From: Bacteroidales bacterium
Lineage (GTDB): Bacteria > Bacteroidota > Bacteroidia > Bacteroidales > Muribaculaceae
Assembly (NCBI GenBank): GCA_020859845.1
Contig: JAJBVL010000076.1
Span: 1-61,458, forward strand
DNA length: 61,458 nt
Direction of reading: 5' to 3'
Shown piece by piece: positions 1-61,458 of the stretch. The notes beneath the pieces were generated by a model that worked only from the letters and a program-made list of their open reading frames with translations, did not search any database and was not told the origin of the DNA. The translations under genes were made by a program, and so were the position numbers. Numbering within the stretch: position 1 is the first letter of the stretch; every line of letters starts with the position of its first letter.

Positions 1-212
1 ATTCTTATCATATCTATCTCACACATCAAATATTTATTTTCGGGGCGTTATCAGTTATTGAAATCACGGCATTCCTTCCACTAAATATTTGCATTCTCTT
101 CTTTGTGATTAATATATCGGCCTTTTTGCTCTTTAAATTGTCAAGCAGCCTGCAACAATCAATAATTAAATCCACTTCATCTTCTCTTCTCCCTATTAGA
201 GACAATCTCTAA
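1..212 (+). CDS. 3' end of a membrane protein (partial), possibly a flippase or polymerase
   Basis: The frame whose first full codon begins at base 3 is open from the window edge to a TAA at 210-212, about 69 codons. It encodes two strongly hydrophobic stretches (around IFIFGALSVIEITAFLPLN and ILFFVINISAFLLF) followed by a short polar tail ending PIRDNL. This looks like the last one or two membrane helices and cytoplasmic tail of an integral membrane protein. The stop lies 12 bases before the next start codon, so it belongs to the same operon as the glycosyltransferases. A Wzx-type flippase or a Wzy-type polymerase is the natural guess from context, but the fragment holds no diagnostic motif. 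The other two forward frames are closed by base 84. Confidence 0.6.
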   Translation, partial: SYHIYLTHQIFIFGALSVIEITAFLPLNICILFFVINISAFLLFKLSSSLQQSIIKSTSSSLLPIRDNL

Positions 213-224
213 TGATTAATTTCA

Positions 225-1040
225 ATGACTAAATCTATGATTCCCAAGAAGATACATTATTGTTGGTTTGGTCGCGGCCCAAAACCAGAGTTGGCTCTAA
301 GATGCATAGAATCCTGGAAGAAATATCTTCCAGGCTATGAAATTAAGGAGTGGAATGAAGACAACTTTGACCTCTCGCAATGGCCATACGCCCAGGAAGC
401 CTATGAGCATCGTCGCTTCGCCTTTGTCAGCGATATTGCACGTCTCTATGCACTTTACAACGAAGGTGGCATCTATATGGATACTGATGTAGAGGTCGTT
501 AAATCTTTAGAACCCCTTATGAATTATCAGGCCGTCTCAGGATTTGAATCAATGACAAGGATTCCAACTGGCCTGATAGCCAGTATCTCACATCATCCAA
601 TTATTTTCGAGTTGCTCAATGACTACAAAGACATTCATTTTGTAAAAAGTGACGGGAGCCTTGATCTGACCACTAACGTAAAAAGAGTCACTGATACGAT
701 GCTTCAACATGGGATTTCTCTAAATAACACCCTACAAACCATAGATGGATTCACATTTCTTCCTGTAGATTATTTATGCCCCAAGAACTACAAGGGAGAA
801 ATGATAAACTTTACGCAAAACACTTTGGTAATTCATCACTTTGCAGGGAGTTGGTTGACCGATGAAGAAAAGTTAGCTTTCGAATTAAGAAGCCGACTTC
901 CTCATTGTCCTGAATTTTTACGGGGACACTTGTCAATGGCTTGGAGTATAATGCGCCTTCACAACACTAAAGAAGCGATAAAATATCTACTGCAACGACT
1001 AAGATATAAACTTTTATATAAGACAACAGCTAATGAATAG
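225..1040 (+). CDS. GT32-family glycosyltransferase (DXD-containing sugar transferase)
   Basis: A 271-residue soluble protein beginning IPKKIHYCWFGRG, the typical opening of the Gly_transf_sug / GT32 family (capsular and mannosyl-type transferases). The nucleotide-sugar binding DXD motif is visible in GGIYMDTDVEVVKSL at about residues 80-94, preceded by the conserved SDIARLYALYNEGG segment. It is expected to add a sugar from an NDP-sugar to a lipid-linked repeat unit at the inner face of the membrane. It follows the partial membrane protein after 12 bases and overlaps the next gene by 8 bases. Base composition is clearly AT-richer than genes from about 2 kb onward, as is common for variable serotype genes. 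Acceptor and sugar cannot be told from sequence. Confidence 0.88.
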   Translation: MTKSMIPKKIHYCWFGRGPKPELALRCIESWKKYLPGYEIKEWNEDNFDLSQWPYAQEAYEHRRFAFVSDIARLYALYNEGGIYMDTDVEVVKSLEPLMNYQAVSGFESMTRIPTGLIASISHHPIIFELLNDYKDIHFVKSDGSLDLTTNVKRVTDTMLQHGISLNNTLQTIDGFTFLPVDYLCPKNYKGEMINFTQNTLVIHHFAGSWLTDEEKLAFELRSRLPHCPEFLRGHLSMAWSIMRLHNTKEAIKYLLQRLRYKLLYKTTANE

Positions 1041-1983
1041 TTCCCCTTTTATATCTATAATTATTCCTGTCTACAATGTTCAAGAATACCTGCAGGCATG
1101 CATTGATAGTGCTTGCGGTCAGTCTGTTTTTGAAATTGAGATTATCTTAGTTAACGACGGGAGCACTGACGCATCTGGAGACATCTGCGAAAAAGCGGCT
1201 CAAAAGGATTCTCGAATACGTGTGGTCAACAAAACTAATGGTGGGGAAATAAATGCTAGAAAAGCTGGAGTAGAGATTGCCCAAGGAGAGTGGATTTACT
1301 TTTTAGATTCTGACGATACGATTCAAAAGGATACCTTGGAAAAGATGTTGCAATATACCTCTAAGGATGTTGACATTGTTGTGTTTGAATCACCAATGGA
1401 TTGTATCTATACAGAGCAAGAATACGCAAAGGCCATCTTGAGATTCAAGCATTGGTCTAATTGGGGGAAACTTTATCGCCGAAGCTCATTTACATCTAAC
1501 ACCTTCACAGCTCCACGCTATTTCAAAGTGGGAGGCGATTTCTTGACCACACTCCACACTCTCGAGAATCTCAAGGGTAAGGTGGTGTGCAAACCTATTT
1601 ATTGCTACAACTATAATCGTCATGCGGGCAGCGCTCTGATGGAGCATCGGCCAAACTATGAATATGAGTTGCGTATGATTGAGGAGACCGAGCGAATTGT
1701 CACGGCGTTGCCATGGTACAAAGACATAGAGCCGGCTCACTTCTCTTGGAAGATAAAATACCTCTCGGGGATGATGGGTCTTGGATACGATATCCCAGTG
1801 GACGATAAGTGGATCATAGATTTACAAAGTCAAGCAAAAAGGATGCCCACATCTCTACGATCCCAATTAGCGTTTAAAGCATTACATCATCCTTATCTAC
1901 GCTGTGTATTTGTAGCCGACAAGCGACTGCGACGCTTAGCTAAGAAGGGACTGATGGCTCTGCGTGGCAAAGAAAAGATATAG
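1033..1983 (+). CDS. GT2-family glycosyltransferase (GT-A fold)
   Basis: A 316-residue protein with an N-terminal GT-A domain: ISIIIPVYNVQEYLQ at the start, ILVNDGSTDASGDIC at about residues 38-52, and the metal-binding FLDSDDTI near residue 90. These are hallmarks of inverting GT2 enzymes that build polysaccharide repeat units. The C-terminal half is basic and helical without clear membrane segments. It starts inside the 3' end of the previous gene (8-base overlap), implying translational coupling. The first ~450 bases use AT-rich codons and the remainder uses the GC-rich codons of the downstream genes, so the coding sequence may be a recombinant. Sugar specificity is unknown. Confidence 0.9.
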   Translation: MNSSPFISIIIPVYNVQEYLQACIDSACGQSVFEIEIILVNDGSTDASGDICEKAAQKDSRIRVVNKTNGGEINARKAGVEIAQGEWIYFLDSDDTIQKDTLEKMLQYTSKDVDIVVFESPMDCIYTEQEYAKAILRFKHWSNWGKLYRRSSFTSNTFTAPRYFKVGGDFLTTLHTLENLKGKVVCKPIYCYNYNRHAGSALMEHRPNYEYELRMIEETERIVTALPWYKDIEPAHFSWKIKYLSGMMGLGYDIPVDDKWIIDLQSQAKRMPTSLRSQLAFKALHHPYLRCVFVADKRLRRLAKKGLMALRGKEKI

Positions 1984-1997
1984 TCTCTATCCTCAAT

Positions 1998-3002
1998 ATG
2001 GATAAAGAATCAAAAAAAGAGACTCTTGTCAGCGTGATAGTGCCGGTCTACGGGGTGGAGCGCTTTGTGGAGCGCTGTGCGGTGTCGCTCTTTGAGCAGA
2101 CACTTACCGATGGGCTGGAGATAATCTTTGTAGATGATGCGTCGCCCGACCGTAGCATCGCCATCATCGAGGAAACCCTGTCACGTTACCCCAATCGCAA
2201 ATCCACAACTACTATAATTCACCACTCCATCAACAAAGGACTGCCGGCTGCTCGCAACACGGGCTTAGCTCACGCTCATGGTAGATACATATTTCACTGT
2301 GACAGCGATGACTACCTGCAACATGATGCGTTGGAGCAACAGGTTGACTACGCCCTGAGCCACGAGGCCGACATCGTGTGGTGTGACTGGTACCTTTCGT
2401 TTCATGCAAACGAACGCCACATGACTGAGCCTTCAGCCGACAGCCCCGATGGAGCTCTCCAACGAATGATGTGCGGAGCTATGAAATTCAACGTGTGGAA
2501 CAAGCTCGCCCTCGCCTCTCTCTACCACGACCACCACATCCGCTTCCCCGAGGGACACGCAATGGGCGAGGATATGACGATGATGCTCCTCTTCCTTCAC
2601 GCTAAGCGAGTGGCTCATCTCCCTATGGCCCTCTACCACTACGTGAAGACCAACGACCAAGCTATCTCACGCTCCCACAGCGCTAACAATCTTAAGGATC
2701 TTGACCATAATATCCAGAGAGTGACTGATTACGTGGTGAAAAAGCGTGGCAACAGTTTTGACGCCTACCTTGGTATGCTTCGCCTCCACGTAAAGCTTCC
2801 CTTTCTGGTCAGCGGGCGCAGAGATGACTTCCTGCGTTGGCACGAGCTTTATCCGGAGGCTAATCGCTGGGCTATGGCCAATCCTTATCTGCCTGTCTAC
2901 CTCAAAATGCTTCAATGGATGGCCGCGAAGCGTCAGTGGTGGTATGTGAAGCTTTACCATACGATAATCCATCGCCTTGTCTATGGAATTATATATCGAT
3001 AG
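1998..3002 (+). CDS. GT2-family glycosyltransferase
   Basis: A 334-residue GT-A enzyme. Motifs in order are VSVIVPVYGVERFVERC near the N-terminus, IIFVDDASPDRS near residue 41, PAARNTGLAHAHG near residue 77 and the metal-binding FHCDSDDYLQ near residue 93. The family transfers sugars from NDP donors to lipid-linked glycans in the cytoplasm. It follows the previous gene after 14 bases and its 3' end overlaps the next gene. It resembles the preceding GT2 in domain layout but is diverged enough that a recent duplication is unlikely. Codon usage matches the downstream GC-richer genes. Confidence 0.9.
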   Translation: MDKESKKETLVSVIVPVYGVERFVERCAVSLFEQTLTDGLEIIFVDDASPDRSIAIIEETLSRYPNRKSTTTIIHHSINKGLPAARNTGLAHAHGRYIFHCDSDDYLQHDALEQQVDYALSHEADIVWCDWYLSFHANERHMTEPSADSPDGALQRMMCGAMKFNVWNKLALASLYHDHHIRFPEGHAMGEDMTMMLLFLHAKRVAHLPMALYHYVKTNDQAISRSHSANNLKDLDHNIQRVTDYVVKKRGNSFDAYLGMLRLHVKLPFLVSGRRDDFLRWHELYPEANRWAMANPYLPVYLKMLQWMAAKRQWWYVKLYHTIIHRLVYGIIYR

Positions 3003-4341
3003 AAGCGTAGCGGTGCCGAGCTTAAAATGGGTGAAGGTCGCTATCACCTTGGTGGTGGTCAGTCTCTTCCTCTTCCCTTTTGAGCTGATGGCCTTACCGG
3101 GCATCAACACCAAAATGATGCTTGCCGTGGTAGGATTGGCCCTCTATACTCTCCTCAACGCCAGCTCGCGCACTGGCCGTCTGAGCCTCGACATGACTAT
3201 CCTCTCCACCTTGGCCTTCTTAATGTCGCTAATGGCATGGGTATCGATGGTCTACAACAACACCGACGACCGAGCCTTTGCTTCTTATCTCTTCTCTATG
3301 TGGACCTGGATAGGAGCTGCCTATCTGGCTGTGATGTCAATCCGCTGGACCCACGGCCATGCTTCTCTCCGTCTGGTAGCCCTATATCTGGCCAGCGTTT
3401 GCGCCGCCCAATGCCTCCTCGCCCTATGGATATTCAACGATGAAGCCCTTAAAACTCTGGTCGACTCTATTGTTAGTCAAGATCAAGAGTTTCTTACTCG
3501 CATCCATCGTCTGTATGGCATAGGTGCTTGGCTCGATCCCACGGGGGCGCGCTTTGCCGGTGTGCTGACGATTATCACAGTGGTGCTTACCACGTCTAAA
3601 ATACGACTGACAAACGGTGAGATTAGCCTCCTGATATTCTCCTTTATCACCATCGCTATCGTTGGCAATATAATAGCGCGTACCACCACAGTAGGTCTAA
3701 TAATCTCCTTGGCTTATGTCGTGATAATCGCTCTTATCCCTGCTTTGAGACGAGTATCCTCCCCTGGCCGATTCTCTAAACCGCTCCTCTTAGCCCTTCT
3801 TATAATAGTGCCAGCCACTGTAGGTCTCTATCTCTCCAATCGGGAGTCAGAAAAGCTGATACGCTATGGTTTTGAGGGCTTCTTCAGCTTGGTGGAAAAA
3901 GGCACATGGGATGTGGAATCCAACAACGACCTTTTACGTACTTATCAAAATGAGGAAAAAGTACCCACAGAGACAAAGACCTTTCTGATAGGCGATGGCT
4001 ATTTTGCCCGCCCTCAGCTAAATCCCTATTACATGGGTCGCTCATATGATTATTATAAAGGGACTGATATTGGTTACTTCCGCTACATCTTCTATTTTGG
4101 GGCGCCAGGGCTCTTGCTCTATTTGGGCCTTCTATACTATGCTATGCGTATAGGTTGGCGAAGGTTTCCCAACGAACGAGCGATGTTTCTTCTGCTCTTT
4201 TTGGCCTCGCTTGTAATCTTTTTCAAGGTGAGCACAGAAATATTCATGCTTACGGCCATCCTCATCATGGTGGACGCCGACGAAAACTCTCTTGATTATT
4301 ATCCTGATGAAGATACTCTACTGCATAGGGGGAACGTATAA
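2983..4341 (+). CDS. Polytopic membrane protein, Wzy / O-antigen ligase-like
   Basis: A roughly 452-residue protein with many hydrophobic helices (about ten), including VAITLVVVSLFLFPFEL near the N-terminus and a closing pair around LLLYLGLLYYAM and MFLLLFLASLVIFF. A long soluble loop lies between residues ~300 and 370. Size and layout fit the Wzy polymerase / WaaL ligase superfamily, which joins lipid-linked repeat units in the periplasm. The conserved residues of that superfamily are weak, so the call rests mainly on topology and its place among glycosyltransferases and Wza/Wzc. A TTG two codons upstream (2977) is possible, but ATG at 2983 is preferred. It overlaps the previous gene by 20 bases and the next by 35. 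Confidence 0.65.
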   Translation: MELYIDRSVAVPSLKWVKVAITLVVVSLFLFPFELMALPGINTKMMLAVVGLALYTLLNASSRTGRLSLDMTILSTLAFLMSLMAWVSMVYNNTDDRAFASYLFSMWTWIGAAYLAVMSIRWTHGHASLRLVALYLASVCAAQCLLALWIFNDEALKTLVDSIVSQDQEFLTRIHRLYGIGAWLDPTGARFAGVLTIITVVLTTSKIRLTNGEISLLIFSFITIAIVGNIIARTTTVGLIISLAYVVIIALIPALRRVSSPGRFSKPLLLALLIIVPATVGLYLSNRESEKLIRYGFEGFFSLVEKGTWDVESNNDLLRTYQNEEKVPTETKTFLIGDGYFARPQLNPYYMGRSYDYYKGTDIGYFRYIFYFGAPGLLLYLGLLYYAMRIGWRRFPNERAMFLLLFLASLVIFFKVSTEIFMLTAILIMVDADENSLDYYPDEDTLLHRGNV

Positions 4342-5434
4342 TAGCGGCGGGATGGAGCGCGTGCTTTCCATGAAGGCCAATTGGCTTGTGGAGCATGGCT
4401 ATGAAGTGGTGTTGGTCACCACCGAGCAGCATGGTCGGCAGCCTTTCTTCCCACTTGACAGCCGAATACGCTGCATCGACCTCCCGATAGGATACGAGGA
4501 CAATAACGGCAGTTCTCTGCTCAATAAAATAGTGAATTATCCCCTCAAACAGCGCCGACACCGTTGGGCGCTTACCTCCTTGCTCCTAAAAGAGCACCCA
4601 GATGTCACGGTGTCGATGTTTTGCAACGATGCCGACTTTATAACTTCTATTCCAGATGGCTCAAAGAAAGTGTTGGAGGTCCACTTCTCGCGCTTCAAGC
4701 GCTTGCAATATCAGCGCCGAGGCCTGTGGGGCGTGGTGGATAGCTATCGTAGCAAGCGAGAGGTCAAGATAGCCAAGGGGTTTGACCGCTTTGTGGTGCT
4801 GACCGAGCAAGACCGCGCTTATTGGGGGGCTCTACCAAATATTTCCGTCATCCCAAACGCCTCCCCAATCACCGCCGCCACTCCTTCAACGCTTATGGCC
4901 AAGAAGGTCATCGCCGTGGGGCGCCTTGACTTCCAAAAAGGTTTTGACCGTCTGCTTCAGGCGTGGAATCTCATCGTGAAGGATTACCCTGATTGGCACC
5001 TTGACATCATAGGAGAAGGAAGCGACCGCAGAGCTTTACAAGAACAAATATCCTTGCTCGGAGTAGAAAATTCTGTGTCGCTACGAGGCGAAATCAAAGA
5101 GGTGGAGGATTGCTATCGCGATGCTTCAATAATAGCTATGACATCGCGATACGAGGGATTGCCAATGGCCCTTATTGAAGCTCAGGCAATGGGCCTCCCA
5201 GCAGTGGCAATGGACTGTAAATGCGGCCCGCGTGAGATTGTCATTGATGGACGCAATGGCTACCTCGTGGCTGAAGGCGACATACCGGAGATGGCCCATC
5301 GACTACGCTGCTTGATGGCATCCCAGGGGCTTCGCCAAATGATGGGCCGCAGCGCCCACCATGACAGCCATCGCTTCGCTCTCGAAGCCATTATGGGGCG
5401 CTGGACCTCGCTCTTCGCCTCCTTAGCCCAATAA
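4307..5434 (+). CDS. GT4-family glycosyltransferase (GT-B fold)
   Basis: A GT-B enzyme of about 375 residues. The N-terminal half opens MKILYCIGGTYNSGGMERV, with the glycine-rich acceptor-side loop. The C-terminal half holds IAVGRLDFQKGFDRLLQAW, then the donor-site E-x7-E region SRYEGLPMALIEAQAMGLP near residues 280-300. These are standard for retaining GT4 enzymes. An upstream TTG at 4292 lies in the same frame, but the ATG at 4307 gives the canonical N-terminus. It starts 35 bases inside the preceding membrane-protein gene, indicating a tightly packed operon. It probably extends the exopolysaccharide repeat unit; donor sugar unknown. Confidence 0.9.
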   Translation: MKILYCIGGTYNSGGMERVLSMKANWLVEHGYEVVLVTTEQHGRQPFFPLDSRIRCIDLPIGYEDNNGSSLLNKIVNYPLKQRRHRWALTSLLLKEHPDVTVSMFCNDADFITSIPDGSKKVLEVHFSRFKRLQYQRRGLWGVVDSYRSKREVKIAKGFDRFVVLTEQDRAYWGALPNISVIPNASPITAATPSTLMAKKVIAVGRLDFQKGFDRLLQAWNLIVKDYPDWHLDIIGEGSDRRALQEQISLLGVENSVSLRGEIKEVEDCYRDASIIAMTSRYEGLPMALIEAQAMGLPAVAMDCKCGPREIVIDGRNGYLVAEGDIPEMAHRLRCLMASQGLRQMMGRSAHHDSHRFALEAIMGRWTSLFASLAQ

Positions 5435-5459
5435 AAACCAAAGCCAAAGTTTGCTTAAG

Positions 5460-6611
5460 ATGACTTTAGATAAACTTCCTGCAATAGTGGTCTCGGCTGT
5501 TAACCTTCGCAAGGGTGGCACGCTAAGTATCCTCCGTCAATGCCTTCAGGCACTTTCTCCTTTGGCTGTCGCAAAAAGGTATAGAGTGGTGGCCTTGGTC
5601 CACAAAGCCGACCTTGCCCAATACGCAGGAGTAGAATACATCGAGATACCTTGGACGGTGAAGAGTTGGTGGTCAAGGTTGTGGTGTGAATACATGACGA
5701 TGCATCGTATCTCGATGCAACTCCAGCCTATCGCCCTATGGCTTTCGCTTCACGACACCACCTCGCGCGTCAAGGCTGAGCGACAGGCCGTATACTGCCA
5801 CAACCCTTTCCCCTTCATGGATCTCCACTGGCGCGACCTATGGATGAGTTGGCGCATAGCTGGCTTTGCCACTCTCTCGCGCTACGCCTACCAGATAAAT
5901 ATCCACTCCAACCGCTATGTCATCGTGCAGCAGCAATGGCTACGCGAGGAGTTTCAGCGGATGTACCATCTCGACCCTCGACAGATTATCGTGGCTCGGC
6001 CTTCAACTACGGTGAAGCCTCTTCCCTCTTTGCAAGAAGAGCAAAGCTCCAATCAAAATCGCAGCGATAGGCCCTATCGTTTCTTCTTCCCAGCCGCCAG
6101 CGAAACCAATAAAAACTTTGAGACCCTCTGCCAAGCCGCCGAGCTTCTGGAGCAAGAGCTGGGGACCGAGGCCTTTGAAGTGGCCATCACTGTGGCAGGC
6201 ACCGAGAATCGTTATGGCCGCTGGCTAAGTCGCCGCTGGGCCCACGTGAAGTCAATCCACTGGCTCGGGTTTATCTCTCCGCAAGAGGTGGCGTCACAAT
6301 ACGCCACCACCGACTGTCTGGTGTTTCCCTCGCGCATGGAGACGTGGGGATTGCCTATCACAGAGTTTATGGCCTATCATCGTCCCATCTTGATGGCCGA
6401 CCTTCCCTACGCTCATGAGACAGCACAAGGGGCTAAGGCATGCGCCTTTTTCAATCCTCATGATCCACAAGCGCTCAAGCAGCAGATGAAGCGGCTGATA
6501 GAAGGCGCCGATAACTTTCTCGCCCCAGTCCCTCCCTGCGCGACGCCAACACCCGTCACATCCACGTGGGAGGAGCTGATAGCCCTTCTACTCAACGATG
6601 TCAGAAAATAA
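5460..6611 (+). CDS. GT4-family glycosyltransferase
   Basis: A roughly 383-residue GT-B protein. The N-terminal half begins with VVSAVNLRKGGTLSILRQC, matching GT4 enzymes whose first loop reads N-x-x-x-G-G. The C-terminal half contains FFFPAASETNKNFETLC and the donor-binding segment SRMETWGLPITEFMAYHRP, with the E-x7-E pair, followed by DLPYAHETAQGAKACAFF. I place the start at ATG 5460; a TTG at 5451 is in frame but has no support. The gap to the upstream gene is 25 bases and 30 bases separate it from the next. Function is inferred as assembly of the exopolysaccharide repeat. Confidence 0.87.
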   Translation: MTLDKLPAIVVSAVNLRKGGTLSILRQCLQALSPLAVAKRYRVVALVHKADLAQYAGVEYIEIPWTVKSWWSRLWCEYMTMHRISMQLQPIALWLSLHDTTSRVKAERQAVYCHNPFPFMDLHWRDLWMSWRIAGFATLSRYAYQINIHSNRYVIVQQQWLREEFQRMYHLDPRQIIVARPSTTVKPLPSLQEEQSSNQNRSDRPYRFFFPAASETNKNFETLCQAAELLEQELGTEAFEVAITVAGTENRYGRWLSRRWAHVKSIHWLGFISPQEVASQYATTDCLVFPSRMETWGLPITEFMAYHRPILMADLPYAHETAQGAKACAFFNPHDPQALKQQMKRLIEGADNFLAPVPPCATPTPVTSTWEELIALLLNDVRK

Positions 6612-6641
6612 ATACCCAGATAAATCTATAATCCTTTCGTC

Positions 6642-8084
6642 ATGAACAATCTTAAAGTGTTGCAGCTCGGAAAGTTTCTCCCCGGTGGCGGGGGCATCGA
6701 GACTGTGGTCTACGACATAGCTCGCGGACTGGCACAACGCGGCATACGCTGCGACGTGATGGTGACGGTAGAAGGCGCGGCCGACTACGTGCGCCCCTAT
6801 TGTCACAATTGCGACATCATTGCCTGTCATGCGGTGGCCACGGCAGCCTCTACCATGATTTCAACATCAATGATTGCCACCCTTCATCGTATTTGTCATA
6901 ACTATGATATCATCCATGTCCACCACCCCAATCCCATGGCCACGCTGGCGCTTCTGCTCTCGGGCTATCGCGGGCGCGTAGTGCTCCACTGGCATAGCGA
7001 TATCATACGCCAACGCGTGGCTCTTGCATTTTTTGCTCCCCTTCAGCGCTGGCTCATCAATCGCGCCGACTTGATACTGGGCACATCAGAGCGATACATC
7101 AACGGGAGCCCATGGCTACGAGGCTCGCGCCAAAAGACCAAGGCCCTGCCGATTGGCATCAAGCAGATGGCCCACGACGAGCTTGGCGCATCGCGCCTTC
7201 GCCAGCGCTATGGCCATCGTAAAATCATCTTCTCGCTGGGGCGGCTCATCTACTACAAGGGCTATAAATATCTCATTGACGCTGCTGCGCTGCTCCCCGA
7301 CGACTATGTGGTGTTGATAGGAGGCGGAGGCCCTCTGCAGGGCGAACTCCAAGCGCAGATCGACCGTCTGGGACTCAACGGCAAGGTGGTGTTGCTAGGG
7401 CGCGTACCCGACTCTGATCTCCCCTCCTACTACACGGCCTGCACGCTCTACTGTATGAGTAGCTGCCAGAAGTCGGAGGCATTTGGAGTAGTGCTACTGG
7501 AAGCCATGTCGGTGGGACGTCCAATAGTGGCGACCGATATACCCCACTCGGGAGTGTCGTTTGTCAACGCCCATGGTGTGACGGGGCTCAACGTCGAGCC
7601 GGAGAATCCTCAAGCCCTGGCACAGGCTATTACCACCATCTGTCGCGACCCTGAGATGCATGCACGTTTCAGCCAAGCCACCCGCGAGCGTTTCCTCGGG
7701 ATGTTTACCGTGGATAAGATGATTGATGGTTGCTGTCGGCATTACGAGGAAGTACTGGCAGCCGACGAGGCCTGGGCTACGGCCGAGCCTCTGCCGCCGC
7801 TGGTGATGAGCCGTGGCAATCGCCATCTGTCGCTGCGCCAGATAGGAAGCGACCACGTGATGGTGGAGATAGCCGACGGCAATGTCAATATGACTCGAGT
7901 CTACACCTTCAACGAGACCGCAGCTTGGATATGGCAGCACATGGCCGCCGAGGGCCCCGACCTCCTGCGCTTGACTTCGTCGATGTGTGAAGTGTTTGCC
8001 GTAGAACCCGAAGAGGCTAGTCGCGACATTGAGCTCCAGATACAACAATGGACTCAGCTGGGCATCATGCCTACCTTATCTTGA
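6642..8084 (+). CDS. GT4 glycosyltransferase fused to a C-terminal PqqD-like domain
   Basis: A 480-residue two-part protein. Residues 1 to ~375 form a complete GT4 enzyme: FLPGGGGIETVVYDIARGL at the N-terminus, IIFSLGRLIYYKGYKYLI near residue 195, and a donor site around SEAFGVVLLEAMSVGRPIV. Residues ~385-480 form a PqqD-like (PF05402-type) winged-helix domain: a beta strand pair ending MTRVYTFNETAAWIWQHM, then a helical half finishing ELQIQQWTQLGIM. PqqD domains are RiPP recognition elements that bind leader peptides; a fusion to a glycosyltransferase is unusual. The stop codon overlaps the next gene's ATG (TGATG at 8082-8086), so it is coupled to the nucleotidyltransferase. Whether the domain binds a peptide here, or is a relic, is not known. 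Confidence 0.85.
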   Translation: MNNLKVLQLGKFLPGGGGIETVVYDIARGLAQRGIRCDVMVTVEGAADYVRPYCHNCDIIACHAVATAASTMISTSMIATLHRICHNYDIIHVHHPNPMATLALLLSGYRGRVVLHWHSDIIRQRVALAFFAPLQRWLINRADLILGTSERYINGSPWLRGSRQKTKALPIGIKQMAHDELGASRLRQRYGHRKIIFSLGRLIYYKGYKYLIDAAALLPDDYVVLIGGGGPLQGELQAQIDRLGLNGKVVLLGRVPDSDLPSYYTACTLYCMSSCQKSEAFGVVLLEAMSVGRPIVATDIPHSGVSFVNAHGVTGLNVEPENPQALAQAITTICRDPEMHARFSQATRERFLGMFTVDKMIDGCCRHYEEVLAADEAWATAEPLPPLVMSRGNRHLSLRQIGSDHVMVEIADGNVNMTRVYTFNETAAWIWQHMAAEGPDLLRLTSSMCEVFAVEPEEASRDIELQIQQWTQLGIMPTLS

Positions 8085-9169
8085 TGATCCCTACCTACTC
8101 CGCATTGTTCTGTCTGCTACGCTCGGCTCTGTGGGGCCAGCCTGTAGCGGAGCGCAAACTTGAGATGATTGACTCCCAAGGATGGGAGAGAGTGCTCACC
8201 GAGGCTCAGCGACAGACGGTGGGAGCCTTGGCCTTTGAGGCTGTGTGCCTGCTCCCTCGCGGGATGCACCCTCCTCAGCACATAATCAATCGATGGCTGG
8301 CAATCTCGGTGAAGACCGATCTCCACAACCAGCAGCTTCTCAGTCTGCTCCCCACCATTGCTGAACGTTGCGCTCAAGCTGACATAGATCCTATGATCTA
8401 CAAAGGACCCACTGTGGGGCAATATTACCCCAACCCTTTGACTCGCGAAAGTGGCGACATCGACCTTTGCGTAGCCAATCCCGTGAAGCTGCAACGTGCC
8501 GCCCATCTCCTTAGCGCAGGGGCTGGGTATAAGAAGCAGGCCGATGGAAGCCGACTTATTACCTGCCACGACATCGACATCGAGCTCCATGGCTCTATGT
8601 TTAGCCTGCTACCACGCCGTCAAGAGGAGGACCTTAGAAGGCTCCAAGAGGCCACCAATCCTTCAGTCTATGCCATACCCAACACGGCTCTTACCATGCG
8701 GACCCCCGAGCCAACAGTGGCTTTGGCTATGTATAATCTCCATATCTTAAAACATGCTGCTGGATTTGGTGTGGGGCTGCGTCAACTTTGCGACATGGCT
8801 ATGGCCTACCATCATCTACTGGACAAGGCAGATAGCCAATGGCTCCGCGATTTCTATACTCGCCATAGGCTCAGAAAGTGGACTTTACTCGTGGAGAGTA
8901 TGCTCTATCGACGATTAGGTCTACCAGCCTCAGCCACACTATTTCTGGCCGAGGAAGGTGTCTCGCCCCTCGACGATTCCTCCCTGCTACGCATCATTGT
9001 CGAGGGAGGAAACTTTGGTCTCCGAAGCCTCTCGGCTTCTAAAAACAAGCCACATCGCCATCGCTTGATGACCGTGGGGCGCAATCTATGGGCTCTCTAC
9101 CCTTATGCGCCCTTAAACGTCGGTCATATCAGTCGTTGCCTGATAAAGCGCTGGTTTAAAGGCGCGTAA
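8084..9169 (+). CDS. Nucleotidyltransferase family protein (NTP_transf_5 / PF14907-like)
   Basis: A protein of about 361 residues. The core motif is MIYKGPTVGQYYP followed by RESGDIDLCVANP at about residues 110-130. The DxD of GDID and the preceding G-x-x-x-x-x-Y fit the nucleotidyltransferase fold of the PF14907 group, often encoded beside PqqD and HPr-kinase-like genes in exopolysaccharide and lasso-peptide clusters. Later a conserved acidic/His element occurs in ITCHDIDIELHG. I choose ATG 8084, which overlaps the upstream stop; ATG 8048 is in frame but would force a 37-base overlap. The actual substrate (peptide, sugar or phosphate carrier) is not established for this family. It precedes the HprK-like gene by 17 bases. 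Confidence 0.82.
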   Translation: MIPTYSALFCLLRSALWGQPVAERKLEMIDSQGWERVLTEAQRQTVGALAFEAVCLLPRGMHPPQHIINRWLAISVKTDLHNQQLLSLLPTIAERCAQADIDPMIYKGPTVGQYYPNPLTRESGDIDLCVANPVKLQRAAHLLSAGAGYKKQADGSRLITCHDIDIELHGSMFSLLPRRQEEDLRRLQEATNPSVYAIPNTALTMRTPEPTVALAMYNLHILKHAAGFGVGLRQLCDMAMAYHHLLDKADSQWLRDFYTRHRLRKWTLLVESMLYRRLGLPASATLFLAEEGVSPLDDSSLLRIIVEGGNFGLRSLSASKNKPHRHRLMTVGRNLWALYPYAPLNVGHISRCLIKRWFKGA

Positions 9170-9186
9170 AGCACGGGGGTACCAGT

Positions 9187-10080
9187 ATGAATTATCGCAT
9201 AGGAGACTTTAATCTGCGTATATGGAGCTCCGACCATGCCATCGAGAGTGGCCTGGGACGGATGTTGCCTACATTTGAGCCTTTTATAGTCTCCACCGAG
9301 CCTTCAGAGCCCTCGCTCCTCGACCTTCAACTCTCCTGCCGCACCACCGACTCCATTATGCTCCCGACCGATGCAAGGCTCATCGAGTCGTCGGCCGATG
9401 ATTTAGGATATTTTAGGTTATCGGAGTCGGAACAGTCAGGCTATTGGGTGGAGCTACGCCATCGTGCCCACACCTCCACCCATTACCTGACTTTTGACCC
9501 ATTATGTCTGCATCCTCGAGTGTCGCTCAACCTCGCCGACCCTTTTGTGGGCAACGCTCTGAGTTCGCTGATACGCATCCTCTTCTCCCAAGCTATCCTC
9601 TACCATCAGGCAGTGGCCATTCATGCCTCTGCCGTGGTCTATCAAGGACGGGCCTACCTCTTTCTGGGCCGCAGCGGCACAGGCAAAAGCACCCACTCGC
9701 GCCTATGGCTTCATGCCCTACCTTCGGCCCACCTGCTCAACGACGACAACCCCCTGCTGCGCTTCGTAAATGGCGAGCTTTACGCCTATGGCTCGCCGTG
9801 GAGCGGCAAGACCTCTTGCCACCTCAACGAGCGTGCACGGGTGGGAGCTATCCTACGCCTGCGTCAAGCCTCCCACGACCACTACTGGCCGCTCACGGGA
9901 GTGGAAGCCTTTAAAGCCCTCCTCCCCTCATGCTTTGCCATCAGGCGCTCGGCTGCTCTGCAGGAGCTCCTCGCCTCCCATCTCTCACAGATAGTGGAGG
10001 CCGCCCCTATAGGCCTGCTCGACTGTAGGCCCGACCCGCAAGCAGCCCAGCTCTCAATTAGCAACCTAATCATATCCTAA
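9187..10080 (+). CDS. HPr-kinase-like P-loop protein (HprK-type serine kinase family)
   Basis: A 297-residue protein. The C-terminal half carries the HprK-like kinase core: HASAVVYQGRAYLFLG, the Walker A GRSGTGKST at residues 161-169, the acidic LLNDDNPLL, and the characteristic YGSPWSGKTSCHLNERA. The N-terminal ~130 residues are a variable beta-rich region without recognised domain. It lacks the full-length partner domain of true HPr kinase/phosphorylase, and no HPr gene is nearby. Relatives are encoded next to PqqD and nucleotidyltransferase genes; one, in a lasso-peptide cluster, phosphorylates the peptide's C-terminal serine. I therefore infer a kinase acting in a modification pathway together with the two upstream genes. 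The substrate is unknown. Confidence 0.82.
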   Translation: MNYRIGDFNLRIWSSDHAIESGLGRMLPTFEPFIVSTEPSEPSLLDLQLSCRTTDSIMLPTDARLIESSADDLGYFRLSESEQSGYWVELRHRAHTSTHYLTFDPLCLHPRVSLNLADPFVGNALSSLIRILFSQAILYHQAVAIHASAVVYQGRAYLFLGRSGTGKSTHSRLWLHALPSAHLLNDDNPLLRFVNGELYAYGSPWSGKTSCHLNERARVGAILRLRQASHDHYWPLTGVEAFKALLPSCFAIRRSAALQELLASHLSQIVEAAPIGLLDCRPDPQAAQLSISNLIIS

Positions 10081-10096
10081 ATATCTACAAATCGCA

Positions 10097-10891
10097 ATGA
10101 AAAAAGCAATCTATTTAACCTTGCTCGCTACCGCTCTACTGACTTCGGCGTGCAAAGGCAACAAAGACATCGCTTACCTTCAGAATATGAAGGAGGGTGT
10201 CAACTACCCCTTCGAGCCCAAGCGCGAGATTGTGCTCCAAGAAAACGACCTTCTTGCCATCACCGTCACCTGCCCCAAGCCTGAGTTGGCTCTACCCTTC
10301 AACTCGCGCAACGGCGCAGTGGCTATCACCGACCAAGGCAACCTGACGGCCGTATCCGATGGCAGCGAGACCCAGCGCGAGGGATATCGTATCGACCCCA
10401 ATGGCAACATCCACATGCCCATCCTCGGCAAGATCCACGCCGAGGGCATGTATATGGACCAACTCGAGGATGAGATACGCCAGCGCATCATCGATGGCGA
10501 TTATATCCTCGACCCACAAGTGTCGGTGGCGCTGCTCAACTTTAAGTACACTGTGCTGGGGGCTGTGGGCCATAGTGGTACATTCACGGCAGATGGCGAC
10601 CGTGTCACCCTGCTCGAAGCACTGGCAAAGGCTGGCGACATCACAGCCAACGGCGACCATAAGAAAGTGGCAGTGATACGCGAAGTAGATGGCAAGCGCC
10701 TTCGCATCGACCACGACATGCGCAATCTCAACACCCTCAATTCGCCCCACTTCTTTCTTCAACCCAACGACATAGTCTACGTGGAGCCAAAGTATAAGAA
10801 GAAGGACAACGAAGACCGCCGATACCAGTTTACGGCCACCTTCCTTAGCATCATCACAGCCATCTGCTCGGTCATCTGGGCCACAAAGTAA
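10097..10891 (+). CDS. Polysaccharide export lipoprotein, Wza/GumB family
   Basis: A 264-residue lipoprotein with signal peptide and lipobox LLTSAC (Cys19). It contains the Poly_export domain (QENDLLAITVTCPKPEL onward; later GYRIDPNGNIHMPILGKI) followed by an SLBB domain (KYTVLGAVGHSGTF ... LLEALAKAGDITANGD). A short hydrophobic C-terminal helix (FTATFLSIITAICSVIW) is typical of Bacteroidetes Wza homologues. It forms the outer-membrane pore through which the exopolysaccharide leaves the cell, together with the Wzc-type partner encoded 33 bases downstream. Confidence 0.93.
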   Translation: MKKAIYLTLLATALLTSACKGNKDIAYLQNMKEGVNYPFEPKREIVLQENDLLAITVTCPKPELALPFNSRNGAVAITDQGNLTAVSDGSETQREGYRIDPNGNIHMPILGKIHAEGMYMDQLEDEIRQRIIDGDYILDPQVSVALLNFKYTVLGAVGHSGTFTADGDRVTLLEALAKAGDITANGDHKKVAVIREVDGKRLRIDHDMRNLNTLNSPHFFLQPNDIVYVEPKYKKKDNEDRRYQFTATFLSIITAICSVIWATK

Positions 10892-10924
10892 AGCAAAAAA
10901 TCACCTCTAAATACTCTCTCAGCA

Positions 10925-13801
10925 ATGGTCAATTCACCCTATTCTAATCCTCAAGGACGGAGTCAGACCACAGGGCAGCAGAAGCTAAGTGTCACCGACC
11001 TGTGGTATTATCTCGTGGCCCACTGGTGGTGGTTTGTGATAGCCGTCGTGGTGTGTGGGTCGCTGGCGTGGCTCTACTGTGCCAGTTCGCCACGCATCTA
11101 TTATCGCTCAGCTACTGTGGTAATCAAGGATCCCGAGAACAAAAGCTACTCGGCAGGCCTCGACCGACTTGACAACTATATCAATCGTGTCAATGTGGCC
11201 AATGAAGTGCTTCAGTTTAAGTCGGCCACGCTGATGACCGAGGTTGTGAAGCGGCTCGACGCCAACATGTGCTATAGCGTCAAGGACACCCTGCGCCAGC
11301 GCGAGCTCTATTCCTCGTCGCCCATCAAAGCCACCATTGGAGGTATTCATCCGGAGCGGCCTCTGCGATTCAACGTCGTCCCTCTCGACTCTACCCACGT
11401 GGCTATTACCGACATCACGGGTGTAGCGCTCCAGGCCGATAAGCGCTACAAGCTACAGCTGGGCACTACTATGAAACTCGACGACGAGGGCCTGACCCTC
11501 ACCGTCAGCCCTACGCGTCATTATACGCCCCAGTGGCGTGGCCGCGAGATTGAGGTGAACCACCAGCCGCTGAGCGATATGGTGCTTTACTTCCAAGGCA
11601 ATATGTCGATACGCCAAGCCGAGGACGAGACCTCTATCTTGACAGTAGCCATGCAAGATGTGTCGGGCCAGAGGGCGGTGGATGTCATCAACACTCTCAT
11701 CGACGTGTACAACACCGAGGCTATCAACGACAAAAACCGTGTGGCCATCAACACAGGGCAGTTTATCGATGAGCGTATTCGCATCATCGAGAATGAACTG
11801 GGAGGGGTGGAGAGCGAGTTGCAGCAGTTTAAACGTCAGCATGGAATAGTCGACATCGGCTCCACTACCAGCCGCTATATGGCCGAGACGGAGCGATTTG
11901 ATATGCAGGAGATAGAGCATCAAGCTCAGCTTGAATGGGCGCGCTACGTCAAGAATTATCTGGAGAATCCTGTGGATGGCGACTATCTCATCCCCACACA
12001 GACGGGGCTTGCCGGAATGAACCTTGAGCAGCAGATAAGCCAATACAACTCGCTGATGCTCAAGCGTCAGCGCCTGAGCGAAGAGAGCGGAGCCTCCAAC
12101 CCCGTGCTCGAAGAGATGGACGACCATCTCCACTCGTCGCGCCAGGCCATCATCCGCTCCATCGACAATCTGATAGCCAACCTCAATCAGAAGCGCGGCA
12201 ACGCTGCTGAGCAGAAGAGCCGGTCGGTGGGGATGATAGCCAGCATTCCTGCCACCCAGCGCGAGATGCTCTCCATAGAGCGTCAGCAAAAGATAAAGGA
12301 GACGCTCTACATGTTTCTGCTCAACAAGCGCGAGGAGAATGCTCTCACACAGGCTATGGCCGACAACAATGCTCGCATGATCGACACCCCTAAAGGACCT
12401 CGTTTCCCCATCTTTCCCAAGCCCAAACGCACCATTGCCTTGGGCATTGTACTTGGAGTGGTGTTGACCGCTGGCATCTTGCTCTTCCGTCTCTTCATCG
12501 ACAACAAGGTAAGGAGCCGCAAGGACTTTGAAGGCCTGGTCAGTGTGCCTTTCCTGGGCGACATCCCCTTTGATAAGAAGACAGGCAAGAGTCCGGCTCT
12601 GCTCCAAAGCAGCGATGAGACCGACGACATGCTGGCCGAGGCCTTTCGTATGTTGCGCACCAACTTGATGTTTTTCAACAAGCCTGATCATCCCGTCAAG
12701 GTCATCACGCTGTCGTCGTTTAACGAAGGGGCTGGCAAGACCTTCCTCACAATCAATCTGGCTCGCGCTCTGGCCAGAGCCAATAAGCGAGTGCTCGTGA
12801 TTGACCTCGACGTGAGAAAAGGTACCTTGACGCGTTCACTTAGCGCTCGCCGTGTGGGTGTCACTAATTATATCATCGACCCCGAAACGTCGCTTCAGTC
12901 GATAGTGCAGACCATAGGCAACATCGACTTTATAGCCTCGGGGGCTGTGGCTCCCAACCCAGCCGAACTGCTGATGGACCAACGCCTCGACCTCCTGCTA
13001 CAGAAGCTGCGCGGCTCCTACGACTTTATCATCGCCGACAATGTGCCGGTAGGTGTGGTGGCCGACGCTACGATAGCCAACCGCATTGCCGACTTGACCC
13101 TCTTTGTGGTGCGCGTTGGTCGCTTCGACCGTCGTCAGATACCCGACATCGAGACGCTCTACCAAGAAGGCAAACTCAACAATATGGTGCTCGTGCTCAA
13201 CGGTGTGGATGTATCCCATCATTATGGCTATTATGGAGGGTATGGCTACTATGGCTCTTATGGCTACAGGGGCTATGGCTACGGATATGGCAAACGCTCC
13301 AAGAATATTGCCCAGAAGACTAAGGACCTCTCGGGGCGCCAGATTGCCATATGTCTGTTGGCACTCGTCGTGGGCTCTTCGCTCTTACTCTGGTCGTTCA
13401 TCCCCCGTCATGCCCCCCAGCAAGAAGACCCCGAAAAAACCATTGCCACAACAACAACTCCAACAACCGTAACAGCCCCAACAACTGTAACAACCCCAAC
13501 AACCATAACAACTTCAACAACCATAACACCCCCAACAACTGTAACAACTCCAAAAACCATAACAACTTCAACAACTGTAACACCCCCAACAACCATAACA
13601 ACCTCCTACTCGATTACTGGCCTTAAGACCACATGCACGCTTCAGCGTGGAGAATCGCTCAAGATACTCGCCGACCGCTACTATGGCGACAGCGAGCTGT
13701 GGCCCTACATAGCCCAATACAATCCGAAGATAAAGGACCCCAATGTAATCATGGCGGGTACTAAGATTCGCATTCCCAATCTCACTCCAGAAAACAATTA
13801 A
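10925..13801 (+). CDS. Wzc-type chain-length regulator / tyrosine autokinase with extra LysM domain
   Basis: A 958-residue protein. It starts with a Wzz domain and first membrane helix (WWFVIAVVVCGSLAWLYC), a long periplasmic coiled-coil part, and a second helix near residues 500-520. The cytoplasmic BY-kinase domain has Walker A in NEGAGKTF (Lys605), Walker A' in VLVIDLDVRKG and a tyrosine-rich cluster of 11 Tyr at residues 767-788. Typical Wzc ends there. This protein continues with a third membrane helix (807-826), a Thr/Pro repeat of eight hexapeptides (846-893) and a C-terminal LysM-like domain (GESLKILADRYYGD ... GTKIRIPN). The extension would put a peptidoglycan-binding module in the periplasm. 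It works with the upstream Wza to control polymer length and export by Tyr autophosphorylation. Confidence 0.93.
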   Translation: MVNSPYSNPQGRSQTTGQQKLSVTDLWYYLVAHWWWFVIAVVVCGSLAWLYCASSPRIYYRSATVVIKDPENKSYSAGLDRLDNYINRVNVANEVLQFKSATLMTEVVKRLDANMCYSVKDTLRQRELYSSSPIKATIGGIHPERPLRFNVVPLDSTHVAITDITGVALQADKRYKLQLGTTMKLDDEGLTLTVSPTRHYTPQWRGREIEVNHQPLSDMVLYFQGNMSIRQAEDETSILTVAMQDVSGQRAVDVINTLIDVYNTEAINDKNRVAINTGQFIDERIRIIENELGGVESELQQFKRQHGIVDIGSTTSRYMAETERFDMQEIEHQAQLEWARYVKNYLENPVDGDYLIPTQTGLAGMNLEQQISQYNSLMLKRQRLSEESGASNPVLEEMDDHLHSSRQAIIRSIDNLIANLNQKRGNAAEQKSRSVGMIASIPATQREMLSIERQQKIKETLYMFLLNKREENALTQAMADNNARMIDTPKGPRFPIFPKPKRTIALGIVLGVVLTAGILLFRLFIDNKVRSRKDFEGLVSVPFLGDIPFDKKTGKSPALLQSSDETDDMLAEAFRMLRTNLMFFNKPDHPVKVITLSSFNEGAGKTFLTINLARALARANKRVLVIDLDVRKGTLTRSLSARRVGVTNYIIDPETSLQSIVQTIGNIDFIASGAVAPNPAELLMDQRLDLLLQKLRGSYDFIIADNVPVGVVADATIANRIADLTLFVVRVGRFDRRQIPDIETLYQEGKLNNMVLVLNGVDVSHHYGYYGGYGYYGSYGYRGYGYGYGKRSKNIAQKTKDLSGRQIAICLLALVVGSSLLLWSFIPRHAPQQEDPEKTIATTTTPTTVTAPTTVTTPTTITTSTTITPPTTVTTPKTITTSTTVTPPTTITTSYSITGLKTTCTLQRGESLKILADRYYGDSELWPYIAQYNPKIKDPNVIMAGTKIRIPNLTPENN
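13460..13603 (+). repeat. Tandem 18-bp coding repeat (8 units) in the Wzc linker
   Basis: Eight imperfect 18-base units rich in ACA/ACC codons encode a hexapeptide series of the form (P/S)-T-T-(V/I)-T-(T/A/P). The array forms the linker between the third membrane helix and the LysM domain. Units differ by a few bases but keep exact 18-base spacing, so copy number could change by slippage without breaking the frame. Confidence 0.85.
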
Positions 13802-13830
13802 ATCAATCATTATAATCCCTACTAAAGCAA

Positions 13831-14019
13831 ATGGAAACGACTAAGAAACCCTATGTGGCGCCTCTCACCACTGTCTCTGATGTAGAACTGGAAGGTAGCT
13901 TCTGTGTATCCCACGTTGAACCCGGCATGGAGATCAACGAACGTCAACGCCATATCGAGATTGAACAGCAACCCGATGGTGGCACTATGGACTTTTCTAA
14001 GGGCTCGTGGGATGAATAA
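13831..14019 (+). CDS. 62-residue peptide of unknown function, precursor-like
   Basis: A short gene starting METTKKPYVAPLTTV and ending TMDFSKGSWDE. The N-terminal part K-K-x-Y-x-x-P followed by an acidic/aliphatic stretch ending GSFCVS resembles many small Bacteroidales proteins found beside surface-protein genes. The remainder is polar and highly charged, with one Cys (residue 25) and no signal peptide. It lies 29 bases after the kinase gene and 48 bases before the fimbrillin-like lipoprotein gene. With PqqD, HprK-like, S26 peptidase and ABC exporter genes in the same locus it is a candidate modified or secreted peptide, the first half acting as leader. That role is inference; the start codon, size and context are what is seen. 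Confidence 0.7.
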   Translation: METTKKPYVAPLTTVSDVELEGSFCVSHVEPGMEINERQRHIEIEQQPDGGTMDFSKGSWDE

Positions 14020-14067
14020 TCCCCTCGCGCCGTCAATCGCTTTTCTGCAACTCTCACATTTCGAGCT

Positions 14068-16065
14068 ATGAAAACAGTAATATCATCTTCCTTGGCGTTG
14101 CTGGCTGCCGCAGTCATGGCTGGTGGATGTTCCGAACATTCCACGGATGAACCTCCAGTAGATCCAGGCAATACCCCCAGCACATCCGCCGGCTATCCTG
14201 GCAAGGAGATAGTCTTTGCTGGCAGCACGGAGGGTAGTAGCCGTAGCCTTTCGCGCACGGCCTACGATGGCTACGACGCAGCCTCACGATTTAATATCCA
14301 CTGGACATCGGGCGACCTGATACGCATCTATTCGCCCGATGTCAATAAGAAGATAGCAGCCGACCCCACCTTCACGCCTCCATCTACTCAGGTAGGCACT
14401 TATGAGGTTGACGTGCCTCACGCCGATGATAGTCCATATCACAACACCATCACATGGTCGGCGCTCGACCGTCTTTATTGGAGCGATGGACAGCCTCAAG
14501 GCTATTGGGGAGGTACTAATACTGACGACTCAGAAACGGGCTATCATCGATTCTTCGCTGCCTATCCCGATGGCCGAGTTCTCGGAGCGCCTACGCTTGA
14601 AGAGGTCCGCGGCGATGCCATCTATCGCATGGAGTATTGGACCAACCAGATATGCACCATCACCGATGCTTCGACCGTCAACACGGGCGACTCTCTCATC
14701 TACTACGCTGAACCAAACATGAAGAATGCCTACATGATGGCCATGAAGGAGGTGAAATACAACGAAGACCACGTGCTGCTCGACTTCGACCCCATCATGA
14801 CTACGCTCGACATCAAGGTGACAGCCGGAGGGTTTGAGGTGCCAACCGGTGTTGTAGCCTATCATCGCGTCACTGGCGTGAGTGTGATAATGCCCCGTGG
14901 TATGGTGCGGGGGGAGATACAATACAATCTCAAGAACGGTACGGCCCACGCTGCGGGGGGTATCAACAATTCGCGACCTGAAGAAGGCGCTGGTTTCCTG
15001 GTGGAAGATTCGTATGACGCGTATACCGAATCGGTGTTTGTAGGCATCTACGATGACCGCACTGGCAATCATTATGTTGACCTCTGCGAGGGAGAGTCGG
15101 TGAGTCTCATGGCTTTCCTGCCTCCTATCCCGCAGGATCTGACCGAGGGAGTGAAAATCCGTGTGCATACCACAGGCGCCTTTGAATACACCAAGACGCT
15201 CCCTGGTACTCTCCTACAGCAGAGCCGCGTGGATATCAAGCTGCCCAAAGTAAATCCCTTTGACACCCAGACCGTCAACCTATGGATGGCCCAGCTAGAC
15301 GATGACATCCCGGTGGCTCAGCTTTGCATACCCGGGGATAAAGTAAGCTATTGGATTCCTTCGAGTGGTAACACCACGACTTCTTCTCAGGCACAAGATA
15401 AGACTACAAAGTTGTTAAATCAAGGTGTAAGAGCTTTTGATATTCGAGGAACTGATGATGATAGATGGGGTGATATATTCCAAGCTATTGTCGATTTTCT
15501 TGATGATAATCCTACTGAATTTGTTTTTGTTTTTGACAATAGAGATACAAGCGGCGATTTATTCCATATTCCTTATCAAAATAGAAATATAATTAAAGGA
15601 GATTATTTATGGGATATATCTTCCTCAACAGAAAAAACGGTTGGAAATCTTCGTAAGCATATAATATACGTGAGCGCATCGCATGAATTGTCGGGCGTTC
15701 ACTATTACTGGTATTCAGTATATTTTAAAAGTGGATCAACATGGACGCGTGTACAAGCGGATAATTATGTAGTGGTAGATAACGCCTTAGAAACAGCTTC
15801 TAATTCTTATGTATCATTTGACTTCGATGCCGATGCTTCTAAACTCACTTTCAGACCTATTAGAGAAAATGGGGATTCGACCTTTGACGTTTATAAAATA
15901 ATAGGCGTTAATGGGCTCACATGCGGCACTGCCAAAGAAATACAGACTGGAGGCCGAACTGGAATTGTAATGCTGCCTCAAGCTGGCGTTGAAAGCGTTT
16001 ACGGCGATGTCCTCTTGCAGACTCTTATCGACTGCAACTTCAAATTTCATTATCGTCCCTTTTAA
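14068..16065 (+). CDS. Fimbrillin-like surface lipoprotein with degenerate PI-PLC-like C-terminal domain
   Basis: A 665-residue lipoprotein: signal peptide with lipobox AGGC (Cys21) followed by acidic/Ser residues suited to surface export. Residues ~45-400 match the fimbrillin-family layout (beta-sandwich, YDGYDAASRFNIHWTSGD; LLDFDPIMTTLDIKVTAG). From ~400 the sequence resembles the X domain of phosphatidylinositol phospholipase C: AQLDDDIPVAQLCIPG, LLNQGVRAFDIRG, then a run ending FLDDNPTEFVFVF. The usual P-G-T-H-D catalytic His is replaced (PGDKVS), and the second catalytic His is absent too, so it is probably a binding domain. The stretch ~15390-15960 is noticeably AT-richer than the rest. 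It starts a three-gene surface block with the OmpA-type gene 15 bases downstream. Confidence 0.75.
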   Translation: MKTVISSSLALLAAAVMAGGCSEHSTDEPPVDPGNTPSTSAGYPGKEIVFAGSTEGSSRSLSRTAYDGYDAASRFNIHWTSGDLIRIYSPDVNKKIAADPTFTPPSTQVGTYEVDVPHADDSPYHNTITWSALDRLYWSDGQPQGYWGGTNTDDSETGYHRFFAAYPDGRVLGAPTLEEVRGDAIYRMEYWTNQICTITDASTVNTGDSLIYYAEPNMKNAYMMAMKEVKYNEDHVLLDFDPIMTTLDIKVTAGGFEVPTGVVAYHRVTGVSVIMPRGMVRGEIQYNLKNGTAHAAGGINNSRPEEGAGFLVEDSYDAYTESVFVGIYDDRTGNHYVDLCEGESVSLMAFLPPIPQDLTEGVKIRVHTTGAFEYTKTLPGTLLQQSRVDIKLPKVNPFDTQTVNLWMAQLDDDIPVAQLCIPGDKVSYWIPSSGNTTTSSQAQDKTTKLLNQGVRAFDIRGTDDDRWGDIFQAIVDFLDDNPTEFVFVFDNRDTSGDLFHIPYQNRNIIKGDYLWDISSSTEKTVGNLRKHIIYVSASHELSGVHYYWYSVYFKSGSTWTRVQADNYVVVDNALETASNSYVSFDFDADASKLTFRPIRENGDSTFDVYKIIGVNGLTCGTAKEIQTGGRTGIVMLPQAGVESVYGDVLLQTLIDCNFKFHYRPF

Positions 16066-16080
16066 TCAAAATACAGCAAA

Positions 16081-17370
16081 ATGCGAAAAACTATCATATC
16101 TCTGGCGGCTATGACTATTGCTCTGGCCGCTGCGGCTCAAGACCTGCGAGAGCCTGCCAACAAGGTGGAGTATGAACCCGACGCTCTCCTCTTCAAGAAA
16201 GTGGAAGACTATGAGGTGAGCGACAACAACCACCAAGTGATTACCAATAAGTGGAAGGCCAACTGGTTTGTGCTGGCCAACGCTGGCGTCAACGCCTTTT
16301 GGGGCGACAAGACCGATGGCAGCTTCGGCTCGAGACTGTCGCCACAGTTCAACTTTGGCTTCGGTAAATGGTTTGTACCCGCCTTTGGCGTGAAATTACA
16401 AATGACGGGGTTCAGATCACAAGCAGATAAGTATGTACAGGGGCAATTCACCCATGGTAGCGCTACTTACTATGACAAGGAGGGACGGCCCTATTGGAAA
16501 GAGCGCCATAAATGGTGGGACATCAACCTCAACCTGATGCTCAACATCACGCGCCTTATCTATGGTTTTGAAGGCTACAATAGCTCTCACCTTAAAAATC
16601 AATTGATATTTTCCCTTGGTATCGGTGCTGTTCATAGTTATGATTTAGGAGGACCGGGTAAGCAGAACGAATGGGCTGGCCACATCGAACTTCAATATAG
16701 CCGTTTTCTCAACAAGAGCAAAGCCCTTTCAATCGACCTCACAGCTCGCTGTATGCTCTATGACACATGGTTTGACCAGGTGTTATATCATCAGCAGTTT
16801 GACGTCAACGCTTCTATCAATATCGGTTTCACCTACTACTTCAAGGAGCGTGGATGGAACAAAACCTCCAAGCGCTACACCTACTACTATCAGGACAATA
16901 TGGACCAAGTCAACGCCCTGCGCTTGCAGGTGGACAGCCTCCGCCATCAGCAGCCCGACACGGTCTATATTAAGGGTGAGGGCAGTCGAGTAGTGACGTT
17001 CCCCTATCTCGTCAACTTCGTAATTGACCGCGTGGAGGTGGCCAACCGCGAGCGTGTCAACCTCCGGTGGGTTGCCGAGATGATGAAAGAAACCCCCGAC
17101 CAGAAATATGTCATCAGCGGTTATGCCGACAAGTATACTGGCTCGCCGCAGCGCAATATGTGGCTCGCCATCCATCGCGCCGAGAATGTCTACAAGGTGT
17201 TGACGGAGGAATTTGGAGTACCTAAAGATCAGCTACTGCTTGCCGACTATGGCGGCGTGGATAATATGTTCTACGATGACAAGCAAGTGTCGCGCTCGGC
17301 CATCATCACGCGCTATGAAGGACAGCCGCTCAACACCTTCAAGGGTCAAGAACCCGACTATAAAGAGTGA
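16081..17370 (+). CDS. OmpA-family outer-membrane protein
   Basis: A 429-residue protein with a cleavable signal peptide (cleavage likely after AAAAAQ). Residues ~30-270 are rich in alternating aromatic/hydrophobic strands (e.g. WFVLANAGVNAFWGD) and form a predicted beta-barrel. A short coiled linker (QVDSLRHQQPD) leads to an OmpA-C peptidoglycan-binding domain from ~310: NFVIDRVEVANRERVNL, then ISGYADKYTGSP and the conserved LAIHRAENV, with the Asp and Arg used to bind diaminopimelate. It lies between two surface lipoproteins and may anchor them to the cell wall. A small AT-richer patch occurs at ~16560-16660. Confidence 0.85.
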   Translation: MRKTIISLAAMTIALAAAAQDLREPANKVEYEPDALLFKKVEDYEVSDNNHQVITNKWKANWFVLANAGVNAFWGDKTDGSFGSRLSPQFNFGFGKWFVPAFGVKLQMTGFRSQADKYVQGQFTHGSATYYDKEGRPYWKERHKWWDINLNLMLNITRLIYGFEGYNSSHLKNQLIFSLGIGAVHSYDLGGPGKQNEWAGHIELQYSRFLNKSKALSIDLTARCMLYDTWFDQVLYHQQFDVNASINIGFTYYFKERGWNKTSKRYTYYYQDNMDQVNALRLQVDSLRHQQPDTVYIKGEGSRVVTFPYLVNFVIDRVEVANRERVNLRWVAEMMKETPDQKYVISGYADKYTGSPQRNMWLAIHRAENVYKVLTEEFGVPKDQLLLADYGGVDNMFYDDKQVSRSAIITRYEGQPLNTFKGQEPDYKE

Positions 17371-17402
17371 AAAGACTATTAGTGAATAATGAAAATCGCA
17401 TT

Positions 17403-20400
17403 ATGAAACTTAAATATATACCTTTCTTATTTTTGTTGCTGCTGGGCGCAGGATGTACCGATGATGACATTCGTCTCCCGGGCACTGAGACCGGCGCCTC
17501 TGCGAGCCTCGCAGGAAGCTCGCGTAGCAGCGATGGCCTCACCGCCGAGATACAAAGCGACGACCAGACCTACTATGTGGCCAACTGCCGTGTGCCACTC
17601 GTAGGCGCTGGCCGCATGATCAACCGTCAAAACAACACCCTGCTGGCTGTAGTCAAACTGGATGGAGCAGAAAACAACATCACCGACCTCGACCTCAGCA
17701 ACACCTTCTCCTTAAACAATGTGGCAGCAGCCAATTTTCCCTATAATGAGATTGTGTCGATCATTGACGTTGCCCATACTTACAAGGGTGGTCAGCGTGC
17801 AGGTTTTGTGGTCAAGACTCAAAGTTCGGGTGTGTTATCGGCTGATGTACTCTCTTTATGGTCGCTAGTGACACTCCTTGATGGCAAGCAGCAAGAATCG
17901 GTGTCTTTTAGCGAAGCCACAAGCGTGCTCGATCTTGGTGTGGGAAATATTAGCAGCTCTTCCTCCGATGCTGCACAATCCTTTGTCGTGGAAGGCTTAT
18001 TTTCTCAGCCTTTCAATGAGATTAAGCTTTGTATGGGAGGGGTTACTGCAACTGTGGCCCAAAAGCTTGAAATCTACTATGCTTTCGTAGGCGAAAACCC
18101 CATGATTCCTGCCGTTAACGACGGCAACGAGTACTTCAACAACAATTGTTCAGGTAATTACAAGTCGCTTGTTGACGAAGACCTCGAAAACGGTCCTGCT
18201 ATCGCTATAATCAATCTCTACAATCGCTACTACGTGAAATTTGGTCGCGAAGTGCCAGCAGGTACGGAAGTGGGGTTTTACATTACTAGTGGCTCCGTTC
18301 TCGAACTGGGTTTAGGCTCTACCATAAAGGTTACCACCTACGCTGATGATGATCGTGATGTACAACAAGAGTACACTCAGATAACGAAAGTGCTGGAATT
18401 GTCTCTTATAGGTGAAAAAGGGGCTACTTATGGATTTACTACCTCAAAGGCAGCCCGCACCGTGATGATAGAATTTGAAGGAGTATCCATAGACGTAGGA
18501 GTGACGCAAATTCACTATGCTTACATACGCGAGAAGACCACGATTGACCCATCATCTTTTTTTGCTCTGACCGATGCTGTGGTCTACAACCCCGGCTATC
18601 ATCTCCTGCAGCCAACTTCATTCGATGAAAATCTGGTGATAAATAGCTACAGCTATAAACTTGTGAGCGGACCAGGAGCTGCCGAGATTATCCAGAATGC
18701 CAACGGCGACATATTGTGGAATATGAACGTGCCAGGCAAGTATGTGGTGAAATGCACCTTCTCTTATACCTATACCGACTCTACTGGCGAGGTCTTCACT
18801 GGCACTGCCGAGCAGTATGCTACCATCACACGTAAGGTGTACCCAGAATATACCGAATGCAACGACCCACTGGTAAATACAAGCGCTGACGACAATACGT
18901 ACACCGCTTACACTCCCGAGGGAGGATTTGCTGGAATAAAAATTGGCGGAGGAAGCACCACCGGTGAACTCAGCTATATTGTTGACTCTAATACCGATAA
19001 CTATCTCCAAATCAATCAAGCTGTTAATATACAATTAGCCTCCAATGTAGCTCTGATAGGAGTGAAGAAAAATGAAGGCTCCATCAATTCCAACAACAAA
19101 AAAGTAAAAGTAGGTTTTGTAGTGGGTGCCAATAAATCTATCCTTGATGGCGACGTGTTGCAATTTCTGCGTATACGCTTGACGATGCGCGATGGAACAG
19201 TGATTGACAAAGGTGTGGTAGACGGTGCCGTGGATGTAAACCTAATCAATACCGACAATCAGCCTCGCGTAATGCTCGGGATTGAGACTGAAGCTGAATT
19301 CCAATGTATCGAATTGTATTCAAGCGGTGTTCTAAATCTCCAGATTGCTGATGCCTTCCAAATCTACTACGCTTTTATAGAAGACTGCAATACGTGTCAG
19401 AATGGTGGTAGCATGGAGTGTATGCAGATGATTTCAAGCTCCAACTACGGAGCCGAGCCATCTGTAAGCGCTGTGAGTGGTATCAACCTCTTTGAACACT
19501 TTTCGGGTCTGAGCAATCTTGTTGATGGAGATATGAACACAGTGGCTTCGCTTACTGAAGTGTTGACCGTGGTAGAAGCTCTTAAGATCACTATCACTTT
19601 TGACAACTACATCCAGCCCTACCAAGAGACAGGTTTCGTAATCCAAAACGAGGTGGACCTTTTGGATGTGATAGGGACATGGAGCGTCAAGGCCTATGAT
19701 ACTAATAAAGAGGGCGATGACAAGGAGGTGACCTACGCTACCGATGCCAACAATAAAACATCGCTTTCGGTGGCCGAAGTAAAACTGGGAAACACTACCA
19801 ACACCTACCTTTCGGTAATTCCAACCCAAAAGTTTAATCAACTTGTGCTTACCGCAGGCAAAGGACTCAAGGTTCCCACACATCTACAAGTGGTGGGCGC
19901 TTACTTCCGCCCTGATTATAACGATGATGGAGTGATGGATTGCATCACAGATGATCCTATCATCACTGTCAACGCAATGAACATATCCTCAACCGACATC
20001 TGTAGCGGCGACGATGCCCCTACCTTTACCCTTACAGGCGGCAATGCAGAGCAAGAATATATCCTTGATTTTACACCTTACGACGGTCCTGGCCTGACAA
20101 AATTCCCTGGTTCAGGCAACTCCTACTATGTGATGGTATCGGGCGAATTGACCAACGGTCAGTGTGACCTTCTCAACACCACCAACAATAATAATGCCTA
20201 CTCTACGCTGAAAGAGTATCTGGCTGCTATGCCCTGCGGTGTCTACTACATCACCCTGCAGACGTGGGACACCAACGGCAACCGTGTTGACCTTCTCAAC
20301 AAAGTGGTGACCCTCACAATCCACCCCACGCAGACCACTTGGCTCGGCCTTACCGACCGCGACTGGAACGTATGGACCAACTGGGACAACGGTGTGCCTT

Positions 20401-21899
20401 GGGAGTGCACCGACGTGGTGATTCCTCGTCCTGCTCAAATTAAGAATATCACACAAGGATATCCCGAACTGGTGGCCGATGGCGATTATCGGTGCGACGA
20501 CATCCACTTTGAGGTGGGGGGAGAGATGATCGGCAGCGAATATCTGCGCCATGGTGGACTGGTGTTTGTTGACATGGAGCTGAAATACAATGAATATCAA
20601 CTGGTGTCGGCTCCCTTGCAGAGCATGGTGACAGGCGATATGTTTATACCATCAGCCACTACTATCCCTCTCAGCGGTGAAGTTACCTCAGATGCTTTGG
20701 CCTGGAACACCTATCTATGGTCGTCATATGCCAACTACTTCACCCTCCCCACCAAGGACAATTATACTGAGCAGCGTGTGGCTCCAGCCATCTTCCAGCG
20801 TTTTTGGGCTCAGGCCGTGACCAACGAATTTATGAACTCGCGTGCAACTGATGCTTCGATAGGCGCTCTACTTGACCAGACCGACTGGTCGCGCTCGTTC
20901 AATCACGTGGAGAATGAATATGCCGAAGCACAAGGATTTGCCGTGAAACTGGCAGCTTCAACTGATGGAAAATACAATTCTTCAAAAGCAGATCAGACGG
21001 AGACTTTCCGATTCCCCAAGGACTTCGACAAATACAATTATTATAGTGGATTCAACAAGGGCCAAGTAGGAACCAATAAGAATGTCGGCTCTCATCGCTC
21101 GAAGCAGGGCCTGTTCTGGGCCGACTACAATGAGCTGGAAGGAAAGACTCAGTCACTCTTTGACTTGCGCCGCTACACATCTTCGGGGTCGACTTTCGTC
21201 TTTGGTAATCCTTTCCTATGCCATATAGATATCATGACGTTCTTAGAGGAAAATACCAACGTCAATAGTCTCTCGCGCTATGACGGCGCCAAGTATGTAT
21301 CATATCAGATTGACGAAGATGGACGCCTTAACGTGAGTGCTTCCAGCATGACCCTTTCACTTAATCCCATGGAGGCCGTACTGCTATCAGTCACGCCTAA
21401 CCCAGACGACAATGAGGAAGCCACCGGTAAATATTCCTATGTAAAGGTGACTACCAATATGTTGTCTCAAACCTTTGGCGCGCTCCAGGCATCGACTCAG
21501 AGCGCTGACGATGTCTATATCTCTGCGCTTGTGCCAACAAGCAGCCGCAGCGATGCTCGGGCTGAATGTCTTGTGACGCTTGGCGGTAGCGACAGCTATA
21601 TTGACAGCGAGGACGCGCGGGTTATTCTTGCCTCGGAGGATGAGCAGCCTGTGGTGGTCTACACAGTGGCTGATGGTCGCGGAGTGAGCATCAACCGCGT
21701 CGGTGGCGAGCAGCGTATAGCCATTGGGCTTCAGATGGCCAGAAAGGCCGATGTGGAGATGCGAGCCACGGCAGGCGCTAAGTGGGCTGGATGGTTGATT
21801 CTCGACACTCTCACTGGCGAGCGCTATCCTCTGGGGCAGACTTTTACCCTCAAGGAAGTTGACAGCTCAGCTAATCGCTTCTTCTTGGTCAACGACTAA
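17403..21899 (+). CDS. Giant surface lipoprotein with four diverged beta-rich repeats
   Basis: A 1498-residue lipoprotein. I set the start at ATG 17403, which gives MKLKYIPFLFLLLLGAGC with lipidated Cys18; the GTG at 17367 overlaps the upstream gene and would bury the signal. TDDDI directly after the Cys fits the Bacteroidetes lipoprotein export signal for surface display. Four related modules of about 150-170 residues can be read, ending with IYYAFVGENP, IHYAYIREKT, IYYAFIEDCN and VVGAYFRPDY (near 18090, 18530, 19380 and 19910). An Ig/PKD-like segment lies between modules two and three. The last third contains DWNVWTNWDNGVPW and beta-rich adhesin-like sequence. I recognise no enzyme motif; an adhesive or structural surface role is inferred. 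Confidence 0.8.
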   Translation: MKLKYIPFLFLLLLGAGCTDDDIRLPGTETGASASLAGSSRSSDGLTAEIQSDDQTYYVANCRVPLVGAGRMINRQNNTLLAVVKLDGAENNITDLDLSNTFSLNNVAAANFPYNEIVSIIDVAHTYKGGQRAGFVVKTQSSGVLSADVLSLWSLVTLLDGKQQESVSFSEATSVLDLGVGNISSSSSDAAQSFVVEGLFSQPFNEIKLCMGGVTATVAQKLEIYYAFVGENPMIPAVNDGNEYFNNNCSGNYKSLVDEDLENGPAIAIINLYNRYYVKFGREVPAGTEVGFYITSGSVLELGLGSTIKVTTYADDDRDVQQEYTQITKVLELSLIGEKGATYGFTTSKAARTVMIEFEGVSIDVGVTQIHYAYIREKTTIDPSSFFALTDAVVYNPGYHLLQPTSFDENLVINSYSYKLVSGPGAAEIIQNANGDILWNMNVPGKYVVKCTFSYTYTDSTGEVFTGTAEQYATITRKVYPEYTECNDPLVNTSADDNTYTAYTPEGGFAGIKIGGGSTTGELSYIVDSNTDNYLQINQAVNIQLASNVALIGVKKNEGSINSNNKKVKVGFVVGANKSILDGDVLQFLRIRLTMRDGTVIDKGVVDGAVDVNLINTDNQPRVMLGIETEAEFQCIELYSSGVLNLQIADAFQIYYAFIEDCNTCQNGGSMECMQMISSSNYGAEPSVSAVSGINLFEHFSGLSNLVDGDMNTVASLTEVLTVVEALKITITFDNYIQPYQETGFVIQNEVDLLDVIGTWSVKAYDTNKEGDDKEVTYATDANNKTSLSVAEVKLGNTTNTYLSVIPTQKFNQLVLTAGKGLKVPTHLQVVGAYFRPDYNDDGVMDCITDDPIITVNAMNISSTDICSGDDAPTFTLTGGNAEQEYILDFTPYDGPGLTKFPGSGNSYYVMVSGELTNGQCDLLNTTNNNNAYSTLKEYLAAMPCGVYYITLQTWDTNGNRVDLLNKVVTLTIHPTQTTWLGLTDRDWNVWTNWDNGVPWECTDVVIPRPAQIKNITQGYPELVADGDYRCDDIHFEVGGEMIGSEYLRHGGLVFVDMELKYNEYQLVSAPLQSMVTGDMFIPSATTIPLSGEVTSDALAWNTYLWSSYANYFTLPTKDNYTEQRVAPAIFQRFWAQAVTNEFMNSRATDASIGALLDQTDWSRSFNHVENEYAEAQGFAVKLAASTDGKYNSSKADQTETFRFPKDFDKYNYYSGFNKGQVGTNKNVGSHRSKQGLFWADYNELEGKTQSLFDLRRYTSSGSTFVFGNPFLCHIDIMTFLEENTNVNSLSRYDGAKYVSYQIDEDGRLNVSASSMTLSLNPMEAVLLSVTPNPDDNEEATGKYSYVKVTTNMLSQTFGALQASTQSADDVYISALVPTSSRSDARAECLVTLGGSDSYIDSEDARVILASEDEQPVVVYTVADGRGVSINRVGGEQRIAIGLQMARKADVEMRATAGAKWAGWLILDTLTGERYPLGQTFTLKEVDSSANRFFLVND

Positions 21900-21911
21900 T
21901 CATGGCCATTG

Positions 21912-22346
21912 ATGGCTACTGTCAGCTATTACTCCACGGATTTCTTGCACGACGCTGCTCGGCTGCTTGCCCAGGGGCTGGCGGTCACCATTCCAGTGAA
22001 AGGGAGCAGCATGAAGCCTTTCTTACGAGAAGCCACCGATACAGTCACTATCAAGCGTCGTCAAGGAGTGAGCCGTGGAGATATAGTCTTGGCCCTATAC
22101 CAAGGGCGCTTTGTGCTCCACCGTGTATGCCATTGTGAAGGCTCAAGGTTGACACTTCGGGGCGATCATGTGCTCGATCAAGGGGAGATAGTTGACAGGG
22201 GAGATGTTATGGGTACGGCTGTGGCGCGTCAGCGCCATGGCCGCACTCTTTCTCTGATTTCTACTCGCTATCGTCTGCTATCGAGGCTATGGATATGGGC
22301 ACTCCCCTTGCGTCGCCTCCTCCACTCGTTTCGTCATGCTCGATAA
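21912..22346 (+). CDS. S24/S26-family peptidase-like protein (signal-peptidase type, Ser/His)
   Basis: A 144-residue protein. The motif VKGSSMKPFL holds the catalytic Ser (S-x-M-x-P box), and RGDIVLALYQGRFVLHRVC holds the second box, where His replaces the Lys of bacterial type I signal peptidases. That Ser/His arrangement is typical of the S26B (ER/archaeal/SipW-like) group and of small S24/S26 proteins encoded near PqqD and ABC-exporter genes. RLTLRGDHVLDQGE matches the third box. There is no clear N-terminal membrane anchor; the C-terminus is hydrophobic and basic. ATG 21912 is chosen over TTG 21909 and it overlaps the ABC gene by 11 bases. Cleavage of an exported peptide or lipoprotein is inferred. 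Confidence 0.75.
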   Translation: MATVSYYSTDFLHDAARLLAQGLAVTIPVKGSSMKPFLREATDTVTIKRRQGVSRGDIVLALYQGRFVLHRVCHCEGSRLTLRGDHVLDQGEIVDRGDVMGTAVARQRHGRTLSLISTRYRLLSRLWIWALPLRRLLHSFRHAR

Positions 22347-23967
22347 TCTTATATGGATATGGCGTCGGGCCGCTGGATGCAAGGGCCGAGTGGCTCTTAA
22401 TGCTCTATGTGGCGCGCTGCGCATTGCTGCCTCCTTGACGCTGGTATGGGTGAGCAAGCATCTGATAGATGTGGCTACAGGCGTTGCAGTCGGTTCGCTA
22501 TGGCTTTGGGCTATCGTGATGGTGGGATTGCTTGTGGCTCAGCTTCTGCTTGGCGTTGCCAGCACGATGGTGGAGAATCATAGCGAGCTAAGGGTGCGCA
22601 CTCGTCTGCGCGAAAGCATTTTCGGCCACCTGCTCCATCTCCAGTGGCAAGGACGCGGAGGGCTCCATAGCGCAGAGGCTGCTTTGCGTCTCAATGAGGA
22701 TGTGGCCACGGTGAGCAGCGCTGCTTGCCGCGACTGCCCCTATATCATCATCACTTGCCTTCAACTATTGGGCGCTCTTGTCTTCCTGCTTTGGCTCGAT
22801 TGGAGATTGGCGGTGGCTCTACTGGTAGTGATGCCCGTGGCTCTGGCGCTGAGCAAGGTGATGGTGAGTCACATGCGACGCCTCACGTCGTCGCTGCGTA
22901 GGCAGGAGAGCCAAGTCCATCGCTTTACGCAAGAGAGCGTGCAGCGCCGCTCGCTTATCTTGGCCTTGGAGATGGCTCCAGCAGCACAAGAACGGCTTGC
23001 ATCGCTACTCCATCGCTGGAGGATGATCGTCTTGAAACGCTGTAGACTGTCTGCTTGGTCGGCTGTCGCGGTGCAGGCTGGATTCGGGGCTGGTTACACT
23101 TTGGCTTTCTTGTGGGGCGTGTGGGGCCTCTCTAATGCCTCTATCACTTTTGGCACTGTAGCTGCCTTCCTGCAACTGGTGGGGTTGGTGCAGCGGCCTT
23201 CGGTGGAACTGAGCCGACAACTGCCTGCCGTGGTACGCACCTCTACGGCCGTTGATCGTCTGCGTGAACTGCTTGGGATGGCTCGAGAAGATGAGGCCCC
23301 TGTCTCCTCGGAAAATCCTTTGGCTCCACCAGTGGGAGTTAAGTTGGAGGGGGTAAGCGTGGCGTATCCTGATGGCGAGGAGCCAGTGCTGCAGAATCTC
23401 TCTCTATCCTTCCCCCCTGGCTCCACAACAGCTATTTTGGGTCCGACGGGTGCTGGAAAGAGCACAATATTCCGTCTTATTCTGGGTCTAATTATGCCCG
23501 CAGAAGGGAGAGTAGTTTTCTATAATGCCCAAGGGGAAGTAGTGGCTGGGGCGGCCTGTCGACGCTACATCTCCTACGTCCCGCAGGGCAACAGTCTTTT
23601 TAACGCCACTCTGAGGCAAAATCTGCTTATGGGCAATCCCAAAGCCACCCAAGAAGAGATGATGTGGGCGCTGCGTATGGCCGAGGCTCAATTTGTAATG
23701 GCTGAGTTGCCACAAGGGCTTGACACTGTGTGTGGCGAGCAAAGCCTTGGCCTGAGCGAGGGGCAAGCTCAGCGTATTGCCATAGCGCGTGGACTGCTAA
23801 GACGTGGCTGTATTCTTTTGCTCGACGAGCCTACGGCAGCTCTTGACTCAGCTACGAGCCAGCGGCTGCTTGCCAACCTTCGCTCCCTACCCTCTACTTA
23901 CACGGTGATAATTATAACTCATAATTCTGAAGTGGCGCAAGTGTGCCAACATAAATATTGCTTATGA
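22336..23967 (+). CDS. ABC exporter, fused membrane and ATPase domains
   Basis: A 543-residue half-transporter. The N-terminal ~300 residues carry six membrane helices of the ABC type I exporter fold (e.g. LWLWAIVMVGLLVAQLLL). The ATPase domain has Walker A GPTGAGKST, a Q-loop region in SYVPQGNSLF, signature LSEGQAQRIAIARG, Walker B ILLLDEPTAALDS and H-loop IIITHN. There is no N-terminal C39 peptidase domain, so any substrate processing would need a separate protease; the overlapping S26-like gene upstream could serve. It probably works as a homodimer exporting a peptide or lipid-linked product. The start overlaps the peptidase gene by 11 bases, and the DUF1573 start overlaps its stop. Confidence 0.92.
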   Translation: MLDNLIWIWRRAAGCKGRVALNALCGALRIAASLTLVWVSKHLIDVATGVAVGSLWLWAIVMVGLLVAQLLLGVASTMVENHSELRVRTRLRESIFGHLLHLQWQGRGGLHSAEAALRLNEDVATVSSAACRDCPYIIITCLQLLGALVFLLWLDWRLAVALLVVMPVALALSKVMVSHMRRLTSSLRRQESQVHRFTQESVQRRSLILALEMAPAAQERLASLLHRWRMIVLKRCRLSAWSAVAVQAGFGAGYTLAFLWGVWGLSNASITFGTVAAFLQLVGLVQRPSVELSRQLPAVVRTSTAVDRLRELLGMAREDEAPVSSENPLAPPVGVKLEGVSVAYPDGEEPVLQNLSLSFPPGSTTAILGPTGAGKSTIFRLILGLIMPAEGRVVFYNAQGEVVAGAACRRYISYVPQGNSLFNATLRQNLLMGNPKATQEEMMWALRMAEAQFVMAELPQGLDTVCGEQSLGLSEGQAQRIAIARGLLRRGCILLLDEPTAALDSATSQRLLANLRSLPSTYTVIIITHNSEVAQVCQHKYCL

Positions 23968-24347
23968 AGCAAAGTATATATCTGTTTTTCATGGCTCTTC
24001 TGGTAGGGTTTGTTGCTACCGCTCAGTCAAAAATGGAGCTGAAAGATAACAACATATCGCTCGGCACAATCCAAATGACCGACACCGCGCTCCACTCGGC
24101 CACATTTCGGTTTACCAACGTAGGCAATAAGCCCCTTGTGATAGTGAGAGTAAAAACTTCATGTGGGTGCACGGTGGCGCAATTTTCCAAAGAACCAATT
24201 CGACCTGGCGCTGAGGGGACAATCGAAGTCACCTATGACCATCGCAATCGCCCCTTAGGCTCATTCCTTAAGACCATCAACGTCTACACCAACGACTCCA
24301 CTCGCCTCTACCGCCTCTTTATCTCGGGCGAGACAGTGGACCACTAA
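23964..24347 (+). CDS. DUF1573 periplasmic protein
   Basis: A 127-residue protein with a signal peptide (MKQSIYLFFMALLVGFVATAQ) and a single DUF1573 domain. The domain signature is visible in RFTNVGNKPLVIVRVKTSCGC and the following FSKEPIRPGAEG, an Ig-like/ASH-type beta sandwich with a C-G-C metal- or redox-like motif. The gene's ATG overlaps the ABC transporter's stop (ATGA at 23964-23967), which argues for a shared function with the exporter. DUF1573 proteins are abundant in Bacteroidetes and their biochemical role is unknown. A TTG six bases upstream is possible but unlikely. Confidence 0.88.
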   Translation: MKQSIYLFFMALLVGFVATAQSKMELKDNNISLGTIQMTDTALHSATFRFTNVGNKPLVIVRVKTSCGCTVAQFSKEPIRPGAEGTIEVTYDHRNRPLGSFLKTINVYTNDSTRLYRLFISGETVDH

Positions 24348-24359
24348 ATATAAATAGTT

Positions 24360-25367
24360 ATGCGCAACCCACTAATTAGTGCTCTTCAAATAATAGGCAT
24401 ACTATTGGTAGTTCTCGGTCATGCACTAATCAATTATGAGGATACCCCATTGTACAGGTGGATTTATTCTTTCCACATGCCTTTGTTTATGGCGCTATCA
24501 GGAGCTCTTTTCGGTTATTCATGTCGACGTAAGGGTATCTCGCCATCCTCTATACCTTTTTGGGGAGAAGATGGGATAGTGAGAAGCAAGGTGCGGCGAT
24601 TGCTTCTACCCTTCTTTGTTATCTCGACCATTACTTTTCCAATCAAAGCTCTGCTAAGTCGTTATGCTTTGCGACCAGTAGAAATGACTTTAACCTCATA
24701 TCTCCATGGCCTCCTTTATCCTTGGGAGGGTACAATCGTATATTTGTGGTTTCTTCCTACCCTATTTGGATGTTTTATACTCTTTGTCGGGACAACCAAA
24801 CTCCTTAATATGGTTCACTATCCTCAAAGGGTGTGGATAATAATGGTGATGAGCTTTTGCTTAGCAATCTTTAATCCTTTTGTGGGAAGAGAGTTTTTAT
24901 GTATTGGATCTATATGTCAATACTGGTTTTATTTTTGTTTTGGTTATGTGTCAATGAATCTGTTTACTCAGCCGTGGAGTGTCTCTCATTCAACAACGAC
25001 TCTATTCCTAATGTTGGCCATAGGCGCATCATGCATGTATTGGGTAAGCGATTTAGCAGTGTGGAAAATTTTTATTGCTTGTGTGGGAATAATGATGTGT
25101 GTCTGCTGTGCTCAGGTATACAATCAACGAGGCCATCACTTCTTTGACTTTCTCTATGGCAGTTCGTTCACGATCTACCTTCTTTCTTGGTATCCCCAAA
25201 CGTTTTGTGGACAGTTTCTTCCTAAGGTCGTAGAGCTTCCATTACCTTTATATTGCTTTTTATCAATGTTTTTAGGGGTGTTAGTCCCCTGGCTCGTATA
25301 TAAGGGAGCTACTATCTATCTAAAGGACCGCTTCCCTTCCCATTATTTGGCAATAATGGGAATATAA
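24360..25367 (+). CDS. Membrane acyltransferase, acyltransferase-3 family
   Basis: A 335-residue polytopic protein. The N-terminus LQIIGILLVVLGHALINY contains the conserved His of acyltransferase-3 enzymes, followed by YSFHMPLFMALSGALFGY, another family signature. About ten membrane helices follow. Such enzymes transfer acetyl or other acyl groups to polysaccharides or lipids across the membrane, so modification of the locus glycan is likely. The gene starts 12 bases after DUF1573 and is followed by a strong terminator. Its composition is markedly AT-richer than its neighbours, suggesting separate acquisition. Confidence 0.85.
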   Translation: MRNPLISALQIIGILLVVLGHALINYEDTPLYRWIYSFHMPLFMALSGALFGYSCRRKGISPSSIPFWGEDGIVRSKVRRLLLPFFVISTITFPIKALLSRYALRPVEMTLTSYLHGLLYPWEGTIVYLWFLPTLFGCFILFVGTTKLLNMVHYPQRVWIIMVMSFCLAIFNPFVGREFLCIGSICQYWFYFCFGYVSMNLFTQPWSVSHSTTTLFLMLAIGASCMYWVSDLAVWKIFIACVGIMMCVCCAQVYNQRGHHFFDFLYGSSFTIYLLSWYPQTFCGQFLPKVVELPLPLYCFLSMFLGVLVPWLVYKGATIYLKDRFPSHYLAIMGI

Positions 25368-25384
25368 GAGGAAAAACAAAAAAT

Positions 25385-25421
25385 GCCCCTCTCTGGCAAC
25401 TTTTATTGTGCAGAGAGGGGC
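25385..25421. terminator. Bidirectional hairpin terminator
   Basis: A perfect 11-bp inverted repeat, GCCCCTCTCTG at 25385-25395 and CAGAGAGGGGC at 25411-25421, with a 15-base loop. An A-rich run (AAAAACAAAAAAT) lies on the left and TATTTAATT on the right, so it can stop both the + strand acyltransferase operon and the converging - strand alcohol dehydrogenase gene. Confidence 0.85.
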
Positions 25422-25471
25422 TATTTAATTATGCTGGCAACACGAGGGTCGCGAGCTTTACTATTAGAGGC

Positions 25472-26644
25472 TTAGAGGGCGCGGGTGAGGATTTCGACGA
25501 TTTCGTCCTCGGTGAGGGGAACGTATTGCTCGCCTTGCTGCATGCCGTCGGCCTTGATATGCTTGGCCATCTCGCGGAGACGACTGTCGTCGATACCAAC
25601 CTTGCGGAGGTTCATGGGCAGCCCTATTGACTCGAAGAACTGGAACGTGCGGTCAATCGCAAGCTGTGCTATTTCTTCCTTGAGGAGGTGTGGATCAATG
25701 CCCCAAAGCTGGGTGCCGAGGGCCACGAAGCGTTCTTCGGTGCGGTCGCTCAGGATATGCTGCATCCAGTGGGGTGTGATGATTGCCAAGCCCTCGCCAT
25801 GGGTGATGTCGTAGTAGGCCGACAAGGCATGTTCTATTGCATGCATGGGCCAACCCGAAGGAGAGTTACCAAGAGCAAGGATGCCATTGCAACCAAACAT
25901 GCAAGCAAACATTATCTCGGCCCTCGCCTCATAGTCGTCGGGGTGAGCTATGGCTATTGGAGCATAGTGGACAAGGGTGCGAAGTATGGAGATGCAGAAT
26001 CCGTCGGACACCATGTTGTGGTCGGCGCAGAAGAAGTTTTCAAGCACGTGGTTGAAGGCGTCGGCCACTCCAGCAGCAGTGTGCTTAGCGTTGACGGTGA
26101 ATGTATAGGTGGGGTCAAGAAATGAACATACGGGAAATAGGTGTTCATCGATGTAGCCTATCTTGTCGTTGGTCTCCGTGCGCGAGATGACACCACCAGC
26201 ATCATATTCGCTTCCTGTTGCGGCGAGGGTCATGATATCTACAATAGGAAGAGCGGCCTCGGCCTTTACCTTGTAGGAGATAAGGTCCCAAGGATCTCCA
26301 TCATATTTTGCGCCAGCGGCGATGGCCTTGCAACAGTCGAGCACACTACCACCCCCTACGGAGAGGATTACGTCGATATTATGCTCCTTGCAGAGGCGCA
26401 CGCCTTCGAGCACTGAGGGGTCATACTTAGGATTGGGCTCGATGCCCGAGAGCTCGGTGATCTCGAAGTCCTTCATTAGGTCAACCACCTTCTGGTAGAG
26501 CCCCATACGCTTGATGCTGCCACCGCCATAGGCCAGGAGCACACGGCGTCCAAGAGGACGCATCACCTCTACGAGTTTTTCTTCTACAACGCCTCGGCCA
26601 AATATGACACGAGTGGGCGTCTGGTAATCAAAGTTCTGAATCAT
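25472..26644 (-). CDS. Iron-containing alcohol dehydrogenase (NADPH-dependent butanol dehydrogenase type)
   Basis: A 390-residue group III alcohol dehydrogenase. The N-terminus FDYQTPTRVIFGRGVVEEK and nucleotide-binding VILSVGGGSVLDCCKAIA identify the family. Metal ligands are in GVADAFNHVLENFF (Asp and His) and in WPMHAIEHALSAYYDITHGEG (two His). Overall it resembles YqhD/BdhA-like enzymes that reduce aldehydes to alcohols with NADPH and detoxify reactive aldehydes. It is a single-gene unit: a well-formed promoter lies 44-74 bases upstream of the start codon, and the converging + strand operon ends in the shared terminator downstream. Confidence 0.93.
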   Translation of the reverse strand: MIQNFDYQTPTRVIFGRGVVEEKLVEVMRPLGRRVLLAYGGGSIKRMGLYQKVVDLMKDFEITELSGIEPNPKYDPSVLEGVRLCKEHNIDVILSVGGGSVLDCCKAIAAGAKYDGDPWDLISYKVKAEAALPIVDIMTLAATGSEYDAGGVISRTETNDKIGYIDEHLFPVCSFLDPTYTFTVNAKHTAAGVADAFNHVLENFFCADHNMVSDGFCISILRTLVHYAPIAIAHPDDYEARAEIMFACMFGCNGILALGNSPSGWPMHAIEHALSAYYDITHGEGLAIITPHWMQHILSDRTEERFVALGTQLWGIDPHLLKEEIAQLAIDRTFQFFESIGLPMNLRKVGIDDSRLREMAKHIKADGMQQGEQYVPLTEDEIVEILTRAL

Positions 26645-26687
26645 GGTGAGGGTTTATTATTGGAGATTTTTGGTTTTTTGGTGTGTA

Positions 26688-26718
26688 CAAAGGTAGCATA
26701 TTTTTTGGAAAGGGCAAA
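26688..26718 (-). promoter_or_regulatory. Bacteroidales-type promoter for the alcohol dehydrogenase
   Basis: On the - strand, TTTG (26718-26715) is followed after 19 bases by TACCTTTG (26695-26688), matching the TTTG / TAnnTTTG primary-sigma consensus of Bacteroidales. The -7 element lies about 44 bases before the start codon at 26644. Confidence 0.8.
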
Positions 26719-26755
26719 GGGGGAAGGGGTAAAGAGGTAAGGTAAAGAGGGGGTG

Positions 26756-27529
26756 CTAAGCGTTGGCGGAGAGGTCGGGCGAGGAGCCTTGCATGTGGGT
26801 GACGGCATTGGTGATGTAGACCGTGAAGACGGGGAATAGTATAAGACCCTCGGCGGAGAGAATCACGGCGAGCACCTTGCCCGTAGGGGTCATGGCATGG
26901 ATGCTCGACCCGCTGGTGCTCATATTCATCACCGACCACCATAGCGACGACCAGTAAGTGTCAACCCCAGGATTGATATAATGTTCCTCCACGAAGAATA
27001 GCAGCGAGCAGAAGTAGAGCGAGATGAGAAGCAAGGCTACATAGCTGCTGAAGAGACTCTTTATCTTGTTTTGGGTGAGCAGACCTGTCACAATCATCAA
27101 TACGTAGGCGGCTCGTATCATAGGGATGAACCGCAAGAGATAAGTCACTTCGTCGCTGAGATGGAGGTCAAGGCTCTTTATGATATTAAGATAAGGTATA
27201 CAAATAAGGATAAAAAACAGGTTGGAGAGCAAGAAGCGCCATTTCTTCTCCGAGAGGAGTAGCTCCACCAGCACATCAAGCTCAAAGAAGAAGCATATCC
27301 AGAGCTGGATGGTCATATAGCGAGGATCGGCAAGGAAAGAGACGTTGAGAAGAGTGTCGTAGGTGATATATGCTATCAGACACACCGATAGCAGCAAGGT
27401 GATGATATGCATCACCAAGAGCAGCCTCCGGCGCCACTTCTTTTCGGGAGGAGTGGCTGCTGGCGTAGGAGCCGGTGTAGATGCTGGCTCGGGTGTAGGC
27501 TTCGCTTGTGTATCGGCGGTGACGGGCAT
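26756..27529 (-). CDS. Six-TM ion-channel protein (VIC / potassium-channel superfamily) with unusual pore loop
   Basis: A 257-residue membrane protein. The N-terminus is a Pro/Ala/Thr-rich cytoplasmic tail followed by basic KKWRRRLL. Four helices form a voltage-sensor-like part (LRFIPMIRAAYVLMIV is the S4-like helix with spaced Arg). The pore unit consists of SSYVALLLISLYFCSLLFF, a pore helix/filter YWSSLWWSVMNMSTSGSSI, and the last helix VLAVILSAEGLILFPVFTV. The filter reads STSGS where K+ channels have TVGYG, so ion selectivity is uncertain. It is encoded 22 bases downstream of the helicase gene on the same strand and is likely co-transcribed with it. Confidence 0.78.
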   Translation of the reverse strand: MPVTADTQAKPTPEPASTPAPTPAATPPEKKWRRRLLLVMHIITLLLSVCLIAYITYDTLLNVSFLADPRYMTIQLWICFFFELDVLVELLLSEKKWRFLLSNLFFILICIPYLNIIKSLDLHLSDEVTYLLRFIPMIRAAYVLMIVTGLLTQNKIKSLFSSYVALLLISLYFCSLLFFVEEHYINPGVDTYWSSLWWSVMNMSTSGSSIHAMTPTGKVLAVILSAEGLILFPVFTVYITNAVTHMQGSSPDLSANA

Positions 27530-27551
27530 TTCTTATAGTTGAGATGGTTGT

Positions 27552-29750
27552 CTAAAGCTCTTGGGGGAGCTCAAGGAGTATCTTTTGAGCATCGGGGAAA
27601 GCGAGTTTGCGCGATGCATATTCTTGGTCGAGCAGCGGGTCGGGGAGGTAGACATCCCATTTCCCCTGCTCCTTCTTGCGGCGGTTGACCCATCGCGCCA
27701 TGTCGGTGGCTAAAGCTTGGGGGTCCTTCTCATCGGCAATACGCTGAGCCAGATACTCGATGTTGGAGGCCGAGAGATTGTTGACTCCCAGATGGTCATA
27801 AGGAGGATTGAGGCTCAGCCATGCGTTGGCCATCAGCGCTATAGAGCGATTGACCTTCATGCCTCCCCATGTCAGCAGTGTAAGGGTCTCGCCATTGCGA
27901 AGGAAATGGGTTGTGGCCAGCTCCTTCTTCTTGAACCATTGGCGAGCAGCTTCCAGTTGCTGAGGTGTGGCTGTGGCAGCGTCAAGATATGGGTACAGCG
28001 CCTCGCTTTTATAGATATCGAGCATCTTGCGTGTCACGCGCGAGGAAATCTCAGGCCCGGTACCCTCAAACATCATCTTCCCCTTGGAGTGGGTGGCGCT
28101 GACGTAGACCGTCGACGATTTTTCCTCCACGGCATCTACTATCCAATGGCTACCTGCGAGGATGAAAATCTCGCCGTAGTAGGGCTTATACTGCACGTTG
28201 CCCACCGTCTTGCGCGTCTTTGAGTCGATGATGGTATAGTCCTTGGGGGTGGTGAAAGCGCTGAAGAAGTCGCGCTGACGCAGCATTCGCTCCCCTCCTG
28301 AGCCAATCACTATTTGGCCAGTGGCTAATTGAGACAATACACCTTTCTTAATAAGATAGGTGATGAGACTCGAAAACTTTTCTCGGGTAAACATGGCGAA
28401 GGCGCCTTGGCTACATAGAAGCTGAAAGGCCTCCGGCTCGTAGAAGCTTCCGAGCTGCGAGAGGAGCGACTCCAGCTGCTGCACAATGACCGAGAGATAG
28501 CACACATCGGAAGGCGCGGCGTCGTAGACTCGCTCGCGTAGCAGCTCGGTGACAGCAATGTTTTGCACAAGGTTGGCACGGAGATGAAACTTATAGTCGT
28601 CTCTCATCTCGTCAACGCTATAGATGCGAATGACGCTCGGCTCTCCACGACGTCCGGAGCGGCCAAGGCGTTGACGGAGGGTGGATGGCGACACGGCTGT
28701 ACCAATCTGGGCTATCGACTTCACCTTGCCAATATCCACTCCGAGCTCCATCGAGGCTGTGCAGATGGCGGTCACTGGATGGTGGCCTTTCTGAAGGTCC
28801 TTCTCCACGGCCTCGCGGTCGGCGCGCGACAGGGAGCCATGATGTATGCGAAACTCATTGGGCACCCCCTGCTCCTCGCTCATCTTTGAGAGGCTCACCA
28901 TGAAAGCCTCGGCCTCCTTGCGCGAGTTGGTAAACACAAGGTTGTTGGTGCCTCGCAGACGCGCAAAGAGTTCGCTTGAGATGATAGGTTCAGGCTCATG
29001 CTGGGCATCGGCCACATACTCCTTGATGGCTATCTGCACAGGGTGGGCCTCATTGCCCGCTGAGGGAATGACGCATGGGAGCGAGCCATCGGGTCGCAAG
29101 AAGCGCTTCACATAGCCGACATCGCTAAAGGTGGCGCTCATGGCTATGCGTGGCACCGGCCGCTTTGTCAGCAACTCCACGCGTGCCAGAAGCGACTGCA
29201 GCTGCTTGCCACGTTCGCTATCCATAAACGAGTGGAGCTCGTCGATAACCACATACCTTAGATGGGCCAGCGCACTGCGTGCCCACGGACCTCGCAGCGC
29301 CAGGATGGCTTCGAGCGACTCGGGGGTGGTATAGAGAATGCCACTGGGACGGCGCGATGCTCCAGCCTTTTGCGAAGCTGCCACATCACCGTGCCAGGGC
29401 GTCACGTCGATGTCCGTATCGCGCGTCATGTCCTCAAGCCTTCGCGTCTGGTCGTTGATAAGAGCCTTGAGTGGGGCGAGAGCAAGCACACTGAAGCCCT
29501 CGCTCTCAGAGGGTGAAGAGAGAAGAGACGAGAGTATGGGGAGAAAAGCCGCCTCTGTCTTTCCTCCTGTCGTGGATGCGCTGATGACCACATCGTTGCC
29601 ACCCTGAAGGATAGGGGCAATAGACGCCGTCTGGATGGGCTTCAATGAAGGCCATCCTTGCTGCCACACCCATCGCTTCACTGTGGGATGAAGCATGTCG
29701 TAGGGCGCTGGGGCCACAGGGCCAACGGGGAGTTGAACGTTTTCTTCCAT
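27552..29750 (-). CDS. Lhr/BrxHI-like superfamily II helicase
   Basis: A 732-residue DEAD/DEAH-type helicase. Motifs in order: Q-like WPSLKPIQTASIAPIL, motif I STTGGKTEAAFLP (Lys64), motif II VVIDELHSF (DELH), motif III SATFSD, motif IV region NNLVFTNSRKEAEAF, and motif VI QRLGRSGRRG. The DELH box and the long C-terminal region point to the Lhr family and its BREX-associated relative BrxHI rather than to RNA helicases. The C-terminal ~300 residues carry winged-helix and Lhr-core-like segments. It is divergently transcribed from a TerB-C gene and a BrxD-like ATPase gene with 83 bases between start codons. A role in genome defence or DNA repair is inferred from those partners. Confidence 0.88.
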   Translation of the reverse strand: MEENVQLPVGPVAPAPYDMLHPTVKRWVWQQGWPSLKPIQTASIAPILQGGNDVVISASTTGGKTEAAFLPILSSLLSSPSESEGFSVLALAPLKALINDQTRRLEDMTRDTDIDVTPWHGDVAASQKAGASRRPSGILYTTPESLEAILALRGPWARSALAHLRYVVIDELHSFMDSERGKQLQSLLARVELLTKRPVPRIAMSATFSDVGYVKRFLRPDGSLPCVIPSAGNEAHPVQIAIKEYVADAQHEPEPIISSELFARLRGTNNLVFTNSRKEAEAFMVSLSKMSEEQGVPNEFRIHHGSLSRADREAVEKDLQKGHHPVTAICTASMELGVDIGKVKSIAQIGTAVSPSTLRQRLGRSGRRGEPSVIRIYSVDEMRDDYKFHLRANLVQNIAVTELLRERVYDAAPSDVCYLSVIVQQLESLLSQLGSFYEPEAFQLLCSQGAFAMFTREKFSSLITYLIKKGVLSQLATGQIVIGSGGERMLRQRDFFSAFTTPKDYTIIDSKTRKTVGNVQYKPYYGEIFILAGSHWIVDAVEEKSSTVYVSATHSKGKMMFEGTGPEISSRVTRKMLDIYKSEALYPYLDAATATPQQLEAARQWFKKKELATTHFLRNGETLTLLTWGGMKVNRSIALMANAWLSLNPPYDHLGVNNLSASNIEYLAQRIADEKDPQALATDMARWVNRRKKEQGKWDVYLPDPLLDQEYASRKLAFPDAQKILLELPQEL

Positions 29751-29833
29751 ACTATTAACTTAACGCGCAGATGGGGCTGCCTGTTTTGTGAAAACCCAAG
29801 TGGTCCCCTTTTGTTATATATTAAAGGTGAACG
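29751..29833. promoter_or_regulatory. 83-base divergent control region between helicase and TerB-C genes
   Basis: Both start codons flank this gap, so promoters for both directions must lie here or within the coding ends. It contains a small palindrome, GTTTT-GTG-AAAAC at 29783-29795, which could be an operator, and AAAGGTGA (29823-29830) as a likely ribosome site for the + strand gene. I see no full-consensus TAnnTTTG element in either direction; CCCTTTTG at 29806-29813 is only a partial match. Confidence 0.4.
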
Positions 29834-30997
29834 ATGATGAATAGCGAAGCTCTCATATTGACCCCGCTTGACGACAAGCCGATAGGCTCGATGGCCTATC
29901 GGCCCGACTTTGTCATCCCCGACCGCGAGGCCGACCGCAAGGATCGTCATGAGCGCTTGAGAGCGTGGCTCGAAGAAGTGAAAGCCACACAGGATGCAGA
30001 AGGATATGCCACAGTGCCCTATGGCGAACTCATCTCCCAGATGTCTTCTTTTACCCAGATGACTGAGGACTGGCTTCTCGAAAACACTTGGCTCATCAAA
30101 GAGGAGCTGGAGGAAGAAAGCATAATCACGGCCCCGGATAGTTTTCTCGACCGCTCGCGACTGAAGATGAAGGATCCTATCATCCTCTATTCCTCAACCG
30201 AAAACGCCCCGCTTATCCGCACCCGCCACTTCAAGCGCGGCCTCGTGATGATAAAATTCATGACTTTGATGCTCCCTGACCTTGACCATCAAGAGATGGC
30301 TCGCATAGGGGAGATGATCGACCAATGGGTAGGCGCAGCTAAATATCGGCGCCATCTCCGTGGCCTGCTAAGATGGTATGCTCAGCGGCGTCGTATGCTC
30401 GACAAGCGCACGCGTCTGATGGCTCTCGAAGCCTTCCGCCTGGACGACTGCGACCGCTTGAGCCACCAGCTCCTCTCAATGGCCGCTTCGCGTGGCATAC
30501 GCTTGTCGGCCAAATCGCTTGCCCAACTCGACCGTCTGCTCCAACTGATGGGCCACGCCGAAGGCGACGTCCATGCTCTGCTACATAGAGCCCAGTGCTC
30601 AGAAAGCGCTCATCTGCTTCCGGCTCATAGCTCTACGGCTAAGGAGGGATCAAAGCCTCTATTGGATGTTAATCGCTTGAAAGCAATAGAAAACGATACC
30701 CAGCGCGTGCAACTCTTGCTTAGCGAATACTTTGAAGATACCACACCTACGGCTGCCGAAACTCCCACGGCCACCCCATCAATAAAAGATATAGCCCAGG
30801 CTCTAATGGAGAAAGAAGCGTGGGATGTAGGCGAAATAGAATCGCTCTGCACGGCCCACGGCCTTAACTATCTTCATTGCTTGGAGCAACTCAACGACCT
30901 GGCCTTTGAGCATGGTGGCGACACAGCCATCGATGTGGAAGGCTCTACAGCGTATATCACCCCCTCCTTACTCGAATCAGTAATAAAGCAATTATAA
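29834..30997 (+). CDS. TerB / TerB-C domain protein
   Basis: A 387-residue protein. Residues ~145-250 are all-helical with LPDLDHQEMARIGEMIDQWV, resembling a TerB-like acidic helical domain. Residues ~275-387 match the TerB-C domain: LDVNRLKAIENDTQRVQLLL, a variable Thr/Pro spacer, then WDVGEIESLCTAHGL and LEQLNDLAFEHGGD, ending ITPSLLESVI. The usual partner domain TerB-N seems absent or reduced to the N-terminal ~130 residues, so the protein is shorter than many relatives. TerB-C proteins are known from comparative genomics to be linked to helicase and P-loop ATPase genes, exactly as here. Only 6 bases separate it from the ATPase gene. Two adjacent ATGs (29834, 29837) could serve as start. 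Confidence 0.75.
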   Translation: MMNSEALILTPLDDKPIGSMAYRPDFVIPDREADRKDRHERLRAWLEEVKATQDAEGYATVPYGELISQMSSFTQMTEDWLLENTWLIKEELEEESIITAPDSFLDRSRLKMKDPIILYSSTENAPLIRTRHFKRGLVMIKFMTLMLPDLDHQEMARIGEMIDQWVGAAKYRRHLRGLLRWYAQRRRMLDKRTRLMALEAFRLDDCDRLSHQLLSMAASRGIRLSAKSLAQLDRLLQLMGHAEGDVHALLHRAQCSESAHLLPAHSSTAKEGSKPLLDVNRLKAIENDTQRVQLLLSEYFEDTTPTAAETPTATPSIKDIAQALMEKEAWDVGEIESLCTAHGLNYLHCLEQLNDLAFEHGGDTAIDVEGSTAYITPSLLESVIKQL

Positions 30998-31003
30998 AAA
31001 GAA

Positions 31004-32239
31004 ATGAGCAATCAGTCACCCATCATCATAAAGCCTCGCGACCGCGACGCCATCATCCGCTCATTGCGTAGTGGAGTGGTGCCTTCTGTAGGCTTGCAGT
31101 ATATCCAAGTGGGGCGCGCTCAAGAAGTGGCCTCCTTCATACGCGACATCGACACCGTGGCCGACGGCGGAGCCTCGCTCCGATTGGTCATCGGAGAGTA
31201 TGGCAGCGGCAAGACCTTTTTCCTCTCCCTCGTATGCTCGCTGGCCCAAGAAAAAGGGCTGGCCACGATGCATGCCGACCTCTCGCCAGAAAAACGCCTT
31301 CACGGCTCGCATGGGCAAGCTCGGCGGCTGCTCTCAGAACTCATAGCTTCGCTCTCCACGCGTACCAAACGCGATGGCCACGCCATGGCGCCTATTTTGG
31401 AACGCCTGGCTATGCAGGGAAGCCCCGACCTCTCACAGCTGGCGGCGCTGCCAGGAGGGCATGCCTTCTCCAAAGTGGTGGGCATCTATCTCCGCTCCAC
31501 ATCGACCGAGGAGCGACAAGCGGCGTTGAGATGGCTGCAAGCTGAATATACCACAAAGACCGACGCTATGCGCGACCTCGGGGTGAGAGAATTTCTTGGC
31601 GACGCCGACTTCTTCCCTGCCCTCCGCCTCTACGCGGCGCTCGTGCGTCTGGCTGGATATAAAGGCCTATACGTATGTCTTGACGAGCTGGTCAACCTTT
31701 ACAAGATTACCAATGCCACGTCGCGTCGGGCCAACTATGAAGACCTTTTGTCGATGCTCAACAACACACTTCAAGGCAACATATCAGGCCTGGGGATAGT
31801 GTTGGGTGGCACTCCCGAGTTTCTGACCGATACACGCCGAGGACTTTATAGCTACGAAGCGCTACGTTCGCGTCTGGCCGAAAACTCCCTCGCCTCGCAA
31901 GCTGGCTTGAAGGACTATGATAGCACGGTGCTCCGACTGGCCAATCTGACGCAAGAAGAGCTCTACGTCCTGCTCAAAAACCTGCGTCGCGTCTATGCCA
32001 GCGGCTATCCCGAGATTGAAGAGCGAGTGCCCGACGAGGCATTGCAGGCTTATCTGCGCTACTGCTTTGAAAAGATAGGCGAAAGCTATTTCCGCACGCC
32101 GCGCAACACCATCAAAGGCTTCCTCGACCTGTTGTCGCTTCTCCAGCAGTATCCCGATCGTACGTGGGACACTCTCCTACCCTCAATCTCTATAGATGTG
32201 GATGTTGACCCTTCGCCACTCACCACCTTGATGATGTGA
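31004..32239 (+). CDS. BrxD-like P-loop ATPase (BrxC/D, DUF2791 family)
   Basis: A 411-residue ATPase. The N-terminus IIRSLRSGVVPSVGLQYIQV and the following VGRAQEVASFIRDID are characteristic of BREX ATP-binding protein BrxD. Walker A is IGEYGSGKTF (residues 63-72) and Walker B lies in LYVCLDELVNLY near residue 220. Later GIVLGGTPEFLTD and a sensor-like Arg region follow, and the C-terminus contains YFRTPRNTIKGFLDLL. None of the other BREX core genes (brxA, brxB, brxC, pglX, pglZ) is present. It lies 6 bases after the TerB-C gene and is co-transcribed with it. It is expected to be an AAA+-like motor working with the divergently encoded helicase. Confidence 0.83.
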   Translation: MSNQSPIIIKPRDRDAIIRSLRSGVVPSVGLQYIQVGRAQEVASFIRDIDTVADGGASLRLVIGEYGSGKTFFLSLVCSLAQEKGLATMHADLSPEKRLHGSHGQARRLLSELIASLSTRTKRDGHAMAPILERLAMQGSPDLSQLAALPGGHAFSKVVGIYLRSTSTEERQAALRWLQAEYTTKTDAMRDLGVREFLGDADFFPALRLYAALVRLAGYKGLYVCLDELVNLYKITNATSRRANYEDLLSMLNNTLQGNISGLGIVLGGTPEFLTDTRRGLYSYEALRSRLAENSLASQAGLKDYDSTVLRLANLTQEELYVLLKNLRRVYASGYPEIEERVPDEALQAYLRYCFEKIGESYFRTPRNTIKGFLDLLSLLQQYPDRTWDTLLPSISIDVDVDPSPLTTLMM

Positions 32240-32340
32240 GGAGCATGACTATTTTCAGCCTTTTGGTCGAAATTATTGACAATTTTATAGCAAAAAGAGG
32301 TTTTTTATTGATAAATATCCTGTAATAGACGATTTTTTAC

Positions 32341-32348
32341 TACTTTTG
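32341..32348 (+). promoter_or_regulatory. Candidate -7 element for the RNA methyltransferase gene
   Basis: TACTTTTG matches the Bacteroidales -7 consensus TAnnTTTG, 18 bases before the chosen ATG at 32367. A convincing TTTG -33 box at the right distance is not visible, so the element is tentative. The surrounding 32240-32340 stretch is AT-rich with a weak AAAAA-GAGG-TTTTT hairpin (32292-32306). Confidence 0.45.
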
Positions 32349-32366
32349 CCTTCTGAAACGAATCTG

Positions 32367-33188
32367 ATGGCTATAGTTGAGATAACATCCTTACACCATC
32401 CAGGGGTAGAAGTTTTCGGCCAACTGACCGAACGTCAGCTCCGTAATCACCAGTCGACCGACAGTGGCTTGTTCATCGCCGAGAGTCCAAAAGTGATTAA
32501 GGTAGCGCTATCGGCTGGCTACACCCCCACGGCTCTTCTATGTGAGCAGCGTCATCTGACAGGTGATGCAGCCGCCATCATCTCCCAATTTCCAGAGCTT
32601 ACAGTCTACACCGGACAGCGAGAACTTCTTGCCGCCCTCACGGGTTATACACTGACGAGAGGGGTGCTTTGCGCTATGAAGCGACGACCACTCCCCTCGG
32701 TAGAGGATTTATGCAGAGACGCTCGGCGAATAGTAGTGATAGATGGAGTGTGCGACACTACAAATATAGGGTCTATTTTTCGCTCTGCCGCTGCCCTGGG
32801 GGCCGACGGAGTGTTGTTGACCTCCACTACCTGCGACCCCCTCAACCGACGGTCGATACGTGTGTCAATGGGTACGGTGTTTCTCGTGCCATGGACATGG
32901 ATCAGCGAGCCTCTCTCCTTTCTTGACTCGCTGGGGTTAACCACAGTGGCTCTGGCCCTGAGCGAAGACGCTCTCGACATCGACAATCCCTGTCTTCTCG
33001 GCCTCCCGAGGATGGCCATGATAGTGGGCACCGAAGGCGATGGCCTGTCGAGGACGACCATAGAGCAAGCGCGCTACGTGGCTCGCATACCGATGGCCCA
33101 TTCGGTCGACTCGCTCAACGTAGGAGCCGCCACTGCTTTGGCACTATGGCAGTTTAGAGGGACAGAGGGAGAGAGGGATAGAGGATAG
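32367..33188 (+). CDS. SpoU/TrmH-family RNA 2'-O-methyltransferase
   Basis: A 273-residue SPOUT methyltransferase. The N-terminal ~100 residues form an RNA-binding-like domain (GLFIAESPKVIKVALSAG). The SpoU core has motif 1 NIGSIFRSAAALGAD, motif 2 STTCDPLNRRSIRVSMGT and motif 3 MIVGTEGDGLS followed by IPMAHSVDSLNVGAATAL. These form the trefoil knot that binds S-adenosylmethionine and methylates a ribose 2'-OH in tRNA or rRNA. I choose ATG 32367; an in-frame TTG at 32346 would place the start inside the likely promoter. The exact target nucleotide cannot be told. Malic enzyme follows after 40 bases. Confidence 0.9.
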   Translation: MAIVEITSLHHPGVEVFGQLTERQLRNHQSTDSGLFIAESPKVIKVALSAGYTPTALLCEQRHLTGDAAAIISQFPELTVYTGQRELLAALTGYTLTRGVLCAMKRRPLPSVEDLCRDARRIVVIDGVCDTTNIGSIFRSAAALGADGVLLTSTTCDPLNRRSIRVSMGTVFLVPWTWISEPLSFLDSLGLTTVALALSEDALDIDNPCLLGLPRMAMIVGTEGDGLSRTTIEQARYVARIPMAHSVDSLNVGAATALALWQFRGTEGERDRG

Positions 33189-33228
33189 ATTTTAGAGATT
33201 AGAACAGAAGAAAAATAAAAAGAAAGAA

Positions 33229-35514
33229 ATGAAAGAAGCAGCACTTGAATATCATCGCCAAGGAAAGCCTGGCAAGATAGAAGTAGTACCCACCAAACCC
33301 TACTCCACCCAGCGCGACCTGGCCCTGGCCTACTCTCCCGGCGTGGCTTACCCCTGCAAGGAGATAGAGCAGCATCCCGAGGACGTATATGAATACACCG
33401 ACAAAGGCAACTTGGTGGCCGTGATCTCCAACGGCACCGCCGTACTGGGGCTGGGCGACATAGGCCCTCTGGCAGGCAAGCCGGTGATGGAAGGCAAGGC
33501 TCTTCTGTTTAAGATATTCGCTGGCCTCGACTGCTTTGACATCGAGGTGGCTGAGAAAGACCCTGAGCGTTTTATCCAAGTGGTGAAGGCCATCTCCCCT
33601 ACCTTTGGTGGCATCAACCTTGAGGACATCAAGGCACCCGAATGTTTCGAGATAGAGCGTCGACTCAAAGAGGAGTGTAACATCCCCGTGATGCACGACG
33701 ACCAGCATGGCACGGCTATCATCTCGGCAGCCGGTCTCCTCAACGCCCTGGAGCTTCAAGGCAAGAAGATTGAGGACGTAAGGCTCGTGGTGAATGGCGC
33801 TGGAGCAGCTGCCGTCTCTTGCACCAAGCTTTATATAGCTCTGGGGGTGAGAAAGGAAAACGTAGTGATGTGTGATAGTAAGGGCGTGATCAACGCTGAG
33901 CGTAAGGATCTCAACGCTCAGAAGCGCGAGTTTATGACCACGCGCCCCATCCACACCCTGGCGGAGGCAATGGTGGACGCCGACGTTTTCTTAGGACTGT
34001 CGGTGAAGGATGTAGTCACCACCGAAATGGTACAGTCAATGGCACCCAAACCCATCGTCTTTGCTCTGGCCAATCCCGACCCAGAGATTTCGTTTGAGAA
34101 GGCAATGGCATCGCGTCCCGACCTTATCTTTGCCACGGGCCGAAGCGACTATCCAAACCAAATCAACAACGTGCTCGGTTTCCCTTACATCTTCCGCGGG
34201 GCTCTCGACAGCGGCGCCACGCAGATCAACGAGGCTATGAAACTCGCGGCCGTCCACGCTATTGCCGACCTGGCCAAGGAACCAGTGCCGCCAGTGGTCA
34301 ACGCGGCTTATGACCGCACCGACCTCACCTTTGGCCGCGACTATATCCTGCCAAAACCTCTCGACCCTCGCCTACTGGTCACCGTGGCCCCTGCTGTGGC
34401 TCGAGGAGCCATGGAGAGCGGAGTGGCTCGCCGTCCGATAACCGATTGGGAGGCCTACATCGAGAGACTGCGTCGCCTGATGGGCTACGACAATAAGATG
34501 ATGCGCAACATCGTCTCCGAAGCCAAGAAGGAGCCAAAGCGCGTGGTATTCGGCGAAGCCAACACCGACAATATGCTCAAGGCTGCCGTCATGGGCTACA
34601 AGGAGGGCCACTTCAAGCCTATCTTGCTGGGCAACGAGGAGATGATACAGAAGCGCGCCGAGCGCCTGGGGCTCGACCTCGCTGGCATACCTATCGTCAA
34701 CCTGCGCCATGACCGCGAAGCCGAGCGCCGTAGCCGCTTCGCCATGGCCTTGGCTCGTAAACGTCAGCGTCAGGGCATCACGTATCCCGAGGCGCTGGAG
34801 AAGATGTTTGACCGCAACTATTTCGGCATGATGATGGTCGAAGAAGGTATGGCCGATGCATTCCTTGGAGGCACCTATTCGGCTGCCCACGCCGTGGGTC
34901 GCATAGCCGAGGAGGTGATAGGCATCCGACCATCCTACAAGCATTTTGCCACGATGCATATCGTCAACACCAAGCAAGGACCTCTCTTCTTGGCCGATAC
35001 TCAAGTCAACAAGATATACGACAGCGACACCCTCTTTGACATCGCCCGTTTGGCACGCAACTCGGTGGCATACTTCAACCATGAGCCAGTGATGGCCTTG
35101 GTGTCGTATAGCAACTTTGGCTCCTTTACTGACGACGAGAGCCTGCGCTGTCGCGACGTCATCGAGCGTATGCACGAGCGCTACCCCGACCTCCCTATCG
35201 ACGGCGAGATGTCGGTGACCTACGCTCTCAATCAGGAGCTGCGCGACGAGACCTTCCCCTTCAACCGTCTGAAGGGCCGCAAAGTCAACACGCTCATCTT
35301 CCCCAACCTCAGCGCTGCCTCCACGGCCTACCGTCTGCTGCTGGAGATGGGTATCGGCGAGCCTATCGGCCCTATCCAGATGGGCCTGAACAAGCCTGTC
35401 CACTTCATAGGCGTGAACTCGCAGGTGCGCGACATCCTCAATCTTGCTACTATCGCCAGCCTTGATGCTGCCGTGCTACAGCATATGGCATCCAACGATA
35501 GCAACGACAAATAA
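33229..35514 (+). CDS. maeB: NADP-dependent malic enzyme with phosphotransacetylase-like C-terminal domain
   Basis: A 761-residue MaeB-type enzyme that decarboxylates malate to pyruvate, making NADPH. The N-terminal malic domain shows [14 protein letters not shown] and metal-binding [14 protein letters not shown]. The NAD(P)-binding domain contains [14 protein letters not shown] and [15 protein letters not shown]. From residue ~430 a phosphotransacetylase-like domain follows ([15 protein letters not shown] ... [18 protein letters not shown]), which in this family is regulatory (acetyl-CoA sensing) and not catalytic. Length is as usual for the family. The gene lies 40 bases after the methyltransferase gene and is followed by a long hairpin. 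Confidence 0.96.
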
Positions 35515-35528
35515 TAATGAACCATCCC

Positions 35529-35572
35529 CTCACTACTGTGTTTTAAATAAAAATACAAAACACAGTAGTGAG
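35529..35572 (+). terminator. Long hairpin downstream of malic enzyme
   Basis: A perfect 16-bp inverted repeat: CTCACTACTGTGTTTT at 35529-35544 pairs with AAAACACAGTAGTGAG at 35557-35572, with a 12-base AT loop. The run of T on the left arm and A on the right arm form the upper stem. It lacks a clean downstream T-tract, so it may act as a terminator, an RNA-stabilising hairpin or both. Confidence 0.7.
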
Positions 35573-35631
35573 AATATCTACTTTACAATAAACCATAAGT
35601 TTCAACTCAATTAACATTCAATCACACGATG

Positions 35632-35638
35632 AAAAAAA
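35632..35638 (+). other. Seven-A homopolymer causing a frameshift after a start codon
   Basis: ATG at 35629-35631 is followed by A7. In this frame translation reaches a short unrelated peptide; the long downstream frame is entered only if one A is lost. The paralogous gene at 37473 has ATG followed by A6 and is in frame. Slipped-strand switching, RNA-polymerase slippage or a base-calling error would all explain it. Confidence 0.75.
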
Positions 35639-35650
35639 TTTTACTCATTG

Positions 35651-37360
35651 ATGATTGCTGGCCTTGCAGCCACTACATGCTTTGCTGCAATGCCTGATGG
35701 TGGTCTTACCCGCGACCGCAGCGTGCTTAACAGCGCCAACAAACGTGCCCTTCCCACTGAGAAAGTGGCAAAGCTCGAGAAGCTTCAAGTGGCTCCCACG
35801 ATGCAGAGTCGCGCATCGGAGATGATCACTGAGCCAGAGGGCGAAATGAAGCTCTACAACATGAGTGGCTACGGCTACTATATCTACTGGGTCTGGATCT
35901 ATACAGGCTCGTCAGACTGTGCTGGACAGATAGTATGGGGCGACAACAACGAGGTGTATCTTAAGCCAGCAATCTCATCTTTCGCCTCAGATGCCTATGT
36001 GAAAGGTACCGTTGAAGGCAACAAAATCACGGTGAAATATCCTCAACAGATAGCTCTTTTTTACGACTATGATGAAGATGACAATATTGTCTATCTCCCC
36101 GGCATGGTAAGCCTTATGAAGAGCGACGGCGAAGGCGATTATGTAGTAGTGGCCGATGAGGACAACTATATGACCTACACTATTATGGATGACGGCTCTG
36201 TGGTAATGGACCTCAACGAAGAGTTTGAATACGACGACGAGGGCTATGTCATCGATCCAGAATATATGGTAACTCTCTACATCGAATACGGCACCGAGGA
36301 AGAGTCAGACCCCTATTGGTACTATTATGGCGACATCCAGCAGAGCTTCACGCCTATGACAGATGTGGCCACCGAGCTTCCTGCAGGCGTAGAGATGGAC
36401 AACGACTGGGTGCTTACCGATGCCAACAACAATGCTCTGAATATCGCTGTAGGTTTTGATGGCGATGATGTATATCTTGGCAATCTTGATCCAGCGTTGG
36501 AAAACATGTATGCCAAGGGTACAATCAAAGGCGAACAAGTAGTATTTGAGACCCAATATATGGGATTGGATGAGTACTACGGCTACTTTGTTTATATGGT
36601 GCCTGTAGTTTCTACCTACGAGTGGGACGAAGAATATGAGGAATGGTATTACGAGAATGAGATAGCTGATCAACTCGTATTCACCTACGACAAGGAAGCC
36701 AAGCGCCTCACAGCTATCAATAATGGCAGCCTATGTGTAAACACAGCTACTGACTATCTCTACTACTACGATTGCTACATCCATCCAGTCATTCAATATC
36801 AGAGTGCTGCCGACCAGAATGCCAATCCAAAGAATCCCGAGTTGACTTACTTCAGGGCTTTCGATGAGGATTATGGTTATGGCTATATGATATGGGATAT
36901 CCCAAAGATTAATGTCAATGATTATCTATTGAATACTGAAGACATGTACTACATTTTCTATGTAGACGGAGAAGAGTTTACTTTCTACACTGATGAGTAC
37001 TATGGTCTCGAAGAGGATATGACAGAAATACCTTGGGACTTCTGCGACAATGAGTATTATGACATCTATGCATACAGCGATGGCGAACACGAAATATACT
37101 TCTATCAAGAAGGCTGGACGAAGGTAGGTATGCAATCGTTCTTCAAGGGCAACGACGGTGAACTCTACAAGAGCGAACTCGTGACCTATAATGTAGGCTC
37201 TACTGGCATTGACACCCTCACCGCTAACAAGGAGGTGAAGGCCGTAACGTTCTACGATATCAACGGTCGCCAGATTAGCCGTCCTGCTCAGGGCTTCTAC
37301 ATCCAGAAGACTGTCTTCACCGATGGCACTACCTCGGTAAGCAAAGTGGCTCGTCGCTAA
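35651..37360 (+). CDS. Acidic secreted protein with sorting-type C-terminal tail; natural start lost by frameshift
   Basis: The frame encodes about 569 residues: a hydrophobic opening IAGLAATTCFAAMPDG, then an Asp/Glu/Tyr-rich body of beta-type repeats and a C-terminal tail TFYDINGRQISRPAQGFYIQ. The tail resembles type A sorting domains of T9SS-secreted Bacteroidetes proteins. The body is paralogous to the next gene (shared YGYYIYWVWIYTG-like opening, WGDNNEVYLKPAI, GTVEGNKI). At 35629 an ATG is followed by seven A residues in the wrong frame. With six A the reading would be MKKFYSLMIAGLAATTCFAA, a perfect signal peptide. As sequenced, translation must begin at TTG 35648 or ATG 35651 with a truncated signal, or the gene is switched off. 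Function is unknown. Confidence 0.75.
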   Translation: MIAGLAATTCFAAMPDGGLTRDRSVLNSANKRALPTEKVAKLEKLQVAPTMQSRASEMITEPEGEMKLYNMSGYGYYIYWVWIYTGSSDCAGQIVWGDNNEVYLKPAISSFASDAYVKGTVEGNKITVKYPQQIALFYDYDEDDNIVYLPGMVSLMKSDGEGDYVVVADEDNYMTYTIMDDGSVVMDLNEEFEYDDEGYVIDPEYMVTLYIEYGTEEESDPYWYYYGDIQQSFTPMTDVATELPAGVEMDNDWVLTDANNNALNIAVGFDGDDVYLGNLDPALENMYAKGTIKGEQVVFETQYMGLDEYYGYFVYMVPVVSTYEWDEEYEEWYYENEIADQLVFTYDKEAKRLTAINNGSLCVNTATDYLYYYDCYIHPVIQYQSAADQNANPKNPELTYFRAFDEDYGYGYMIWDIPKINVNDYLLNTEDMYYIFYVDGEEFTFYTDEYYGLEEDMTEIPWDFCDNEYYDIYAYSDGEHEIYFYQEGWTKVGMQSFFKGNDGELYKSELVTYNVGSTGIDTLTANKEVKAVTFYDINGRQISRPAQGFYIQKTVFTDGTTSVSKVARR

Positions 37361-37381
37361 GCGATAATCTACAACTCATAA

Positions 37382-37413
37382 GCAACCTAAGTCCTCTCGG
37401 GGGCTTAGGCTGC
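37382..37413 (+). terminator. Hairpin terminator between the two paralogous secreted-protein genes
   Basis: GCAACCTAAGTCC (37382-37394) pairs with GGGGCTTAGGCTGC (ending 37413) over about 12 bp with one mismatch and one G-T pair and a short TCTC-type loop, followed by TTTACTGATTT. It fits an intrinsic terminator for the upstream gene. Confidence 0.7.
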
Positions 37414-37472
37414 TTTACTGATTTATAACTATCATCACATTACTTCACGTTTTTCCAACCATCCCAAAAAAC

Positions 37473-39167
37473 ATGAAAAAATTATCTCTTTTAGCTGCTT
37501 CAAGCGTGCTGTCGCTCGCTGCCTTTGCGGCTACCCCTGGCACCCCTATCCTACTCAACAAGCATGCCAACGGCCCACGCTTGGCCAAAACCATCGAGGT
37601 GCCACAAAATCTGCGCTTTGAGAAGGCCACAACGCTCCAGAGCCGCGCATCCGATGTGATTACTGATCCTGCTGGCGAAGCCAAGACTTACCTTCAGGAA
37701 GGTTACGGCTTCTTCATCTATGGCTACTATGTCTATGCAGGCGCAACCGAGGCTGCTGCCACTGTGGTGTGGGGCGACAACAATGACGTCTATATCAAGC
37801 CCGCTATCACATCGTGGGCAGAGATGTGTGACGGTTATGTAAAAGGTACAGTTGAAGGAAACAAGATTACCGTCAACCTACCCCAGCGGATTTCCACAAT
37901 GACAGGCTATAATGAAGACGAGGAACTCGAAGAGTTTGCTGTCTATGCCAGCCTTATGGCCTACACTGGAGAATACGACTATCAGCCAGTGGAGGACAAC
38001 AACGTTATCACCTACACCATCCAAGATGATGGTTCGCTAGTGATGGAGACCGTCGGCGAATTCCCCGTTGATGATGAAGGAGCTCTCGACTATGCCGAGA
38101 AGATGCTGTCGGTATACGTAGACTATTGTGGCTCACCTCTTTGGTATTATTGCTCCGACGTAAATCAGACCCTTACCCCCTTCGCCGGAGAACCTACTAC
38201 CCTTCCCGCCAGTGTAGAGCTTGACACCAATTGGAGCATCGTGGATGCCCAAATGGATGGGCGCCACATATCAGTGGCCTTTGATGGCAACGACGTGTAT
38301 CTGAGCAATCTTATCGACATCATGCCTGAGGCAGTGATGAAGGGTACTCTTGACGAAGAGGGTGTAGTGACCTTCACCGAGCAATATATGGGTGTATCTT
38401 CGGTAGCCAACAACTTCCTCTATTTCTATCCCGCAGTGACAGCCTATATGCTGGATGAAGAGTATGGCTCATACTACTATTCAAGCGAGTTTGCCGACGA
38501 GCTCAAGATGGAGTATGACGCAGAGGCTAAGACGCTTAGGGCAGTTGACGATGGCTCGCTCTACCTCGCGTGTGGCAGCTACTATTCGCTCTTCATCTAT
38601 CCTATCATCCAGTATCAGACCGCTGAAGATATGAATGCTGCTCCAAGCGCTCCTGTCCTCCTTGACTATTTTGACGGCATCGAGGACTACGGTTACGGTA
38701 TGATGGACTGGACCATCCCAGCCATGAATGTTAATGGGTATGTACTTGACACCGACAAGATGTACTACATCATCTACACCGACGGCGAACCCTATACTTT
38801 CTACACGGATACCTACTACTACTTCCCCGATGACATGACAGAGATACCCTACAACTTTACTGACGACTGGGATCTCTACGTAGAAGGCACCGAGCATTAC
38901 TTCTACTTCTACGACGAAGGCATCAAGACCGTAGGGTGTCGTTCGTTCTACGAAGGCAGCGATGGCGTGACCTATCAGAGCGATATGATAACCTACAATG
39001 TAGGCACCACGGCTATCAAGACCATCGACGCTACCAAGACGGTGAAGACTCAGGCTTACTACGACATCAATGGTCGCCAGGTAATCAACCCCACCAAGGG
39101 CTTCTATTTACAGAAGACTGTCTACACCGATGGCACTACCTCCGTGGCTAAGATTGCAATACGCTAA
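37473..39167 (+). CDS. Acidic secreted protein, paralogue of the preceding gene, with sorting-type C-terminal tail
   Basis: A 564-residue protein with a clear signal peptide (MKKLSLLAASSVLSLAAFAA). The mature part is Asp/Glu/Tyr-rich and shares blocks with the upstream paralogue: LQSRASDVITDPAGE, WGDNNDVYIKPAITSW, YVKGTVEGNKITV and a late MYYIIYTDGEPYTFYTD. The C-terminus AYYDINGRQVINPTKGFYLQ and the final KIAIR resemble type A T9SS sorting domains, so export to the cell surface is likely. No catalytic motif is recognised. It stands between a terminator upstream and an Omp28-like gene 33 bases downstream, which carries the same type of tail. Confidence 0.85.
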   Translation: MKKLSLLAASSVLSLAAFAATPGTPILLNKHANGPRLAKTIEVPQNLRFEKATTLQSRASDVITDPAGEAKTYLQEGYGFFIYGYYVYAGATEAAATVVWGDNNDVYIKPAITSWAEMCDGYVKGTVEGNKITVNLPQRISTMTGYNEDEELEEFAVYASLMAYTGEYDYQPVEDNNVITYTIQDDGSLVMETVGEFPVDDEGALDYAEKMLSVYVDYCGSPLWYYCSDVNQTLTPFAGEPTTLPASVELDTNWSIVDAQMDGRHISVAFDGNDVYLSNLIDIMPEAVMKGTLDEEGVVTFTEQYMGVSSVANNFLYFYPAVTAYMLDEEYGSYYYSSEFADELKMEYDAEAKTLRAVDDGSLYLACGSYYSLFIYPIIQYQTAEDMNAAPSAPVLLDYFDGIEDYGYGMMDWTIPAMNVNGYVLDTDKMYYIIYTDGEPYTFYTDTYYYFPDDMTEIPYNFTDDWDLYVEGTEHYFYFYDEGIKTVGCRSFYEGSDGVTYQSDMITYNVGTTAIKTIDATKTVKTQAYYDINGRQVINPTKGFYLQKTVYTDGTTSVAKIAIR

Positions 39168-39200
39168 TACATACATTCCTCAATATTGAAATACCAAACA

Positions 39201-41093
39201 ATGAAGAAACTCACTACCATGCTCGCAGCACTAGCCCTTCTGGGGCTACCCGCTGCCGCTGAGACCATCTCTTTTGGATATGGCTCAGGCAATGAAGCTG
39301 TTACCTATGGCACAGCAAAAGCAGAGACCTACGAAGTGGCTATCTCGCTTGCTGAGCCTGCACTTGCAGGTATGCAGCTCACAGCTATCCAAGTGCCTGT
39401 GATCCCCGACACTACAGGCTACGTCACCGACCTCAAAATCTGGCTTACACGTGCCCTCACCGTGGAGCTCGTTGATGGTAAGAATACTACCGTTCCCGAC
39501 ATCGCTACCTATGAAGTAGATATGCCAGAGCCAGCCGCTAATGGTGCCGAATATGTGATGGTCAATGTTGACCTGGATGAGCCGCTCACAGTAGACGGAA
39601 ATTCACTCTATGTGGGCTATTCGCTGACAGTAAAGAAAGCTGCTGGCGACGAATCGACCAACTATCCTATCGTACTGGAGCAACCCGGACGTGAAGGTGG
39701 ATTCTGGCTTCGCGCTTCGCGTTCTTTCCGTCAGTGGACCGACAAAGCCACTACTCTCGATGCTGTATCAAAGATAACTGTATCGCTCGAAGGCACTGTG
39801 CCTGCAAGCGCTGCCGGTATTGTTAGCGTGGGCACAGCTTATGCTCCTAAGGGCGTGAGCAGCACCATCGACGTGGAGGTATCCAATGCCGGATCTTCAG
39901 CTATTAGCTCTCTTGAGTATACCACCACGGTGGCTGGCAAGACCAACACTGCTGTCCTTGACCTCAGCAGCAATCCTGTAGAAGCTATCCTCGGTGCTCG
40001 CCGCACAGTGGCTCTTGAGATTCCCGCTATCGATGAAGTAGGCACTCTCCCCGTCACCGTATCTATCGACAAGGTGAATGGCGTAGCCAATAGCGTAGCC
40101 ACGAATACAGCTGAATCATCAGTTGTGGTATTGCCCTTCGTTCCCGTCAACCGTCCTCTCATGGAAGAGTTTACTGGCACTGGTTGTGGCTACTGCCCCC
40201 GTGGCTTGGCTTCGATGGATTACATGAACGAGAACTATCCTGGCGAATTTCTCTGCGTGGCTTGGCATGGCTACAACTCTACAGACCCAATGAATCCTGC
40301 ATGCGGTGTGCCTGATGTATTCAGCGGCGCTGCCCCCGATGCCTACATGAACCGTGTAGATAACATCGATCCTTACTACGCAGCCAGCAACAGCGGTTAT
40401 CAACTGCCCACCTACTGGAACAACTACCGCTCGCAATACGTGCCTTGCGACATCGACGTGACTGCTGAATGGGCCGACGATGCTGAGACGCAGGTAGAGG
40501 CTACGGCCACTATCTACTGGGCAGAAGAAGCCAAGGGCGAATATCGCGTAGAGTTTATCCTCACGGGCGACGACCTATATGGCGAGGACAGCTCTTGGAA
40601 TCAGAGCAATTATTACAAGGGTGATACTTCTACATACCTCATGGAATGGTGGGGTCAGCAGGGCAGCTCTGTTGCTGGCGTACACTTTAACGATGTAGGT
40701 CTCCTCACCTCGGGATTTGGTGGTATCGAAGGTTCTATTGAGAGCATCTCGCTTGACACTCCCAACACCGTCAGCTACACCCTCAACACTCAAGAGGCTC
40801 TTAACCGCAAGGGCAATCTGATTGACTTCAATCCCTCGAAGCTGCGCGTAGTGGCTATCGTGCTTAAGGTTGACGGCAGCGCCGATGGCCAGATTGTCAA
40901 CGCCAACCGCGTAGACGTTCCCGTGCCCACAGCTATCAAGACTATCGACAGCAAGGTGGCTAAGGACGTAAAGGCTGTTGAATACTACGACCTCCAGGGT
41001 CGCAAGGTGACCAACCCAACCACAGGCATCTACGTGAAGAAGAACGTCTTCACCGACGGCACTTCAACCGTAGAGAAGATCTCAGTTAAATAA
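39201..41093 (+). CDS. Omp28-like secreted protein with thioredoxin-type CxxC and sorting tail
   Basis: A 630-residue protein. ATG 39201 gives a signal peptide MKKLTTMLAALALLGLPAAA; TTG 39186 is in frame but unlikely. Residues ~20-310 are beta-rich modules (FGYGSGNEAVTYGTAKAETY; VSVGTAYAPKGVSSTIDVEV). The centre has the Omp28/thioredoxin-like motif LMEEFTGTGCGYCPRG followed by ASMDYMNENYPGEFLCVAWH. The C-terminus VEYYDLQGRKVTNPTTGIYV ends KISVK, a type A-like sorting tail. Omp28-related proteins of Bacteroidetes are surface or outer-membrane proteins of unclear role; the CxxC suggests disulfide chemistry. It follows the paralogous acidic protein and ends in a strong terminator. Confidence 0.85.
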   Translation: MKKLTTMLAALALLGLPAAAETISFGYGSGNEAVTYGTAKAETYEVAISLAEPALAGMQLTAIQVPVIPDTTGYVTDLKIWLTRALTVELVDGKNTTVPDIATYEVDMPEPAANGAEYVMVNVDLDEPLTVDGNSLYVGYSLTVKKAAGDESTNYPIVLEQPGREGGFWLRASRSFRQWTDKATTLDAVSKITVSLEGTVPASAAGIVSVGTAYAPKGVSSTIDVEVSNAGSSAISSLEYTTTVAGKTNTAVLDLSSNPVEAILGARRTVALEIPAIDEVGTLPVTVSIDKVNGVANSVATNTAESSVVVLPFVPVNRPLMEEFTGTGCGYCPRGLASMDYMNENYPGEFLCVAWHGYNSTDPMNPACGVPDVFSGAAPDAYMNRVDNIDPYYAASNSGYQLPTYWNNYRSQYVPCDIDVTAEWADDAETQVEATATIYWAEEAKGEYRVEFILTGDDLYGEDSSWNQSNYYKGDTSTYLMEWWGQQGSSVAGVHFNDVGLLTSGFGGIEGSIESISLDTPNTVSYTLNTQEALNRKGNLIDFNPSKLRVVAIVLKVDGSADGQIVNANRVDVPVPTAIKTIDSKVAKDVKAVEYYDLQGRKVTNPTTGIYVKKNVFTDGTSTVEKISVK

Positions 41094-41114
41094 TCCCATC
41101 TCCCCAATAACGAC

Positions 41115-41148
41115 AAAGCCGCGACCTTCCCCCAAGGCCGCGGCTTTT
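41115..41148. terminator. Strong intrinsic terminator, possibly bidirectional
   Basis: AAAGCCGCGACCTT (41115-41128) pairs with AAGGCCGCGGCTTT (41134-41147) with a single A-C mismatch and a CCCCC loop, followed by TTTATTGTATTTT. It lies between the + strand Omp28-like gene and the converging - strand 5'-nucleotidase gene (stop at 41164). Confidence 0.88.
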
Positions 41149-41163
41149 ATTGTATTTTAGGTA

Positions 41164-42660
41164 TTATTGGGCTATTTTGAAGCGAGGGCCTACGGGGGGA
41201 TTGAGAGGGCCGAGCTTGAGGTAGTCCATAAAGTCTTGGTTGAGAAGGCGGGGGGAAACGCCCAGCGAGTGGGTCCGCTTGAGCGAGCTGAGATAGTCGC
41301 CCCCCTTGGCCAGATAGTCGATGGTGGCAAGGGTGTAGACGCGATTCAAGTCAAGTGGCTCACCCGAGATTTTCACCTCAATGATTTCATGAGTCTCAGG
41401 AGTGAGGTCGATCTCCACTTCTTGGCTAACGCAGAAGTCGCCACGGTTGGCCATCACTTGAAGGGCCTCCAGAAGGTCGGCCCCCGTCACTTCAAGAGCC
41501 TCCACAAAGTTGTCGAAAGGCTGCATCTGCATCACCATTCCTTGTGTGATGATGCCCTGAGGAAGATTGCAGCGGATACCACCCTTGTTGCCGATGCCAA
41601 GGTCGGCTTTACGCCCAGCGAGCTGCGAGCCGCGCCACATGATGAAGTCGGCCACGGCGTTGAGCAGACTGCAATCCTCCTTGGCCAGAGGAATCAGAGT
41701 CTCCCCTACGCTCACGCTCAGGATTGAGTCGACGCTATGACGATAAGGGAGGAGCACAGCAGCGTCTTGCTCGGCTATATCCTTATCGAGCCTACTGTCG
41801 ACAGGAATCAGTTCGGAGGAAGCGGTGAGATTATCAAGGTCGATCTTCACCATACCAAGATTCACTCCCAGGCTCCCAGTCGACGCCAGCAAGACGTCGC
41901 GACCTTCGAGATTGGCTATTCTTGAAGCTGGCGTGGAAGGGTCAGCAGGATTTATCAGAGTATGGGTATGGCCCCCGATAATGATATCAATGTCGCGTGA
42001 ACGTTCAGCCAGCTCCACATCGCTGACATCCACTGTGCCAGAATACCCCACATGGGTGATGGCAATCACCAAATCTACGCGCTCATTATGGCGCAGATGC
42101 CAGGCCGTTGAGTTGGCAGCCTCGTAAGGATCGAGCCATTCCACCCCAGGACAGTTGTTGGCCGATATCATGCCTTCGGGCCTCAGGTTGATGCCAATGA
42201 AGCCTATCTTTCGCCCACCCACCTCACGGATGACGTAAGGCACAAAGAGAGTGTCTAAGGGTGTGGCTCGCAGGTCGTAGTTGGTGGTCAGTTTTGTTGC
42301 CTCCAGTTGGGAATACTCACGGCGGAGAGCCTCCATGCCGCTGTCAAACTCATGATTGCCGAGCACCACGATGTCATAGCCCAACAGATTCATCATCTTG
42401 CGCTCCACCTCGCCTCCGAAGAGCGTGTAGTAAAGCGTACCCTGCACAGCATCGCCTGCATCTACAAGCATCACGTTGGGCTCTACGCTCCTTACACTAT
42501 CCACGAGCACCTTGCGGCGTAGCACCCCGCCGAGATCCTTATAGTTGGGGTCAATCTGGCTATGGGTGTCGTTGGTGTGGAGGATTACTAATTGTTCTTG
42601 CGCCTCGCTGATGGCTGAGAAAGCTATCAGCGAGAGAAGGCTTAACCAAAAAGATCTCAT
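41164..42660 (-). CDS. 5'-nucleotidase / 2',3'-cyclic phosphodiesterase, secreted (UshA-like)
   Basis: A 498-residue two-domain metallophosphatase with signal peptide (MRSFWLSLLSLIAFSAISEA). The N-terminal calcineurin-like domain has all metal motifs: LHTNDTHSQ, VDAGDAVQGT, VVLGNHEFDSG, AITHVGYSG and IIGGHTHT. The C-terminal 5'-nucleotidase domain has GNKGGIRCNLPQG and MQPFDNFVEALEVTGADLLE. It dephosphorylates nucleotides in the periplasm for salvage. In several Bacteroidales these two domains are encoded by separate genes; here they form one protein. The start is ATG 42660 (a GTG lies one codon upstream). A hairpin lies only 23 bases upstream, so expression may depend on read-through from the TPR gene. 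Confidence 0.93.
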   Translation of the reverse strand: MRSFWLSLLSLIAFSAISEAQEQLVILHTNDTHSQIDPNYKDLGGVLRRKVLVDSVRSVEPNVMLVDAGDAVQGTLYYTLFGGEVERKMMNLLGYDIVVLGNHEFDSGMEALRREYSQLEATKLTTNYDLRATPLDTLFVPYVIREVGGRKIGFIGINLRPEGMISANNCPGVEWLDPYEAANSTAWHLRHNERVDLVIAITHVGYSGTVDVSDVELAERSRDIDIIIGGHTHTLINPADPSTPASRIANLEGRDVLLASTGSLGVNLGMVKIDLDNLTASSELIPVDSRLDKDIAEQDAAVLLPYRHSVDSILSVSVGETLIPLAKEDCSLLNAVADFIMWRGSQLAGRKADLGIGNKGGIRCNLPQGIITQGMVMQMQPFDNFVEALEVTGADLLEALQVMANRGDFCVSQEVEIDLTPETHEIIEVKISGEPLDLNRVYTLATIDYLAKGGDYLSSLKRTHSLGVSPRLLNQDFMDYLKLGPLNPPVGPRFKIAQ

Positions 42661-42682
42661 CACATTAAGCTTAAAATGAAAG

Positions 42683-42720
42683 AAGGATAGCCACGACCAT
42701 GGTGGCCAATGGCTATCCTT
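42683..42720 (-). terminator. Hairpin terminator after the TPR gene
   Basis: AAGGATAGCCA (42683-42693) and TGGCTATCCTT (42710-42720) form a perfect 11-bp stem with a 16-base loop containing CCATGG. On the - strand it is followed by CTTTCATTTTAAG, a weak T-tract. It ends the gyrA/TPR transcript or partly attenuates entry into the 5'-nucleotidase gene. Confidence 0.75.
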
Positions 42721-42752
42721 ATGATTTTATTGAGGAACTGCTATGAAGTGGA

Positions 42753-43973
42753 TTAGCGCTTCTGCCAGTATTCGGCCTTGTCCTCGTAGCCTGCGCCGAG
42801 ACGATAGTAGAGACGATAGAGAATGCCAGGGATTGCATCCATATTGTCCTCGTCCATGTCGTAAGCAGTCTCGAAGAGCTTAGCAGCCTCAAGAAGTTTG
42901 GAGGACACTTCGGGGCTCTCAGCACCCTCAGAAGCCTCGTCGAGCTTAACAGCGTCGTTGTAGATCACGCGGCCCAGGTCGTAGTAGCCCTTTGCGAGGT
43001 TGGGGTCAATCTCGATAGCCTTGCGGAAGCTGGCAGCAGCATTGACGTTGTCGTCCTCACGCTCGTAGATAAAGCCAAGGATGTCGTAGAGCTGGCTCAA
43101 GTTGGCCTTGTCCTCGGGATCGGAAGCAGCGATGGCTTCGTTGACGAGCTTCATAGCCGACTCGTATTCGTTGCCATTGAGCTTGGCGTTGATGAGCTGG
43201 CCGATGAAGGAGATATCCTCTGTGCCAAAAGCATCGTAGCCCTGCTGAGCGAGGTTGACGAGCTCGATGCTGTCGTTAAGACGACGAGCAGCCTCCACAG
43301 CGTAGCGATATACGTCGATGTTCTTGTAGCCCTTGTCAAGCACTTGCTTCATCTTGTTGAGGGCCTTCTGGTCCTGATTGACCGACAGAGCAGCCAGTCC
43401 CTGATAGTACATAATCTGGCCTACAAGAGTGTCAGGCTCAGCCACGGGAGCTTCCTTGCCCAGCAGAGGATTGTCGGGCAGAGTGGCATAGAGTTCCCAA
43501 GCGTCGTAAGCGCCATCAAAGTCTTGAGCCTCGAAGAGGTAAACTCCGGCATTCTTAAGAGGCAGATAGTTCTCCTTGATGGTCTTGAGCATCTCCTTGC
43601 TGTATTTGGGCTTCACCTTACCCTTTGCATCAGGCAGAGAGTCGAGAGGGAGAGCCTGGAAGTAGTAGTTGAAACCGTCGATGAGAGCATGGCCAGCATC
43701 CTTCTTATCGGCTGCTGAGAGGGAGTTGCCCAGGGTTTCCTGGAGATAGAGCTGGTCGTAGAGACCAAATCCAGCTTTTCCGGCAAGATACCAGGTAATC
43801 ACTTGATCCTTGGTTTCGGGATTCTGAAGAGCGGCCTTAATCTGGCTGCTTGCTGCTTTGTAGTCGGGAGAAGAGCCTTTGAGATTGTGCTCCACTTCTT
43901 TTACCACGTCGGCCTGAGCAGCTGCTCCAAGAGCCACGAGTAAAGATAAACCCAGAAGACTAGCTTTTTTCAT
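42753..43973 (-). CDS. Secreted/periplasmic TPR-repeat protein
   Basis: A 406-residue protein with signal peptide (MKKASLLGLSLLVALGAAAQA). At least four tetratricopeptide repeats are visible, e.g. LYDILGFIYEREDDNVNAAA followed by SFRKAIEIDPNLAKGYYDLG, and GQIMYYQGLAALSVNQDQKA. TPR arrays act as protein-binding scaffolds; no enzymatic motif is present. It lies 78 bases downstream of gyrA on the same strand, and I recall TPR-protein genes next to gyrA elsewhere in Bacteroidales, though I cannot check that here. Function is unknown. Confidence 0.88.
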   Translation of the reverse strand: MKKASLLGLSLLVALGAAAQADVVKEVEHNLKGSSPDYKAASSQIKAALQNPETKDQVITWYLAGKAGFGLYDQLYLQETLGNSLSAADKKDAGHALIDGFNYYFQALPLDSLPDAKGKVKPKYSKEMLKTIKENYLPLKNAGVYLFEAQDFDGAYDAWELYATLPDNPLLGKEAPVAEPDTLVGQIMYYQGLAALSVNQDQKALNKMKQVLDKGYKNIDVYRYAVEAARRLNDSIELVNLAQQGYDAFGTEDISFIGQLINAKLNGNEYESAMKLVNEAIAASDPEDKANLSQLYDILGFIYEREDDNVNAAASFRKAIEIDPNLAKGYYDLGRVIYNDAVKLDEASEGAESPEVSSKLLEAAKLFETAYDMDEDNMDAIPGILYRLYYRLGAGYEDKAEYWQKR

Positions 43974-44051
43974 AATTGGTTTTGCGGGTTATGATTATTG
44001 AAATAGTTAAGGTTGAAATTGATTCTTTGTTGATGATTAATCGCGTAAACG

Positions 44052-46664
44052 TTATTCAGTGGTCTCTTCTTCGATTTCAGCATCTTCGATGAGGTCGTCG
44101 GTGTCGTCGGAGTCGTCAGTTGATTCATCGTCGGAGTCCTCCTCCATCATCTCGTCGATAGCCTCGGTGATCTCCTCGGCCTCTTGGTCGATAACGAGTT
44201 GCTCCACTTCCTCCTCGGGATCACTGTTGACGCAGCACACAGAGGCTATCTCGTCGCCACGCTTCTCGAGGTTGATGAGGCGTACGCCCTGGGTGGCGCG
44301 TCCTTGCAGGCGAATGTCGCTCACTCGGATGCGCAGCGTGATACCGCTCTGGTTGATGATGACGAGGTCGTTGTCATCGTTGACGCTTTCGAAGCCTACC
44401 AGCTTACCGGTCTTCTCCGTGACATTGAGAGTCCTTACGCCCTTACCACCACGATTGGTCACTCGGTAGGCGTCGAGTTCTGTCCGCTTGCCATAGCCGT
44501 TCTCAGATATCACCATGACGGTATTGTAAGAGTCTGGCTCCATGCATATCAGGCCCACCACTTCGTCCTTGGGGTCTTCGTCGAGACGCATACCGCGCAC
44601 ACCCGTGCTCATGCGGCCCATGGCTCTTACCTTGCTCTCATGGAAACGTATGGCGCGGCCATTGCGGTTGGCCATCAGTATCTCACAGTTGCCATCGGTA
44701 AGCTCTACGCCTATCACACGGTCGTCTTCGCGGATGATAATGGCGTTGACGCCCTTGGCTCGAGGACGCGAATAGGCTTCGAGCGAGGTCTTCTTCACCA
44801 TACCCTTTGCTGTGCAGAACACGAGGTTGTGGCTCTTGACATACTCTTTGTCGTCAAGGTTGCTCACAGGGATTACGGCATTGACGGCATCGTCGCTCTC
44901 GATGTTAAGGAGATTCTGGATGGCACGTCCCTTGGAGTTTTTGGCACCCTCGGGTATCTCGTACACCTTAATCCAATAACAGCGTCCCTTCTGGGTGAAG
45001 AAGAGCATGTAGTTGTGCATCGATGCGGTGTAGATTTGCTCGATGAAGTCTTCTTCGCGGGTGTCGCTGCCACGCGAGCCCATACCACCACGATTCTGAG
45101 CGCGGAACTCCGAAAGCGGAGTGCGCTTGATATATCCCATGTGGGAGATGGTGATTATCATATCGTCGTCGGCATAGAAATCCTCGGCGTTGAAGTCGCC
45201 AGCCGTATAGTCGATGTCGGTCAATCGGCCGTCGCCATACTTAGCTTTCACCTCCTCGAGCTCATCCTTGATGAGCTGGCGGCAGACATTGTCGTCGTTG
45301 AGGATCGACTTCAAGCGCTCAATCTCGTGCTGTAGCTCATCGTACGCTTGCTGCAGTTTGTCTTGCTCGAGTTTGGTGATTTCCTTGAGGCGCATCTCGA
45401 CGATGGCCCCCGTCTGCGGCTCGGTGAGGCCAAAGCGTTCGCTTAGCTTCTGGCGAGCATCCTCTGTGGAGTCGGCGTTCTTAATTATCTCTATCACCTC
45501 GTCAATATTTTGAGAGGCGATGATTTTGCCTTCAAGGATATGGGCCTTCTCTTCGGCGCGATTGAGCTCGAAGCGTGTGCGCCGTATCACCACCTCATGA
45601 CGATGGTCCACAAAGGCCTGGAGCATCTGCTTGAGGTTGAGCGTCTGTGGGCGCCCATTGACCAGAGCTACGTTGTTGACGCTAAACGACGATTGCATGG
45701 CCGTCATCTTGTAGAGCTTGTTGAGCACCACGCTGCCATTGGCATCGGCGCGAAGCTTGATGACGATACGCATACCCTTATAGTCGCTTTCGTCGTTGAT
45801 GTCGGCGATGCCATCGAGCTTCTTCTCGTTGACGAGGTCGGCTATATATTCTATGAGTTGGGCCTTGTTGACATTATAAGGGATCTCATGTACAATGATG
45901 TTCTCATGATTGCCCTCGGTCTCTATCTCAGCCTTAGCGCGTATGATGATACGCCCACGCCCTGTCAGGTAGGCTTCCTTCACTCCGGCATAGCCATAGA
46001 TGGTGCCACCAGTGGGGAAGTCGGGAGCTGTCACATACTTCATTAGCTCCTCGATGGACATATCGGGATTGTCAATCAAGGCGATGGAGCCATTGATAGC
46101 CTCGGTGAGATTATGAGGTGGTATATTGGTGGCCATACCTACGGCTATACCCGACGCACCATTGACCAAGAGGTTGGGGATGCGGGTGGGAAGCACGGTA
46201 GGCTCGCGGCGAGAGTTGTCATAGTTGGGCTGGAAGTCAACGGTATCGCTATCGATGTCGCTGAGCATCTCTTCGCCCATGCGACGCAGGCGCACCTCGG
46301 TGTAACGCATAGCTGCTGGGCCGTCGCCATCCACGGAGCCAAAGTTGCCGTGGCCATCCACGAGGGTGTAACGCATAGCCCAAGGCTGAGCAAGGCGCAC
46401 CACTGTGCCATAAATAGATGAATCACCATGAGGATGGTACTTACCCATCACCTCACCTACAGCGTTGGCGCTCTTCTTGTGGGGGTGATCAGAGGTGTTG
46501 CCCATCTCGTTCATACCAAATAATACACGACGGTGGACAGGCTTGAGGCCGTCTCTCACGTCGGGGAGAGCACGCGACACTATAACCGACATAGAATAGT
46601 CGATATAGGCCGACTTCATTTCATTTTCAATGTTGATCTTTAAAATTCGATCTTGGTCAAGCAT
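44052..46664 (-). CDS. gyrA: DNA gyrase subunit A
   Basis: An 870-residue type II topoisomerase subunit that cuts and rejoins DNA to introduce negative supercoils with GyrB. The N-terminus [20 protein letters not shown] and the breakage-reunion domain are intact, with the catalytic Tyr121 in [12 protein letters not shown]. The GyrA box [10 protein letters not shown]-like segment ([15 protein letters not shown]) opens the six-bladed C-terminal DNA-wrapping domain. The last ~55 residues are an acidic low-complexity tail ([17 protein letters not shown]). The quinolone-resistance region reads [13 protein letters not shown]: Ser82 is wild type, while position 86 (E. coli Asp87) is Gly. A -7 promoter element lies 27 bases upstream. 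Confidence 0.97.
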
Positions 46665-46690
46665 AGATTACTTCTTTGTAAAATATCATA

Positions 46691-46698
46691 CAAAGATA
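46691..46698 (-). promoter_or_regulatory. -7 promoter element of gyrA
   Basis: On the - strand TATCTTTG (46698-46691) matches TAnnTTTG and lies 27 bases before the gyrA start codon. No clear TTTG -33 box is found at 19-21 bases further upstream. Confidence 0.6.
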
Positions 46699-46838
46699 CG
46701 CATTTCTTCGGGATTTTTTGTAATTTTACATAGCTATAAATCATTTTTTGTTGTTATACTTTCAAAACTCACGTTTTGATAAGTTTTGGCACAATTATTG
46801 CCTATTATAGTTCTCTATTTACTTACTCCAAATTACAA

Positions 46839-49466
46839 ATGATGAACACCAACTTCTCAAAGGAGCTGAAGGAGACCCTCGAAGCCAGCACCGTCGAGGC
46901 TCTTCGCCACAATGTGAGTGTGATCCAACCCCAACACTTACTGATGGCCATCCTCAACAATGCCAATGGCAAGGGCTATCAGCTCATACAGCGAGCTTGC
47001 AATGGAGGCTCGTCGGTGGGGCAGCTTGTCAACGGCCTTGACCGTGAGCTTTACGAAGAAGCCCTCAACCCTCAGACCCAAGCTCAGGGCGCTGCTTCAG
47101 GCTCCCAAGTGTCCATTAGCGACCTGGCCAACCGCCTGATACGCCTCAGTGTACTCGAAGCGCGGATGCTCAAGAGCGACATTGTGGATGTGGAGCATCT
47201 CCTCTTGGCAATCCTTCACAATTCAGAGACAAAAGAAAAAGACTATATGAAACCATTCCTGAAAGCTGGCGTCACCTACGACGCCGTCTTCCGCCTGCTG
47301 GCAAATGTCACCGATGCCCCTCAGATGGGGGCCGGCTTTACCAACGACGACGAGGATGACGACGACCCCTTTGGCGACGACGAGCGCTCGCATAGCAGCG
47401 CGAAGGGGGGCGACTCACAGGCCTCGGAGCGCAGTTCTTCTACCACGACAGCTCGTCATGGAGGTGACACACCGGTGCTCGACAAGTTTGGCAACGACAT
47501 GACACGCGCCGCCGAGGAAGGGCGCCTCGACCCTGTAGTGGGGCGCGAGGTAGAGATTGAGCGCTTGGCTCAGATCCTCAGCCGCCGCAAGAAAAACAAC
47601 CCTGTGCTTATTGGAGAGCCCGGCGTGGGCAAGAGTGCTATTGTCGAGGGCTTGGCGCTGCGAATCGTGCAGCGCAAGGTGTCGCGTGTGCTCTTCGACA
47701 AGCGTCTGGTGTCGCTCGACATGGCCTCAATCGTGGCCGGCACAAAGTATCGTGGACAATTTGAGGAGCGTATAAAGGCTATCCTCAATGAGCTCACCAA
47801 AAACAAGGACGTGATCCTCTTTATCGACGAGCTCCACACGATAGTAGGCGCTGGCAATGCTGCCGGCTCTATGGACGCCGCCAATATGCTCAAGCCTGCC
47901 CTCGCTCGCGGCGAGATACAATGTATAGGTGCTACTACCCTTGATGAATATCGCAAGAACATCGAGAAGGATGGCGCTCTGGAACGCCGTTTCCAAAAGG
48001 TGATGGTAGAACCCACCACTCCCGAGGAGACCATGCAGATCCTAAATAATATTAAGGAAAAATACGAGGCTCACCACAACGTCAACTACACCGACGAGGC
48101 TCTCAAGGCATGTATTAATCTCACAGAGCGCTATATCAGCGACCGCAACTTCCCCGACAAAGCTATCGACGCCATGGACGAAGCCGGTTCGCGTGTGCAC
48201 ATCACCAATATCATTGTCCCCAAAGAAATAGAACAGCTCGAAGCCGACATCGACGAGGCTGCTCAGTCAAAGCTCAAGGCTGCTCAGGCGCAGGACTTTG
48301 AGAGCGCCGCTTCTTTCCGCGACCGCGAGCAGCGTCTCAAGGGAGAGCTCGAGGCTGCAAAACGCCGCTGGGAGGAGCAGCTCAACAATCAGCGCGTGAC
48401 CGTCGACGACGAAAAGGTGGCCGAGGTGGTGGCTATGATGACGGGAGTACCCGTACAACGTATTGCCCAAGCTGAAGGCCGGCGCCTCAAAGAGATGGCT
48501 CCCCGCCTCAAGCAAGACATCATAGGTCAAGACGCCGCCATCGACAAGATAGTAAAGGCCATACAGCGCAACCGTGTAGGCCTAAAGGACCCAAATAAGC
48601 CAATCGGCACATTTATGTTTCTCGGCCCTACCGGCGTAGGCAAGACCCACCTGGCTAAGAAGCTCGCTGAATATCTCTTTGACTCGGCCGACACACTGAT
48701 ACGTGTGGATATGAGCGAGTATATGGAGAAGTTTACTGTGAGCCGTCTCGTAGGAGCGCCTCCGGGATATGTTGGCTATGAGGAAGGAGGGCAGCTGACG
48801 GAGAAGGTGCGTCGCAGGCCCTACTCTGTGGTGCTTCTCGACGAGATAGAGAAAGCCCACCCCGACGTGTTCAACCTCCTGCTGCAGGTGATGGACGAAG
48901 GCAGACTGACCGATAGTCTTGGTCGACGTATCGACTTCAAGAACACCATTATCATAATGACATCCAACATCGGCACGCGCCAGCTCAAGGAGTTTGGCAC
49001 GGGCGTGGGGTTCAACACCCGCACGATGGACAAGGAGTTTTCCCACGGTGTGCTTCAAAAGGCCCTCAACAAGGCTTTTGCTCCAGAATTTCTCAACCGT
49101 ATCGACGACATAATCATGTTTGACGCCCTCGACAAGGAGGCTATCTTCAAGATTATCGATATAGAGCTGAAAGGATTCTACAAGCGCATGGAGCAGCTGG
49201 GCTACAAACTTGAGATAAGCGAGGCTGCCAAAAACTTCATCGCCGAGCGCGGCTACGACGTGCAGTATGGCGCTCGTCCCCTGAAGCGTGCCATTCAAAA
49301 GTATCTTGAGGATGAGCTCGCCGAATTAATAATCAATGGCGACCTCCACGACACAGGCACTGTGAACGTCGACTTTGACAGCGAAAACAACAAGATAGTC
49401 ACCACTGCCCTCCCCGCCTCAGATGGCCCCTCGGCCAACCCAGAGGACGCTCTACAGGAAGGCTGA
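46839..49466 (+). CDS. clpC: Clp protease ATP-binding subunit, ClpC type (Hsp100 unfoldase)
   Basis: About 875 residues from ATG 46839 (46842 is equally possible; an upstream TTG at 46776 gives an unlikely hydrophobic extension). Layout: Clp-N repeats ([20 protein letters not shown] ... [20 protein letters not shown]), a disordered Asp/Ser-rich linker, AAA-1 with GEPGVGKSA and [12 protein letters not shown], a short UVR-like middle segment ([20 protein letters not shown]), and AAA-2 with GPTGVGKTH and [12 protein letters not shown]. The short middle region separates it from ClpB, which has a long coiled-coil. ClpC hexamers unfold proteins and feed ClpP. It is divergent from gyrA and followed by a strong terminator and htpG. 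Confidence 0.93.
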
Positions 49467-49500
49467 CAAATAGTCAGTGACTTTAACTCTCATTAACACC

Positions 49501-49533
49501 AAAATGCCACATCTCGAATGTGGCATTTTTTTT
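49501..49533 (+). terminator. Intrinsic terminator after clpC
   Basis: Perfect 12-bp stem: AAAATGCCACAT (49501-49512) and ATGTGGCATTTT (49518-49529), loop CTCGA, followed by a T-run to 49533. It separates clpC from htpG. Confidence 0.92.
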
Positions 49534-49624
49534 GTTTACTTGTTATAAAATCAAGTGTATGCCTGGAGAGGCATCTCTTGACCTACAGAGATAAAATAAT
49601 TAACCTCAATATAACTAAATATCA

Positions 49625-51676
49625 ATGAGCAACGTACAAAAAGGGACTATCGGCGTAACGACCGATAATATATTCCCTGTCATAAAGAAGTTTCTTTACA
49701 GCGACCATGAGATTTTCTTGCGCGAGCTCGTATCCAATGCCATCGATGCCACGCAGAAACTAAAGACACTGTCATCCTTTGGCGACTTCAAAGGCGAGCT
49801 TGGCACGATGGATGTCAAAGTCACCATCGACAAGGAAGCTGGTACACTCACCGTCTCGGACCATGGTATAGGCATGACGGCCGAAGATATTGAGAAGTAT
49901 ATCAATCAGATTGCCTTCTCTGGTGCTGAAGAGTTTTTGGCAAAATACAAAGACACGGCCAACAACATCATAGGCCACTTTGGTCTTGGCTTCTACTCGG
50001 CCTTTATGGTGGCTAAGAAGGTAGAGATTCGCTCTCTGTCGTACAAAGAAGGCGCCGAGGCTGTAAAATGGGAATGTGATGGTTCGCCCGAATATTCGAT
50101 GGAACCCATCGAAAAGGCTGAGCGAGGCACCGACATCGTCCTCTACATCGACGATGAGAACAAGAAGTTTTTAGAGCAGGGCGAGATTGACCTCCTCCTC
50201 AAGAAGTACTGTCGCTTCCTGCCTGTGCCAGTCATCTCGGGCAAGGAACAGGAGTGGAAAGATGGCAAGATGGTCGATACCGACCGCGACAAGGTGATCA
50301 ACAACACCGAGCCTACTTGGACCAAGAAGCCATCAGAGCTCACCGATGCCGACTATCGCGAATTCTATCACGAACTCTACCCCGGACAGGAAGATCCTCT
50401 CTTCTGGATTCACCTCAACGTGGATTATCCTTTTACCTTGACGGGTGTGCTATTCTTCCCTAAGATCAAAAACAACTTTGAGCTGACCAAAAATCGTATC
50501 CAGCTCTATTGCAATCAGGTGTATGTCACCGACTCGGTAGAGGGTGTGGTGCCCGACTTCATGATGCTCCTGCAGGGTGTGATTGACTCTCCCGACATAC
50601 CTCTTAACGTAAGCCGTAGCTATCTGCAGGCCGATACCGCTGTCAAGAAGATTAGCGGATACATCACCAAGAAGGTGGCATCGCGTCTCGAAGAGATATT
50701 CAAGAACGATCGTCAGGACTTTGAAAAGAAGTGGGACGACATCCGTATCTTCATCGAGTATGGCATGCTGACCGACGAGAAGTTCTGCGACGCGGCCATG
50801 AAGTTTGTCCTCCTCAAGGACACTGAAGGCCATTACTATACTCTCGATGAATATCGTGAACTGGTAGCTGCCAGCCAGACCGATAAGGATGGTCAGGTGG
50901 TCTACATCTACGCTACCGACCCTGTGGCTCAATACACCTACATCAAGGCCGCTACCGACAAGGGCTACAACGTATTGCTCATGGATGGGCAGCTCGACAG
51001 CCACTTCATAGGCCTCCTTGAGAGCAAGCTCCAAAATGTTCGCTTCGTGCGTGTGGATAGCGACGTTGTGGACAATCTTATCCCCAAGGCCGACAAGCGC
51101 GCTGCCGACCTCACAGCCGAGGAGCGCGATATGCTGACGGGCGTATTCCGTTCGCAGATTCCTAAGGTGGAGAAAGCCGAATTTCTGGTGTCGTTTGAGG
51201 ACCTTTCGGCCGACGCCAATCCTATCCTCATCACCCAGAATGAATACATGCGACGTATGAAGGACATGGCAGCTATGCAGCCTGGAATGGCCTTCTATGG
51301 TGAGCTTCCCGATAGCTACAACATGATAGTCAATGTCAACAGTCCCGTCATCAAGCGTATCAAGGAGGCAGCCGACAAGGAACTGCTGCCTAAACTGCAG
51401 CCACTCAACGCCGACATAGTGTCTACCAACGACCAGATAAAGAGTCTGCGCGATGGTGCCACTGACGGCAAACTATCGGATGACGATCAGCACAAGGTCA
51501 ACCACCTTGAAGAGAGCGTGGCCCATTACCGCAAGCAGGAAGACGAGCTTTCGGCTTCGTTTGGCAAGGAGCAAGCCCTGGTAAAGCAGGTGATCGACCT
51601 TGCCCTCTTGGCCAATGGCCTCTTGAAGGGAGAAGACTTGAATGCCTTCATCCGACGTTCCGTTTCCTTGTTATAG
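49625..51676 (+). CDS. htpG: Molecular chaperone HtpG (Hsp90)
   Basis: A 683-residue Hsp90-family chaperone. The N-terminal ATPase domain shows FLRELVSNAIDATQKLK, VSDHGIGMTAEDIEKYINQI and HFGLGFYSAFMVA, the GHKL nucleotide-binding motifs. The middle domain contains RGVVD-like VEGVVPDFMMLLQGVIDSPD followed by IPLNVSRSYLQ, with the conserved catalytic-loop Arg. The C-terminal dimerisation domain ends with ALLANGLLKGEDLNAFIRR. It assists folding of client proteins in the cytoplasm. It stands as a monocistronic unit between two intrinsic terminators. No CIRCE element is seen upstream. Confidence 0.97.
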   Translation: MSNVQKGTIGVTTDNIFPVIKKFLYSDHEIFLRELVSNAIDATQKLKTLSSFGDFKGELGTMDVKVTIDKEAGTLTVSDHGIGMTAEDIEKYINQIAFSGAEEFLAKYKDTANNIIGHFGLGFYSAFMVAKKVEIRSLSYKEGAEAVKWECDGSPEYSMEPIEKAERGTDIVLYIDDENKKFLEQGEIDLLLKKYCRFLPVPVISGKEQEWKDGKMVDTDRDKVINNTEPTWTKKPSELTDADYREFYHELYPGQEDPLFWIHLNVDYPFTLTGVLFFPKIKNNFELTKNRIQLYCNQVYVTDSVEGVVPDFMMLLQGVIDSPDIPLNVSRSYLQADTAVKKISGYITKKVASRLEEIFKNDRQDFEKKWDDIRIFIEYGMLTDEKFCDAAMKFVLLKDTEGHYYTLDEYRELVAASQTDKDGQVVYIYATDPVAQYTYIKAATDKGYNVLLMDGQLDSHFIGLLESKLQNVRFVRVDSDVVDNLIPKADKRAADLTAEERDMLTGVFRSQIPKVEKAEFLVSFEDLSADANPILITQNEYMRRMKDMAAMQPGMAFYGELPDSYNMIVNVNSPVIKRIKEAADKELLPKLQPLNADIVSTNDQIKSLRDGATDGKLSDDDQHKVNHLEESVAHYRKQEDELSASFGKEQALVKQVIDLALLANGLLKGEDLNAFIRRSVSLL

Positions 51677-51703
51677 ACCTGTTATTATCATTCTATATAA
51701 ATC

Positions 51704-51734
51704 AAAAGGGCTTGTCATCACGACAAGCCCTTTT
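51704..51734. terminator. Bidirectional terminator between htpG and the EF-G paralogue
   Basis: Perfect 13-bp stem: AAAAGGGCTTGTC (51704-51716) and GACAAGCCCTTTT (51722-51734), loop ATCAC. A-tract on the left and T-tract on the right allow termination of both converging genes. Confidence 0.92.
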
Positions 51735-51777
51735 CCTTTCCATTTTTATCGATATTCAATTATGTATGAATGCCAAA

Positions 51778-53934
51778 TCATTCTTCAGCGTTCTTCTCAG
51801 CATACTCCTTGAGCAGCTTCTCCTGCACGTCGGCAGGAACGAGCTCATAGGCCGAGAACTTCATCGTGAACGATGAGCGTCCACCAGTGATGGAGCTGAG
51901 AGCCGTGGAGTAGCTCGACATCTCTTTGAGAGGCACCTTGGCGATGATCTTCTCAAAGCCGTTTTCGCTCGACATACCCATGATAATGGCACGGCGTCCC
52001 TGAAGGTCGCTCATCACGTCGCCCATCACGTCGGCAGGCACGAGCACCTCCACATCGTAGACAGGCTCCAGAATCTTGGGATTGGCAGCGCGGAATGCTT
52101 GACTGAAAGCGTTGCGGCCAGCCAGACGGAACGAGATTTCGTTGGAGTCAACGGGGTGCATCTTACCATCGTAGATACATACACGCACGTCGCGAGCATA
52201 AGAGCCTGTCAGAGGGCCTTGCTCCATGCGGTCCATAAGACCCTTCACGATAGCGGGGATGAAACGTGCATCGATGGCACCACCAACGATACAGTTGCAC
52301 ACCACGAGCTTACCGCCCCATTCCATAGGAATTTCCTGGGTGTCGCGCACGCTCATCTTAAACTCTTGGTTGCCGAAACGATAGGTGTCGGGGGCAGGCA
52401 TACCTTCTGTGTAAGGCTCGATAATCAAGTGAACCTCACCAAACTGACCTGCACCACCCGACTGCTTCTTATGGCGATAGTCGGCGCGAGCTGCCTTGGT
52501 GATAGTCTCGCGATAAGGTATCTTGGGCTCCTCGAAGATGATGGGCAGCTTGTCGTTGTTCTCCACGCGCCATTTGAGTGTGCGCAGGTGGAACTCACCC
52601 TGCCCAGAGAGGATGGTCTGCTTGAGCTCCTTGCTCTGCTCAATAATCCATGTGGGATCCTCTTCGTGCATGCGAGTGAGGATACCGCTGAGCTTCTCAG
52701 CGTCGCTCTCGGTGACGGGACGGATGGCGCGCTGATACTTTGGAGCGGGATACTTGATGAAGTCGAAGAGGTAGTCGCAACCCTTCTCGTCGAGGGTGTT
52801 GCCGGTGCGTACATCTTTGAGCTTCACAGTGGCGCCTATATCGCCTGCGCAGAGCTTGTCGACCGATGTCTTTATCTGGCCGCATACGCAGTAGAGCTGG
52901 GCAATGCGCTCCTTGGTGCCACGGTTGACATTGTCGAGGTCAACGCCTGGAGTAAGTGTTCCCGACATCACCTTGAAGTAGCTCACCTCACCAATGTGGG
53001 GCTCTATGGTGGTCTTAAACATGAAGAGGCTTACAGGACCCTTGCTGTCGGGCTTCACTTCGCGTCCCTGCACGTCGACAGGAGCAGGCATATCTTCAAC
53101 AAAAGGCACAACGTTGCCAAGGAACTCCATCATACGACGTACGCCCATGTCCTTAAGGGCGCTGACGCAGAACACTGGATAAACCGAGCGGTCGGCCACG
53201 CCCTTGCGCAGACCTTCGCGCATCTCATCCTCTGTGAGTTGGCCTTGGTCAAAGAATTTCTCCATAAGAGCTTCGTCGTTTTCGGCAGCAGCTTCTACGA
53301 GCTTCTGGTGGAGGTCTTCGGCCTTCTCCATCTCTTCGGCGGGAATATCTTCCACCTTAGGCACACCGCCCTCTGGCCCCCATGAATATTTCTTCATGAG
53401 AAGGACATCGATCATGGCGTTGAAGCCAGCGCCACACTGCAGAGGATACTGTACAGCCACGAGCTTGTTGCCAAATATCTCGTGCATCTGCTCCATCACG
53501 TTGTCGTAGTCGGCTTTCTCGCCGTCGAGCTGGTTGAGAGCAAAGATTACAGGCTTGTTGAGCGAAGCGCAGGTGCGGAAGATGTTTTGTGTGCCCACTT
53601 CCACGCCATACTGGGCATCTACTACGATGACGCCAGTGTCGGTGACGTTGAGGGCCGTGATGGCGCTTCCTACAAAGTCGTCAGCACCAGGGCAGTCGAT
53701 GACATTGAGCTTCTTGTTGAGGAATTCGGCATAGAAAACGGTGGAGAACACCGAATAGCCATACTCCTTTTCAACAGGGAAATAGTCGCTGACAGTATTC
53801 TTGGCGTCGATGGAGCCGCGGCGTTTTATTACTCCACACTCGTAAAGCATAGCTTCAGCGAGTGTGGTTTTACCCGAGCCTTTGCTACCAAGCAAGGCTA
53901 TGTTTTTGATTTCGTTAGTCTCGTAAACCTTCAT
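51778..53934 (-). CDS. Elongation factor G paralogue (EF-G2 type) lacking the catalytic histidine
   Basis: A 718-residue EF-G-like protein with all five EF-G domains by length and motifs (domain III/IV: SGQGEFHLRTLKWRVENND; IPYRETITKAARADYRHKKQ, SGGAGQFGEVHLIIEP). The G domain is altered: G1 reads GSKGSGKTT, the switch I RGITI motif is replaced by YGYSVFST, and G3 reads DCPGADDF with Ala84 where active EF-G has the His needed for GTP hydrolysis. G4 is NQLD. This matches the Bacteroides EF-G2 class, a translocation factor reported to work without GTP hydrolysis and to matter under nutrient limitation in the gut. It is not the housekeeping fusA, nor a TetM/TetQ ribosomal protection protein. Monocistronic on the - strand. 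Confidence 0.88.
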   Translation of the reverse strand: MKVYETNEIKNIALLGSKGSGKTTLAEAMLYECGVIKRRGSIDAKNTVSDYFPVEKEYGYSVFSTVFYAEFLNKKLNVIDCPGADDFVGSAITALNVTDTGVIVVDAQYGVEVGTQNIFRTCASLNKPVIFALNQLDGEKADYDNVMEQMHEIFGNKLVAVQYPLQCGAGFNAMIDVLLMKKYSWGPEGGVPKVEDIPAEEMEKAEDLHQKLVEAAAENDEALMEKFFDQGQLTEDEMREGLRKGVADRSVYPVFCVSALKDMGVRRMMEFLGNVVPFVEDMPAPVDVQGREVKPDSKGPVSLFMFKTTIEPHIGEVSYFKVMSGTLTPGVDLDNVNRGTKERIAQLYCVCGQIKTSVDKLCAGDIGATVKLKDVRTGNTLDEKGCDYLFDFIKYPAPKYQRAIRPVTESDAEKLSGILTRMHEEDPTWIIEQSKELKQTILSGQGEFHLRTLKWRVENNDKLPIIFEEPKIPYRETITKAARADYRHKKQSGGAGQFGEVHLIIEPYTEGMPAPDTYRFGNQEFKMSVRDTQEIPMEWGGKLVVCNCIVGGAIDARFIPAIVKGLMDRMEQGPLTGSYARDVRVCIYDGKMHPVDSNEISFRLAGRNAFSQAFRAANPKILEPVYDVEVLVPADVMGDVMSDLQGRRAIIMGMSSENGFEKIIAKVPLKEMSSYSTALSSITGGRSSFTMKFSAYELVPADVQEKLLKEYAEKNAEE

Positions 53935-54103
53935 GTTATTAGAGAGTTGATTAAATTTATGTGGTTGATTGATTATATTCAGCGGCTGAAATTACAAACT
54001 ATTATTCATTCAGCAATCATTTACAACTATGTTTCACAACATGTTTTTTAAATTTTAACTCTCCATCAATCCTAGTCCCCTCCCCAAACTTGGCCAAAAG
54101 TAG

Positions 54104-54134
54104 TTGCTAATTAGATAAAAAGAGGCTAATTTTG
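54104..54134 (+). promoter_or_regulatory. Bacteroidales-type promoter for the double-NBD ABC gene
   Basis: TTG at 54104-54106, a 20-base spacer and TAATTTTG at 54127-54134 give an almost perfect TTG / TAnnTTTG promoter. The start codon lies 22 bases downstream at 54156, so the leader is very short. The preceding 53935-54100 stretch is an AT-rich region shared with the upstream side of the divergent EF-G2 gene, in which I see no other clear element. Confidence 0.85.
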
Positions 54135-54155
54135 CATATTATTTAGCAAATATAG

Positions 54156-55604
54156 ATGAACATCCTTCTTTCGCTCGAAAGCCCCACTCTTCGCTATGTA
54201 GGAGTGACTCTCTCCAATCCCTATCGTGTGGACTTGCCCAAAGGCATCACTGCCATCATCGGCCCTAATGGCGCCGGAAAGACTACCTTAGGCAAGATCA
54301 TAGAGAAGGGATGGAACTTTATGACCAATCGTCTGACATCGCCAAGCGGCGCTCGCCCCAAGGTGAAGAGTATAGAGTTTAACGACATCCATTCGCTGAC
54401 TGGGCTTAAGGTAGAATATTACCAGCAACGCTACGAAGCCGCGATGAACGATGATGTGCCCACGGTGGCCAGCCTCTTTGGCGAGAAGATCAATAGCGAT
54501 GTATGGCGCGAGATGAGTCCCAAGCTTCATCTACAGGACATCCTCGACAAGCGGCTCAACTTTCTCTCCAGCGGCGAGCTACGCAAGCTGTTGGTGGTCA
54601 ATATGCTCTTTGACCTCCCCGAGGTGCTAATCCTCGACAATCCTTATATAGGCCTTGATGCCCCTTCGCGCAAGGTACTTGACCAAGCTATCGCAATGAT
54701 TGCCTCCCAAGGAGTGTCGGTGGTAATGCTCCTGTGCAACCCCGTCGACATCCCCCAGATGGCGGATGCCGTGTTGCCTATGACCCATCTCACCATCCAG
54801 CGCCTCATCACTCGCGAGATGTATCCCACGATTGAAGATCTCCGCCACGCCATAGGTCATCTATTTGATTATGCTATCAACATTCAGGCCATACCGCGTC
54901 CGCAGCAGAAAGTCGTTAAGGAGGAGGGTGAGACCTCGGATGAAATATTCGCCCTGCGAGGGTGCCGCGTATGCTATGGCCGCTATGAGTTGCTGCGCGA
55001 TGTCAATTGGAGGGTGAAGCGTGGGGAATGTTGGGCATTGGCCGGCCCCAATGGCTCGGGCAAGTCGACTCTTCTCAGTCTCATCCATGCCGACAACCCA
55101 CAGGCTTATAGCAACGATATCACACTCTTTGGACGCCGACGTGGTTCAGGCGAGAGTATTTGGGATATCAAGCGGAGAATAGGGTATGTGTCGGCCGAGA
55201 TGCATTTATATTTTAGTGGGGGCAACAACACGGTGATCGACGTGATAGGCGCGGGCCTTAACGACACCGTGGGATGCTTTCGACGCATCACACCCCAACA
55301 GCGCCAACGCGCCGAGCGATGGGTAGACCTGCTTCATCTCACGCCCCTGGCTCAGCGCCGATTCAATACTCTGTCGGCAGGCGAGCAGCGTCTCGTGTTG
55401 CTGGCGCGCACCTTCATCAAGAATCCTGAGCTTCTCATCCTCGACGAGCCTCTGCATGGCCTCGATGCCGCTCGCAAGCGTGCCATCCGCGCCATTGTCA
55501 ACACATTGGCTTCGCGCGACGGTGCCACTCTTATCTACGTTACCCATTATCTTCCAGAAGTGCCAGAGTGTGTACGCTTTACCAAGACCCTTAATCGTAA
55601 TTAA
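54156..55604 (+). CDS. Soluble ABC ATPase with two nucleotide-binding domains (ModF/PhrA-like)
   Basis: A 482-residue cytoplasmic protein made of two ABC ATPase domains without membrane segments. NBD1 has Walker A GPNGAGKTT, signature LSSGELRKLLVVN and Walker B EVLILDNPYIGLDA (Asn in place of the catalytic Glu). NBD2 has Walker A GPNGSGKST, signature LSAGEQRLVLLAR and Walker B LLILDEPLHGLDA with a His switch in VTHYLPEVPE. Layout matches ModF (photorepair-associated PhrA), whose exact function is unclear. A consensus promoter lies directly upstream, and the amylase gene follows after 13 bases, so the two are probably co-transcribed. Confidence 0.88.
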   Translation: MNILLSLESPTLRYVGVTLSNPYRVDLPKGITAIIGPNGAGKTTLGKIIEKGWNFMTNRLTSPSGARPKVKSIEFNDIHSLTGLKVEYYQQRYEAAMNDDVPTVASLFGEKINSDVWREMSPKLHLQDILDKRLNFLSSGELRKLLVVNMLFDLPEVLILDNPYIGLDAPSRKVLDQAIAMIASQGVSVVMLLCNPVDIPQMADAVLPMTHLTIQRLITREMYPTIEDLRHAIGHLFDYAINIQAIPRPQQKVVKEEGETSDEIFALRGCRVCYGRYELLRDVNWRVKRGECWALAGPNGSGKSTLLSLIHADNPQAYSNDITLFGRRRGSGESIWDIKRRIGYVSAEMHLYFSGGNNTVIDVIGAGLNDTVGCFRRITPQQRQRAERWVDLLHLTPLAQRRFNTLSAGEQRLVLLARTFIKNPELLILDEPLHGLDAARKRAIRAIVNTLASRDGATLIYVTHYLPEVPECVRFTKTLNRN

Positions 55605-55617
55605 ACTTCATACTTAC

Positions 55618-57519
55618 ATGATTCGTTATTATTTATCACTGCTTATCTTTTTAGCCATGATTGCATCATCCACATCTGCTGCAACGGCAAGCAACTCCGT
55701 GCCTAAAAATGCGCCTAAGATTGACCGCATAGATCCTCCCTATTGGTGGACAGGCATGCATCAAGACTCTCTCCAACTGATGGTCTTTGGTCCCGACATC
55801 GCCAATGCCCAAGTGGCATTGCAGCCCTATGAGGGTGTGCGCTTGGCCGAGAGTGTAAGGCTCGAGAGCCACAATTATCTCTTGCTCTATCTCGTAGTGG
55901 GCAAGGACACTCAACCAGGAACGCTGCAATTCTCCTTCACCAATCCTGCCAAGCGCAAAGACAACACTCTCGTCATGCCTTACGAGTTAAAGGCTCGCGA
56001 CCGCGCTCCTGAAGCCTATCCAGGTTTCGACGCTGCCGACGTGCTCTACCTCGTGATGCCCGACCGCTTTGCCCAAGCTCGCACCCCCGAGGAGCAGGCT
56101 GAGGCCTTGAAGGGTCTTAAATATCCTGTGGGCAACGACCGCCAGAATCCCAACGGACGCCATGGTGGCGACCTCAAGGGCCTCCAAGCCCATCTCGACT
56201 ATATCGACACTCTCGGTGTCACAGCCGTATGGGTCAATCCCGTGCTCACCAACGATGTTGAGGGAGGCGCCTACCACGGCTATGCCACGACCGACTATTA
56301 CCGTATAGACCCACGCCTTGGCACCAACCAAGAGTGGCGCGACCTTATTGAGGATGCCCACCAGCGGGGCCTGAAGGTGGTGATGGATATGATTTTCAAT
56401 CACTCAGGCGACAATCATCCATGGTTTGTTGACCGTCCCAGCCACGACTGGTTTAACTTCCCCGATCAGTACGTGCAGACCAACTACCGCCTCTCCACCG
56501 TCCACGACCCTTATGTGAGCGACTACGACCTAAAGCGCACCGTAGATGGCTGGTTTGTAGAATCGATGCCCGACCTCAATCAGCGCAATCCCCACTTGAT
56601 GAAATATCTTATCCAAAACTCCATCTGGTGGATAGAAGATTCTAAGATTGACGGTATCCGCATGGACACTCACCCCTATGCCAACTTTGAGGCAATGGCT
56701 GGCTGGATTGACGCCGTGCTCGAGGAGTATCCCAACTTCAACATCGTAGGCGAATGTTGGTATTCCAACGAAGGAGGCGAAGCCTTCTGGCAACGCGGAT
56801 CCAAGGTCAATCCTAAGGGCGATCCTCGCCTGCCGACAGTGATGGACTTCGTATTGTCAACCAAGGCCCGCGATGCTTTCTCCTCCCAGACCGATCGTCT
56901 TGGTGGCCTGAATGTCATCTACGACCATCTGGCTCTCGACTACCTCTTCCCTGACCCTTCGCATATCCTTACCTTCCTCGACAATCACGACACCGACCGC
57001 TTCCTGCTCGAAGTGCCCGACGACCTGGGCTGGTGGAAGCAAGCTCAGACCTTCCTCCTCACCTCGCGTGGCATTCCTCAGATATACTATGGCACCGAGC
57101 TGCTGATGCACGGCTCCAAGGAGGGTAGCGATGGATATATACGTCTTGACATGCCAGGAGGATTCCCAGGCGACGAGACGAGCGTATTTACCGCCGAAGG
57201 GCGCACTCCGGAGCAGCAGGAGGCTTTTGACTTCCTCTCCAAGCTCCTCAATTGGCGACGTGGCAACGAGGTGATATCACGTGGCACTCTCAAGCACTTC
57301 ATGCCCGAGAATGGTATGTATGTCTACCAGCGTCGGCTCGGCGACAAGGCTGTCACCATACTTATGAACGGCACCGACGAGCCGCTGACCACAACGATGG
57401 AGCGCACAGTGGAGATACTCCCCTATGGCACCACCCTTCATGATATGCTCACCGATAGCAACGTGACCATAAAGGAGGAAATGACTTTCCCGGCCCGCGC
57501 CATACTTATCCTGGAATAA
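55618..57519 (+). CDS. Secreted GH13 alpha-amylase / cyclomaltodextrinase-like enzyme
   Basis: A 633-residue enzyme starting at ATG 55618, which yields a signal peptide (MIRYYLSLLIFLAMIASSTS); longer in-frame starts run into the ABC gene. An N-terminal cyclomaltodextrinase-N beta domain (RIDPPYWWTGMHQDSLQLMV) precedes the GH13 barrel. Catalytic motifs: VMDMIFNHSGDNHPW (region I), KIDGIRMDTHPYANF (nucleophile Asp), NIVGECWYSNEGG (acid/base Glu) and FLDNHDTDRF (transition-state Asp). The C-terminal ~80 residues form the usual beta sandwich. It should hydrolyse maltodextrins or cyclodextrins in the periplasm or at the surface, like SusA-type neopullulanases. No SusC/D or regulator gene is nearby. 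Confidence 0.93.
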   Translation: MIRYYLSLLIFLAMIASSTSAATASNSVPKNAPKIDRIDPPYWWTGMHQDSLQLMVFGPDIANAQVALQPYEGVRLAESVRLESHNYLLLYLVVGKDTQPGTLQFSFTNPAKRKDNTLVMPYELKARDRAPEAYPGFDAADVLYLVMPDRFAQARTPEEQAEALKGLKYPVGNDRQNPNGRHGGDLKGLQAHLDYIDTLGVTAVWVNPVLTNDVEGGAYHGYATTDYYRIDPRLGTNQEWRDLIEDAHQRGLKVVMDMIFNHSGDNHPWFVDRPSHDWFNFPDQYVQTNYRLSTVHDPYVSDYDLKRTVDGWFVESMPDLNQRNPHLMKYLIQNSIWWIEDSKIDGIRMDTHPYANFEAMAGWIDAVLEEYPNFNIVGECWYSNEGGEAFWQRGSKVNPKGDPRLPTVMDFVLSTKARDAFSSQTDRLGGLNVIYDHLALDYLFPDPSHILTFLDNHDTDRFLLEVPDDLGWWKQAQTFLLTSRGIPQIYYGTELLMHGSKEGSDGYIRLDMPGGFPGDETSVFTAEGRTPEQQEAFDFLSKLLNWRRGNEVISRGTLKHFMPENGMYVYQRRLGDKAVTILMNGTDEPLTTTMERTVEILPYGTTLHDMLTDSNVTIKEEMTFPARAILILE

Positions 57520-57538
57520 TTATCCCCCACCCCCTTCA

Positions 57539-58045
57539 ATGAAGCGCATAGGCATACTAAGCGACACCCACAGCTGCTGGGACGACCGATTTGAGCGTCA
57601 TTTCAGCGGCTGCGATGAGGTGTGGCACGCTGGCGATATTGGTGACATCACCGTCTTGCGACGTCTGCAGCAAGTGGCGCCACAGGTAAGAGCCGTGGCT
57701 GGCAACGTTGACCATGGCGAAGTGAGGCGCGTGTGTCAAGAGGTGCTCATCTTTGAAGTGGAAGGCGTGAAGGTGTTGCTTACCCATATCGGAGGCTATC
57801 CAGGGCGTTATGCCCCCGGGCTGAAAAAGTTGCTGCGAGAACAGCAGATCAAGCTCTTTGTGGATGGCCATAGCCATATCCTGAAGGTGATGCCCGACCG
57901 CGAACTTGACCTCTTGCATATCAACCCTGGAGCGGCAGGCTATCAGGGATGGCAACGCGAGCGCACCCTCCTGCGTCTCACCCTCGACCAAGGAGAGATA
58001 AAAGATCTCGAAGTGATAACCCTTGCTAAAACTTTAGGCAAATGA
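57539..58045 (+). CDS. YfcE/MJ0936-type metallophosphoesterase
   Basis: A 168-residue calcineurin-like phosphodiesterase. The metal site is complete: GILSDTHSCWDDRF (D-x-H), VWHAGDIGD, VAGNVDH (G-N-x-D in place of GNHD), LLTHIGGYPG and FVDGHSHILKV. Family members hydrolyse phosphodiesters in vitro; the physiological substrate is unknown. It lies 19 bases after the amylase gene, and its stop overlaps the start of the next gene (ATGA), so all three probably share a transcript. Confidence 0.92.
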   Translation: MKRIGILSDTHSCWDDRFERHFSGCDEVWHAGDIGDITVLRRLQQVAPQVRAVAGNVDHGEVRRVCQEVLIFEVEGVKVLLTHIGGYPGRYAPGLKKLLREQQIKLFVDGHSHILKVMPDRELDLLHINPGAAGYQGWQRERTLLRLTLDQGEIKDLEVITLAKTLGK

Positions 58046-58554
58046 AATATCCCCATCTAATTGCAGGGCTGTTGACAGCCCTTATTGCTGTGGTCTTCAC
58101 CAGCTGCAAGACCAACGAAGCCAACTATCGCGCCGCTTACGAAGTGGCTAAAAGTCAACAGGAGAAGAACCTATCTGAAGAAGGGCTCGGCGATATCTCC
58201 CTGCAGACCCAGAAGATGCCCTCTTGGCGAGTGGTCGACGGCGATTCGCTCTACATCCTTCCCGAGACGTTTGCCCTCGTGAAGGACTGTGGCGAAGGAC
58301 CCGTTGGCACGTTTAATGTCGTAGTGGGACAATTTCATCAGATTTTCAATGCCAAAGCCATGCGCTCGCGCTTGATGGCAGCGGGCTACGAGAAGGCAAT
58401 GGTGGTGCAAAACACCGAGCCTTTCTTCTATGTCATCGCTGTCCCCTGCACCACTGCCTCCGAAGCCTCGGCAGCCGTGGCGGCGGTGAAGGCCGACAAG
58501 AATATCACGCTGAAGGCTCCGCTGCCTTTTGTCCTGGTGTCATCACGTCGCTAA
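58042..58554 (+). CDS. SPOR-like lipoprotein
   Basis: A 170-residue lipoprotein: signal peptide with lipobox VFTSC (Cys22), a charged segment (EVAKSQQEKNLSEEGLGD), then a C-terminal SPOR-type domain from about residue 90: FNVVVGQFHQIFNAKAMRSR, LMAAGYEKAMVVQN and FFYVIAVPC. SPOR domains bind denuded glycan strands of septal peptidoglycan, so an outer-membrane lipoprotein acting at division sites is likely. The start codon overlaps the upstream phosphoesterase stop, and the last 50 bases overlap tail-to-tail with the mechanosensitive channel gene on the other strand. Confidence 0.82.
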   Translation: MKYPHLIAGLLTALIAVVFTSCKTNEANYRAAYEVAKSQQEKNLSEEGLGDISLQTQKMPSWRVVDGDSLYILPETFALVKDCGEGPVGTFNVVVGQFHQIFNAKAMRSRLMAAGYEKAMVVQNTEPFFYVIAVPCTTASEASAAVAAVKADKNITLKAPLPFVLVSSRR

Positions 58555-59905
58555 GAGCGTCGATGTCGTGGCCCGAAGGAGCATTGTAGATCACGAGGTC
58601 AAAGTCGGGGCATGCAGCGGCTATATGCTCGAATATCTGGCTTTGAATAGCCTCGAAGGCAGTCCAGGCTGTGGTGGTGTAGCAGTAGATCTGCAAAGGT
58701 ATGCCCTGCCCTGTTGGAGCCTTGACGCTTACCAATACCTGCATTGACAACACCATCTCGGGATGGTTGATAATATAGCTACACATATAGGCACGGAAGA
58801 GACCGAGGTTGGTCTCGGCCGTGCCATTTATTACGGCCAGACCGGGATTGTAGTCGTTCTTGCCTGTTTTCACCAGATTGTCCACATAGTCTTTTATGCT
58901 GGGATAGAGCTTGGTCACCCGGTCTATGAGTTCGGGAGTGGCTGCTTTGACAGAGGTGTAGTCAAAGATGACTGAGCGACATATCTGGCGTCCACCCGAT
59001 TCGCTCATGCTGCGATAGTTTTGGAAGCAAGTGGAGACGAGAGTATATGGCGGGAAGCTGACTGTAGTATTGTCCCACTGAAGCACCTTTACGGCCGTCA
59101 GAGATACGGATGTGACCACACCATTGGCGGGTGTGGATGGCACCACTATCCAGTCGCCAATCCTCACCATGTCGTTTTGCGACAGCTGAATACCTGCCAC
59201 AAGGCCGAGAATGCTATCCTTGAATATCAACATTAAGGCCGCTGCAAAAGCGCCCAGTCCAGTGAGCAACACTGCTGGCGACTTGTCGATAATCACCGAT
59301 ATGCCAATGATGGCCACGATGATCCACACCAAGCCATTGGCCACATTGAGGATGCCACGCAGAGGTAGGTTTTTTGTGTTGTCCTTGTCGTCAAAGCGTG
59401 TCCAGAAAAAGCCCAGCACAGTATTGATGGCCACAGCTGCTGCTATCAAGAAGTAGATGATGACAATGACGTTGAGCACGTGAAGGAGCGGCGACTTCGT
59501 TTCAAAGGCAAAGGGCAAGAGCGCCAAGATTACCAGCGGGGGGATAATATGGCTACATCGCGTGAAGACATGCTGGTCAAGCAGTGTGCGACCCACATTG
59601 GTGTGGCGTAGTTTCACAAACTTGCGCGTCGTCACCAGGATGAGTTTCCTGATGAGCCAACCAAGAAAGAGGGCCACAAATACAATTATCGTCACGTATA
59701 TAATCTCCTCGATCACCTTGTCTTTTTGAAGACCGAGCGTGTCGAGAAATCCATCTATTGTCTTTAGGAGCCAGGAAGCCACCTGATGTGAGGGAATGAT
59801 ATCGCCAAGCATATCCTTAACTGTTTGGGGGATGAGATATAAATAGTAGAAAGTATTTATTCTCTCAACAATCGCCCGAAAGTCTAAGTTCACCCCTCCC
59901 TCCAC
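58505..59905 (-). CDS. MscS-family mechanosensitive ion channel (YbdG-like)
   Basis: A protein of up to 466 residues. It has a short N-terminal region, about five membrane helices (e.g. IIYVTIIVFVALFLGWLIRK, IIVAIIGISVIIDKSPAVLL) and the MscS pore helix AVLLTGLGAFAAALMLIFKD leading to the beta domain SQNDMVRIGDWIVVPS. The long C-terminal cytoplasmic part with the WDNTTVSFPPYTLVSTCFQN segment fits the YbdG/MscM-like subgroup. It protects against hypo-osmotic shock. The start is uncertain: GTG 59905, a GTG four codons later that is preceded by GGAGGGAGGG, or ATG 59812. Its upstream side touches the tsf terminator. Confidence 0.87.
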   Translation of the reverse strand: MEGGVNLDFRAIVERINTFYYLYLIPQTVKDMLGDIIPSHQVASWLLKTIDGFLDTLGLQKDKVIEEIIYVTIIVFVALFLGWLIRKLILVTTRKFVKLRHTNVGRTLLDQHVFTRCSHIIPPLVILALLPFAFETKSPLLHVLNVIVIIYFLIAAAVAINTVLGFFWTRFDDKDNTKNLPLRGILNVANGLVWIIVAIIGISVIIDKSPAVLLTGLGAFAAALMLIFKDSILGLVAGIQLSQNDMVRIGDWIVVPSTPANGVVTSVSLTAVKVLQWDNTTVSFPPYTLVSTCFQNYRSMSESGGRQICRSVIFDYTSVKAATPELIDRVTKLYPSIKDYVDNLVKTGKNDYNPGLAVINGTAETNLGLFRAYMCSYIINHPEMVLSMQVLVSVKAPTGQGIPLQIYCYTTTAWTAFEAIQSQIFEHIAAACPDFDLVIYNAPSGHDIDALSDVMTPGQKAAEPSA

Positions 59906-59913
59906 AAAAGAAA

Positions 59914-59947
59914 AGGAGCGGCATCATCCGTGGATGACGTCGCTCCT
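59914..59947 (-). terminator. Intrinsic terminator of the rpsB-tsf operon
   Basis: AGGAGCGGCATCATCC (59914-59929) pairs with GGATGACGTCGCTCCT (59932-59947), 16 bp with one A-C mismatch and one G-T pair. On the - strand it is followed by CTTTTCTTTTGTGG, a good T-tract. It lies 25 bases downstream of the tsf stop codon and only 8 bases before the possible mscS-family start at 59905. Confidence 0.88.
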
Positions 59948-59971
59948 CGTCGTATTAACGAAAAAGATTGA

Positions 59972-60964
59972 TTAGTCTTCGTTGAGGTTTACACGCTTGA
60001 AGCTGACAGCCAAGAGGCCCTTCTGGCTCTTCTCGAGGTATTGACCCACGGTGAGCTCGCCATCCTGTACAAATTCCTGCTCGAGGAGACACGACTCCTT
60101 GAAGAACTTGTTGAGACGGCCCTTGGTGATGTTTTCGATCATAGCCTCGGGGAGGTTGGCAGCCTTCTTCTCGCTGGTCTCAGCGATAATCTGGCGACCC
60201 TTAGCAGCCTCTTCCTCGGTGATCCAGCCCTTGGTGACGTTGCTCGAGATGTGGTCGTCGGTGTCAAAGTGGTTGGGGTTGAGACCTGCCTTCTTGAGGG
60301 CAGCCTCTACAGCCTTCCACACCTGCTCGCGCTTAGTCTTCTCGATAGCCACAGCCTTCTCGCTTTCGATGACGGTCTCGGGCACGTCCTCGCGGCTCAC
60401 GGCCACAGGGTTCATCGAAGCAATCTGCATAGCCACTTCGCGGCCCACCTTCTCATCAGCGCCAGCGATGTTGAAGCCCACGATGGTGGCAAGCTTGTTG
60501 TTGAAGTGGTTGTAAGCAGCCACGGTGGGAGCTTCTACGATAGCATAGTCGCCAATCTCCACCTTCTCGCCAGTCTTGCCGCTCTCCTCAGTGACGAGCT
60601 CGGCAATGGTTTGGCCGTTAACCACGAGAGCCTTGAGGGCCTCGAGGTCCTTAGCGCGAGCCTCTACGGCTGCGTCGAGGATTTGCTTAGCCACGGCGAT
60701 AAAGCCAGCATTCTTGCCCACGAAGTCGGTCTCGCACTTCAGGGCAACGATAGCACCAAAGTCGCCACAGCTCTTAGCGAATACACAACCCTCAGAAGCC
60801 TGACGGTCTTCGCGCTTAGCTGCTACGGCCTGGCCCTTCTTGCGAAGGATTTCTACAGCGGCCTCGATGTCGCCATTGGTTTCAGCGAGGGCCTTCTTGC
60901 AGTCCATCAAGCCAGCGCTGGTGAGATTGCGCAGCTTGGTGATTTCTGCCATTGTTACTGCCAT
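59972..60964 (-). CDS. tsf: Translation elongation factor Ts
   Basis: A 330-residue EF-Ts, the nucleotide-exchange factor that regenerates EF-Tu-GTP. The N-terminal UBA-like region EITKLRNLTSAGLMDCKKAL followed by ETNGDIEAAVEILRKKG is diagnostic, as is the core ALKCETDFVGKNAGF (the T-D-F-V motif that contacts EF-Tu). It is longer than the E. coli protein, as is usual in Bacteroidales. It starts 41 bases after rpsB, the conserved rpsB-tsf order, and ends at a strong terminator. ATG 60964 is chosen; ATG 60952 is in frame. Confidence 0.97.
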   Translation of the reverse strand: MAVTMAEITKLRNLTSAGLMDCKKALAETNGDIEAAVEILRKKGQAVAAKREDRQASEGCVFAKSCGDFGAIVALKCETDFVGKNAGFIAVAKQILDAAVEARAKDLEALKALVVNGQTIAELVTEESGKTGEKVEIGDYAIVEAPTVAAYNHFNNKLATIVGFNIAGADEKVGREVAMQIASMNPVAVSREDVPETVIESEKAVAIEKTKREQVWKAVEAALKKAGLNPNHFDTDDHISSNVTKGWITEEEAAKGRQIIAETSEKKAANLPEAMIENITKGRLNKFFKESCLLEQEFVQDGELTVGQYLEKSQKGLLAVSFKRVNLNED

Positions 60965-61005
60965 AATAGTATATCAGATTATGTGTTTAAACGGATTGTT
61001 AATGA

Positions 61006-61458
61006 TTATTCGCCTACCTCTTCGAGAGTCTCGGTCTCGACGTTGGCGGTCTCCTCAGCCTCAGCGGGGGTCTCAGCCTCCTGCTCCTGGCGAGAGCTGT
61101 TGCGGCTCACGCGGCGACGCTCGCGACGGGGAGCTTCGCTGGCCTCTTCGGCAGCCTGGTCAACCTTCTCGATCTTGCGCTCCTCGAGACCCTCAGCGAT
61201 GGCTGAGCATACACAGTCGAGGATCACCTCGATCGACTTTGAAGCGTCGTCGTTGGCAGGGATTACATAGTCGATGTTGGAGGGGTCGGAGTTGGTGTCG
61301 ACCATAGCGAATACGGGGATGCCCAGACGTATAGCCTCAGCCACGGCGATGCGCTCCTTGAGCACGTCGATAACGAAGAGGGCGGAGGGCAGACGGTTGA
61401 GGTCGGCGATAGAGCCGAGGTTCTTCTCGAGCTTAGCGCGCTGACGTGTGATCTGGAG
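61006..61458 (-). CDS. rpsB: 30S ribosomal protein S2 (3' part; 5' end outside the window)
   Basis: The - strand frame is open from the right window edge to the stop at 61006, about 150 residues. It contains LQITRQRAKLEKNLGSIADL and PSALFVIDVLKERIAVAEAI, then RLGIPVFAMVDTNSDPSNID, all hallmarks of S2. After the conserved core (ending near ILDCVCSAIAEGLEERKIEK) there is a ~50-residue low-complexity tail with a basic block (PRRERRRVSRN) and an acidic block (EAEETANVETETLEEVGE). The gene is the first of the rpsB-tsf pair; its start and promoter lie beyond base 61458. Confidence 0.95.
   Translation of the reverse strand, partial: LQITRQRAKLEKNLGSIADLNRLPSALFVIDVLKERIAVAEAIRLGIPVFAMVDTNSDPSNIDYVIPANDDASKSIEVILDCVCSAIAEGLEERKIEKVDQAAEEASEAPRRERRRVSRNSSRQEQEAETPAEAEETANVETETLEEVGE

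Follow-up and report, generated by a model that had tools for sequence, protein, structure and literature searches.

The window, by which we mean the whole 61,458-nucleotide stretch of DNA analyzed here, carries the following features, all on the + strand:

225..6611, +, upstream polysaccharide assembly genes assigned with Pfam: a sugar-binding glycosyltransferase, two GT2, a Wzy-like protein and two GT4
6642..8084, +, GT4 glycosyltransferase (PF00534, 3e-39) with a fused C-terminal PqqD-type RRE at about residues 406-475 (PF05402, 5e-9)
8048..9169, +, NTP_transf_5 nucleotidyltransferase (PF14907, 3e-30)
9187..10080, +, HprK-like kinase, its fold that of the PEPCK/HprK superfamily
10097..10891, +, Wza outer-membrane export protein (PF02563, 6e-18)
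10925..13801, +, Wzc, a chain-length regulator and kinase carrying a C-terminal LysM extension (TIGR01007, 2e-42, above cut-off)
13831..14019, +, 62-aa precursor peptide (peptide profile)
14068..16065, +, fimbrillin-type lipoprotein whose PI-PLC-like C-terminal domain has no catalytic His (Foldseek on a weak model; motif)
16081..17370, +, OmpA-family protein (PF00691, 5e-13)
17367..21899, +, probable surface lipoprotein of 1510 aa, matching no Pfam family
21909..22346, +, S26B-type peptidase, likely ATG start at 21912 (PF00717, 6e-6)
22336..23967, +, ABC exporter without its own peptidase domain (PF00664, PF00005)
23964..24347, +, DUF1573 protein (PF07610, 1.6e-29), overlapping the ABC stop

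The Wzy_C match in the upstream block (4e-4) lies under the Pfam cut-off. At gathering thresholds, no Rfam family was found in the window. Scans for promoter-like sites (33 versus 18.0 expected) and terminator-like sites (17 versus 14.6) carry no weight in our reading. An earlier, sequence-only reading had described an exopolysaccharide (EPS) locus interlaced with genes for peptide modification and export; this description holds, and the 62-aa peptide belongs to a conserved family.

This family was grown to 22 peptides from 18 ORFs; YxxP, together with S, D or T close by, was part of the seed pattern by which these were picked. Searched against the 14,683 small ORFs of 88 sequences, the profile gave 22 sharp matches (E ≤ 1.9e-11, next best 3.4). 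In leave-one-out runs 20 of the 22 peptides fell below 0.01, the exceptions being L065 (0.028) and L021 (0.016), and the best shuffled value was 4.1. Leaders follow approximately YxxPx6VxLExG[IF][MCA], then Ser. Precursors are also encoded in trans, away from the cassette, with up to eight matches in a single genome; 23 scattered copies were kept, each only if, besides YxxP, it matched two or more of four additional positions, and L113, L115, L119, L120 and L123 of L108-L135 were left out of the corresponding table. Due to this selection, conservation of the family and of the scattered copies is partly by construction, and the YxxP that is invariant in 23 aligned peptides is a motif by which they were themselves partly chosen. 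Of 45 peptides, 40 have Ser at Y+18..20, compared with 25% of background triplets, and an aromatic C-terminal end is common to 42 of 45 cores. For seven peptide pairs analyzed by dN/dS, dS was not computable in three and dN was smaller than dS in the remaining four. YxxP of the window peptide corresponds to residues 8-11 (13852-13863), the leader is predicted to end after C25, and S27 (13909-13911) is the candidate phospho-Ser.

When compared with the PDB, the RRE family profile was closest to the lasso RRE TfuB1 (8e-8); a single RRE sequence had no PDB relative up to an E value of 1. The window has its RRE fused to the GT4 protein, L018, L022, L028 and others have a discrete one, and matches in frames longer than 200 aa were found only in G000 (486 aa) and G071 (457 aa). 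Alignment A5 was made after 39 of 62 RREs had been dropped. The RRE row of L039 looks spurious. Against TIGR04352 (HprK-related kinase A), the window kinase scored 18 bits and so missed the curated cut-off of 200; in a structure search, PEPCK chains fill the best 50 matches listed, with no HPr kinase chain among them. Systems carrying TIGR04352 combine a kinase, PqqD and a nucleotidyltransferase in an EPS setting; the window differs from these in its below-cut-off kinase and in the addition of an S26 peptidase, an ABC exporter and a precursor peptide. EPS-linked kinases cluster on a quick tree assessed with SH-aLRT alone (three label changes versus a shuffled mean of 23.1). NTP_transf_5 had no PDB relative up to E 0.1 and was present in 21 of 25 EPS loci versus 12 of 60 others (p 4.6e-8). 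Note that the ORF tiling gave no kinase frame for L064, L093 and L096, that alignment A3 was built without L024, and that alignment A8 was built without L027, L029, L040, L049 and L082 (of 30 rows).

The S26B peptidase matches SEC11C at 3.6e-7 and has a triad of Ser34, His71 and Asp86, numbered from 21909. Across relatives, the window included, these catalytic residues are present in 57/57 (Ser), 57/57 (His) and 56/57 (Asp) sequences; the row for L023 was chosen by adjacency. Relatives also show S26-ABC fusions. S26 counts per locus should be considered lower bounds because ORF tiling overlooked the genes of L031 and L036, which were found by a separate search. DUF1573, which the sequence-only reading had placed in the gene set, lies outside the conserved set, though its gene overlaps the ABC stop.

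A co-occurrence search was run on 294 Bacteroidales genomes. The kinase was present in 46, the S26 peptidase in 46 and both in 42, with the two genes within 15 kb on the same strand in 38 genomes. The RRE was also present in 44 of the 46 kinase genomes (p 1e-33). Among 17 genomes with a peptide match, 14 had the kinase (p 3.8e-10); of the others, G122 and G195 have no clear YxxP peptide and G312 is 89% complete. The association of peptide, S26 and ABC genes with the PqqD/kinase/nucleotidyltransferase trio, whose absence from related genomes was to have spoken against the model of the sequence-only reading, is seen in other genomes. Note that three of the 294 genomes, G000, G044 and G055, themselves contributed rows to profiles A2 (S26) and A3.

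A peptide was found in 16 of the 21 EPS loci with room for one and not in the other five (L033, L035, L047, L071 and L073, with at least 1.5 kb beyond Wzc). Kinase loci without nearby EPS genes number 60, with S26 in at least 48, the RRE in 41 and an in-locus peptide in only five. The RRE and kinase genes of L140 and L142 flank a gene for a YxxP peptide. Of 16 EPS-locus genomes, L022 (opposite strand), L031, L036, L040 and L041 have an S26 gene next to or overlapping the EPS locus. The sole S26 of L029, L032, L033, L034 and L038 neighbors a different kinase, outside the EPS locus; that of L043 (adjoining an OmpA and an ABC gene), L030, L035, L039 and L049 is on DNA without a join to this locus; and none was found in L027. 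Since the window is without the priming sugar transferase that L018 and L022 have, replacement of the lipid primer by the peptide was considered; this idea was rejected, as G000 has two homologues on other contigs.

Precursor genes often adjoin genes for fimbrillin-type lipoproteins or T9SS-type cargo. The gene after the peptide is lipoprotein-like in 17 of 22 cases versus 168 of 1151 other genes, with lipoprotein and fimbrillin labels assigned by regular expressions; of eight T9SS-type neighbors, two were assigned by NCBIfam, two by pattern and four by eye. The window lipoprotein, whose lipobox was assigned by pattern, was compared as a weak model (pLDDT 51.9) and matched fimbrillin structure 3ufi (Foldseek 2.3e-9) and 1aod (1e-4). 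It falls short of Pfam Mfa_like_1, which is above cut-off in L040 and L065. This likeness to the Bacteroidales fimbrillins (Mfa/FimA) is accompanied by two differences, namely an extra PI-PLC-like domain that lacks the catalytic His by motif check and the pairing of its gene with a precursor-peptide gene.

The closest parallel is the linear polyphosphorylated peptide (LPP) pathway, a RiPP pathway of 2026 termed restricted to Bacillota, whose type system, lpp of Paenibacillus alginolyticus, was partly reconstituted (PMC13381572). In the portions of that source available here, the parts are a discrete RRE, an HprK-like kinase, an NTP transferase, an S26B/SipW-like peptidase with S-H-D residues and an MsbA-like ABC exporter; the systems are often in capsule loci and are described as without their own cyclase. 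The precursor has YxxP, the motif bound by lasso/LPP-type RREs, within a full leader motif YxxPxVLxHQxIxFETxxS, and Ser just past the leader; Ser3 of the core is polyphosphorylated (PMC13381572). The window combines in one locus an HprK-like kinase (by fold, rather than by curated cut-off), an NTP transferase, an ABC exporter and a SipW/Sec11-like S26B peptidase with Ser-His-Asp, and its leader holds YxxP with a Ser just after the predicted leader. What is new is the phylum (Bacteroidota), the leader motif, which differs past YxxP, the RRE fused to GT4, the surface-protein genes beside the precursors, the precursors encoded in trans and, in relatives, the S26-ABC fusions. We do not count the locus as a strict LPP member, since two LPP features, the discrete RRE and the full leader motif, fail. 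The lasso peptides paeninodin and pseudomycoidin, in which PadeK, PsmK and PsmN act on a Ser and a Y/WxxP leader is read by an RRE (PMC9266682, as excerpted), share with the window a kinase, a nucleotidyltransferase and a YxxP leader.

We consider it probable that the locus is an LPP-like RiPP phosphopeptide pathway of Bacteroidota built into an exopolysaccharide operon. The RRE, C-terminal in the glycosyltransferase, would bind the YxxP leader; the kinase would phosphorylate S27, right after the leader; the S26B peptidase would cut after residue 25; and the ABC exporter would carry the core out. The nucleotidyltransferase, in a presumed LppN/PsmN-like role, would probably put a sugar or nucleotide onto the phosphate. 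The product may act at the cell surface with the fimbrillin-type lipoprotein of the adjacent gene, alongside the exopolysaccharide. Gene content, co-conservation, leader motif and catalytic residues are directly supported here; RRE binding, phosphorylation, cleavage and a hexose on phospho-Ser are carried over by analogy with the LPP and pseudomycoidin literature. The recognition, phosphorylation, S26-type cleavage and ABC export of the earlier model are likely because LPP has the same parts (PMC13381572, in the text available); its inclusion of DUF1573 did not stand. Counting against the LPP-like reading are the departure of the leader from the LPP motif past YxxP, the fused RRE, the weak match of the RRE family profile to LppB (0.16), the window Ser at Y+19 where the in-locus favorite is Y+20, the choice of in-locus peptides partly by YxxP itself, the lack of a peptide in 5 of 21 EPS loci with room, the in-locus peptide in only 5 of 60 non-EPS loci, and the S26 that, of 16 EPS-locus genomes, is elsewhere beside a different kinase in five, on unjoined DNA in five and absent in one.

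The product could instead be a secreted bacteriocin or signal, in which case the neighboring surface protein would serve as a receptor or for immunity and the location among EPS genes would be incidental; we judge this somewhat unlikely. Its RiPP-like layout with a dedicated exporter resembles bacteriocin clusters, and scattered precursors and cassettes free of EPS genes fit as well; the recurring surface-protein neighbors, the clustering of EPS-linked kinases and the aromatic core C-terminus argue against it, each still compatible with a secreted role. An unlikely proposal is that the mature phosphopeptide ties the exopolysaccharide to the cell surface as a peptide-anchored capsule: the GT4-RRE would expose the peptide it binds to glycan chemistry, the nucleotidyltransferase would add sugar to the phospho-Ser, the inactive PLC-like barrel of the fimbrillin lipoprotein would dock the sugar-phosphate, and scattered precursors would serve further surface adhesins and T9SS cargo in the same way. 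Quite unlikely, in turn, is tailoring of the polysaccharide or of an EPS protein by the kinase, RRE and nucleotidyltransferase, the peptide being a carried-along regulatory or structural gene. The placement of this trio between the glycosyltransferase and Wza/Wzc genes, the GT4 fusion and the five EPS loci lacking a peptide would suit such tailoring; it is opposed by the RRE, kinase and S26 at loci without EPS genes, by a leader motif of the kind bound by lasso/LPP-type RREs (PMC13381572), by co-occurrence of peptide and kinase across genomes, and by the peptide inside the cassette in L140 and L142.

It is very improbable that S26, ABC and DUF1573 are a separate export unit merely downstream of the surface-protein genes. 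S26 lies within 500 bp of the kinase in 31 of 46 kinase genomes, S26 and ABC come after OmpA in the EPS loci L018, L028, L031, L036 and L041, and Sphingobacterium-type EPS loci have all five genes in a row; on the other side are the 11.8 kb between these genes and the kinase in the window and the S26 beside another kinase elsewhere in 5 of 16 EPS-locus genomes. Least probable of all is a lasso pathway with a cyclase acting in trans, despite the YxxP leader, the lasso-type RRE and a kinase with a nucleotidyltransferase as in paeninodin and pseudomycoidin. As the sequence-only reading had noticed, the lasso proteins are missing as far as the search reached: B2 (PF13471) was found in 0 of 6 genomes (the control matched in 2 of 14), no cyclase was found among the scanned locus genes, and an S26B peptidase stands in place of B2.

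On the LPP-like reading, a RiPP family termed Bacillota-restricted in 2026 (PMC13381572, in the text available) would be matched by a functional counterpart throughout Bacteroidota, including gut genera. Because precursor genes adjoin identifiable surface-protein genes, there are concrete candidates for the role of such peptides. The EPS-locus form makes two questions testable, namely the action of NTP_transf_5 on a phosphopeptide and the recurrence of such clusters in capsule loci. One cassette serving scattered precursors would amount to a dispersed peptide-modification system in commensals.

The window is a complete contig, and its genome has relatives that behave as Bacteroidales. Nineteen genes were tiled from 225 to 25367, every one of them + and separated from the next by -50 to +48 bp. 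The gene list of the sequence-only reading was borne out by Pfam and NCBIfam. Those discussed here are:

6642..8084, +, GT4 fusion whose C-terminal part is the PqqD-type leader-recognition domain (RRE)
9187..10080, +, HprK-like kinase
10925-13801, +, Wzc
13831..14019, +, 62-residue precursor peptide
14068-16065, +, putative fimbrillin-type lipoprotein beside the peptide gene, with a PI-PLC-like domain that lacks the catalytic His
17367-21899, +, 1510-residue surface protein
21909..22346, +, S26 peptidase

The kinase-like protein fell under every curated cut-off. The structure predicted for it has high confidence (pLDDT 94.7) and, going by the matches listed, the PEPCK fold, a superfamily that also includes HPr kinase. 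The S26 protein belongs to the S26B type, SEC11C and SEC11A being the top solved relatives of its profile, and its catalytic residues are kept (Ser and His in 57/57 sequences, Asp in 56/57). Past its Tyr-rich tail, Wzc continues with what is, judged by eye, probably a membrane segment and then a C-terminal LysM, with an 18/54-bp repeat coding Thr/Pro at 13453-13603; the other Wzc proteins listed are 775-842 residues long, most stopping near the Tyr-rich tail. No Pfam family was found for the 1510-residue surface protein, a relative of which follows OmpA in locus L032.

Single-sequence searches of 61 genomes detected the kinase in seven; four of these seven, and no other genome, also gave S26. 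When 294 Bacteroidales genomes were searched with profiles, 46 had the kinase, 46 had S26 and 42 had the two together (Fisher p 1.6e-41). Of the 46 genomes with the kinase, 38 have the two genes on one strand and within 15 kb, 31 have them within 500 bp, and 44 have the RRE. DUF1573, which the earlier reading had included in the set, appears incidental. A kinase-profile scan of named genomes retained 80 loci, nearly all Bacteroidota by title; with 8 other sequences these gave 88, divided into 25 exopolysaccharide (EPS) loci, 60 kinase loci lacking a neighbouring Wzc, and 3 sequences for which the ORF tiling gave no kinase frame. In a quick kinase tree the EPS-linked kinases grouped (3 label changes, versus 23.1 on average after shuffling), and one 31-row group (SH-aLRT 90) contains all 27 of them.

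Among EPS loci of Bacteroidales, L018 and L028 exemplify the gene order GT4, priming transferase, RRE, nucleotidyltransferase, kinase, Wza, Wzc, peptide, lipoprotein, OmpA, S26, ABC; in L047, L062 and L073 (Sphingobacterium) and L071 it is S26, RRE, nucleotidyltransferase, ABC, kinase, Wza, Wzc. A Bacteroides-like EPS/kinase locus, L026, lies on a contig titled uncultured Rickettsiales that is probably mis-binned. S26 was found in 15 of 16 EPS-locus genomes, L027 being the one where it was not: it overlaps or adjoins the EPS locus in five (L022, L031, L036, L040, L041), lies near OmpA and ABC genes on DNA unjoined to that locus in L043, is next to a different kinase in five (L029, L032, L033, L034, L038), and is unplaced relative to the locus in L030, L035, L039 and L049. 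Prevotella-type kinase-S26-RRE cassettes (L003, L046, L058, L061, L075 and others) have recurrent surroundings, with upstream genes of ~490, 290 and 140-190 residues. No in-locus peptide was found in these cassettes, whose substrate is presumably encoded elsewhere.

When 14,683 small ORFs from the 88 sequences were scanned with an iterated peptide profile, 22 matched at E <= 1.9e-11 and the next at 3.4; on leave-one-out 20/22 stayed below 0.01, and letter-shuffled ORFs reached only 4.1. These 22 and 23 scattered copies were compared by position, numbered from Tyr (Y0). Y0 and P3 are invariant, partly a product of the selection criteria; E13 is kept in 40/45, Ser occurs at 18-20 in 40/45 (versus 25% of downstream triplets), and 42/45 have an aromatic residue within the last five positions. 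Among seven gene pairs dS was computable for four, with dN < dS in all. The peptide is present in 16/21 EPS loci having at least 1.5 kb past Wzc, and a gene for a YxxP peptide stands between the RRE and kinase genes of L140 and of L142. Seventeen of the 294 genomes have a match, 14 of them with the kinase (p 3.8e-10); six have 3 to 8 matches each, mostly distant from the cassette and some weak. The Sphingobacterium humi EPS locus, L062, has two different precursors (14354-14542 and 16656-16844).

By pattern, the next gene is lipoprotein-like for 17/22 peptides (168/1151 other genes) and fimbrillin-like for 14/22 (83/1151). A lipoprotein-like gene lies directly downstream of 11/23 scattered copies, and a T9SS-type cargo gene precedes 8/23 (2 by NCBIfam, 2 by pattern, 4 by eye). 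A weak model of the window neighbour resembles fimbrillins 3ufi, 3t2l and 3sy6, and also PI-PLC structures 1aod and 3v16. A PLC-like motif is common to 10/15 peptide-adjacent lipoproteins; of the other five, L030 and L049 are truncated, or almost so, by the locus edge. At the catalytic His position of PI-PLC, none of the ten has His; L018 has one a residue later.

In the proposed pathway the RRE would bind YxxP (residues 8-11 of the window peptide), the kinase would phosphorylate S27, S26 would cleave after C25, with small residues presumably at -3 and -1, and the ABC protein would export the core. S26 is fused ahead of the ABC exporter in L024, L139, L143 and L144, which suggests that cleavage is coupled to export; bacteriocin exporters have a C39 peptidase at that position. 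Nucleotidyltransferase genes are commoner in EPS loci (21/25 versus 12/60 others, p 4.6e-8) and, together with the window's RRE-glycosyltransferase fusion, hint that the peptide may undergo sugar chemistry. The nucleotidyltransferase homologue PsmN is reported, in passages of a review (PMC9266682), to add hexose to phospho-Ser of pseudomycoidin, a host enzyme not being excluded.

The set in Bacteroidota was not found described in the open-licence PMC papers searched, nor in passages of PMC12710340 and PMC7533575; PMC10352776, which surveyed RiPPs in 1,136 Bacteroidales genomes, centers in its outline and passages on rSAM, YcaO and peptidase-containing transporters. A search of six genomes for the lasso B2 family gave no match, in keeping with the earlier remark that it is missing. 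Linear polyphosphorylated peptides (LPPs), as described by Popov et al. 2026 (PMC13381572), use an RRE, HprK-like kinase, NTP transferase, SipW-like peptidase (S29, H68, D93), MsbA-like exporter and YxxP leader, carry several phosphates on core Ser3 and often lie within capsule loci; there, lppN deletion changed nothing detectable and LPPs are called restricted to Bacillota. The string 'bacteroid' does not occur in that paper. On whether the RRE belongs to the LPP clade, its profile scored 8e-8 for TfuB1 and a weak 0.16 for LppB. Because two LPP features fail, the discrete RRE (fused to a glycosyltransferase in the window) and the leader past YxxP (different in the window peptide), the window pathway, which probably works like LPP, is classed as a variant of it.
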